This document shows positions 1 to 33,420 of a stretch of 33,420 nt of DNA, piece by piece. The DNA is from Paludibacteraceae bacterium (GTDB lineage Bacteria > Bacteroidota > Bacteroidia > Bacteroidales > Paludibacteraceae). Position 1 is the first letter of the stretch. Every line of letters starts with the position of its first letter. The notes under the pieces were generated by a model. The model searched no databases. It saw only the letters and a list, made by a program, of their open reading frames with translations, and had not been told where the DNA came from. The stretch is taken from assembly GCA_017558065.1 (NCBI GenBank), contig JAFYWK010000053.1, forward strand, positions 1 through 33,420, given 5' to 3'. Made by a program: the position numbers and the translations under genes.

Positions 1-325
1 GATGCACTACTTCTATGGTGCTCGTGCTATTGACGAGGTATTCTTCTTGGAGGACTTCTTGGAGTTGGAGAAGGAGTTCCCTAACTTCCACTTCCACTTG
101 GCATTGGACCGTCCAGATCCTAAGGCTGATGCATTGGGTGTAAAATACACTCCTGGCTTCATTGCTCCAGTAATGGGCGACACCTACCTCAAGCAACACG
201 ACGCTCCAGAGGACATCGAGTACTACTTGTGCGGTCCTCCAATGATGTCCAAGACTGTGCTTGACCTCTTGCACTCACTTGGTGTAGAAGATGATATGAT
301 TATGTTCGACAACTTTGGAGGATAA
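1..325 (+). CDS. nqrF: Na+-translocating NADH:quinone reductase subunit F, C-terminal part
   Basis: This is the last 107 codons of a gene that begins before the window; the reading frame starts at base 2. NqrF is the NADH-oxidising subunit of the six-subunit membrane Na+ pump, carrying a 2Fe-2S cluster and FAD. Visible here is the end of the ferredoxin-reductase-like NADH domain: YFYGARAIDEVFF near the start, then EYYLCGPPMM (the conserved nucleotide-binding CGPPMM signature) and the terminal MFDNFGG, which is the usual NqrF C-terminus. It ends in TAA and is followed 20 bases later by a strong terminator, so it is the last gene of its operon, as nqrF normally is. A second copy of its last 31 codons lies at 590-682. 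Confidence 0.95.
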   Translation, partial: MHYFYGARAIDEVFFLEDFLELEKEFPNFHFHLALDRPDPKADALGVKYTPGFIAPVMGDTYLKQHDAPEDIEYYLCGPPMMSKTVLDLLHSLGVEDDMIMFDNFGG

Positions 326-344
326 TCCGAAGGATTTAAATAAG

Positions 345-375
345 AACAAGGGGCTCAATTGAGTCCCTTGTTTTT
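345..375 (+). terminator. Rho-independent terminator of the nqr operon
   Basis: A 12-bp stem (345-356 with 361-372, one G-U pair) closes an AATT loop and runs into a T tract. The inner part GGGCTCA/TGAGTCC is shared with the terminator at 761-796. Confidence 0.9.
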
Positions 376-499
376 ATTTATCTATTGATCTTACTTGTAT
401 GTATCGACATGTGCTATTCCTTTATTCCGAATGGCGCAAGAGGTCAAGTATAGTCTTTTCATGGGAGAGAGCGCACAAGTAGCCTATCCAAACAGGGCT

Positions 500-584
500 C
501 CCAAAAAGTTCATGACTTTTTGGGAAGAGGAGGAAGTGCGGCAAGCCAAACTCGCGTGCGAGTTTCTTCTTGCAAGCCACTTCC
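500..584. repeat. Two hairpin-forming inverted repeats between the nqrF ends
   Basis: First hairpin: a perfect 10-bp stem (500-509 cccaaaaagt with 515-524) and a 5-base loop. Second: an imperfect long hairpin 532-584, with outer arms ggaagtg/cacttcc and inner arms aaactcgc/gcgagttt around GT. Neither is followed by a T tract. They fill the DNA between the two nqrF ends and may be the remnant of whatever was inserted. Confidence 0.6.
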
Positions 585-589
585 GACGA

Positions 590-682
590 GGTCCTCCTAT
601 GATGTCAAAGACTGTGCTTGACCTCTTGCACTCACTTGGTGTAGAAGATGATATGATTATGTTTGATAATTTCGGAGGTTAA
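590..682 (+). pseudogene. nqrF: Duplicated 3' end of nqrF (31 codons)
   Basis: Bases 590-682 repeat 233-325 at an offset of 357. The reading frame is kept and the encoded peptide is identical, from GPPMMSKTVLDL to MFDNFGG. Seven bases differ, all third positions and all synonymous; 56 bp in the middle (251-306 and 608-663) are identical. The frame remains open upstream to 395, but residues encoded by 395-589 resemble nothing I recognise and that DNA is full of hairpins, so I do not call a protein. It is best read as a fragment left by recombination with a diverged nqrF or by a lost tandem copy. Confidence 0.85.
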
Positions 683-699
683 ACCACCAAAATTAGATC

Positions 700-745
700 G
701 CTTCGCTGTTAGACGTTAGACCGCCTGATGGACTGTTAGAAGTTA
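700..745. repeat. Heptamer array of the nnTTAGA type
   Basis: Two pairs of heptamers ending in ttaga (707-713, 714-720 and two more around 734-747) flank ccgcctgatggac. Bases 700-727, read on the minus strand, match 32019-32046 inside the tolC gene at 25 of 28 positions. Confidence 0.7.
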
Positions 746-760
746 GATAGCGGAGATAAA

Positions 761-796
761 AATAGAGGGCTCACAAAATGAGTCCTCTATTTTTTT
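761..796 (+). terminator. Second nqrF-type terminator
   Basis: A 13-bp stem (761-773 with 779-791, one G-U pair), loop of 5, then seven T. It shares the core GGGCTCA...TGAGTCC with the terminator at 345-375, so the duplication seems to include the terminator. Confidence 0.9.
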
Positions 797-961
797 ACGT
801 CCGAGCTTCGGCGAATCACCCAGGCGCATTGATTCGTGGTTTTGATGCGCGTTTCTGCGATGGGAATCGCAGAGCATAACAGAGGGTTGTTAGATTAAGG
901 GTAGTTGCGAATGGATAGATTTTAAGATCTTTTAATATTTTATGCAGTATGAGAGGATATG

Positions 962-985
962 TTGCATTATTGCATTATTGCATAA
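962..985. repeat. Octamer array, unit ttgcatta
   Basis: Three adjacent units (962-969, 970-977, 978-985), the third ending differently. It lies between genes. Confidence 0.7.
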
Positions 986-1090
986 AAAAATGTGTCGAAT
1001 GGGGGGCAAGTTACCTTTTTTACTTCTTTCAATTATGTCTTCCAATCGCCCAAAACGTATATTTTCTTTAATATTTCAATTTACACTCAA

Positions 1091-1139
1091 AACATTTTGC
1101 GATTTTACGCATATTTGCTGAAAAAACATTTTGCGATTT
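1091..1139. repeat. 15-bp direct repeat over the -33 box
   Basis: The 15 bases aacattttgcgattt occur at 1091-1105 and again at 1125-1139. The second copy contains the TTTG -33 element of the HD gene promoter, so a regulator bound here could compete with polymerase; equally this may be a chance duplication. Confidence 0.6.
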
Positions 1140-1160
1140 CATAAAAAAGCATTACCTTTG
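1130..1160 (+). promoter_or_regulatory. Promoter of the HD-domain gene
   Basis: Bacteroidota primary sigma factor form: TTTG (1130-1133), 19 bases, TACCTTTG (1153-1160). The ATG is 23 bases further on. Confidence 0.8.
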
Positions 1161-1183
1161 CAGAGGGAAATTATATATAAGTA

Positions 1184-1792
1184 ATGACACTGCACGAATA
1201 TATAGAGCAACAGATCTTGCCACGCTATGCGGCGTTTGACAAAGGACACCAACGAGATCATGCCCAGAGCGTGATCAATGAGAGTTTGGTACTCGCCAAA
1301 GAACATGGTGCAGATCTAGATATGGCATATACGATTGCTGCATTCCATGATTTAGGACTGGAAGTTAATCGTGAGTTGCATCATATCCATTCGGGTGAGA
1401 TATTGATGGCTGACCCCGTATTGCCAGAGTTCTTTACCGAAGAGCAACGCTGCACCATGCGTGATGCGGTAGAAGACCATCGTGCGAGCAGCAAGCATGC
1501 ACCACGGACCATTTATGGCGCCATCGTAGCGGAATCCGACCGGCATATCGACCCTGAGACGATACTCAGACGCGCATTGCAGTTTGGTATGAAGCAGAAT
1601 CCTGATGCGGATTTCGAATGGCACTTTAATCGGGCATACGAACATATGCTGGAGAAATACGCCGAAGGCGGATATATGCGTCTGTGGCTCAACTCGAAGC
1701 GCAATGTAGAGGGGTTGACTAAACTGAGAGAGATTATTGGGGATAAGGGGCTGATGAGGGAGATTTGTGAGCGCCTTTGGCGCTCCGTTTAG
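1184..1792 (+). CDS. HD-domain metal-dependent phosphohydrolase
   Basis: A 202-residue soluble protein of the HD superfamily, enzymes that hydrolyse phosphate bonds in nucleotides or similar compounds. The metal-binding pattern is visible as H26 (RDHAQSV), H55-D56 (AAFHDLG) and probably D119 (AESDRH); H67 and H69 lie close by. The substrate cannot be told. The start is set by the promoter 23 bases upstream. The C-terminus (ICERLWRSV) is encoded by a hairpin, gagcgcc-ttt-ggcgctc at 1769-1785, immediately before the stop, which may be a late extension. It stands alone: the SDR gene downstream is 101 bases away. Confidence 0.8.
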   Translation: MTLHEYIEQQILPRYAAFDKGHQRDHAQSVINESLVLAKEHGADLDMAYTIAAFHDLGLEVNRELHHIHSGEILMADPVLPEFFTEEQRCTMRDAVEDHRASSKHAPRTIYGAIVAESDRHIDPETILRRALQFGMKQNPDADFEWHFNRAYEHMLEKYAEGGYMRLWLNSKRNVEGLTKLREIIGDKGLMREICERLWRSV

Positions 1793-1810
1793 AGGAGGGC
1801 TTCGCCTACA

Positions 1811-1824
1811 GTTTAGAGTTTAAA
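1811..1824. repeat. Heptamer pair gtttaga/gtttaaa
   Basis: Two adjacent heptamers in the spacer between the HD gene and the SDR gene, related to those at 10008-10035 and 21580-21600. Confidence 0.5.
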
Positions 1825-1893
1825 GGCAAGAAATAGCGGCAAAGCCGACCCGCCTTCACACTTTACACAAGATAACATTAAAATAACAATAAT

Positions 1894-2655
1894 ATGTCTA
1901 AGATTGCATTTATCACAGGCGCAAGTTCGGGTATTGGCGCCGCATGCGCACGCAAGTTTGCCGAGGGTGGTTACACCTTATTATTAAACGCGCGTAGCGA
2001 GGACAAACTCCAAACACTCAAAACAGAGTTAGAAACCACCTATGGCACAGACATCATGCTATTGCCATTCGATGTGCGCGACCGCAAGGCAGCAGCAGAA
2101 GCGATTAGCACCCTACCCGAACAATATCAAGCCATCGACGTATTGGTCAACAATGCAGGCTTAGCATTGGGTATGGACAAGGAGTATGCCGGCGTGGAAG
2201 CTGATTACGACACGATGATTGATACCAATATCACCGCCCTGCTGATGATTACACGCCTAGTAGTGCCCGGTATGATCGCTCGCGGCAGAGGTCATATCAT
2301 CAATATCGGTTCGGTGGCAGGCGATGCTGCATACCCAGGAGGAAGCGTGTATTGCGCTACGAAAGCCGCAGTGAAAGTGCTAAGCGATGGCCTGCGTATG
2401 GACTTGGTAGATACACCGTTGCGTGTGACGAATGTGAAACCAGGATTGGTAGAGACGAACTTCAGCATAACTCGCTTTGGCGGCGACAAAGAGCGTGCGG
2501 ACAATGTGTATAAGGGCATCAAACCCTTGACTGGCGAGGATATTGCCGATGTGGTATATTACGCAGCGAGCGCCCCAGCGCATGTGCAGATAGCCGAAGT
2601 ATTGGTGTTGGCAACGCACCAAGCAAGTGGAAGTTTGGTATATCGTAAGGGGTAA
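1894..2655 (+). CDS. Short-chain dehydrogenase/reductase (YdfG-like)
   Basis: A 253-residue classical SDR, an NAD(P)H-dependent oxidoreductase of the cytoplasm. It has the cofactor glycine motif TGASSGIG (residues 8-15), NNAG (86-89) and the catalytic set S140, Y153 and K157 (YCATK). Length and motif spacing fit the YdfG group (NADP-dependent hydroxy acid or serine dehydrogenases, malonic semialdehyde reductase), as does KPGLVETNF after the catalytic region. The exact substrate is not shown. No recognisable promoter lies in the short upstream spacer, so it may depend on transcription from the HD gene. Confidence 0.9.
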   Translation: MSKIAFITGASSGIGAACARKFAEGGYTLLLNARSEDKLQTLKTELETTYGTDIMLLPFDVRDRKAAAEAISTLPEQYQAIDVLVNNAGLALGMDKEYAGVEADYDTMIDTNITALLMITRLVVPGMIARGRGHIINIGSVAGDAAYPGGSVYCATKAAVKVLSDGLRMDLVDTPLRVTNVKPGLVETNFSITRFGGDKERADNVYKGIKPLTGEDIADVVYYAASAPAHVQIAEVLVLATHQASGSLVYRKG

Positions 2656-2710
2656 TTGCACTACTAAAAGAATAAAAAGATAGCATTTTTATATATTTTT
2701 TTGCAATTCA

Positions 2711-2742
2711 TTTGTAGAATTGAAAAAAAAATTGTAATTTTG
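2711..2742 (+). promoter_or_regulatory. Promoter of the lipoprotein gene
   Basis: TTTG (2711-2714), 20 bases, TAATTTTG (2735-2742). Transcription should start near 2748, leaving a leader of about 130 bases. Confidence 0.75.
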
Positions 2743-2772
2743 CGCTGTCATTTGAATCTTATATCATTTAAT

Positions 2773-2862
2773 ATTGTGTTAAATCGTTAATCGGGTTCGC
2801 AGTTTAGCACAATGATTGTAAACACAGGACCCATTTATTATTCCCCGAAGTCGGCGGGTAAT
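2773..2862 (+). promoter_or_regulatory. Structured 5' leader with two stem-loops
   Basis: Stem-loop 1 pairs 2773-2783 (attgtgttaaa) with 2803-2813 (tttagcacaat), 11 bp with one G-U. Stem-loop 2 spans 2837-2862: about 10 pairs with two G-U and one C-C mismatch, tetraloop aagt, ending 16 bases before the ATG. I recognise no known riboswitch. A stabilising or regulatory leader is an inference. Confidence 0.55.
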
Positions 2863-2878
2863 CGCGACAAAACATTTT

Positions 2879-3526
2879 ATGAAAACAAAACAATTAGTGG
2901 CTGTATTGGCAGTTATCACATTGCTTGCAAGTTCTTGTAGCATTGCTAAAACAACTTCTTCCACCAAAACTCTCGATCCTAAAACAGATCTTTTGATTGC
3001 AGACTTGGAAGTTGGTACACAAAAAATCACTGGCGAGTTTAGATACGACGCTAAAAAGAACACTCCAGTTAACACTAACGAGTTGATTGAAAACGCTATC
3101 TACAACGCACTCGCTCCATTGAAAGCTGATGTATTGGTAGCTCCTCAACACCAAGTGGTACAAGAGATTCGCGGCAGAAAGTACTACACTGTAACTGTAA
3201 ATGGTTACCCAGCATACTTCCGCAATTTCCGTCCATACTCTATGATGAAAGATGTTGAGTTCAAAGAGATTAACGGTCTTGTATACGTAGTTCCTAAAAA
3301 CTCTAACGGCGAGCCAACTGGCTACCAAGTAGTAGTTCCAAACGATAAGGAATATAATACTATCGACATGGATTTGGTACAATTGGATCAAATTGTATTC
3401 AATGGCGGCGACCAAACATTGGGTAGCGGTAAAGTAAAAAAAGTAGAATCCACTATTAAAGATGAGAAAAAGTCTTTGTTCTCTTCTATCAAAGAGAAAG
3501 TAGGCGGCAAAAAGAAATCTAAATAA
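2879..3526 (+). CDS. Putative lipoprotein of unknown function
   Basis: A 215-residue protein with a clear lipoprotein signal peptide: a hydrophobic core LVAVLAVITLLA and lipobox LASSC with Cys20, so it is exported and lipid-anchored. The rest is hydrophilic, beta-rich in look (YYTVTVNGYPAYF), and ends in a strongly basic tail KKKSK after SSIKEKVGGK. I do not recognise the family. Its codon choice is narrower and more AT-rich than its neighbours, it has its own promoter, a long structured leader and a strong terminator; together these suggest a highly expressed single-gene unit. The similar leader end and signal peptide are typical of abundant envelope lipoproteins in this order. Confidence 0.85.
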   Translation: MKTKQLVAVLAVITLLASSCSIAKTTSSTKTLDPKTDLLIADLEVGTQKITGEFRYDAKKNTPVNTNELIENAIYNALAPLKADVLVAPQHQVVQEIRGRKYYTVTVNGYPAYFRNFRPYSMMKDVEFKEINGLVYVVPKNSNGEPTGYQVVVPNDKEYNTIDMDLVQLDQIVFNGGDQTLGSGKVKKVESTIKDEKKSLFSSIKEKVGGKKKSK

Positions 3527-3540
3527 TTGATTTTTCGCAG

Positions 3541-3572
3541 AAGAGAGCATGTGAAAACATGCTCTCTTTTAC
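3541..3572 (+). terminator. Terminator of the lipoprotein gene
   Basis: A 12-bp perfect stem (3541-3552 aagagagcatgt with 3557-3568) with a GAAA tetraloop, followed by a short T run. Confidence 0.9.
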
Positions 3573-3584
3573 TATTATAATAAT

Positions 3585-4850
3585 ATGAAACGCATCTTCA
3601 TCATCAGCATATGCCTCTTAGTGGCGACAGGATGGAGTTCAGCACAAACACTGACCATCACACAGGATTTTGAAAAGATCCAATTCGCCTCTGTGATGGT
3701 GCTGTACAAAAATCTGTTCGGAAAACACGAGAAGCCCGATCTGGACCGTAATTTCCCTTACGCGCTACTACGTGTAGGACTGGAAGGAGATGCACACGAA
3801 GTGAAAGCTGCGAAACAGCAACTCAATTTGTATTTGGGTCAAACAGTAGCCGTACAAGACATACATAAAGGTAATAGCAACGAGATTTTATTCTTGATTC
3901 CATCACGTGCGCGAATGATCTATATGGACTGCGGAGATGGGTGCGAAAGGAAGCTGCTATTCGAAATGCCCGATCTGGACGATGATGCGGTTTACTATGG
4001 TAAGGTGCATTTTGTACCAGCAGAAACAGACGACGAACGAGATTCGCAAATAGATGAGCTCACCAATCGCCTGAAGGAATTGGAAATGCAACTCAGCCAA
4101 CAACAGGCCAATACATCGGCTGCCACTTCGCCTCTCTACGAAGAAGAACAAAAAGAAGACGTAGCGGCTGTAGTAGAGGAAATAGAAGTCGCAGAAGAAG
4201 TAGAGGAAGCGAAAGAGGAAACAGAGGTGAAAATAGCCATTGACCTTTCGGGCGTACACAATGGCTATGAATACGTGGATATGGGGCTATCCGTGAAATG
4301 GGCGACACTGAATATCGGAGCCCAGCAGCCCGAAGGATATGGTCATTACTATGCATGGGGAGAGCAAGAAGAAAGAAACTCCTATACATGGACAACTTAT
4401 TCACATTGTACCGGGTCATACCTCAACATGACCAAATATGTCGTGCAAAGCAATACCAGTAGCAATTTTGGCGCCATGGATCATATCCAGACATTGGAAC
4501 TGGTGGACGATGTGGCTAATACAGAATGGGGAGGCGATTGGCGTATGCCAACTAACGAAGAGTGGTACGAACTGGCCGTGTCGTGCACATGGGTATGGAC
4601 CAGCAGAAATGGCATCAATGGTTATGAAGTGATTGCAGACAACGGCAATAGCATTTTTTTACCCGCAGCAGGCAGCAAGAACTATAGCACACTATTCAAT
4701 GCGAATGCATGTGGTTACTATTGGTCGAGTTCGCTATATGAAACAAAAGCCAACAACGCCTATCACCTATACTTTGATTCTACAACAGGCAATACCACAT
4801 ATCGCTATCGCTACTACGGCCATACCATTCGTGCCGTGTACCCCAAGTAG
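3585..4850 (+). CDS. Secreted protein with C-terminal FISUMP/DUF1566-like domain
   Basis: A 421-residue protein with an N-terminal signal peptide (IFIISICLLVATGWSSA, cleavage near residue 20). Residues about 20-150 are an unrecognised N-terminal region; 150-215 are a charged stretch, first coiled-coil-like (IDELTNRLKELEMQLSQQQ) then almost only E, V and A. From about 225 comes the domain beginning YEYVDMGLSVKWATLNIGA and containing WRMPTNEEWYEL, IFLPAAGSK and YYWSSS, which is very common in secreted Bacteroidales and Fibrobacter proteins and is related to DUF1566. Function is unknown; surface or periplasmic location is likely. It starts 13 bases after the terminator of the previous gene and no promoter box is evident. 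Confidence 0.85.
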   Translation: MKRIFIISICLLVATGWSSAQTLTITQDFEKIQFASVMVLYKNLFGKHEKPDLDRNFPYALLRVGLEGDAHEVKAAKQQLNLYLGQTVAVQDIHKGNSNEILFLIPSRARMIYMDCGDGCERKLLFEMPDLDDDAVYYGKVHFVPAETDDERDSQIDELTNRLKELEMQLSQQQANTSAATSPLYEEEQKEDVAAVVEEIEVAEEVEEAKEETEVKIAIDLSGVHNGYEYVDMGLSVKWATLNIGAQQPEGYGHYYAWGEQEERNSYTWTTYSHCTGSYLNMTKYVVQSNTSSNFGAMDHIQTLELVDDVANTEWGGDWRMPTNEEWYELAVSCTWVWTSRNGINGYEVIADNGNSIFLPAAGSKNYSTLFNANACGYYWSSSLYETKANNAYHLYFDSTTGNTTYRYRYYGHTIRAVYPK

Positions 4851-4861
4851 CACAATACAAT

Positions 4862-5785
4862 CTATTCTATCCAAGGATAGCGCTGCTGAATATCCTGCAA
4901 GCGCTTGCATATCTTCTCTTGAAACGAACGCGCCTCATCTGATTCGGGATGCAAGAAACGATGATGACGGTCACGCCATAACTGATGCAGAGTGCGCATC
5001 TCGTTTTGCGTGTCTGCCGTCATATACGCATCCACAAAGCGCTGCCAAATATACTCCACAGCTACCGACGAAGGATGCAGCATATCATCCGCATAAAAGC
5101 GATAATCGCGCAGTTCGTCCAGCATGATTTCGTAAGAAGGGAAATAGGAGCAGTGGGCTATTGACAATTGAGATAATTGCTCTATTGATTGTAAGAGAAC
5201 TGCCTTGCTGAGTTGGTTGTCATGTAGTCCATCTTTGATATGGCGAATAGGACTAACCGTGAAAATCCAATGTTTGTCGGGCATAGATGCCAATACAGGT
5301 TGCCATATGGAGACTATCTCATCCACCGTCAAGCGCCTGCGAACAAAGAGATTAGCAGGTATCTTGTGGCAATTCGAGACAACCTGACCTTCGTATTCAT
5401 ACACCCACGCTGTGCCAAAAGTGATGATCACCATTGTCGCATGCTGCAACGCCTCACGTAACTGCGCCCTACTCTGTTCGCATGCGTATAGAAGTTGCTC
5501 TTTGCTCGCACACGAGAAACTACCATGATGAGAAAACGAGTGCCATAATCCATTGTGGTGGATGATTGGGGTAAGATGGTGCGGCGATTGAGCGGTGTGT
5601 AGCGCTGAGGCAATTGAGGCAGGATTATACATTGTGCCAAAGGGATTAACCGTTGTTGGAAAATAATACTCTCCGAACTTAGTACCGATATTATCGGCAA
5701 AGCACGAACCCAGCAGCAAAATCTTATCACTGTAACTGATCTTCTTGATAGAAGGAACAATATCAACCGAAGTAACAAATTTCAT
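4862..5785 (-). CDS. GSCFA-domain protein (SGNH-hydrolase-like)
   Basis: A 307-residue protein of the GSCFA family, named after the motif that is literally present at residues 26-30 (LLLGSCFADNIG). The family is related to SGNH/GDSL esterases: the GSCFA block holds the nucleophile-like Ser27, and DDMLHPSSVAVEYIW near residue 240 supplies the D-x-x-H type Asp/His pair. VNPFGTMYNP (residues about 46-55) is also typical. The substrate is unknown. It lies 10 bases downstream of the permease gene in the same direction, so the two are probably cotranscribed, and meets the preceding plus-strand gene tail to tail with an 11-base gap. Confidence 0.88.
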   Translation of the reverse strand: MKFVTSVDIVPSIKKISYSDKILLLGSCFADNIGTKFGEYYFPTTVNPFGTMYNPASIASALHTAQSPHHLTPIIHHNGLWHSFSHHGSFSCASKEQLLYACEQSRAQLREALQHATMVIITFGTAWVYEYEGQVVSNCHKIPANLFVRRRLTVDEIVSIWQPVLASMPDKHWIFTVSPIRHIKDGLHDNQLSKAVLLQSIEQLSQLSIAHCSYFPSYEIMLDELRDYRFYADDMLHPSSVAVEYIWQRFVDAYMTADTQNEMRTLHQLWRDRHHRFLHPESDEARSFQEKICKRLQDIQQRYPWIE

Positions 5786-5795
5786 ACATTATACC

Positions 5796-7037
5796 TCACT
5801 CAAAATGCATTACCTTGGCAGGACTAATCTGCGTAACGATAGCCGAAGGAGCCAATAATACCATCCATGACACGAGTAGCACACCCACATTAAGCGCAAG
5901 CCAGCCACCCCATGGGAATGCCATCGGCACATAACTCACATAGTAGGACGCAGCATCCAAAGGTATCAAATGCGTGAAATACTGCAAGGCACATATACCC
6001 AGACCTATCGCGTTACCCCATAACATACCTTTGCCAATCAACATAAGCGCTTGATAGATGAATATCCGTCTAACAAATTGATTACTTGCACCTAAGGCCT
6101 TGAGTGTACCTATCAGAGAAACACTATCCAAAATCAAAATAATCAATCCCGTGACGATACTAAAGCCAGACACACACAACATAAGGACAATGATTATCAC
6201 CACATTCATATCCAGCAAATCAAGCCAACCAAAAATATTCGGATTGAGTTGTTCCAGATTTTGTGTATAATACGCTTCGCCCGATTCGCTCAAACGATTG
6301 GCTGTTGCATAATAAACAGCATGCGTGGTGGCATCTAAATGACGCAAATCATCCACCAATATCTCGATGCCAGAAGCTTGATTATCCTGCCAAGCATTGA
6401 GTTGGCGCACCACATCTATATCGCCAAGAATGAATAATTTGTCCAATTCACTCATGCATGTATTGTACAGACCTGCAATATAAAAACGGCGCACACGCAA
6501 GTTTTCTTGAATGAAGTAGCATAAGAAATTCTCACCTACTTGCAATTGCAGTTGATTAGCCAACTCTGTGGAAATCAACACTTCATTCGTATTCTGCGGC
6601 AAGGCACCCTCCACCAAGTTTTGCGTGAAATAATCCCAATAATCAGTACCCTTGAAAACGATTCCCTGAAAAGCGCTATCCGTCTTGATTATACCTGGTT
6701 TGGAAACAAAAGTGGATACATGTGTAACATGCGGAATCCCCTGAAGCACTTCTATCAAGGAATCCGAATATTGAATTGGATTCAGTTCGTAAGTGGAATT
6801 ATTGTCGAAATTCACCACTTGTATATGGCTACCGAAACCAGCTACTTTCTGTGTTATCTCCTGTTTGAATCCCACCACCACACTGATAGCCACAGTCATG
6901 ACCATTACTCCAATGATGATTCCAATCAATGCCACACGCACAGCAGGACGCGATGAGCGACGATTGTGCTCATCTGAAAAATAGAGCTTCTGCGCTATTT
7001 TCCACTCTGCCTTATAAGAACGTTGGGTTTTTGGCAT
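5796..7037 (-). CDS. FtsX/LolE-type ABC transporter permease
   Basis: A 413-residue inner membrane protein of the MacB/LolE permease family, which in LolCDE releases lipoproteins from the inner membrane. The first membrane helix (ALIGIIIGVMVMTVAISVVV) is followed by a large periplasmic domain and then three C-terminal helices with the FtsX-type signature (SLIGTLKALGAS at the cytoplasmic loop). The start is set at the ATG before PKTQRSYKAEWKIAQKLYFS, because that sequence is the usual cytoplasmic N-terminus; an upstream extension would run through the neighbouring promoter. No ATPase is adjacent, as is common in Bacteroidota. It is divergent from the 7061 gene with only 23 bases between them. 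Confidence 0.88.
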   Translation of the reverse strand: MPKTQRSYKAEWKIAQKLYFSDEHNRRSSRPAVRVALIGIIIGVMVMTVAISVVVGFKQEITQKVAGFGSHIQVVNFDNNSTYELNPIQYSDSLIEVLQGIPHVTHVSTFVSKPGIIKTDSAFQGIVFKGTDYWDYFTQNLVEGALPQNTNEVLISTELANQLQLQVGENFLCYFIQENLRVRRFYIAGLYNTCMSELDKLFILGDIDVVRQLNAWQDNQASGIEILVDDLRHLDATTHAVYYATANRLSESGEAYYTQNLEQLNPNIFGWLDLLDMNVVIIIVLMLCVSGFSIVTGLIILILDSVSLIGTLKALGASNQFVRRIFIYQALMLIGKGMLWGNAIGLGICALQYFTHLIPLDAASYYVSYVPMAFPWGGWLALNVGVLLVSWMVLLAPSAIVTQISPAKVMHFE

Positions 7038-7048
7038 AATTTTTGTAG

Positions 7049-7056
7049 TATTTTTG
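7049..7056 (+). promoter_or_regulatory. Possible -7 box giving a leaderless transcript
   Basis: TATTTTTG ends four bases before the ATG at 7061, so the transcript would begin at or next to the start codon. No TTTG lies at the usual distance, which lowers confidence. Confidence 0.4.
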
Positions 7057-7060
7057 CTGT

Positions 7061-7507
7061 ATGATTCGTTCATTCTACATATCATTGGTTTTGTTGGCGT
7101 TATCACTTTCTATGGTTGCTCAAAAGAGCGTTCAACCTCGTCGCACCGCAGCAGATATAGCTCAGAAGCAGACAGAGATGTTGGTTCGAGAGTTGAATAT
7201 CACGGATAGCGTACTACGCGACATACTATTTCATATGCATCTCAAATATGCCACATTGCGGGATATTAGCAACACACGTAACGAAGCTATACAGCGTATG
7301 ATACAAATGCAGGAAGAACTGAAACATATTCTTAGCCCCGAACAATTTGCAGCATTTATGAATCGCCAAGTGGAGCATCATCCACGCACCCCTCATCACC
7401 CTTGTAATCTGGTAGTTCCGCATCACGATACTGCATCATCTTCAGCGCACGAAGTACATGATACGCTCCCACAGCCACCAGAGCACCAACCACAAGACCA
7501 CCCATAA
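7061..7507 (+). CDS. Small secreted protein of unknown function
   Basis: A 148-residue protein with a signal peptide (SFYISLVLLALSLSMVAQ). The body (residues 25-107) is a helical segment with TEMLVRELNITDSVLRDILF and LKHILSPEQFAAFMNR, which resembles the helical periplasmic Spy/CpxP-like proteins of Bacteroidota. The last about 45 residues are rich in His and Pro and are encoded antisense to the C-terminal end of the PAP2 gene, so this tail is probably a recent extension by loss of a stop. It may be leaderless. Function unknown. Confidence 0.7.
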   Translation: MIRSFYISLVLLALSLSMVAQKSVQPRRTAADIAQKQTEMLVRELNITDSVLRDILFHMHLKYATLRDISNTRNEAIQRMIQMQEELKHILSPEQFAAFMNRQVEHHPRTPHHPCNLVVPHHDTASSSAHEVHDTLPQPPEHQPQDHP

Positions 7508-8024
7508 TATCTGTGGGATAATGTACCCCAAGATACATTCTGCTATAGCAATTCGCCGCCACCCAAAGCATCAAGCCACAGGTGGCTATTTTGTTGCGCC
7601 AAATCAGCGAAAAGAGCAATGCACACGCCATGGTGTTGGCTGCATGACTACTCACAAACCCATATCGTCCACTCCTATAGCCGTTAACCAAGTGCAGCAC
7701 ACCTTCTAATTCAGGTACGCGCGTGGGGCGTGGGCGAGCTACAAGGTCCTTCAATATTCCCGAAGCGATAAAGTCCGCAGCACCTACTGCCATTGCTATC
7801 ATGACTATCATCACCACGCAAGCAGGCACTCTTTGTAGCCACTTCACGCCTGTCATTGCGGGCTTGCGGTAACGCCAAACGAGCAAGCCAATCAATAGCA
7901 CATATAGCGGAATCCATGTCGCCTTCGCCGAAATGATCCACATCAGCGTATCCGCCCATGGCGCATGCCAGCCGTTGATAGCCAACAATATCTCCGTGTC
8001 AATATGTAATAGTTGCTCTAACAT
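7356..8024 (-). CDS. PAP2-family membrane phosphatase
   Basis: A 222-residue integral membrane protein with about five or six helices and the three phosphatase motifs of the acid phosphatase/PAP2 superfamily: KDLVARPRPTR, then SSHAANT (the usual PSGH replaced by SSHA), then SRMYLGVHYPTDIMGG with the catalytic His. Such enzymes dephosphorylate undecaprenyl pyrophosphate, lipid A or phosphatidyl phosphates on the periplasmic side; which of these cannot be told. The last about 50 codons overlap the convergent gene ending at 7507. It is the last gene of the minus-strand run from amgK. Confidence 0.9.
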   Translation of the reverse strand: MLEQLLHIDTEILLAINGWHAPWADTLMWIISAKATWIPLYVLLIGLLVWRYRKPAMTGVKWLQRVPACVVMIVMIAMAVGAADFIASGILKDLVARPRPTRVPELEGVLHLVNGYRSGRYGFVSSHAANTMACALLFSLIWRNKIATCGLMLWVAANCYSRMYLGVHYPTDIMGGLVVGALVAVGAYHVLRALKMMQYRDAELPDYKGDEGCVDDAPLGDS

Positions 8025-8034
8025 ATTCTAACAT

Positions 8035-8072
8035 CCTCCCTTCCCTTTAGGGAGGGGATGGGGGTAGGCTTA
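8035..8072. repeat. GC-rich imperfect palindrome between PAP2 and rsmE
   Basis: Runs of C then G around ccttccctttagggag. The same core, ccttcccttt-n-ag(a/g)gag, occurs inside recN at 24490-24507. Confidence 0.5.
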
Positions 8073-8777
8073 TTCATTCAACAGCACCGCCGTATGGCAT
8101 GCTACCACGCCTGCTGTCTCTGTGCGCAGGCGCGAACGCCCCAATCCTACGGGAACAAAGCCATTGGCAATTGCCAATTCCACTTCTTGCTCCGAGAAGT
8201 CGCCTTCGGGACCAATCAAAATAAGCACATCCCTACCCTTTCGCAGCGCATCTTTCAACTCGCGCTTCTCATCCTTGTAGCAATGGGCAATATACTTGTC
8301 TATATTCTCATTTCCGCCATATTGCTTCATAAGTGAGGTAAAATCGGTCAATGGATTCAGCTGGGGCAGATATGGCGTAAGCGACTGTTTTGCAGCCGAA
8401 AGGATAATCTTCTCCAATCGGTCGTTGCGCAAGTTCTTGCGCTCCGAGAAACGACACAGCAAAGGCGTAATCTCATCTACACCTATCTCCGTACATTTCT
8501 CCACCATCCACTCTAAGCGCTCGATATTCTTCGTAGGCGCAATAGCCACATGCAAATAGATATTGTGTGTCTTCTCTTGCTGCTCTTGACTGATAATCTC
8601 AAACTCGCAATGGCGAGGATGCGGATTGGTGATACGCGCATGGTAGGTCGTCCCGCGCCCATCGGTCAGCAAAATCTCATCGCCACGGTCATAGCGCAGC
8701 ACACGCACACAATGTGCCGATTCCTCCTCACTGAGGAAATGACTTGTCTCTATGTCGGGGGTATAAAACAAATACAT
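8070..8777 (-). CDS. rsmE: 16S rRNA (uracil1498-N3)-methyltransferase
   Basis: A 235-residue SPOUT-class methyltransferase that methylates N3 of U1498 in helix 44 of 16S rRNA using S-adenosylmethionine. The N-terminal PUA-like domain (HFLSEEESAHCVRVLRYDRGDEI) is followed by the knotted catalytic domain with KCTEIGVDEITPL, LIGPEGDFSEQE and the terminal LGRSRLRTETAGV, all family signatures. Length is normal. It lies in a minus-strand run downstream of prfA; the spacer of 122 bases between them holds an array of five 11-mers. Confidence 0.95.
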   Translation of the reverse strand: MYLFYTPDIETSHFLSEEESAHCVRVLRYDRGDEILLTDGRGTTYHARITNPHPRHCEFEIISQEQQEKTHNIYLHVAIAPTKNIERLEWMVEKCTEIGVDEITPLLCRFSERKNLRNDRLEKIILSAAKQSLTPYLPQLNPLTDFTSLMKQYGGNENIDKYIAHCYKDEKRELKDALRKGRDVLILIGPEGDFSEQEVELAIANGFVPVGLGRSRLRTETAGVVACHTAVLLNE

Positions 8778-8810
8778 AATCGTTTTTCCTTTATATTTTC
8801 CTTGTCAATT

Positions 8811-8865
8811 ACGCACTATTCACGCACAATACACGGACAATAGACGCACAATACACGCACTATTC
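8811..8865. repeat. Five tandem 11-mers, unit acgcacaatac
   Basis: Units at 8811, 8822, 8833, 8844 and 8855, all exactly 11 bp. The outer two read acgcactattc, the second and fourth acgcacaatac, and the middle one differs slightly, so the array is symmetrical in order. It lies between prfA and rsmE. Confidence 0.9.
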
Positions 8866-8899
8866 CGATACCTTGCGTAGTAGATCAGTGGCGAATCTA

Positions 8900-10000
8900 C
8901 TACAATTCACTCTCTTTCATGCGCTCGGCATTCTCCGCCACTTGCAACGCATCAATCACGCCTTGAATCTCGCCATCCATAAAGGCAGTAAGGTTGTAGA
9001 TCGTATAGCCGATACGGTGGTCGGTAATACGCCCTTGCGGATAGTTATAAGTACGAATCTTCGCGGAGCGGTCACCTGTGCTGACCATCGTCTTGCGTCG
9101 TGCAGCGATGTCATCAATATACTTCTGATGCTCCTTATCGTAGATCTGCGTACGCAGGCGCGAGAGAGCACGTTCCTTATTCTTTGGCTGATCACGCGTC
9201 TCGGTACACTCAATGAGTATCTCTTGCACCTCGCCCGTGTTAGGGTTTTTCCAGTTGTAGCGCAAGCGCACACCCGACTCCACTTTGTTCACGTTCTGAC
9301 CACCTGCACCGCCTGAGCGGAAAGTCTCCCATTTGATCTCACCCTCGTTGATATGCACCTCAAACTCGTCTGCCTCTGGCAATACAGCCACCGTCGCAGC
9401 CGATGTATGCACACGTCCTTGGGTCTCGGTCACAGGCACGCGTTGCACACGGTGCACGCCTGATTCGTATTTCAATGTGCCATAGACATTCTCGCCCGAC
9501 ACATTGAAGATGATTTCCTTGTATCCGCCCACAGCGCCCTCTGAGAAACTACTAACAGTCATCTTCATGCCGTGTGTCTCAAAATACTTGCTGTACATAC
9601 GGAACAAGTCTCCCGCAAAAATCGATGCTTCATCACCACCTGTTCCTGCGCGAATCTCCATCACCACATTCTTGCCGTCCTCAGGGTCTTGAGGCAGAAG
9701 CATGAGCTTCACTTCTTCCTCTAAATCAGGAATCTGTGGTTCCAACTCATCAATCTCCGCACGAGCCATCTCACGCAAGTCGGCATCCGACTCGTTGTAG
9801 AAAATCTCTTTGGCTTCTGCCAAGTTATTGACTGCTTTCTTGTATTTCTCAGCCGACTCCAATACGCGCTCCAAATCGCGATACTCACGATTCAATCGCA
9901 CATAGCGCGCCTGATCGGCAATCACCGAAGGGTCAGTGATGAGCAAACTCACCTCGTGAAACTTCGCCTCCAGTCCATCTATTCGTTCTAATATATCCAT
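8900..10000 (-). CDS. prfA: Peptide chain release factor 1
   Basis: A 366-residue class I release factor that reads UAA and UAG and hydrolyses peptidyl-tRNA on the ribosome. The catalytic GGQ is at 233-235 (GGAGGQNVNKVESGVRL). The anticodon-like tripeptide region has RVPVTETQGRVHTSAATVAV, i.e. PVT (189-191) at the place of the RF1 PxT motif, not the SPF of RF2. Length and C-terminus (ALQVAENAERMKESEL) are normal for RF1 of Bacteroidota. It follows the hypothetical gene at 10031 after a 30-base spacer that is nearly all heptamer array. Confidence 0.96.
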   Translation of the reverse strand: MDILERIDGLEAKFHEVSLLITDPSVIADQARYVRLNREYRDLERVLESAEKYKKAVNNLAEAKEIFYNESDADLREMARAEIDELEPQIPDLEEEVKLMLLPQDPEDGKNVVMEIRAGTGGDEASIFAGDLFRMYSKYFETHGMKMTVSSFSEGAVGGYKEIIFNVSGENVYGTLKYESGVHRVQRVPVTETQGRVHTSAATVAVLPEADEFEVHINEGEIKWETFRSGGAGGQNVNKVESGVRLRYNWKNPNTGEVQEILIECTETRDQPKNKERALSRLRTQIYDKEHQKYIDDIAARRKTMVSTGDRSAKIRTYNYPQGRITDHRIGYTIYNLTAFMDGEIQGVIDALQVAENAERMKESEL

Positions 10001-10007
10001 TGTTTTA

Positions 10008-10035
10008 GTTGAAAGTTTAAAGTTGAAAGTTTAAA
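10008..10035. repeat. Heptamer array gttgaaa/gtttaaa
   Basis: Two 14-bp units, each of gttgaaa plus gtttaaa (10008-10021 and 10022-10035). The array includes the stop codon (10031-10033) of the minus-strand hypothetical gene. Confidence 0.85.
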
Positions 10036-10663
10036 GGCCGGGCTGTTTGTCAACAGCACTCCAATACGCATCATTAGCCACTATACCTTCTGCGCGGAGC
10101 TTCAAGTTTTGTACAAATCGCACCAATCGCCAATCGATAGTATCGCTATACACTTTGCGAGAGATGAATATACGGAAGAACCAACCGAACTTCACATGCA
10201 CATCCATACCTATTTTCGAAGTATTCTCACCCGTAGGTTGTATATGAAATGAGCCGTATGCTTCCTTTATCAGCGTACCAGCATAGCGTATATCCACTCG
10301 AATGTCGCGGCGTTCACCCGCCAAACTATCAGTCACATATGCCCCAATCACTACATCCCTGAGAAAAGGTTTTTCATTCACCAACACATCCAAGACCAAC
10401 TTGCTATACTGCTTTTCGGGATAATAGGACGACTCCTTCCACTCCAGATAAAAGGCATTTTTGTCTGTATCCTCTTGCATACCCAATCCAGCAAAATACT
10501 GCTCTGATAGCAGTTCGGGATTGGTTTGCAGACAATATATCATATCATCGACAACCGCATTGCACGAATCTGCCGTAGCAGTCACCTCTGTTTCGTAAGT
10601 GGTATGAAACATACCATTCGAAAGTGAAGTTAATACCGAAAACAATATCGCAAATACAACCAT
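10031..10663 (-). CDS. Hypothetical exported protein
   Basis: A 210-residue protein with a hydrophobic N-terminus (VVFAILFSVLTSLSNG) that fits a signal peptide or anchor. The rest looks like mixed alpha and beta with no motif I recognise; alternating strands such as KLVLDVLVNEKPFLRDVVIG and DIRVDIRYAGTLIKEAYGSF and the final helix TIDWRLVRFVQNLKLRAEGI would suit a START/SRPBCC-like helix-grip fold, but this is only an impression. It sits between the amgK-rapZ fusion and prfA in the same direction with short repeat-filled spacers, so cotranscription is likely. Confidence 0.65.
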   Translation of the reverse strand: MVVFAILFSVLTSLSNGMFHTTYETEVTATADSCNAVVDDMIYCLQTNPELLSEQYFAGLGMQEDTDKNAFYLEWKESSYYPEKQYSKLVLDVLVNEKPFLRDVVIGAYVTDSLAGERRDIRVDIRYAGTLIKEAYGSFHIQPTGENTSKIGMDVHVKFGWFFRIFISRKVYSDTIDWRLVRFVQNLKLRAEGIVANDAYWSAVDKQPGL

Positions 10664-10664
10664 G

Positions 10665-10700
10665 CTCTAAACACTAAACAGTAGCGCAGCGTCCACTAAA
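10665..10700. repeat. Heptamers of the type cactaaa
   Basis: ctctaaa (10665-10671) and cactaaa (10672-10678), then 15 bases containing agcgcagcg, then cactaaa again (10694-10700). It fills the spacer between the fusion gene and the hypothetical gene. Confidence 0.65.
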
Positions 10701-10705
10701 CAACA

Positions 10706-12157
10706 CTAATCTTTCGCATTGAGCACGCGCTCTATATTCTGCTCACGGTGAATGAGTTGCACCTCCACACCAAACTTGTCATTGATATGCTGTGCCATCT
10801 TCTCCGCCGAATATACCGAACGGTGCTGTCCACCTGTACAACCAAACGAAACCATCAAGTTTTGGAATCCGCGGTCCATATAGCGTTTCACGGAGAAGTC
10901 CACCAACTGATATGCTTGCTGCAAAAATGGAGCAATCTCGCCATCCTCCTCCAGGAACTTAATCACAGGTTCATCCATGCCCGTGAAGTGGGTATAACGC
11001 TCGTACTTACCAGGATTATTCACTGCACGGCAGTCAAACACAAATCCACCACCATTACCCGATGGGTCAGCGGGGATGCCTTTCTTATACGAGAAACTCA
11101 TCACTCTCACTACCAATGGTTTGCGCATGCCCACATCCTTAAACTGCTTCATCTCTGTCATCTTCTGCAACACCTCTATCAAGTATGGATAATCCTCGCT
11201 CGCATGCTTCAAGAGATGACGCAGGTTATCTATCGCAAATGGGATGGATTGCAAGAAGTGCGGTTTCTTCTCAAAGTATCCTCTAAAGCCGTATGCGCCA
11301 AGCACTTGCATCGTACGGAAGAGCACAAAGTGCTTCAGCGTCTCGTAGAACACCTCTTTATCTACAGGCATATACTTCTGCAATTCTTCGAGATAGACCT
11401 CTACCAATTCCTCCCGCAAATCGGGATGGAAATTCGCCTTGGCTTGCCAGAGGAATGAAGCCACATCATAGAACACCGGACCTTTCCTTCCCCCTTGGAA
11501 ATCAATAAAGTACGGTACTTCAGTACCGTCTGCTTCCTTATGCACCATCACATTGCGTGATTGGAAATCACGATACATGAAAGCGTTCATTCGATTTTGC
11601 AAAAGGATATAAGCCAAACGCTCAAACTCATTCTCCAACTTATCTTCTTGGAAGTCAAGTCCTGTCGCCTTCAGGAAACAATACTTGAAATAATTAAGGT
11701 CCCAAAGTATAGAACGCAAGTTAAACTCAGGCTGCGGATAACATTGATTAAAATCAAAATCCTCAGCACCTGTCACCTGAAAACGAGCCAGTGCACGCAT
11801 TGTCTCACGCAACATATCCTTCTCCTTCGCGCTGAAAACACCCGTCTTTCTGCCCTCTGCTATGTAGTCAAACAGCAGCACATTGCCCAAATCCTGTTGC
11901 ACATAATTCATCTCATCATCGCTCACTGCCAGCACTTTAGGTACATTCAGCCCTTTCTGCATAAAATGCTCAGCCATATAGAGGAAAGCATGATTCTCGT
12001 CACGCGAAGTACCTTGTACGCCAATGAGCGAAGCCGTTTTATCTTCACTCTCTATACGGTAATATCTGCGATTGCTACCAGAGGCAGTCAATGCTGTTTG
12101 CTCACCTGCTTTTTTACCTGTTGCTTCAAAAAATAATAGACTTAATGATTGTGCCAT
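10706..12157 (-). CDS. AmgK-like sugar kinase fused to RapZ C-terminal domain
   Basis: A 483-residue two-domain protein. Residues 1 to about 335 are an aminoglycoside-phosphotransferase-type kinase like AmgK, which phosphorylates C1 of free MurNAc/GlcNAc in cell wall recycling; MYRDFQSRNVM (catalytic Asp197) and FIDFQGG (Mg-binding Asp219) are visible. Residues about 345-480 are a RapZ C-terminal domain: RVMSFSYKKGIP, GFVFDCRAVNNP, TGMD and VSFGCTGGQHRS (436-447), HRE. In E. coli RapZ this domain binds RNA and glucosamine-6-phosphate; the P-loop N-terminal domain of RapZ is absent here. The MurU-like partner gene lies beyond tRNA-Lys on the other strand. A good promoter lies directly upstream. 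The fusion may couple recycling to amino-sugar sensing; that is inference. Confidence 0.9.
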   Translation of the reverse strand: MAQSLSLLFFEATGKKAGEQTALTASGSNRRYYRIESEDKTASLIGVQGTSRDENHAFLYMAEHFMQKGLNVPKVLAVSDDEMNYVQQDLGNVLLFDYIAEGRKTGVFSAKEKDMLRETMRALARFQVTGAEDFDFNQCYPQPEFNLRSILWDLNYFKYCFLKATGLDFQEDKLENEFERLAYILLQNRMNAFMYRDFQSRNVMVHKEADGTEVPYFIDFQGGRKGPVFYDVASFLWQAKANFHPDLREELVEVYLEELQKYMPVDKEVFYETLKHFVLFRTMQVLGAYGFRGYFEKKPHFLQSIPFAIDNLRHLLKHASEDYPYLIEVLQKMTEMKQFKDVGMRKPLVVRVMSFSYKKGIPADPSGNGGGFVFDCRAVNNPGKYERYTHFTGMDEPVIKFLEEDGEIAPFLQQAYQLVDFSVKRYMDRGFQNLMVSFGCTGGQHRSVYSAEKMAQHINDKFGVEVQLIHREQNIERVLNAKD

Positions 12158-12181
12158 AGTTATCCAACATAAAATAGGCTA

Positions 12182-12213
12182 CAAAGTTACTACTTTTTTA
12201 TGAAATATGCAAA
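12182..12213 (-). promoter_or_regulatory. Promoter of the amgK-rapZ gene
   Basis: On the minus strand TTTG (12213-12210), 20 bases, TAACTTTG (12189-12182). It is back to back with the tRNA promoter. Confidence 0.8.
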
Positions 12214-12237
12214 AAAAAGCACTTTTTTGTAAAAATA

Positions 12238-12269
12238 TTTGGTCAATTCAAAAAAAAGCAGTACCTTTG
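12238..12269 (+). promoter_or_regulatory. Promoter of tRNA-Lys
   Basis: TTTG (12238-12241), 20 bases, TACCTTTG (12262-12269); the mature tRNA starts 24 bases further on. Confidence 0.85.
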
Positions 12270-12292
12270 CACTCGCTTTTGAAAAGAAGCAA

Positions 12293-12365
12293 GTCTTCCT
12301 AGCTCAGTTGGTAGAGCAACTGACTCTTAATCAGTGGGTCCAGGGTTCGAGTCCCTGGGAGGACA
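12293..12365 (+). tRNA. tRNA-Lys, anticodon CTT
   Basis: Full cloverleaf: acceptor stem gtcttcc (12293-12299) with ggaggac (12358-12364, one G-U) and discriminator A12365; anticodon stem ACTGA/TCAGT with loop CTCTTAA, anticodon CTT at 12326-12328; T arm CAGGG-TTCGAGT-CCCTG (12341-12357). The CCA end is not encoded. It has its own promoter and terminator. It reads AAG. Confidence 0.97.
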
Positions 12366-12370
12366 CAAAA

Positions 12371-12395
12371 GACACCCGTTAGGGTGTCTTTTTTT
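12371..12395 (+). terminator. Terminator of tRNA-Lys
   Basis: Stem gacaccc/gggtgtc (12371-12377 with 12382-12388), loop gtta, then seven T. Confidence 0.95.
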
Positions 12396-12404
12396 GTATT
12401 ATGC

Positions 12405-12435
12405 TTGCAGATTTCAAAAAAAAGCAGTATCTTTG
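12405..12435 (+). promoter_or_regulatory. Promoter of the DUF975 gene
   Basis: TTG (12405-12407), 20 bases, TATCTTTG (12428-12435). The ATG is 31 bases downstream. Confidence 0.75.
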
Positions 12436-12465
12436 CATGCAAATTAATTATCAACTATTATCATT

Positions 12466-13137
12466 ATGAAGACTCCTTATGAATATCGCGCGCAAGCGCG
12501 CGAAGCACTTCGCAATCAATGGGGAGATGCTGCCATTGCATCACTCATTATTCTCCTTATCGCTATAGCGATTTCCACCCCATCCATCATCGCCTCTATC
12601 AAAGGTTCTGACTGGGGAGGATCAATCACCACCCTACTCTCAGTATTGGTACTACCTCTGCAATATGCATTCTACATCTCATTGCTTGACCTTGTGCGTA
12701 CCGACAAAACCAACGTTGTGAATTACACCATCACCTACGCCCGCCAACATGCCTATGCCAACATGCGTTTCCTTGTTGCTGGTCTGCTTATCATGATTCT
12801 TAGCTCATTGCTGGCGGTTGTCACATTGGGTATTGGCGCCATTATTCTTAGCTATGCCTATAGCATGGTACCATACTTGCTACACGATTATCCAGAACTC
12901 ACTCCACGCGAGGCCATGAAGATTAGCCGTGAGATGATGCGCGGACAGAAGTGGAATCTTTTTGTTCTTGACCTAACCTTCTTTGGTTGGATTCTGCTAG
13001 TATTTTGCACTGCAGGTGTGGGCATGCTCTTTGTGCAACCATACATGCTTACTGCTCGCGCCGCTTTCTACGAGGATCTCAAAAGTGAAAAACTCATTGA
13101 GGAGACTGACGAAACGACCACAACAACAGCTGAATAA
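12466..13137 (+). CDS. DUF975-family membrane protein
   Basis: A 223-residue integral membrane protein with the DUF975 opening (YRAQAREALRNQWGDAAIASLI) and about five hydrophobic segments; LLHDYPELTPREAMKISREMMRGQKWNLF between the last helices is typical of the family. The C-terminal tail is acidic and Thr-rich (EETDETTTTTAE). Function of the family is unknown. It overlaps the start of the MurU-like gene by one base (TAATG), so the two are translationally linked. Two competing hairpins lie in codons 8-16 (12487-12513). Confidence 0.85.
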   Translation: MKTPYEYRAQAREALRNQWGDAAIASLIILLIAIAISTPSIIASIKGSDWGGSITTLLSVLVLPLQYAFYISLLDLVRTDKTNVVNYTITYARQHAYANMRFLVAGLLIMILSSLLAVVTLGIGAIILSYAYSMVPYLLHDYPELTPREAMKISREMMRGQKWNLFVLDLTFFGWILLVFCTAGVGMLFVQPYMLTARAAFYEDLKSEKLIEETDETTTTTAE

Positions 13138-13919
13138 TGAAAGCAATGATTTTTGCTGCGGGACTGGGCACACGTCTCAAGCCGCTAACTGATACTATGC
13201 CAAAGGCACTTGTGCCTTTGGCCGGTAAGACATTGCTACAATGGCAGATAGAAAAACTGAAAGCAGCGGGGATTACCGACATTGTGGTCAATGTACACCA
13301 CTTCGCCGATAAGATCATTGACTACCTTCGCGAGAACAATTATTTCGGATGCAATATTCAAGTAAGCGATGAACGCGACATGCTACTTGAAACGGGAGGG
13401 GGACTACGCAAAGCTAAATCCTTACTTACAGGCTTCCGGCTTCCGGCGTCCGAATGCCCAAAGGATCCAATACTGATTTGCAACGTGGATATCCTATCCA
13501 ATATAGACATCCCTACTCTACTAAAAGCATATAATCCAGACGAGATGGGCGTAGTAGTTGTCTATCCACGCGATACACAGCGCTACTTACTCTTTGACGA
13601 TAGCAGTCGCCTCTGCGGTTGGACCAATATTGCCACTGGAGAAGTCCGAGGCCCCGTAGCCGACAATCAATATCCGATAGCCAATACCCGAAAGTTAGCC
13701 TTCTCTGGCATGCAACTGCTTAATCCCCGCATTTTCGAGGTAATGGATAAGGTAGTAGCCGAGAAAGGAGAGAAGTTTTCGTTGATAGACCTATACTTGA
13801 GTATTGCAGAAAAAGAAATTCTCAGAGCTTTTATCCCTGAGAATTATCGTATGATGGATGTGGGCAAAATCAACCAACTCTCCGAAGCTGAATCTTTCGC
13901 GACCACACTTGTCCAATAA
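13137..13919 (+). CDS. MurU-like sugar-1-phosphate nucleotidyltransferase
   Basis: A 260-residue nucleotidyltransferase of the GT-A-like fold. The start KAMIFAAGLGTRLKPLTDT has the GxGTRxxP signature with Lys23 following (MPKALVPLAGK); GGGLRKA and NVDILSN (metal-binding Asp) are clear. The size and the NVDILSN motif match MurU (N-acetylmuramate-1-phosphate uridylyltransferase), the partner of AmgK in peptidoglycan recycling, and an AmgK-like gene lies 1 kb away. Two parts look inserted relative to the family: LTGFRLPASECPKD, coded by a heptamer array at 13433-13453, and VADNQYPIANTRK, coded by another at 13660-13694. Both lie outside the catalytic motifs. Confidence 0.88.
   Translation: MKAMIFAAGLGTRLKPLTDTMPKALVPLAGKTLLQWQIEKLKAAGITDIVVNVHHFADKIIDYLRENNYFGCNIQVSDERDMLLETGGGLRKAKSLLTGFRLPASECPKDPILICNVDILSNIDIPTLLKAYNPDEMGVVVVYPRDTQRYLLFDDSSRLCGWTNIATGEVRGPVADNQYPIANTRKLAFSGMQLLNPRIFEVMDKVVAEKGEKFSLIDLYLSIAEKEILRAFIPENYRMMDVGKINQLSEAESFATTLVQ
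13433..13453. repeat. Heptamer array inside the MurU-like gene (cttccgg)
   Basis: Two perfect units and one imperfect unit, in frame, encoding GFRLPASE between the GGGLRKA and NVDILSN motifs. Confidence 0.65.
13660..13694. repeat. Second heptamer array inside the MurU-like gene
   Basis: Five heptamers alternating between a ccga-type (13660, 13674, 13688) and a caata-type (13667, 13681). The unit ccaatac also occurs in the hemW array at 26572. Confidence 0.65.
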
Positions 13920-13927
13920 CCAATATC

Positions 13928-14869
13928 CTACAAACAATATTCTGGCACAATCATCTGCAGAGCCCCTTTTAGGCAACTCACCTTACATGGACCACTAACA
14001 TCCATCACAATACCATCTGCCTCAAAAGATTGGTGTTTTTTGGTATGCATAAGCAGATTATCAGAAACAACAGGATGAATAAATGGCAACTCATGCAAGC
14101 GACCATCAAACAAGCGAGGAACAGCTTGACAAATCTCTTTGAACGACGGAGGAGTCAAGAACATCGCATGCAACACACCATCGCATGGGTCTGCATCGGG
14201 ATTGAGCTTCATACCGCCCCCCACATATGAGCCATTAGCAATACTAGTAACAAACATTTTCCCTTCCACTACGGTCTTACCATCCACATCCAAACGCAAG
14301 TGAGGATTCTTGTATTTGGTGAGCGACCAAATAAGCGCAAAGAAATAGTTCACATGATGACTGCCTATATAATACTTCAGCTGCTCGGCATATCGACAGC
14401 ACATGGGCTCTATACCAAAACCCAATGAGTTAATAAAATAACGATGATGAGGGATATTATTACGCCAATAGGTCACACATCCCACATCAATGGGCTTGCT
14501 GTGCCCTTGAAAGAAAATATCCAACGAGCGTTTGAAATCCTTGTTCAGTCCCCAATGGCGCGCAAAATCATTACCAGTACCACGAGGCATGAGTCCAAAC
14601 TGTATCTTGGCACGTTGCTCGGGCGTAAGTTCTGCACGCATGATACCATTGATCACTTCACTGAGAGTGCCGTCTCCACCAAGAACAAGAATCTGGGTGC
14701 ATCCTTTCTCCTCAACGAGTTCGCGTGCCAATTCGATGGCATGATTAGCATATTTAGTCACGCGATATATAAAAGGTTGGCGACGTTCTTTCAGCAGTTT
14801 CCACAAATATAGTCGCTGCATACGAAATGCTCGTTTGCCCGATTTTGGATTAATGATAATTCCTAACAT
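13928..14869 (-). CDS. Diacylglycerol kinase family lipid kinase
   Basis: A 313-residue protein of the DgkB/YegS lipid kinase family, which phosphorylates diacylglycerol or a related lipid with ATP at the membrane. Visible motifs: IINPKSGKR at the start, VLGGDGTLSEVINGI (nucleotide-binding GGDGT) and GLMPRGTGNDFARHWGL. The C-terminal beta domain includes FEADGIVMDVSGP. Length is normal. It converges with the MurU-like gene 8 bases away. Its promoter overlaps the terminator of the upstream ribosomal protein operon. Confidence 0.93.
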   Translation of the reverse strand: MLGIIINPKSGKRAFRMQRLYLWKLLKERRQPFIYRVTKYANHAIELARELVEEKGCTQILVLGGDGTLSEVINGIMRAELTPEQRAKIQFGLMPRGTGNDFARHWGLNKDFKRSLDIFFQGHSKPIDVGCVTYWRNNIPHHRYFINSLGFGIEPMCCRYAEQLKYYIGSHHVNYFFALIWSLTKYKNPHLRLDVDGKTVVEGKMFVTSIANGSYVGGGMKLNPDADPCDGVLHAMFLTPPSFKEICQAVPRLFDGRLHELPFIHPVVSDNLLMHTKKHQSFEADGIVMDVSGPCKVSCLKGALQMIVPEYCL

Positions 14870-14936
14870 AGTACTCCACAGCGGCTTACGCCATTATCAG
14901 TTCATATTTCCGCTCCTTTTTCCCCAATTACGCTTG

Positions 14937-14968
14937 CAAAGGTACAAAAAAAAATGCACACTACCAAA
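14937..14968 (-). promoter_or_regulatory. Promoter of the lipid kinase gene
   Basis: On the minus strand TTTG (14968-14965), 20 bases, TACCTTTG (14944-14937). The -33 box lies in the loop of the upstream terminator. Confidence 0.8.
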
Positions 14969-14979
14969 AAAGTGTGCAT
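14945..14979 (-). terminator. Terminator of the rpmB-rpmG-DUF4295 operon
   Basis: Stem atgcacac/gtgtgcat (14954-14961 with 14972-14979), then a run of nine T on the minus strand. It is embedded in the promoter of the lipid kinase gene. Confidence 0.85.
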
Positions 14980-15008
14980 TTTTAATTATTTTATGCTGAT
15001 TTTTTCGA

Positions 15009-15161
15009 TTACTTGAAATAAGCAGCAACTTTTTCGTTCTCAACAATTTCTTCTTGGAAGATGTAAGCACCTGTCTTAGGGCTCTTAACCATCTTGATAC
15101 ACTTGGTATGGTTACGACCAGCGTTACCAGTGTGAAGGGTTGCGACCGCTTTCTTTGCCAT
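15009..15161 (-). CDS. DUF4295 family protein (50 residues)
   Basis: A 50-residue basic protein starting MAKKAVATLHTGNAGRNH and ending ENEKVAAYFK. It is the small DUF4295 protein that in Bacteroidota always follows rpmG, and it may be a lineage-specific ribosome-associated protein. It starts 32 bases after rpmG in the same operon and is followed by the operon terminator. Position and sequence are a strong lineage marker. Confidence 0.93.
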   Translation of the reverse strand: MAKKAVATLHTGNAGRNHTKCIKMVKSPKTGAYIFQEEIVENEKVAAYFK

Positions 15162-15193
15162 AGTACTAAGCCTTTCTTAATTAAAATGGTTAA

Positions 15194-15382
15194 TTACTTA
15201 ATTTCTTTGTGGATGGTGTACTTCTTGAGAATTGGGTTGTACTTTTTGAGTTCCAAACGCTCAGGAGTATTCTTGCGGTTCTTGGTGGTAATGTAGCGTG
15301 ATGTACCTGGCATACCGCTGGCCTTGTGCTCGGTGCACTCCAAGATTACTTGGACACGTGCTTCTTTACTTTTCTTTGCCAT
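15194..15382 (-). CDS. rpmG: 50S ribosomal protein L33
   Basis: A 62-residue basic protein of the L33 family ([19 protein letters not shown], then [20 protein letters not shown]), a component of the large ribosomal subunit near the E site. The zinc-binding Cys pairs of the C+ form are absent: only one Cys remains, so this is the zinc-independent type. It is 17 bases downstream of rpmB. Confidence 0.96.
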
Positions 15383-15399
15383 AACGAATCCTCCTTTGT

Positions 15400-15633
15400 T
15401 TAAATGTAACCCTTCTCAGAAGCACGCTTCAAAGCGGCATCCAATCCGATCTTGTTAATAGTTCTCAGACCAGCTGCACTCACGTTCAGCATGATCCACA
15501 TATCTTGTTCTACCCAGTAGAACTTCTTGTGGAAGAGGTTCACATCAAACGTCCTCTTTGTGTGACGTTTTGAGTGAGACACATTGCATCCACCCATGGC
15601 TTTCTTGCCTGTAATTTGACAAATCTTTGACAT
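15400..15633 (-). CDS. rpmB: 50S ribosomal protein L28
   Basis: A 77-residue L28 protein ([20 protein letters not shown], then [19 protein letters not shown] and the terminal [11 protein letters not shown]). It is first in the operon rpmB-rpmG-DUF4295 and has a promoter about 105 bases upstream, giving an unstructured leader of around 100 bases. Confidence 0.96.
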
Positions 15634-15738
15634 TTTATTTTTGTATTTAGTTTATTTCTAATTAGTTACCCCATTTTCCCTCCTCATTTTCGCATCTCAA
15701 AACCCTACACTATCCCCTACTATACACGAAAAATCGTG

Positions 15739-15770
15739 CAAAGTTACTATTTTTTTTTCACTCCACCAAA
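15739..15770 (-). promoter_or_regulatory. Promoter of the rpmB operon
   Basis: On the minus strand TTTG (15770-15767), 20 bases, TAACTTTG (15746-15739). Confidence 0.8.
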
Positions 15771-15828
15771 TCTTTTTGCATTTTTTTGTAAAAATTCTTC
15801 ATCTTTCTTATTTTTTACGCACATGTCC

Positions 15829-15859
15829 TTGTGCGTATGATGATTTTAAATTACCTTTG
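15829..15859 (+). promoter_or_regulatory. Promoter of the ZIP transporter gene
   Basis: TTG (15829-15831), 20 bases, TACCTTTG (15852-15859); the ATG is 48 bases downstream. No metal-regulator operator is obvious. Confidence 0.75.
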
Positions 15860-15906
15860 CATAGTGATTGTATAGTTTATAGTGTCACCATTAACTACCG
15901 ACGATT

Positions 15907-16686
15907 ATGTTACCCATTCTACTTCTCCCCTTTATAGGAACTCTCCTTGGTGCAGCCATGGTGTTTTTGCCCAATCGCCTTATATCATCATCACCTATTG
16001 CCCATAAAACCCTCTTAGGTTTTGCATCGGGTGTAATGGTGGCGGCCAGCATTTGGTCGTTGATTCTACCCAGCATGGAGATGTCGGTTGCAGCGGGAGG
16101 AAGCGAATGGATACCCGCTGCAGTAGGTTTTGTGTTAGGTATCTTATTTTTACTATTGCTGGACACACTGATTCCTCACCTGCACATAGGAGCTAACAAG
16201 CCAGAGGGTCTATCCCCCAAGAAACAATGGAAACGCACCACCATGCTCTCAGTGGCTGTCACCTTGCACAACATACCCGAAGGAATGGCTGTCGGAGTGA
16301 TTTTGGCGTCTGCAATGGCAGACGGCGCGTCTATCCCTATGTCGGCAGCATGGGCATTGGCGATAGGTATTGCGTTGCAGAACTTTCCCGAAGGTGCGAT
16401 TCTTTCGTTGCCTCTTCATGCTGAAGGCATGAGCAAAAAGAAAGCATTTTTCATAGGAGCGCTATCGGGCATAGTAGAGCCCATAGCAAGTATTTTGACT
16501 ATTGTACTCATCTCATTTATCTCGCCTGCATTGCCTTATTTATTGGCATTTGCAGCAGGTGCGATGATGTATGTAGTGGTGGAAGAACTGATTCCCGAAG
16601 CGCAAGCCGAACCGCATAGTAACATTCCTACTCTGGGATTCACCGCAGGTTTTGTACTGATGATGATACTTGATTGTGCGCTATGA
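15907..16686 (+). CDS. ZIP-family divalent metal transporter (ZupT-like)
   Basis: A 259-residue inner membrane protein with eight hydrophobic segments and the two metal-binding helices of ZIP proteins: HNIPEGMAVG starting at His121 and QNFPEGAI with Asn159 and Glu162. These importers take up zinc and often iron or manganese. The short cytoplasmic loop HLHIGANKPEGL (residues about 91-102) provides the usual His cluster. The gene has its own promoter and ends in a 6-base tail-to-tail overlap with the lipoate ligase gene, the same CTA serving as a Leu codon here and as stop complement there. Confidence 0.92.
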   Translation: MLPILLLPFIGTLLGAAMVFLPNRLISSSPIAHKTLLGFASGVMVAASIWSLILPSMEMSVAAGGSEWIPAAVGFVLGILFLLLLDTLIPHLHIGANKPEGLSPKKQWKRTTMLSVAVTLHNIPEGMAVGVILASAMADGASIPMSAAWALAIGIALQNFPEGAILSLPLHAEGMSKKKAFFIGALSGIVEPIASILTIVLISFISPALPYLLAFAAGAMMYVVVEELIPEAQAEPHSNIPTLGFTAGFVLMMILDCAL

Positions 16687-17397
16687 TAATTTTCCCGCAA
16701 TAAACTGCGGATTGAGATAATCCTTTTCTATTTCATCTATTGCAGCTATTTCTTCTCGCGTGAGCGCGCGCGTACGCGCACACAGCGTATTAATAAGGTG
16801 TGCATTAACTCCTTCTATCGTTTTTATAGAATCAAATGCTGCATATTGGGTTAAGTTGGCTACACGTTGGCGCACCGACTTAACACCGTGCTTGGTCAGT
16901 TTCTCTACCGATGGAGTGATCGCCTGTTGCAATGCATCGAAATCCACATTCACCAGCAGCGTGCCATGTACAATTGTGCCTGTAGGCAGGGCGTAGCAGG
17001 CATTACCCGACACCTTACATCCCTCCACCATGATATCATTGTGCTCCGACTTCACCGCAGCGAAACCTATGTCACGCAGAACACCCGATACGCTATCTAA
17101 AAACGATTGAAAGACTTGTTCGCTATGTTTATTGGGGGAGATAAGACTCATCATCAAGTTACCCTCATCGGCATAGACACATCCACCACCACTCTTGCGG
17201 CGATACATAGCGACACCATTTGTTTGGCAGTAAGCCATATTAACCTCGGCTTCCATCACCTGATGGCGACCAAAAATCACCGTCGGCGACACTACCCACG
17301 TCACGAATGTTTGCTCCACCACATGCTTGGCAAGGTACTCCTCCATAGCCAGATACCACACCAAACGGCGTCCTTTGGGCACTTCTATATACAACAT
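16681..17397 (-). CDS. lplA: Lipoate-protein ligase A family protein
   Basis: A 238-residue enzyme attaching free lipoate, through lipoyl-AMP, to lipoyl domains of 2-oxoacid dehydrogenases or GcvH. It has the RRKSGGGCVYADEGNLMMS signature (RRxSGGG, residues 66-72) and the lysine motif CKVSGNA (Lys128) that makes lipoyl-AMP. The start is the ATG before LYIEVPKGRRLVWYLA; the longer frame would overlap the GtrA gene and add a Cys-rich, non-homologous end. It starts 4 bases after the GtrA stop. It is shorter than E. coli LplA, as usual when the accessory domain is missing or separate. Confidence 0.9.
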   Translation of the reverse strand: MLYIEVPKGRRLVWYLAMEEYLAKHVVEQTFVTWVVSPTVIFGRHQVMEAEVNMAYCQTNGVAMYRRKSGGGCVYADEGNLMMSLISPNKHSEQVFQSFLDSVSGVLRDIGFAAVKSEHNDIMVEGCKVSGNACYALPTGTIVHGTLLVNVDFDALQQAITPSVEKLTKHGVKSVRQRVANLTQYAAFDSIKTIEGVNAHLINTLCARTRALTREEIAAIDEIEKDYLNPQFIAGKLS

Positions 17398-17401
17398 AAG
17401 A

Positions 17402-17830
17402 CTACTTTTCTTTCTTTTGTTGTCTAAAGAAGGGCAACAACACAAAATAATTGATCACCCCAGCCAACATAATAGCTATGATACCAGCCCACTCCGCAGA
17501 GATATGCAGCCATATCATTGTGTGCAAAAACAACAACTGAATAACATAATTCAACGCCCTCCCAAAGAGGAACCCACCTATGTTCTTCAGCGATGGTGTT
17601 ACACGAAACGTGTAGTAACTTGTCAGAAAATAGTTGCACACCATCTCCACCACAAACCCTGCCGTAAACGCTACAGAGGTCAATATACCCATATCAGGCC
17701 AATGGCGATTAAACACCATCAACAACAGATAGTATATACCATACTGCACGCCCGTTCCCAATGCTCCTACGAGCACGAAACGGGCAGCAGAACGATATTT
17801 CATGGGCAAATGCCCTGTTAGGGTTTTCAT
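17402..17830 (-). CDS. GtrA-like membrane protein
   Basis: A 142-residue protein with four membrane helices of the GtrA/DPMS family (ARFVLVGALGTGVQYGIYYL, then FVVEMVCNYFLTSYYTFR). Members help flip polyprenyl-linked sugars in glycosylation of O-antigen, teichoic acid or arabinan. No glycosyltransferase partner is next to it; it lies between alaS and lplA, probably in one operon. Confidence 0.88.
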   Translation of the reverse strand: MKTLTGHLPMKYRSAARFVLVGALGTGVQYGIYYLLLMVFNRHWPDMGILTSVAFTAGFVVEMVCNYFLTSYYTFRVTPSLKNIGGFLFGRALNYVIQLLFLHTMIWLHISAEWAGIIAIMLAGVINYFVLLPFFRQQKKEK

Positions 17831-17836
17831 TTTTTT

Positions 17837-17899
17837 ACTAGTTAGGCTAGTTATACTAGTAGTACTAGTGCTGATAGTTGGACTAGTTAGCTAGTACTA
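17837..17899. repeat. Nonamer array with actagt core, overlapping the end of alaS
   Basis: Seven consecutive 9-bp units of the form actagttag, the last imperfect. The units from 17883 on are the last codons of alaS (V-L-A-N-stop); the rest fills the spacer to the GtrA gene. Confidence 0.85.
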
Positions 17900-20483
17900 C
17901 GCCTAGCATCTCCTCCATAGCAGCAGCAAGCCCCTCCACATTGCGACCACCAGCAGTAGCCATCCATGGCTGACCGCCACCACCACCTTGAATATTCTTG
18001 GCAGCAGACTTGATGATCTGTCCGGCATTCTTGCCTGCCTCTACCATTGATGGAGAAAGCACCACAGCAATCATTGGCTTGCCTTCCCACTCGGTAGCAG
18101 CTACCAGAGCGAAATGCTTATGAGCAATCTTATTCTTCAAAATAAGTGGCATATTACGCAATAGGGTTGGGTCCACGTTGCCTGTGAGGCGAACGAGTTC
18201 CACACCGTTTTGCTCCTCTGCCTTGGCGATAAGTTCGTCGCAGTAGCGCTCCACTTTCTCTGCCATAAAGGTCTCGATTTGTTTTTTCAGCGCAGCGTTC
18301 TCATCGAGGGCTTTACGGATAGCGCCTTCGAGGTCTTGTGGGTTGTTCAGTAGTCCGCGTAAGTTACCCAGCAAATCTACTTGCTTGTAGTAGAGCTCAT
18401 CTGCCTTGGCTGCTGTCACCGCCTCAATACGGCGTACACCCGCAGCCACACTGGTCTCCATCACGATACGTACCGCACCAATCTTACCTGTGCTACCTAC
18501 GTGGCAACCACCGCACAACTCTGCTGAAGGACCATATTTAATCACACGCACCTCATCGCCGTATTTCTCACCAAAGAGTGCCATAGCGCCCATTTCTTTT
18601 GCCTTCGCAATTGGAGTGTTACGGCTCTCCTCAAGTGGCAAGTCTTGGCGAATCATCTCGTTGGCAAGAATCTCCACTTGGCGGAGTTCTTCTGGAGTCA
18701 CTTTTTGGAAGTGTGAGAAGTCAAAGCGCAAGCTATCGGCGTTGACGAAACTACCTTTTTGCTCCACATGCTCGCCCAATACTTGGCGGAGTGCATAGTG
18801 CACGATGTGAGTAGCGGTATGGTTGCAAGCAATAGCTTGACGGCGAGATGTATCTACGGTAGCCACCAATGTACCTTCTATATCTGCTGGCAGTTCTGCC
18901 AAGAGGTGAACAGCAAGGTTATTCTCTTTCTTGGTGTCGAGTACGCGTACATTACCCAGTGTACCTGTATCACCTACCTCACCACCCATCTCTGCATAGA
19001 ATGGGGTCTTGCTGAGTACCACCTGATACAAACTCTTGCCCTTTTGCTCCACTTTGCGGTAGCGAAGCACCTTAGTCTCGCAGCTCAGTTCGTCGTAACC
19101 CACAAACTCGCTATCGCCTTCTGCCAACACATTCCAGTCGCCCAGTTCTTGTTTGTTAGCTTGACGTCCCATCTCTTTTTGGTGCTCCAATGCCTTGTTG
19201 TACTCCTCCTCGTTGGTAGTAAAACCATTCTCGCTGAGAATCAATTGGGTCAAATCGAGAGGGAAACCATAGGTATCTTTCAATGTGAACACATCCACAC
19301 CCGAGATCTCTTTGCCCTTAGCCTCTTTCATCAGTTTGTCGAGCAGACTGATACCCTTGTCCAAAGTACGAAGGAATCCGTCCTCCTCGCTCTTGATTAC
19401 AGGAGTAATTTGTCCCTCTTGCTTCACGAGTTCTGGATAAGCGGCGCCCATATCCGCGATGAGTTGTGGCACGAGTTTGTACATGAATGCCTCGCGTTGT
19501 CCGAGGAAAGTGTAGCCATATCGCACAGCACGGCGAAGGATTCGGCGAATCACATAACCTGCCTTCTCGTTGCTTGGCAACTGACCATCTGCAATAGCAA
19601 AAGCTATGGTACGGATATGGTCAGCAATCACGCGCATGGCCACATCCACCTTCTCCTCTTTGCCATATTCAGCACCGCAGATCTCGCCTATTTTCTTCAG
19701 CATTGGTTGGAACACATCGGTGTCGTAGTTCGATTGTTTGCCTTGCATGGTGCGTACCAGACGCTCAAAGCCCATACCCGTATCGATCACATTGTATGGC
19801 AGCGAGTCGAGCGAGCCATCGGCTTTGCGGTTGTATTGCATGAACACGAGGTTCCAAATCTCGATCACCTGTGGGTGGTCTTTATTGACGAGCTCACGAC
19901 CAGACACGGCAGCTTTCTCCTCCTCGCTACGGCTATCCACATGAATCTCGGAGCAAGGACCACAAGGACCTGTATCGCCCATTTCCCAGAAGTTGTCGTG
20001 CTTGTTGCCGTCGAGGATATGGTCTGCAGGCAAGTGCTTTGCCCAGATGCTGGCTGCCTCGTTATCGCGCTCGATGCCTTCTTCTGGTGAGCCCTCGAAG
20101 ACGGTCACATAGAGGTTCTTTGGATCGAGTTTGAGCACATCCACGAGGTACTCCCATGCCATATCAATAGCGCCCGCCTTGAAGTAGTCGCCAAACGACC
20201 AGTTACCGAGCATCTCAAACATGGTGTGGTGATAGGTGTCGTGACCTACTTCCTCGAGGTCGTTGTGCTTACCGCTCACGCGAAGACACTTCTGCGAGTC
20301 AGCCACGCGAGGATATTGAATAGGGTCATTGCCAAGGATGATACCCTTCCATGGGTTCATACCAGCATTGGTAAACATCAGTGTTGGGTCATCCTTGATG
20401 ACCATAGGTGCTGAAGGTACAATCTTATGTCCCTTCTTCTCAAAATAATCCAAAAAGGATTGTCTAATCTCTTGACTTGTCAT
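17883..20483 (-). CDS. alaS: Alanyl-tRNA synthetase
   Basis: An 866-residue class II synthetase charging tRNA-Ala. The N-terminal catalytic domain starts [19 protein letters not shown] and includes LMFTNAGMN and [18 protein letters not shown]. The editing domain has both zinc-binding motifs (HTATHIVH and [10 protein letters not shown]), and the C-Ala domain ends with [14 protein letters not shown]. Length is normal. The last four residues come from the nonamer array. One base separates it from pdxA upstream, so the two are clearly in one transcript. Confidence 0.98.
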
Positions 20484-20484
20484 A

Positions 20485-21570
20485 TTAATCTTGTGGTATA
20501 AATTTCTCTACTTTGTATTCCTTTTTCACTTCTTTGACTTCCACCACGAGTTGATTAGCGAGCAATTTCTCGTTCTCCTCGCGTTGGCGCAGAATATCTA
20601 TCGCCGCATAGATAGCGTGCAACATACTGGTCGCATCAGCTTCGTTCTTACCCGCCAAGTTATACGCCGTACCGTGATCAGGCGAAGTGCGCACCAGGGG
20701 CAGACCTGCGGTGAAGTTCACGCCGCTCATATCCAGTGCCTTGAATGGTGCCAAACCTTGGTCATGGTACATCGCCAGCACTGCATCAAAATGGTTGTAT
20801 TGTCCTGCGCCAAAGAAGCCGTCAGCCGAGTAAGGACCAAACGCCCAGATGCCTTGCTCCTGCGCTTTTGCCACAGCAGGACGAATGATATTCATTTCCT
20901 CCTCGCCAATAAGTCCGTTATCGCCCGCATGAGGGTTGAGGGCCAACACGGCAATGCGTGGTTTGCGACAGGTGAAGTCCTTCTTGAGGGTCTCATTGAG
21001 TACCGCCAACTTGCTCAGGATACGCTCCTCTGTGATAGTCTCCGCTACTTTGGCAATAGGTGTATGGTTGCACACGAGTGCCACACGCATACGGTCGCTG
21101 ATCATCATCATCAAACTATCTTTTCCCTCGCCGAACTGTTGGGTCAAATATTCGGTATGTCCCGAATAGCGGAAAGCGTCCGATTGAATATTATCTTTAT
21201 TGATAGGTGCAGTCACGATGGCGTGTACGAGTCCATTCTTGAGGTCTTGGCATGCGCGTTGCAAGCTCTTGAGCGAAGCCTGTCCAGCCTCCTGAGTGGA
21301 TACCCCAAGTTGCACGGGTGTGTCATCGCCATAACAAGTGATAAGGTTCAGACGACCATCTTTGGCTTGCTTGGGGTCTTGGATAATATTCCACTGGATA
21401 TTACGATACTCCTCATCGAGGGTTTGCATGTGTTGGCGCGCTACTTTGGCGTTACCATACACGATTGGGCGACAGATTTCGCAGATATGTGGCGCTGCGA
21501 GACTCTTGATGATAATCTCATATCCCACGCCATTGATATCGCCTGCTGTAATTGCTATTATTGGTTTCAT
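20485..21570 (-). CDS. pdxA: 4-hydroxythreonine-4-phosphate dehydrogenase
   Basis: A 361-residue enzyme of pyridoxal phosphate synthesis that oxidises 4-phosphohydroxy-L-threonine with NAD. It starts [19 protein letters not shown], and shows [19 protein letters not shown] (metal-binding His), [14 protein letters not shown] and [14 protein letters not shown]. Length is as in Bacteroidota homologues, slightly longer than E. coli PdxA, with a charged tail ([17 protein letters not shown]). It sits between the nitroreductase gene and alaS. Confidence 0.96.
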
Positions 21571-21579
21571 ATACCTTGC

Positions 21580-21600
21580 CTTTAAACTCTAAACTTTAAT
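21580..21600. repeat. Heptamer array ctttaaa
   Basis: Three heptamers (21580, 21587, 21594). The third contains the stop codon complement of the minus-strand nitroreductase gene (21596-21598). Confidence 0.75.
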
Positions 21601-22105
21601 CTATTTGTGTTACCTTATCGTATTGCAGTTTCTCAAAATCAAACGGCTTTCTTTCTTCATTCTTGTAGCCCAGCGACATCACGCACAGCACCGTAAAGTT
21701 CTCTGGCAGATTGGTCAACTTGCGCACCAAGTCCTCCGCGCCTTCTCTTTGATACACATGACACCAGCAAGCACCCAATCCTTGATCAGCAGCAGCGAGC
21801 CATATGTTCTGCGCAGCGATAGCGGCATCACATTGCCAGGTATCAATCACGCTTGTGTCCGCAGCCACCACGATGCCCGCCATAGCGGTGTCAAACATAC
21901 CACTACCATAGGTGCGACAACCTGCCAATTGGCGCAATATCGCCTCATTCTTAATCACCACGAAATGCCATGGGTTCATTCTTTTGCCCGCAGGCGACAT
22001 CAGTGCACAGCGGATGATATAGTCCAGTTTCTCCTGCTCTACTGGCTGGTCTGTGTATTTTCTATATGAGCGCCTTAGTTGGCACAAACTCTGAAAATCT
22101 TGCAT
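21596..22105 (-). CDS. Nitroreductase family protein
   Basis: A 169-residue FMN-dependent nitroreductase-like oxidoreductase. The N-terminus RRSYRKYTDQPVEQEKLDYI carries the RRSxRxY flavin phosphate-binding motif; SPAGKRMNPWHFVVI and AAQNIWLAAADQGLGACW are typical. It is the short bacterial form. The natural substrate is unknown. It has a good promoter upstream and begins the minus-strand run to pdxA and alaS. Confidence 0.9.
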   Translation of the reverse strand: MQDFQSLCQLRRSYRKYTDQPVEQEKLDYIIRCALMSPAGKRMNPWHFVVIKNEAILRQLAGCRTYGSGMFDTAMAGIVVAADTSVIDTWQCDAAIAAQNIWLAAADQGLGACWCHVYQREGAEDLVRKLTNLPENFTVLCVMSLGYKNEERKPFDFEKLQYDKVTQID

Positions 22106-22132
22106 AATCCATCTAATTTATAAAAAATCGCA

Positions 22133-22164
22133 CAAAGGTAGTCATTTTTTCTCACATATGCAAA
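22133..22164 (-). promoter_or_regulatory. Promoter of the nitroreductase-pdxA-alaS run
   Basis: On the minus strand TTTG (22164-22161), 20 bases, TACCTTTG (22140-22133). Confidence 0.8.
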
Positions 22165-22232
22165 CAAAAATGCAGAAAGATTACTTTCGCCCAAAAAGTT
22201 CACCACCTTTCACCCATTTTTCAGCGATCAAT

Positions 22233-22265
22233 CGTTAGTTATTCGTTAGTTATTCGTTAGTTATT
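22233..22265. repeat. Three perfect 11-mers, cgttagttatt
   Basis: Identical units at 22233, 22244 and 22255 in the spacer between the nitroreductase promoter and the EamA terminator. Confidence 0.9.
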
Positions 22266-22305
22266 AAGCGCCCCAATAACGTACCTACGCCTACCATTAA
22301 GATAC

Positions 22306-22333
22306 AAAAAAAAGCGAGGAAAACCTCGCTTTT
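22306..22333 (-). terminator. Terminator of the EamA gene
   Basis: Stem aaaagcgagg/cctcgctttt (22310-22319 with 22324-22333), four-base loop, and a T run of eight on the minus strand. Confidence 0.9.
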
Positions 22334-22351
22334 CACTCCTTCTTCTTGTCA

Positions 22352-23281
22352 TCAACTCCGCCTTTGGCTTACGAACAATCCCACAATAATCACCACGATG
22401 CCCACCAGTTTCCACACAGGCAACACCTCGCCAAAGATCAACCACATCAATATCGCCGTAAACACAGGGCGCACATTGTTAAATACATTCGCCCTCGTCA
22501 CACCAATCTCGCGCACCGTATAGCAAAACAGCACAAACGCCGCCACCGAAGCCAACACTGCCAGATACACCACCGCCGCACAACTTCTCCACCACACAGC
22601 ACCACCGCTACACAACTCTACACCACTGCTACACCATTCCACACCACCGCTATACAACGCTTTTCCACCCCACACTACATAGAACAACAACAACGCAAAC
22701 GACTGCACATAAAACACGATACTCAACGGCGAGTAACGCGTAGGAATCTTGCGTAATATCACCGAATAACTCACTGACATACTGACCGTTAACACAGCCA
22801 GCAACACACCCCACGAACTTCCCAATGCGAAGTCATTCGCCCCTACCAACAGCAGCATCAGCATACCCACAGTCGATAGCACAATACCTATAATATTATT
22901 GCGTGTTACTCGCTCGCGTAGGAGTACCAAGGCAAACAATGGTGCCATCACAGGTTGTGTACTCAGCAAGGCCTCCGCTATCGTGGGCGAAGCAAAACTC
23001 TGATACGTATAGGTCTCGAAAATAAAATACAAAAACGGCTGAAACAGTCCCCCCAACATAAACAGCGGCAAGTCTTTACTATCCACTTTTTGCAATCCCA
23101 CCACCTCGTTCTTGCGAAACACCAAACCGATACACAACATCAGCAACACCGCCAATGTAAAACGCAATACGATGAGCGTCAGCGGACTAAAAACCACCAA
23201 CGCCTCTTTCACGGCAATCCCAGCACCTGCCCAAATGAGCATGGCAGTAACTACCGACAAATAGGGTATAATCTTTTTCAT
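22352..23281 (-). CDS. EamA-family (DMT) transporter
   Basis: A 309-residue inner membrane transporter with ten predicted helices in two EamA repeats (start KKIIPYLSVVTAMLIWAGAG; second repeat around SSWGVLLAVLTVSMSVSYSV; end LVGIVVIIVGLFVSQ). Such proteins export metabolites or drugs; the substrate is unknown. The start is placed at the ATG directly before KKIIPYL; the longer frame is non-homologous and crosses the promoter. The -7 box ends four bases before this ATG, so the mRNA is probably leaderless. Between helices in the second half lies a threefold 7-residue repeat (YSGGVEW, CSSGVEL, CSGGAVW) coded by three 21-bp units. Confidence 0.88.
   Translation of the reverse strand: MKKIIPYLSVVTAMLIWAGAGIAVKEALVVFSPLTLIVLRFTLAVLLMLCIGLVFRKNEVVGLQKVDSKDLPLFMLGGLFQPFLYFIFETYTYQSFASPTIAEALLSTQPVMAPLFALVLLRERVTRNNIIGIVLSTVGMLMLLLVGANDFALGSSWGVLLAVLTVSMSVSYSVILRKIPTRYSPLSIVFYVQSFALLLFYVVWGGKALYSGGVEWCSSGVELCSGGAVWWRSCAAVVYLAVLASVAAFVLFCYTVREIGVTRANVFNNVRPVFTAILMWLIFGEVLPVWKLVGIVVIIVGLFVSQRRS
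22592..22654. repeat. Three 21-bp units inside the EamA gene
   Basis: Units at 22592, 22613 and 22634, each built of a 10-mer and an 11-mer related to ctacacaacg, the unit found in rarA (25387-25416). In frame, 7 residues per unit. Confidence 0.85.
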
Positions 23282-23285
23282 GTTG

Positions 23286-23317
23286 CAAAAGTACTGCTTT
23301 TTTCTCACATACACAAA
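23286..23317 (-). promoter_or_regulatory. Promoter of the EamA gene
   Basis: On the minus strand TTTG (23317-23314), 20 bases, TACTTTTG (23293-23286), then four bases to the ATG. Confidence 0.8.
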
Positions 23318-23344
23318 TAAAAAATCAAAATGTATATGGTAAAT

Positions 23345-23375
23345 TTTGTAAATTGTAAATAATTTAGTACCTTTG
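23345..23375 (+). promoter_or_regulatory. Promoter of recN
   Basis: TTTG (23345-23348), 19 bases, TACCTTTG (23368-23375). It is back to back with the EamA promoter. No SOS-type box is evident. Confidence 0.8.
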
Positions 23376-23414
23376 CAGAAAATTTGCATCGTAAACAAAT
23401 TGTCAAACGTAAAT

Positions 23415-25010
23415 ATGCTTACCCATCTACACATACGCAACTACGCCCTTATCTCGCACCTCGACATTGATTTCCACGAGGGATTCTCCGTCATGACAGG
23501 CGAAACGGGTGCTGGTAAGAGTATCATACTCGGTGCACTCAATCTGGTGATGGGCGCGCGTGCCGACACCAAAACCATCACCGAAGGCGAAGAGCGCTGC
23601 GTAATTGAGGCAACATTCGCTGAGGCGAAAGGCGATGAGGCGATAAGGCAGGAGATCATCATTCGCCGCGAACTCAATACCAATGGGCGTTCGCGTTCGT
23701 TTGTAAACGACGAGGTGGTCACCCAAGCCGAACTCAAAGCACTGGCACGCCAACTCATAGACATCCACTCACAGCACGAGAGTCTAATGCTCGGAGACGA
23801 CCTCTTCCAGTTGCAGATAGTAGATAGCATTGCCAACAACCAAGCTGAACAAGACGCCTACTCTGCTGCCTACGAGCGTTATACCCAAGCTCAACACGAG
23901 TTGCATCAATACCAGCAACGCGCTGCCAAAGCACAAGCCGATGCCGACTACGTGGCTTTCCAATGGCAACAATTGGAAGACGCTCACCTACAAGCCGACG
24001 AATTAGAAGAACTCGAAGCCGAGGAATATCGACTTGCACATGCCGAGGAGATACAATCCGCACTCGCCACTGCCCTACAGCAACTGGATAGCGATAACGG
24101 AGCCCTTTCACTCATACATGCCAGCAAGTCGGCTATCGCCAATTGCCAATTGCCAATCGCCGATCGACTCGATAGCGTAGAAATCGAACTCAAAGATATC
24201 GTTTCCGACATCCAACGCCTCTACGACCGCACCGAACGCGACCCCATGCGTTTGGAGCAAGTGCAAGAGCGACAAAGCATGCTACAAACGCTGATGAAGA
24301 AACACCGCGTGCAGACCATCGCCGAACTCATCGCGTTGCACGAAGAATTGGGATTGCAGATGCAGCAACTCGCAAATTACGACGAAGATATAGCGCGCCT
24401 ACAAGGCGAACTGGAGCAAGCCAAACAGGTGCTATCCGCATCTGCAGACGCCCTTACCGCTTCGCGTAAAAAAGTCTGTTCCCCTACTCCTTCCCTTTCA
24501 GAGGGAGCTCGGGAGGGGGATTCTATAGCCTCTCGCCTCATTGAAGACATGCAACGCCTCGGAGTGAAGCATGCAAATGTGGCTGTGCAAATCACCCCAA
24601 CGGAGGATTTCACACCTACAGGCAAGGACGATGTGCAGTTCCTGTTTGCAGCCAACCTCAACCAATCGCTTCGCCGCGTAGCGGAAGTGGCTTCGGGAGG
24701 TGAGATTAGCCGATTGATGCTGTGTATCAAGGCATTGATTGCTTCCACCAACGGACTGCCGACTATCATCTTCGATGAGATAGACACGGGTGTCAGCGGT
24801 GCTATCGCCAGCCAAATGGGCGAGATTATGCGGCAGATTGCCGCTTCGCGTCAGGTGATTAGTATCACCCACTTACCACAAGTAGCGACGAAAGGCGAAC
24901 ACCATTATTTAGTATATAAGGAAGATACAGACGTCCGCACCGAAACACACATCCGCGAACTCACCACACCCGAACACGAAGCCGAGATTGAGAAGATGAG
25001 ACAACTATAA
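23415..25010 (+). CDS. recN: DNA repair protein RecN, possibly C-terminally shortened
   Basis: A 531-residue SMC-like ATPase acting in double-strand break repair. Walker A GETGAGKS is at 29-36, followed by the central coiled coil, the signature ASGGEISRLML, and Walker B TIIFDEIDTGVSG with THLPQVA after it. The start is the ATG before LTHLHIRNYAL, 40 bases after the promoter. Three oddities: a heptamer array coding IANCQLPIADR (24138-24165), an insert-like SPTPSLSEGAREGDS (24481-24523), and an end at EIEKMRQL where RecN proteins usually run on for some 30 residues (EIARMLSG...). The ATPase core is intact, so it may still work. Confidence 0.93.
   Translation: MLTHLHIRNYALISHLDIDFHEGFSVMTGETGAGKSIILGALNLVMGARADTKTITEGEERCVIEATFAEAKGDEAIRQEIIIRRELNTNGRSRSFVNDEVVTQAELKALARQLIDIHSQHESLMLGDDLFQLQIVDSIANNQAEQDAYSAAYERYTQAQHELHQYQQRAAKAQADADYVAFQWQQLEDAHLQADELEELEAEEYRLAHAEEIQSALATALQQLDSDNGALSLIHASKSAIANCQLPIADRLDSVEIELKDIVSDIQRLYDRTERDPMRLEQVQERQSMLQTLMKKHRVQTIAELIALHEELGLQMQQLANYDEDIARLQGELEQAKQVLSASADALTASRKKVCSPTPSLSEGAREGDSIASRLIEDMQRLGVKHANVAVQITPTEDFTPTGKDDVQFLFAANLNQSLRRVAEVASGGEISRLMLCIKALIASTNGLPTIIFDEIDTGVSGAIASQMGEIMRQIAASRQVISITHLPQVATKGEHHYLVYKEDTDVRTETHIRELTTPEHEAEIEKMRQL
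24138..24165. repeat. Heptamer array inside recN, unit gccaatt
   Basis: Four heptamers (24138, 24145, 24152, 24159), the first two identical, coding part of IANCQLPIADR in the coiled-coil region. Confidence 0.8.
24481..24523. repeat. GC-rich palindromic repeat inside recN
   Basis: C-rich then G-rich imperfect palindrome with the core ccttcccttt also seen between rsmE and PAP2 (8035-8072). In frame, encoding SPTPSLSEGAREGDS. Confidence 0.6.
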
Positions 25011-25085
25011 ATCGCGCCCTGTAAATACTTCCAGCGAAGCGAACTTCAAGCAAAGCGAACTACCAACTATAAACCACAAACAATC

Positions 25086-26405
25086 ATGCTGCCACTCGCA
25101 GAACGCATGCGTCCAAAGACGCTCAACGAATACATCGGTCAGAAGCACCTCGTAGGTGAAGGCGCTATCCTTCGCCAGATGATAGAGAACGGCAATCTAT
25201 CTTCCTTCATACTATGGGGTCCTCCCGGTGTAGGCAAGACCACGCTGGCACGCATCATCGCTCATCAGTTGGAGCGTCCATTCTACACTCTATCCGCTGT
25301 CACCAGCGGCGTGAAAGAGGTGCGCGAGGTCATCGACAAAGCCAAACGCTTTAGTACAATGAATAGCGGACTCTTCGCCTCCAACCCTACACAATCCTAC
25401 ACAACGCTACACAACGCAGCACCCACCTCCCCCATCCTCTTCATCGACGAGATTCACCGTTTCTCCAAGTCGCAGCAGGATAGTCTGTTAGGTGCCGTGG
25501 AAGAAGGAACGATCACGCTGATTGGTGCCACCACCGAGAACCCCTCATTTGAAGTCATCACACCGTTGCTCAGCCGTTGCCAAGTGTATGTGCTGAAGCA
25601 TTTGGAGAAAGACGACCTGCTGGAACTCCTCCACCGCGTACTGACCACCGACGAACACATCCGCAGCCTAAATATAGAACTGAAAGAAACAGAAAGCATC
25701 CTGCGCTATTCGGGTGGCGACGCACGCAAGCTGCTCAATATCATCGAACTAGTCACCAATTCGGGTGTCAAAGTCATTGACAACGACACAGTCACCAAGC
25801 AGCTACAGCAGAACCCTGTGGCATACGACAAAGACGGCGAGTTGCACTACGATATTATCTCCGCTTTCATCAAGTCGATTCGCGGTAGTGACCCCGATGC
25901 GGCACTCTATTGGCTGGCGCGCATGGTAGCCGCAGGCGAAGACCCCAAGTTCATCGCCCGCCGATTGGTCATCTCCGCAAGCGAAGATATCGGACTGGCT
26001 AACCCCAACGCGATGTTGGTGGCGAACGCTTGCTTCGATACCTTGCAGAAGATTGGTTGGCCCGAAGGACGTATTCCGCTGGCTATGGCTACGGTCTATC
26101 TTGCCACATCACAAAAGTCCAATTCTGCGTATCTGGCTATCAATCAGGCATTGGAGTTGGTGGAAAAGACGGGCAACCTGCCTGTGCCATTGCATTTGAG
26201 AAATGCGCCTACCAAACTCATGGACGATCTGGGCTACGGACACGACTACCTCTATTCCCACGATTTCCCTAATCACTTTGTCAAACAGCAGTTTATGCCC
26301 GATGCCCTGCAAGGCACCCAACTCTGGCACGCCCAAGGCAGTCCACAAGAGCAGAAAATGGCAGAATGGATGAAGCACCTTTGGGGCGACAAAGATAAAC
26401 TGTAA
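25086..26405 (+). CDS. rarA: Replication-associated recombination protein A
   Basis: A 439-residue AAA+ ATPase of the RarA/MgsA/WRNIP1 family, acting at stalled replication forks. It starts LPLAERMRPKTLNEYIGQKH; Walker A GPPGVGKT is at 45-52, Walker B LFIDEIHRF at 119-127, sensor GATTENPSFEVI, and the C-terminal tetramerisation part with YLPDxL-like HDFPNHFVKQQFMPD. Between KAKRF and SPILFIDE (residues about 92-115) there is extra sequence (FASNPTQSYTTLHNAAPT) coded by a 10-mer array. It follows recN by 75 bases and precedes hemW by 27; one operon is likely. Confidence 0.96.
   Translation: MLPLAERMRPKTLNEYIGQKHLVGEGAILRQMIENGNLSSFILWGPPGVGKTTLARIIAHQLERPFYTLSAVTSGVKEVREVIDKAKRFSTMNSGLFASNPTQSYTTLHNAAPTSPILFIDEIHRFSKSQQDSLLGAVEEGTITLIGATTENPSFEVITPLLSRCQVYVLKHLEKDDLLELLHRVLTTDEHIRSLNIELKETESILRYSGGDARKLLNIIELVTNSGVKVIDNDTVTKQLQQNPVAYDKDGELHYDIISAFIKSIRGSDPDAALYWLARMVAAGEDPKFIARRLVISASEDIGLANPNAMLVANACFDTLQKIGWPEGRIPLAMATVYLATSQKSNSAYLAINQALELVEKTGNLPVPLHLRNAPTKLMDDLGYGHDYLYSHDFPNHFVKQQFMPDALQGTQLWHAQGSPQEQKMAEWMKHLWGDKDKL
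25387..25416. repeat. Three 10-mers inside rarA, unit ctacacaacg
   Basis: Units at 25387, 25397 and 25407, the last two identical. 30 bp keep the frame. The insertion lies just before Walker B. Confidence 0.85.
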
Positions 26406-26433
26406 ACTGTCAATTGTCAACTGTCAACTATCA
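26406..26433. repeat. Heptamer array running into the hemW start codon
   Basis: Four heptamers of the form actgtca (26406, 26413, 26420, 26427). The last base of the array is the A of the hemW ATG. Confidence 0.85.
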
Positions 26434-27521
26434 TGGCTGGCATATACATACATATACCATTTTGCAAAAGTCGCTGTAAGTACTGCGACTTTTTCTCTAC
26501 TACCCACATCGAGAAGCAAGCGCAGTATGTGGAAGCATTGCTCACAGAAATGCAAGACCGCCTGCCCATATCCAATACCCATTTCCCCATATCCACCATA
26601 TATATAGGTGGTGGGACACCAAGTACACTACAAGTGGAGCACCTACAAACCATACTAAGGGCTATCAGGCAAAAGGCAAAAGGCGAAAAACAAGAGATTA
26701 CCCTCGAAGCCAACCCTGGAGATATAACTCCCGAGAAAGCACGCGCATGGCGAGAACTGGGTATCAATCGACTGAGCATCGGGGTGCAGAGTTTTGATGA
26801 TGAACTCTTGCAACTCATTGGCAGACGGCACAATGCAGAACAAGCACGCCAAGCAGTGACCATAGCACAAGAAGCAGGATTCGACAATATCTCCATCGAC
26901 CTGATGTACGCACTTCCATCACAAACCATGCAGCAGTGGCAATCCGATGTAGCACAAGCCCTGCAACTCGGCGTGCAACACATTTCCTCATATGGCCTTA
27001 TCTATGAGGAAGGCACTGTACTCACCACCCTACTCGATCATGGTGTAGTAGAAGCGGTGGACGAAGAAGTGGAGATGCAGATGTATGATTATCTGGTGGA
27101 GCAATTGACTGCGAATGGATTTATCCATTACGAGGTAAGCAATTTCGCACTGCCCGACTGCGAGTCGAAACACAATTCCAGCTATTGGAACAACACACCC
27201 TATATCGGTCTGGGCGCAGGAGCGCACAGCTACGACGGTGAGCAACGCCAATGGAACATCAGCGATTTGGACACCTATATCCAGCAAGCCAATGCCCACC
27301 AACTACAACCCGAAACAGAACGACTAACCGAAGAACAGCGACATATGGAACGCATCATGCTCGGACTACGCACCCAGCAAGGCATAAGCCAAGAGTGGGT
27401 CCACATGGATGCCGCACAACCGTATATTCAACAAGGATTACTCACCGAAAAAGCAGGTCGATTGATAGCTACAACCAAAGGTTTTCATATCCTCAATCGT
27501 ATCATAGAAGACCTGCTGTAG
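26433..27521 (+). CDS. hemW: Radical SAM coproporphyrinogen-III-oxidase-like protein HemW
   Basis: A 362-residue radical SAM protein. The 4Fe-4S motif CKSRCKYC (Cys11, 15, 18) follows the characteristic IYIHIPF; IYIGGGTPS, TLEANPGDIT and NRLSIGVQSFDD are all as in HemW, as are EVSNFA and WNNTPYIGLGAGAHSY. HemW binds heme and is thought to be a heme chaperone rather than a true HemN, since the extra Cys of HemN is absent here too. Two short stretches look added: PISNTHFPIS before the GGGTPS strand (heptamers 26565-26599) and KAKGEKQE (26667-26687). Confidence 0.93.
   Translation: MAGIYIHIPFCKSRCKYCDFFSTTHIEKQAQYVEALLTEMQDRLPISNTHFPISTIYIGGGTPSTLQVEHLQTILRAIRQKAKGEKQEITLEANPGDITPEKARAWRELGINRLSIGVQSFDDELLQLIGRRHNAEQARQAVTIAQEAGFDNISIDLMYALPSQTMQQWQSDVAQALQLGVQHISSYGLIYEEGTVLTTLLDHGVVEAVDEEVEMQMYDYLVEQLTANGFIHYEVSNFALPDCESKHNSSYWNNTPYIGLGAGAHSYDGEQRQWNISDLDTYIQQANAHQLQPETERLTEEQRHMERIMLGLRTQQGISQEWVHMDAAQPYIQQGLLTEKAGRLIATTKGFHILNRIIEDLL
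26565..26599. repeat. Heptamer array inside hemW (cccatat/ccaatac)
   Basis: Five heptamers; the unit cccatat occurs at 26565 and 26586, 21 bp apart, giving the repeated peptide PIS. Confidence 0.65.
26667..26687. repeat. Heptamer array inside hemW, unit aggcaaa
   Basis: Two identical units and one with a single change (26667, 26674, 26681), coding part of RQKAKGEKQ. Confidence 0.65.
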
Positions 27522-27542
27522 GCGATATATCGAGCCAAACAC

Positions 27543-27573
27543 TTGCATATATCAAAAAAATGTTGTACTTTTG
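27543..27573 (+). promoter_or_regulatory. Promoter of prmA-mnmE
   Basis: TTG (27543-27545), 20 bases, TACTTTTG (27566-27573); the ATG is 23 bases further on. Confidence 0.8.
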
Positions 27574-27595
27574 CAGAAAATTTTAACGTATCATT

Positions 27596-28372
27596 ATGCA
27601 ATACTCTGTTGTACATCTCTCCTATCGGTTTGACCAGACATGGCAACAAGACTTGTTCGAACAAGACTTGTGCGACTTGGGTTTTGAGGTGTTTGATGGT
27701 GAGAATGCCTATATTCAGACCAGCGTTTTAGAGGAAAACCAGCAGGCACTGAACGCTTTGATCACCAATACCGAAGGCGTATCACTTCTCAGCACAGAGG
27801 AGTGTGAAGACATCAACTGGAACGCCACTTGGGAAGCCGAACACGAGATTGTGGAGTTGCCATTGGGCGTGCGCATCACCCCGCATTGCGCTTTCGGTGC
27901 GGGACATCACGAGACCACCAGCATGATGATCGAGGCACTCATGGAGGCACAAGAGCAAGGCTACTTCGCGCAGGAGCGCCATGTGCTGGATATGGGTTGC
28001 GGTACTGGCGTGCTGGGCATCATGGCTAAGAAATGCGGAGCGACCAACGTAGTGGCAGTAGATATAGATGACAAAAGCGTGACCAACACGCTGGAGAACG
28101 CAGAAGCCAACGGCGTGACACTCGATGTGCGCTTGGGCAGCACCCCACCCGATGGCGCGTATGACCTGATACTGGCGAACATACACCGCAATATATTAGT
28201 GGAGCACATGCCCATGTATGCCAAAACACTCAAAGACGGTGGCGAACTCTGGCTGAGTGGCTTCTACGCCGAAGATATTCCGCACTTGCAGCAAGCAGCA
28301 GAAGCCATAGGATTGCACCATCTAGAAACACGCAACACGAACGAATGGCAATGGCTAAGATTGAAGAAATGA
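27596..28372 (+). CDS. prmA: Ribosomal protein L11 methyltransferase
   Basis: A 258-residue S-adenosylmethionine-dependent enzyme that trimethylates ribosomal protein L11. The N-terminal substrate-binding domain has EDINWNATWEAEHEIVEL; then ITPHCAFGAGHHETT, SAM motif I VLDMGCGTGVL (130-140), VAVDIDDKS (motif II) and LILANIHRNILVEH (the LANI catalytic region). It is shorter than E. coli PrmA, as usual in Bacteroidota. Its stop TGA overlaps the mnmE start (ATGA). Confidence 0.95.
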   Translation: MQYSVVHLSYRFDQTWQQDLFEQDLCDLGFEVFDGENAYIQTSVLEENQQALNALITNTEGVSLLSTEECEDINWNATWEAEHEIVELPLGVRITPHCAFGAGHHETTSMMIEALMEAQEQGYFAQERHVLDMGCGTGVLGIMAKKCGATNVVAVDIDDKSVTNTLENAEANGVTLDVRLGSTPPDGAYDLILANIHRNILVEHMPMYAKTLKDGGELWLSGFYAEDIPHLQQAAEAIGLHHLETRNTNEWQWLRLKK

Positions 28373-29712
28373 GTACTATTTGCGCCATATCAACCCCTTA
28401 CGGCAGCGGCGGAATAGCTGTCGTTCGCGTAAGCGGTGAGTCTGCTATACAGATAGTGGACACCCTGTTTCATGGGCGTAAGTCGCTCACGGAAGCCAAA
28501 GCATATACTGTGCATTATGGGGAGATAGTCAATGAGCAGGAGATTCTTGACCAAGTATTAGTGAGCGTCTTCCGTGCGCCTCATTCGTTCACGGGCGAGG
28601 ATGTGGTGGAGATTGCTTGCCACGGCAGTATGTATATCCAACAGACACTTTTGCAATGGCTCGTGGATGCAGGTTGCCAATTGGCTAAGGCGGGCGAGTT
28701 CACCCAACGCGCTTTCCTCAACGGTAAAATGGACCTTACTGAAGCCGAAGCCGTAGCCGACTTGATTGCTGCACAAACGAAAGCCGAAAAAGACTTAGCA
28801 CTCAGCCAATTGCGTGGTGGTATTTCCAACGAGTTGGCTATGCTCAGAGAGCGACTACTAACCTTCACTTCGCTCGTAGAACTGGAGTTAGACTTCGCCG
28901 ATCACGAAGAGCTGGAGTTTGCAGACCGAAGCGAGCTGTTTGCCCTCGCACAAGAGATTGATACCACCATCGGCAATTTAGTCCGCTCTTTCAAGACGGG
29001 TAATGCCATTAAACAGGGTATCCCTGTAGCGATTATCGGTGCGCCTAATGTGGGCAAGTCCACGTTGCTGAATGCCCTACTCGGCGAAGAGCGCGCCATC
29101 GTGAGCGACATTCAGGGTACTACTCGCGATACGGTGGAAGACACACTGGTGCTCGACGGTATGCTCTTCCGCTTCATCGACACCGCTGGCTTGCGACAGA
29201 CAGATGATACAATTGAGAACTTAGGCATTGAGCGTAGCCGCCAAGCAGCCCAAAAAGCAGTTGTGCTCATTCACCTGCAAGATGCTACTCAACCCGTGAA
29301 CATCTTGGCGGAATTAGATGATACCAGCGAGAAGAAGATTATACAAGTATATAATAAGGTGGATCTTTTAGGCAAGGAGGCGATGAGGCGAGAAGGTGAT
29401 GAGGCAAGGATCTATCTCTCTGCTAAAAGCGGCAATGTAGAGGTACTGAAGCAACAATTAATCAACTTTGCTCGCGAGCAGTACGACACACGCAACGCGG
29501 TGACAATCAGCAACACACGCCACTATGAGGCATTGGTTCGCGCGCAAGATGCTATCCAACGCGTACAAGACGGACTGCAAATGCAGATCAGCGGCGAGTT
29601 CCTCAGCATGGACCTGCAAGACTGCCTGTCTGCCCTCGGCGAAATAACAGGACAAATCACCTCACAAGAGGTCTTGAACAATATTTTTGGCAAATTCTGT
29701 ATCGGAAAATAG
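28369..29712 (+). CDS. mnmE: tRNA uridine-5-carboxymethylaminomethyl modification GTPase
   Basis: A 447-residue protein that, with MnmG, modifies wobble U34 of several tRNAs. The N-terminal folate-binding domain starts MSTICAISTPYGSGGIAVVR; the G domain holds GAPNVGKST (224-232), DIQGTTRDTVED (switch), DTAGLR and NKVD; the protein ends in the essential FGKFCIGK. The start at 28369 is chosen because STICAIS is the usual beginning and it gives an ATGA overlap with prmA. An octamer array at 29377-29408 codes KEAMRREGDEAR just after NKVDLL. Confidence 0.96.
   Translation: MSTICAISTPYGSGGIAVVRVSGESAIQIVDTLFHGRKSLTEAKAYTVHYGEIVNEQEILDQVLVSVFRAPHSFTGEDVVEIACHGSMYIQQTLLQWLVDAGCQLAKAGEFTQRAFLNGKMDLTEAEAVADLIAAQTKAEKDLALSQLRGGISNELAMLRERLLTFTSLVELELDFADHEELEFADRSELFALAQEIDTTIGNLVRSFKTGNAIKQGIPVAIIGAPNVGKSTLLNALLGEERAIVSDIQGTTRDTVEDTLVLDGMLFRFIDTAGLRQTDDTIENLGIERSRQAAQKAVVLIHLQDATQPVNILAELDDTSEKKIIQVYNKVDLLGKEAMRREGDEARIYLSAKSGNVEVLKQQLINFAREQYDTRNAVTISNTRHYEALVRAQDAIQRVQDGLQMQISGEFLSMDLQDCLSALGEITGQITSQEVLNNIFGKFCIGK
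29377..29408. repeat. Octamer array inside mnmE, unit gaggcgat
   Basis: Four octamers (29377, 29385, 29393, 29401) in the G domain between the NKVD motif and the SAK motif. Similar sequence occurs in the spacer at 29712-29732. Confidence 0.7.
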
Positions 29713-29732
29713 AGGCGAGAGGTTAAAGGCAA
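29712..29732. repeat. Heptamer array after mnmE
   Basis: Three heptamers related to gaggcga between the mnmE stop and the small lipoprotein gene; similar to the array inside mnmE. Confidence 0.6.
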
Positions 29733-29736
29733 GGAT

Positions 29737-29940
29737 ATGAGAAAGAAAATAAATATATTATTAGGTGCACTGATAGCCCTGTTGGGCGGATGTAAAAGCC
29801 AAAAAAATATGCCTGAACAAAGCGAAAGAATCATGGTCATGTATGGTCCGCCTGCGTATTTCCAACAACAAGCACAACCTAACGACACAACACAAAATAA
29901 CATAGAACAAAATAACATAGAACAAACTCAAAATTCATAA
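29737..29940 (+). CDS. Small putative lipoprotein (67 residues)
   Basis: A 67-residue protein with a lipoprotein signal: KKINILLGALIALLGGC with lipobox LLGGC and Cys19. The mature part is about 48 residues, hydrophilic, with MVMYGPPAYFQQQ; short Bacteroidales lipoproteins with a YGPP-like motif are common next to unrelated genes. The tail is low-complexity (NNIEQNNIEQ), coded by two perfect 15-mers (29893-29907 and 29908-29922). Its stop codon lies in the next heptamer array. Function unknown. Confidence 0.7.
   Translation: MRKKINILLGALIALLGGCKSQKNMPEQSERIMVMYGPPAYFQQQAQPNDTTQNNIEQNNIEQTQNS
29893..29922. repeat. Two perfect 15-mers in the small lipoprotein gene
   Basis: The unit caaaataacatagaa is repeated exactly, giving NNIEQ twice. 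Confidence 0.85.
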
Positions 29941-29959
29941 TTCTTAATTCATAATTATG
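29932..29959. repeat. Heptamer array spanning a stop and a start codon
   Basis: Four heptamers of the form aattcat (29932, 29939, 29946, 29953). They contain the TAA of the lipoprotein gene (29938-29940) and the ATG of yicC (29957-29959). Confidence 0.9.
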
Positions 29960-30856
29960 ATTTACTCCATGACTGGCTACGGCAAAGCAGAGTGCTTGGT
30001 AGCCAACAACAAGAAACTGGTTGTAGAAATCAAGAGTCTCAACTCCAAATCCTTGGATCTCAGCGTGCGCATTGCGCCACAACTGCGCAGCAAGGAACTG
30101 GAGATTCGCACCCTCATTGCGCAACGCCTCGAGCGTGGTAAACTCGACCTGAGTATCTACTACCAAGACGCAGCGCAAGGCGACGCAACCAGCAGTTTCG
30201 CACCTATCAACCGCGAGGCGTTTGCCTACTACTACCGCGAACTCATAGCCCTGCAAAAGGAATTGGGCTGGGCTAACAACCAAGATATTGTATCGGCTAT
30301 CCTGCGCATGCCCGATGTCACGAAGGTGCAAGACTCCAGCGAAGTGAACGAGGAGGAATGGGCTGTTGTGTTGCAAACCTTCGAGGAGGCGATTAAGCAG
30401 TTCAATGCTTTTCGCGAACAAGAAGGCGCATCGCTATATCAGATGTTCTGCGAGAAGTTGGATGCTATTGCTGCCCTGCTCACAGAGGTAGAACCCTACG
30501 AGCAAAGCCGTGTAGAGAAAATCAAAGCACGTATTGAGGCGAACTTGGAGCAGTTGTCTGCCACTACGCAGCAAGCCATCGACCGCAACCGTTTGGAGCA
30601 AGAGATGATTTATTATATCGAGAAACTGGACATCAACGAGGAGAAAGTGCGTTTGACCAACCACCTGAAGTACTTCCGCGAGACAATGGGCGAGACTACG
30701 GGCGTGGGCAAAAAACTCGGTTTCATTGCGCAAGAGATGGGACGTGAGATCAACACCCTTGGTAGCAAGAGCAACCAAAGCGAGATGCAGATTATTGTTG
30801 TCAAGATGAAAGACATCCTCGAGCAGATTAAGGAGCAAGTGCTGAATGTATTATAA
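29957..30856 (+). CDS. yicC: YicC family endoribonuclease
   Basis: A 299-residue protein of the YicC/YloC family, recently characterised as an endoribonuclease that in E. coli affects small RNA turnover. The family signature IYSMTGYGKAE opens it, and the C-terminal DUF1732 part is clear: EKVRLTNHLKYFRETM and GKKLGFIAQEMGREINTLGSKSN. The middle is largely helical. Length is normal. In many Bacteroidota gmk follows yicC; here a terminator follows instead. Confidence 0.93.
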   Translation: MIYSMTGYGKAECLVANNKKLVVEIKSLNSKSLDLSVRIAPQLRSKELEIRTLIAQRLERGKLDLSIYYQDAAQGDATSSFAPINREAFAYYYRELIALQKELGWANNQDIVSAILRMPDVTKVQDSSEVNEEEWAVVLQTFEEAIKQFNAFREQEGASLYQMFCEKLDAIAALLTEVEPYEQSRVEKIKARIEANLEQLSATTQQAIDRNRLEQEMIYYIEKLDINEEKVRLTNHLKYFRETMGETTGVGKKLGFIAQEMGREINTLGSKSNQSEMQIIVVKMKDILEQIKEQVLNVL

Positions 30857-30890
30857 GACAAGGGATACAAAAATCAACGTAAGTTTTATT

Positions 30891-30927
30891 ATCGCCATTT
30901 ATGCTCCATGCATAGATGGCGATTTTT
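30891..30927 (+). terminator. Terminator after yicC
   Basis: Long stem-loop 30891-30923 with outer arms atcgccat/atggcgat and an inner TATGC/GCATA pairing, followed by five T. Confidence 0.9.
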
Positions 30928-30940
30928 GTAAACAACATAT

Positions 30941-31081
30941 CCAAAAGTGCTTTTTCTTAAGATTTCCATCTCTTTGTACCTTCCTTATTCCCCTCTTATA
31001 AAAGACCAAGGAGAAACCAAAGAAGAACCAAGGAACGACCTAAGAACACCCAACCACCAAAAAGTGCTTTTTATTAAGATT
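30941..31081. repeat. Direct repeat aaaagtgcttttt-n-ttaagatt
   Basis: Copies at 30941-30964 and 31057-31081 differ by one extra A and one substitution. They bracket the 11-mer array. Confidence 0.75.
31003..31056. repeat. Array of five 10/11-mers, unit agaaccaagga
   Basis: One 10-mer followed by four 11-mers (31013, 31024, 31035, 31046), increasingly diverged. Confidence 0.6.
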
Positions 31082-31101
31082 GGCTACCTCAAAGAAATCT
31101 T

Positions 31102-31185
31102 TGTTACGGTAACATCGACTGTCTGCCTCCCCTGCCAAATGCCTCTGTCAATTTCCTTTACACCCCTTTGTAAAGTTTCTTTACA
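31102..31185 (+). promoter_or_regulatory. Putative enhancer sites upstream of tolC
   Basis: TGTTAC-G-GTAACA (31102-31114) is a perfect palindrome. TGTAAAG-TTT-CTTTACA (31169-31185) is a perfect 7-3-7 inverted repeat, with another CTTTACA half-site at 31156-31162. They lie about 55-140 bases upstream of the sigma-54 promoter, the place where NtrC-type activators bind. Confidence 0.6.
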
Positions 31186-31240
31186 CTCTCGCACAAGTAC
31201 CAAAATGTCACATCGCTGATAATCAACACCTTTCATATTT

Positions 31241-31256
31241 TGGCACGCCCTTTGAA
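31241..31256 (+). promoter_or_regulatory. Predicted sigma-54 promoter of tolC-hlyD
   Basis: TGGCACG (31241-31247), four bases, TTGAA (31252-31256), compared with the sigma-54 consensus TGGCACR-N4-TTGCW; the -24 GG is present and the -12 GC reads GA. The start would be near 31267, 20 bases before the ATG. No primary sigma-type promoter is seen here. Confidence 0.65.
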
Positions 31257-31285
31257 TAGTATATTGCAGAACAAAATCAATCAAT

Positions 31286-32635
31286 ATGTTAAAGCAATAT
31301 ACTATCCTTCTCCTCTTCTGTCTCTGCGCCGCCCATAGCGCAGCCACCTCCCTTTCCCTCCGCGACTGCATGGAGTATGCCATCGCCCATTCTGCGAAAA
31401 TGGAAATCCAACGCGCTAACAACGACGATGCCCGCATCGCACACCGCGAAGCCATCCTCCGTGCTTTCACCCCCACTATCCAAGGCGGCACATACGCCTC
31501 GCTGAACTTCGGACGCGGAATAGACCCCGAAACCAACAATTACATCTCCACTACCTCGTTCAACAACGGCTACTCCCTATCGGGTGCTATCACGCTGTTC
31601 AACGGTTTTTCGGCTGTCAATAACCTCAAAATCACCAAGACTGCCATCAAGATGGGCATCGCAGAGGAGCAACAACTCCGTGACCAAATATGCCTCGCAG
31701 TCATGGAGGCATACTGCAATGTCGTCTATTTCACTCAGATGACTGAAGCCTTGCAAGTCCAAGTCGCTACCGCCAACAGCAATCTGCAATTGGCACAGCG
31801 CCAAGAACAATTGGGGCAGAAAAGCCATGCCGATGTCATCCAACTCGAAGCCGACCTCGCCGAGCGCGAATATCAGTACATCACCATGACCAACCAACTC
31901 AACGACGCCCGCATGACCCTCCAAGACCTCATGCTGTGGGAGGAAGACCACGAATTGCTCATAGACCTCCAGAGTACCGAGAATCTAACAGCGAGCCACG
32001 CGAGCGGTCTAACAGCCGCAGGCGGTCTAGTATCTAACAGCGAAGCTCTTCACCACCCATCCGTCGCACTGGCTGCCTATCGCATGGCTAATGCCCAACT
32101 CGATCTCAGTACAGCTCGCTGGCGATTGGCTCCGTCGCTCTCCCTCTCAGGCGGTTGGTCAACGGGTTACTACACCTATCCCCGTACCCAAGACTATGTA
32201 GCCATGCCTTTTGCCAGTCAGTTCATCAACAACAGCGGCGAGTATGTGCAGTTGTCTTTGTCTATCCCTATCTACGATGGCTTATCGCGCCAGTCGAATA
32301 TCGTGCGCAAGAAAAACGCCTACCGCCGTGCCGAAGCCGAGTATCGCCAAACACTGCGTGAGGTAGAGGCAGAGATGGCGCGTGCCGTGCAAGACCGTGA
32401 TGGTGCAATGGCAGCCCTCAAGCAAGCCGACCGCCGAGCCAAAGCGCAACAGGAGGCATATGCCATCAATAGCAAGAAGTTCGAACAAGGGCTTATCTCT
32501 CCCCTCGAACTCAAGACCTCATCCGACAACCACCTCAATGCTCAAGCCGAGCACCTCAACGCCCAGCTGAAGTACTTCATCAAATCCTGCGTAGTCCGCT
32601 ACTACAACGGAACCCCATATCTTGAACAACTCTAA
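31286..32635 (+). CDS. TolC-family outer membrane efflux protein
   Basis: A 449-residue exported protein with a signal peptide (YTILLLFCLCAAHSAA). TolC/OEP features: SLRDCMEYAIAHSAKMEIQ at the mature start, SLSGAITLFNGFSAVNNL (the first membrane strand region), a long helical hairpin (NLQLAQRQEQLGQKSHADVIQLEADLAE), and in the second repeat LSIPIYDGLSRQSNIVRKKNAYRRAEAEY. Trimers of such proteins form the outer membrane channel of tripartite efflux or secretion systems. The HlyD-type adaptor follows by 33 bases. Between the two repeats there is odd sequence, LTASHASGLTAAGGLVSNSEA, coded by a dispersed repeat (31984-32046). Confidence 0.92.
   Translation: MLKQYTILLLFCLCAAHSAATSLSLRDCMEYAIAHSAKMEIQRANNDDARIAHREAILRAFTPTIQGGTYASLNFGRGIDPETNNYISTTSFNNGYSLSGAITLFNGFSAVNNLKITKTAIKMGIAEEQQLRDQICLAVMEAYCNVVYFTQMTEALQVQVATANSNLQLAQRQEQLGQKSHADVIQLEADLAEREYQYITMTNQLNDARMTLQDLMLWEEDHELLIDLQSTENLTASHASGLTAAGGLVSNSEALHHPSVALAAYRMANAQLDLSTARWRLAPSLSLSGGWSTGYYTYPRTQDYVAMPFASQFINNSGEYVQLSLSIPIYDGLSRQSNIVRKKNAYRRAEAEYRQTLREVEAEMARAVQDRDGAMAALKQADRRAKAQQEAYAINSKKFEQGLISPLELKTSSDNHLNAQAEHLNAQLKYFIKSCVVRYYNGTPYLEQL
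31984..32046. repeat. Dispersed repeat inserted in tolC
   Basis: The heptamer tctaaca occurs at 31984, 32008 and 32033, with tctagta at 32026, separated by agcg/ggcgg-rich segments. Bases 32019-32046 match the minus strand of 700-727 at 25 of 28 positions. Confidence 0.8.
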
Positions 32636-32668
32636 ACATCACTACACAACGCTAAATATCACAACATC

Positions 32669-33420
32669 ATGGATAAAATCATCGTAAAGAAAAAAGGCAT
32701 TGCCCGTGCCTTCACCCTAAAAGCCTTGCCCTATTGGTTGGGCTCAGCAGTGGCTATACTGCTCATTGTTCTCCTTGCTCGCAGCAGCAATGGTGCTATG
32801 CGTATCGACCCCGAAACTCTGACCATCGCCACTGTCACCGAAGGCGAGTTCAACGACTACATTCGTCTCAACGGACAAGTGCAACCTATGACCACTATCC
32901 AACTCTCGCCACTCGAAGGCGGTGTCGTGCAAGAGATCATCGTGGAAGAGGGTGCGCATGTCAAAGCAGGCGACCGCATACTGGTACTCAGCAACGACAA
33001 CCTCGACCTGCAAATCCTCAACTCCGAAGCCGAACTCGCGGAGAAAGAGAACCTTCTGCGCAACACTCTCATCTCTATGGAGCAGCAGAAACTCAGTCTG
33101 GAGTAAGAGCGTCTGCAACTGGCAATGGAGGTGGAACGCACACGCCGCACCGCCGAGGCGCAGCGTGCACTGTATGCCGACCAACTGATTGCTCGTGAGG
33201 AATATCTCCGTGCGGAGGAGGACCACCGTTTGGCACAACAACGCCTGCAACTGGTCAATCACCGTGCCGAGCAAGATAGTCTCTACCGCAGCGTGCAAGT
33301 CAGCCAGATGCAAGAGAGCCTTGCCAACATGCGCCTCAATATGCAGATGATTCGTCGCCGCAAAGACAACCTCACTATCAAAGCGCCTATTGATGGCGAA
33401 CTTGGACTGCTGGAAGCCAC
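32669..33420 (+). pseudogene. HlyD/MFP-type efflux adaptor interrupted by a stop codon
   Basis: The first part (145 residues) has an inner membrane anchor (LPYWLGSAVAILLIVLLA) and the beta-barrel and lipoyl parts of a periplasmic adaptor (LTIATVTEGEFNDYIRLNG, then SPLEGGVVQEIIVEEGAHVK and DRILVLSN). A TAA at 33104-33106 ends the frame inside the coiled-coil hairpin (KLSLE-stop-ERLQLAMEVE). The same frame continues without further stops to the window end, with ADQLIAREEYLRAEEDHRLAQQ and LTIKAPIDGELGLLEA, the normal second half. So one nonsense change splits an otherwise intact gene; CAA or GAA to TAA is the simplest explanation. The rest of the operon, probably ABC permeases, lies beyond the window. 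Confidence 0.88.

Follow-up and report, generated by a model that had tools for sequence, protein, structure and literature searches.

Heptanucleotide repeats of heterocystous cyanobacteria are known as STRR sequences, and Rickettsia palindromic elements are palindromic insertions of about 100–150 bp with a common sequence. Long simple sequence repeats with units of 5–11 nt are reported to have a sporadic phylogenetic distribution, for which slippage has been proposed (Mrazek, Guo and Shah 2007, via PMC4679880 and PMC4692102), and heptanucleotides are their most abundant class in most genomes (Mrazek 2007, as reported in PMC4679880). A 2025 survey (PMC12699852) describes units of six to nine bp as enriched in prokaryotic phyla and the Bacteroidota as repeat-rich, and a heptanucleotide repeat of Nostoc, GGGGA(C/T)T, has also been reported (Rehm 2015, PMC4692102). 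TAACTGA heptamers have been described in Beggiatoaceae, cyanobacteria and five Bacteroidetes, among them Paludibacter; according to that account a few lie inside proteins, mostly at protein ends, and a role in translational regulation is suggested (MacGregor 2015, PMC4679880).

Here we analyse a stretch of 33,420 nt from a Paludibacteraceae bacterium (GCA_017558065.1, contig JAFYWK010000053.1), referred to as the window. In view of the TAACTGA heptamers, the initial view that no such system was known for Bacteroidales was too strong. As in the published accounts of long simple sequence repeats, tandem units of 5–11 nt are present beyond expectation, heptanucleotides are the most abundant and the distribution is sporadic. 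The arrays differ from those repeats in that reading frames contain about one third of those with period 7, a unit length that is no multiple of three, and in that degenerate units are mixed while one genome reuses its own lexicon. As with the TAACTGA repeats, some heptamer arrays abut start codons and span stop codons. However, the TAACTGA system as described has one favoured word, single-letter variants of which are rarely repeated (PMC4679880), whereas here we find a degenerate family, other words, and arrays in internal loops of conserved proteins. The exact TAACTGA pair, TAACTGATAACTGA, was not found in the whole genome.

Cyanobacterial STRR also place heptads at many loci, but the cyanobacterial arrays analysed here carry a slippage signature (adjacent-unit similarity, z −9.9) that is barely present in the genus, and their words are not common to both above chance. 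Borg tandem repeats, as reported, are independent, recent, present in genes and spacers, and a source of new protein segments, as here; their units in genes have lengths divisible by three and virtually all their sequences are unique (Schoelmerich 2023, PMC9879509), neither of which holds here. In-frame insertion at tolerated sites of conserved genes is shared with the Rickettsia palindromic elements, in contrast to which we see short direct repeats without common sequence, and no common palindromic element with homologous copies was found among the array flanks and array lists examined. Heptamer repeats are known in bacteria; the repeated rewriting of protein parts looks like a new form of them.

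Excess of arrays and preferred unit lengths

Tandem arrays were called with TRF (score ≥30) and merged, with 100 dinucleotide shuffles of 500-bp blocks as the null. The window holds 37 merged arrays against a shuffle mean of 5.89 (maximum 14), so that repeat density, one of two comparisons named beforehand as able to refute the first reading, lies above that of same-composition shuffles. For periods 6–11 there are 26 arrays against 4.65 (maximum 13), and at a TRF score of ≥44, 18 against 0.5. The sequence-only reading had claimed about twenty short-unit arrays; at the claimed period, local dinucleotide shuffles give P≤0.007 for 17 of its 21 sites, while four are weak (13660, P=0.016; 26565, P=0.013; 29712, P=0.036; 22592, P=0.012). 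Sites 700, 1811 and 10665 have only about two copies each. Some periods had to be revised: the best period is 14 rather than 7 bp at 10008 and 13660, and 16 rather than 8 bp at 29377, and site 22592, claimed as 10–11 bp, is better described as a 21/32/42-mer.

The arrays extend well beyond the window, and their excess is genus-wide. Period-7 arrays number 15.0 per 100 kb in the sample of this genome and 19.0 in 36 congeners, as compared with 3.4 in 21 other families of the order and 0–0.3 in shuffles. Heptanucleotides are the commonest class, followed by period 14 (7.0–9.2 per 100 kb, the double of 7) and period 11 (6.1–6.7), and laxer scoring gives this genome a smaller excess also at 9, 10, 12 and 15 nt. 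Tandem units of 5–11 nt are commoner than chance both in this genome and in the genus, where array density ranges from 0 to 115 per 100 kb in small samples of the individual genomes. Exact repeats were counted in 643 kb of congeners, 299 kb of this genome and 386 kb of other families; in that order there are 86, 21 and 8 with units of 7 nt, 11, 11 and 2 with 8 nt, 2, 2 and 2 with 10 nt, 20, 10 and 2 with 11 nt, 3, 2 and 1 with 12 nt, and none in any of the three with 13 nt. Among exact repeats, lengths of 7, 8 and 11 nt stand out.

Arrays between genes

The following arrays lie between genes or at gene junctions in the window.

708..745, + strand: heptads GTTAGAC/GTTAGAA, 2+2 copies, intergenic, after an nqrF-like fragment (P=0.007)
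962..983, + strand: octads TTGCATTA, 2.8 copies, intergenic
1807..1825, + strand: heptads AGTTTAG/AGTTTAA, 2 copies, intergenic (P=0.005)
8811..8863, + strand: 11-mers ACGCACAATAC, 4.5 copies, intergenic
10007..10036, − strand: heptads/14-mer AGTTGAAAGTTTAA, filling the gap from a stop codon to the prfA start and fitting the GKNKANN template
10667..10683, + strand: heptads CTAAACA, about 2 copies, intergenic (P=0.001)
17837..17895, + strand: CTAG-rich 9-mers beside alaS
21580..21602, + strand: heptads CTTTAAA/CTCTAAA in an intergenic gap
22232..22265, + strand: 11-mers TCGTTAGTTAT, 3.1 copies, intergenic
25027..25061, + strand: 16-mers ACTTCAAGCAAAGCGA in the recN–rarA gap; other words in G007, G014, G015 and G025
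26396..26433, + strand: heptads AACTGTC spanning the rarA stop codon to the hemW start codon
29711..29722, + strand: weak AGAGGCG heptads across the mnmE stop codon (P=0.036)
29924..29956, + strand: heptads AATTCAT/AATTCTT abutting the start codon of a YicC-family gene
31005..31053, + strand: 11/22-mers AACCAAAGAAC, intergenic

The arrays at 10007, 26396 and 29924 adjoin start codons, while the coding arrays of the window do not. Junction arrays include the stop or start codon itself, for example in congeners G015 and G035. An array is present in the recN–rarA gap of 4 of 25 congeners and in the rarA–hemW gap of 5 of 13, and most of these arrays have different words; the remaining 21 and 8 congeners, respectively, have no array there. 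At one gap, G007 has words in common with G017 and with a sub-threshold array of G035. Since words are also common to G002 and G004 in the loop of an EamA-type transporter (below), not every array is independent.

Arrays inside proteins

The following arrays, and one palindrome, lie within genes of the window.

13431..13452, + strand: heptads GGCTTCC, peptide GFRLPASE, within a MurU-like nucleotidyltransferase gene
13660..13690, + strand: weak heptad/14-mer stretch, DNQYPIANTR, within the same gene (P=0.016)
22566..22658, − strand: 11/21/42-mers (CTACACAACT type) within an EamA-type transporter gene
23623..23649, + strand: octads AGGCGATA/G, EAKGDEAIRQE, within recN
24129..24166, + strand: heptads AATTGCC (SAIANCQLPIADR) within recN, replacing a shorter loop
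24480..24522, + strand: REP-like palindrome, a 13-aa insertion (CSPTPSLSEGAREGDS) within recN
25382..25417, + strand: 10/11-mers CTACACAACG (NPTQSYTTLHNA) within a rarA-like gene, in the linker before the ILFIDEIHRF motif
26565..26587, + strand: weak heptads (LPISNTHFPIST) within hemW; the same loop carries an 11-mer array in G005
26667..26688, + strand: heptads AAAAGGC, RQKAKGEK, within hemW; G025 has AAAGACG at the same place
29370..29408, + strand: 8/16-mers GAGGCGAT (GKEAMRREGDEAR) within mnmE; other arrays in the same loop in G001, G002, G003 and G007

The arrays at 13431, 13670, 22566, 23623, 24129, 25382, 26565, 26667 and 29370 are inside stop-free ORFs. As had been claimed, they sit in proteins without breaking them. 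Three does not divide unit lengths of 7, 8 or 11 nt, and the frame is kept solely through total array length. Alignment of RecN, RarA, HemW, MnmE, the nucleotidyltransferase and the EamA-type transporter places them in variable-length stretches away from conserved motifs. When these host proteins are aligned with their orthologues, the same peptides are absent from the same places in congeners, and the objection that orthologues share the peptides therefore falls. At one HemW site, exceptionally, the sister genome G025 has a related array, and between its two units and those of this genome letters have changed in step, without an indel.

The nucleotidyltransferase loop that carries GGCTTCC has GGTTACG in G003 and AAATCCT in G022, and the DNQYPIANTR loop has other arrays in G014, G021 and G022. 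Arrays also differ from congener to congener in the loops of MnmE, HemW and the EamA-type transporter. The transporter loop varies in length among 21 orthologues, and the AATTGCC array of recN adds a net 2 aa relative to most orthologues. Signal peptides are mostly built from different repeat words in different congeners, an example of a heptad-coded N-terminus being MKGERLKVKGILILFFLSIFNFQFSTCYAQ of G015. The arrays are young, as orthologous loops, gaps and signal peptides mostly carry different words among congeners.

Arrays are depleted in genes. In frames of ≥200 aa we find 16 of 45 period-7 arrays of this genome and 46 of 122 of the congeners, as compared with 12 and 27 for periods 6, 9 and 12 together; in these frames, coding repeats are not mostly divisible by three in either sample. 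Coding arrays prefer CG over TT in their units and non-coding arrays TT over CG, as stop avoidance predicts.

A genome-specific lexicon

Related words recur within the genome, as the sequence-only reading had noticed. With 42 of its 45 arrays kept, identical word pairs number 11 against 0.9–1.6 expected, and pairs within one letter of each other 68 against 18–25. Arrays within 300 bp of another were dropped in the word-pair, template-model and genome-label analyses, one of 56 arrays in the block-copying, strand and position analysis, and two of 20 listed stretches (L012, L020) because they read N. Three copies of AGGYKAR give 177 partly overlapping matches in this genome, about 100 in each of two sisters and 0–53 in other congeners, with zero in 14 of 36 congeners. 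Three copies of AGGNNAN give 271 overlapping matches in this genome against 13 for the reversed pattern, and the AGG profile counts family-fitting arrays only, which makes its conservation partly a matter of construction. Permutation of genome labels gives 121 observed against 81±12, the largest of 300 shuffles being 123. Repeat words are genome-specific. Those of this genome belong mainly to the type G[GT]N[GT]A with two more letters, and several unrelated words are found side by side in a single genome.

Neighbouring AGG units are identical in 20 of 163 cases (20.6 expected), no more alike than random draws, in a test that mixes unbiased stretches with stretches chosen for holding AGG matches; simulated slippage, in contrast, makes neighbouring units alike. 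Similarity returns at lag two (21 of 118 against 14.6) and lag three (18 of 73 against 9.2), the pattern expected of 14- and 21-nt duplication. A slight rise in adjacent-unit similarity is seen in this genome (z −2.3) and in the genus (z −3.2). Copying of three-unit blocks was not detected, with 15 sharing array pairs against 13.0±3.2 when units are shuffled within arrays; the 7.2±2.8 obtained when they are shuffled over all arrays also reflects differing composition. Four-unit strings give 2 against 0.7 in within-array shuffles, and here too block copying is not apparent.

Comparison outside the genus

A scan for three copies of AAYTGYC found arrays in many phyla (at least 117 stretches and at least 80 loci). 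The idea of a lexicon common to all phyla was prompted by cyanobacterial peptides that we take to resemble array peptides. As regards shared words it is not supported: genus and cyanobacteria share 5 necklaces against nulls of 8.1 and 10.8, and all six group comparisons of word sharing fall inside the null range. For the outside groups, arrays holding the searched word were left out of both word sharing and the template model. With this genome as the training set, cyanobacterial words outscore local 7-mers (z 3.9) and shuffled units (z 2.0), words close to the searched one having first been dropped; for other Bacteroidota words the result is not clear (z 1.5 and −0.3). Training on the whole genus yields z 2.4 to 4.3 for three outside groups. 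There may be a weak common template across groups, possibly a biased outcome of loci mostly chosen by one word.

Origin of the arrays

This genome encodes full-length mutS1 (G000:C83) and mutL (G000:C26), for which reason loss of mismatch repair is rejected as a cause here; over cut-off, mutS1 is found in 57 of 61 genomes and mutL in 56 of 61. DNA loops of 7–11 nt may escape MutS.

We favour, at a confidence somewhat short of even, repeated tandem duplication at preferred lengths, with unit exchange or bias, filtered by tolerance. The excess, the preferred lengths, the independence of arrays, their depletion in genes and the genome-specific lexicon are observed, while the steps of growth, polymerase action and exchange are inferred. 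The genus would make short tandem duplications at a high rate, mainly of 7, 8 and 11 nt, and new arrays would be born independently in different species where extra DNA harms little. Stop–start gaps, variable-length loops, gene ends and signal peptides would be such tolerated sites, where arrays become coding sequence, and words would be drawn from a lexicon typical of the genome. Arrays probably grow by one to three units per step, loops of 7–11 nt from slippage or template switching may escape mismatch repair, and arrays may trade units singly or in twos. Exchange leaves no direct sign in the three-unit strings. Neighbouring units resemble each other barely more than they do after shuffling, and AGG units no more at all, contrary to what one-unit slippage predicts.

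Plain slippage accounts poorly for word families that recur within one genome and for arrays whose units stand in mixed order. That a chance two-copy seed simply grows locally, with no exchange between arrays, is unlikely, if a serious alternative: it suits the presence of period 7 across phyla with words shared no more than chance, the uptake of local stop and start codons, the slightly raised adjacent-unit similarity and the lack of block copying, but not words recurring about tenfold above chance within a genome, the excess of the AGGNNAN pattern over its reversal and the absence of the narrower AGGYKAR form from many congeners, or the exchangeability of neighbouring AGG units. If the heptads were instead degenerate binding sites, for example of an RNA-binding protein at transcript ends, selection would keep arrays that turn over between loci and the lexicon would be its specificity. 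The translational role suggested for TAACTGA repeats agrees with this, as do AGK arrays, 16 of 37 of which, outside frames, lie within 30 bp of a same-strand stop codon and 15 of 18 of which, inside frames, are in the sense direction, although this strand bias could come partly from reading-frame and stop-codon effects. Several unrelated words in one genome, arrays that also fill loops and signal peptides, and the many congeners with empty orthologous gaps make binding sites improbable.

A dedicated writer that adds heptads at nicks or fork stalls, for instance a primase or reverse transcriptase working from a short degenerate template, is quite doubtful. At lag one AGG units do behave as if drawn independently from a degenerate code word, the lexicon is clade-specific and preferred lengths are few; octads, 11-mers and the many words per genome would, however, require several templates, and the AGG similarity at lags two and three resembles duplication. 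The more general proposition that a perhaps templated process writes GKNKANN heptads, as near-independent draws from a clade lexicon, into new spacers, loops and signal peptides is only slightly less doubtful. Last, a mobile short element (RPE-, REP- or MITE-like) carrying the arrays, the other idea of the sequence-only reading, is largely contradicted and highly improbable. Dispersed loci, in-frame insertions and the palindrome of recN would fit it, but the 24 flank matches (8 at the same locus or paralogues, 10 other short repeats, 5 promoter-like, 1 unplaced) mark no carrier, which leads us to reject an element with fixed ends, and at a given place different species mostly have different words. 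The palindrome insertion is absent from the 29 other genus recN loci aligned and has no second copy in the 643 kb of congeners, 299 kb of this genome and 386 kb of other families searched. A Y1 transposase/RAYT (PF01797) was not found in this 94%-complete genome, while 5 of 14 control genomes have one.

Implications

If repeated tandem duplication is the correct explanation, short repeats are the material from which a whole genus refashions export signals and the dispensable parts of conserved proteins, and species differ greatly in the density at which this happens. Comparison of strains would then make it possible to test how heptamer repeats, on record since 2007, originate, slippage having been no more than a proposal. 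For annotation, peptides such as KGERLKVKG or DNRYPIS would be repeat products, not domains. Were heptad writing true, peptide sequence would be made from nothing, unlike in slippage or transposition. The genus would also show, as a natural experiment, where conserved enzymes accept additional peptide and how much of it, and its export signals suggest that signal peptides may arise from repeats.

Array excess in the window, genome and genus

The sequence-only reading had listed 21 sites of short tandem arrays (7–11 bp units) in the window and named a density no higher than in shuffled sequence as grounds for refutation. TRF shows an excess: 37 merged arrays, where 100 shuffles average 5.9 and reach 14 at most. 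Individually, 17 of the sites hold at local P≤0.007 (three of these with only about two copies), and the other four are weaker, at 0.012–0.036.

The same abundance is seen in the genome (a 2.44-Mb draft of 83 contigs, 94% complete), where a 299-kb sample made up of the window and 18 readable stretches contains 45 period-7 arrays at a score of at least 10, or 15.0 per 100 kb. Congeners have 122 such arrays, or 19.0 per 100 kb (643 kb, 36 genomes), with a range by genome of 0 to 115 in small samples of 6–45 kb each. Other families have 13, or 3.4 per 100 kb (386 kb), in 5 of 21 genomes, and shuffled sequence has 0–0.3 per 100 kb. The trait also turns up outside the genus: G060 (7 period-7 arrays in 20 kb) and G052 (3 in 10.8 kb), which belong to different families within the order, carry them frequently.

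Of the exact tandem repeats in the 643 kb of congener sequence, 86 have 7-nt units, 20 have 11-nt units and 11 have 8-nt units, compared with 2, 3 and 0 for units of 10, 12 and 13 nt; with units of up to 45 nt considered, none exceeds 24 nt. At a laxer score, the genome under study has 3.0, 3.7, 2.7 and 5.4 arrays per 100 kb at 9, 10, 12 and 15 nt (shuffles 0.3–1.0). This length preference differs from what reading-frame selection would favour (6, 9, 12 nt).

Array-bearing proteins

Gene names are from NCBIfam, with recN, hemW, mnmE, prfA, alaS and the YicC family passing the cut-offs, and the RarA-like ATPase, MurU-like nucleotidyltransferase, nqrF fragment and transporter (TIGR00950, which we take to be EamA-type) falling below them. 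Additional features of the window are as follows:

233–328 and 590–685: final 96 bp of an nqrF-like gene, duplicated about 260 bp downstream (91.7% identical); the downstream copy is the tail of another short frame
223–272: 51-bp piece that recurs inverted at 436–482 (80% identical)
1153, 12262, 15850 and 23369: promoter-like motif TAnnTTTGCA, typical of Bacteroidetes, upstream of genes
24480–24522: REP-like palindromic insertion of 13 aa in RecN, not present at any of 29 further loci aligned from the genus

RecN also carries a heptad-coded stretch, SAIANCQLPIADR. Peptides resembling its insertion by eye, NSLPLREGAGGGL in the sister genome G025 and LSPQGERV in the congener G015, occupy two nucleotidyltransferase loops that hold heptads in our genome. 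No Y1 transposase was found in the 94% complete draft.

The RarA-like protein has a linker of 10/11-mers directly before ILFIDEIHRF, which exceeds the length in most of 28 congeners; the linkers of the sisters G014 and G025 are nearly equal in length and different in sequence. HemW has two array peptides. G025 has an array with a different word (repeat unit) at the same place, neighbouring units having changed letters in step without an indel. Six congeners (G002, G015, G026, G030, G034, G036) carry 11-mer arrays at roughly the same place in HemW, near alignment residues 314–320; the sequences of these arrays are akin yet not identical.

The arrays of the nucleotidyltransferase, MnmE and transporter lie where length varies between orthologues (24, 24 and 21 aligned, respectively). 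Scanning these genes and hemW for arrays, we find that the same protein loops are hit repeatedly. Nucleotidyltransferase residues 92–98 bear three different heptads (our genome, G003, G022); MnmE residues 338–342 bear octads in G007 and our genome and heptads in three congeners, G001, G002 and G003, the last two differing by one letter; transporter residue 268 bears heptads in G002, G003 and G004, one word being common to G002 and G004.

In congeners, 20 of 46 in-frame period-7 arrays fall within the first tenth of the frame, and signal-peptide-like leaders, judged visually and with a simple hydrophobicity count, are composed of heptads or follow them. In a secreted family (LLYEISGNG and similar), heptad leaders occur in G002, G015, G031, G034 and G035, the first word being common to G015 and G035 and the others differing; a 690-aa lipoprotein-like frame has different words in G032 and G035. 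In two congeners (L061:15690–19400, L070:1–3650), adjacent genes for secreted proteins have upstream sequence in common, where heptads could pair with their near reverse complements as long imperfect hairpins; arm 1 of these putative hairpins codes the charged and arm 2 the hydrophobic part of the leader.

Intergenic gaps and tolerance

Of 25 congeners, 11 have a recN–rarA gap of at most 8 bp; of 13, 4 have a rarA–hemW gap this short. Besides our genome, arrays above threshold occur in 4 of the 25 and 5 of the 13, respectively.

Arrays in the two gaps
recN–rarA, own genome: 16-mers
recN–rarA, G007: TAAATCG/TAAATTG
recN–rarA, G014: AGG heptads
recN–rarA, G015: octads
recN–rarA, G025: TAAACTC
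recN–rarA, G035: TAAATCG stretch, sub-threshold, resembling G007
rarA–hemW, own genome: AACTGTC
rarA–hemW, G009: 11-mers
rarA–hemW, G015: octads
rarA–hemW, G035: TAAATCG
rarA–hemW, G007 and G017: near-identical TAAACNC heptads

The gap arrays mostly differ between species, with two sharings. As they frequently contain the stop codon and extend into the start codon, and as one octad is used in both gaps of G015 and one heptad in both gaps of G035, they point to a local origin, with words tracking the genome more than the place. In the sampled stretch L019, the spacers of paralogous genes in tandem, which have a 69-bp flank of 90% identity, hold heptads that are related without being the same (4163–4185, 5301–5327).

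Period-7 arrays are depleted in frames of at least 200 aa, taken as simple longest-frame calls: 16 of 45 lie inside frames covering 74% of the sample in our genome, and 46 of 122 at 85% coverage in congeners. Outside frames, 16 of 37 arrays of the AGK family have a stop codon on the same strand no more than 30 bp away, and CG versus TT units number 34 to 23 inside frames and 32 to 76 outside. Both patterns agree with the filtering out of arrays that disrupt genes or bring in stop codons; the proximity to stop codons could also reflect function.

A genome-specific lexicon

Among 42 arrays of our genome there are 11 identical word pairs (0.9–1.6 expected) and 68 pairs with at most one difference (18–25 expected). 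Across 139 arrays of 25 genomes, same-genome near-matches number 121 versus 81±12 with genome labels shuffled, the largest of 300 shuffles reaching 123. The heptad AGGYKAR repeated three times, with overlapping matches in one array tallied separately, has 177 matches in our genome. The two sisters nearest to it have 98 and 99, five further congeners 53, 48, 46, 34 and 28, the remaining 29 between 0 and 15, and the 24 genomes from other families 7 in total. The reversed control gives 0 in our genome and up to 7 elsewhere, apart from 24 in the congener G027; this reversed control has 23 forward matches there, and G027 may thus possess its own lexicon. With variable letters open, the pattern has 271 matches in our genome versus 13 reversed.

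The template G[GT]N[GT]A, derived from our genome, fits 28 of its 45 arrays versus 8.0 (maximum 15) in a column-permutation test. Held out, it fits 3 of 8 arrays in the sisters versus 1.7, and 30 of 114 in other congeners versus 17.5 (maximum 25). The cyanobacterial figure, 42 of 98 versus 18.6, is biased, the loci having been picked by a word able to fit the template.

Origin of the arrays

If arrays grew by slippage of single units, neighbours should be alike. In period-7 arrays of at least four units, the mean neighbour difference versus within-array shuffles is 1.24 versus 1.35 in our genome (z −2.3), and 0.98 versus 1.08 in congeners (z −3.2). For other Bacteroidota the values are 1.02 versus 1.22 (z −4.3), and for cyanobacteria 0.81 versus 1.16 (z −9.9); neither Clostridia (z 0.5) nor eight arrays from the order's other families (z 0.8) show the signal. 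In simulations of slippage z is −7.5 to −10.3, and one-unit slippage is therefore a poor sole cause in the genus. Of 163 adjacent pairs in 45 AGG arrays with three or more units, 20 are identical versus 20.6 by random draw, and similarity increases at lags two and three; duplication by two or three units is possible. Three-unit strings common to arrays show no excess over within-array shuffles, so there is no sign of longer blocks being copied.

The known class of arrays is that of long simple sequence repeats, from which the window arrays differ in having non-triplet units inside conserved proteins, in their mixed and degenerate units, and in their genome-specific lexicon. The comparison with published work drew on PMC4679880, PMC4692102, PMC4060949, PMC9879509 and PMC12699852; among the open-access titles and abstracts listed, none concerned degenerate heptads in Bacteroidales, nor loops or signal peptides coded by heptads in that order.

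We propose that the arrays are products of repeated tandem duplication of preferred lengths, which would be frequent in this lineage. Loops of 7–11 nt would escape mismatch repair, and chromosomal sites could be patched by short single strands via microhomology. The common lexicon would be upheld either by arrays swapping one or two units or by process bias, and selection would determine where arrays persist.
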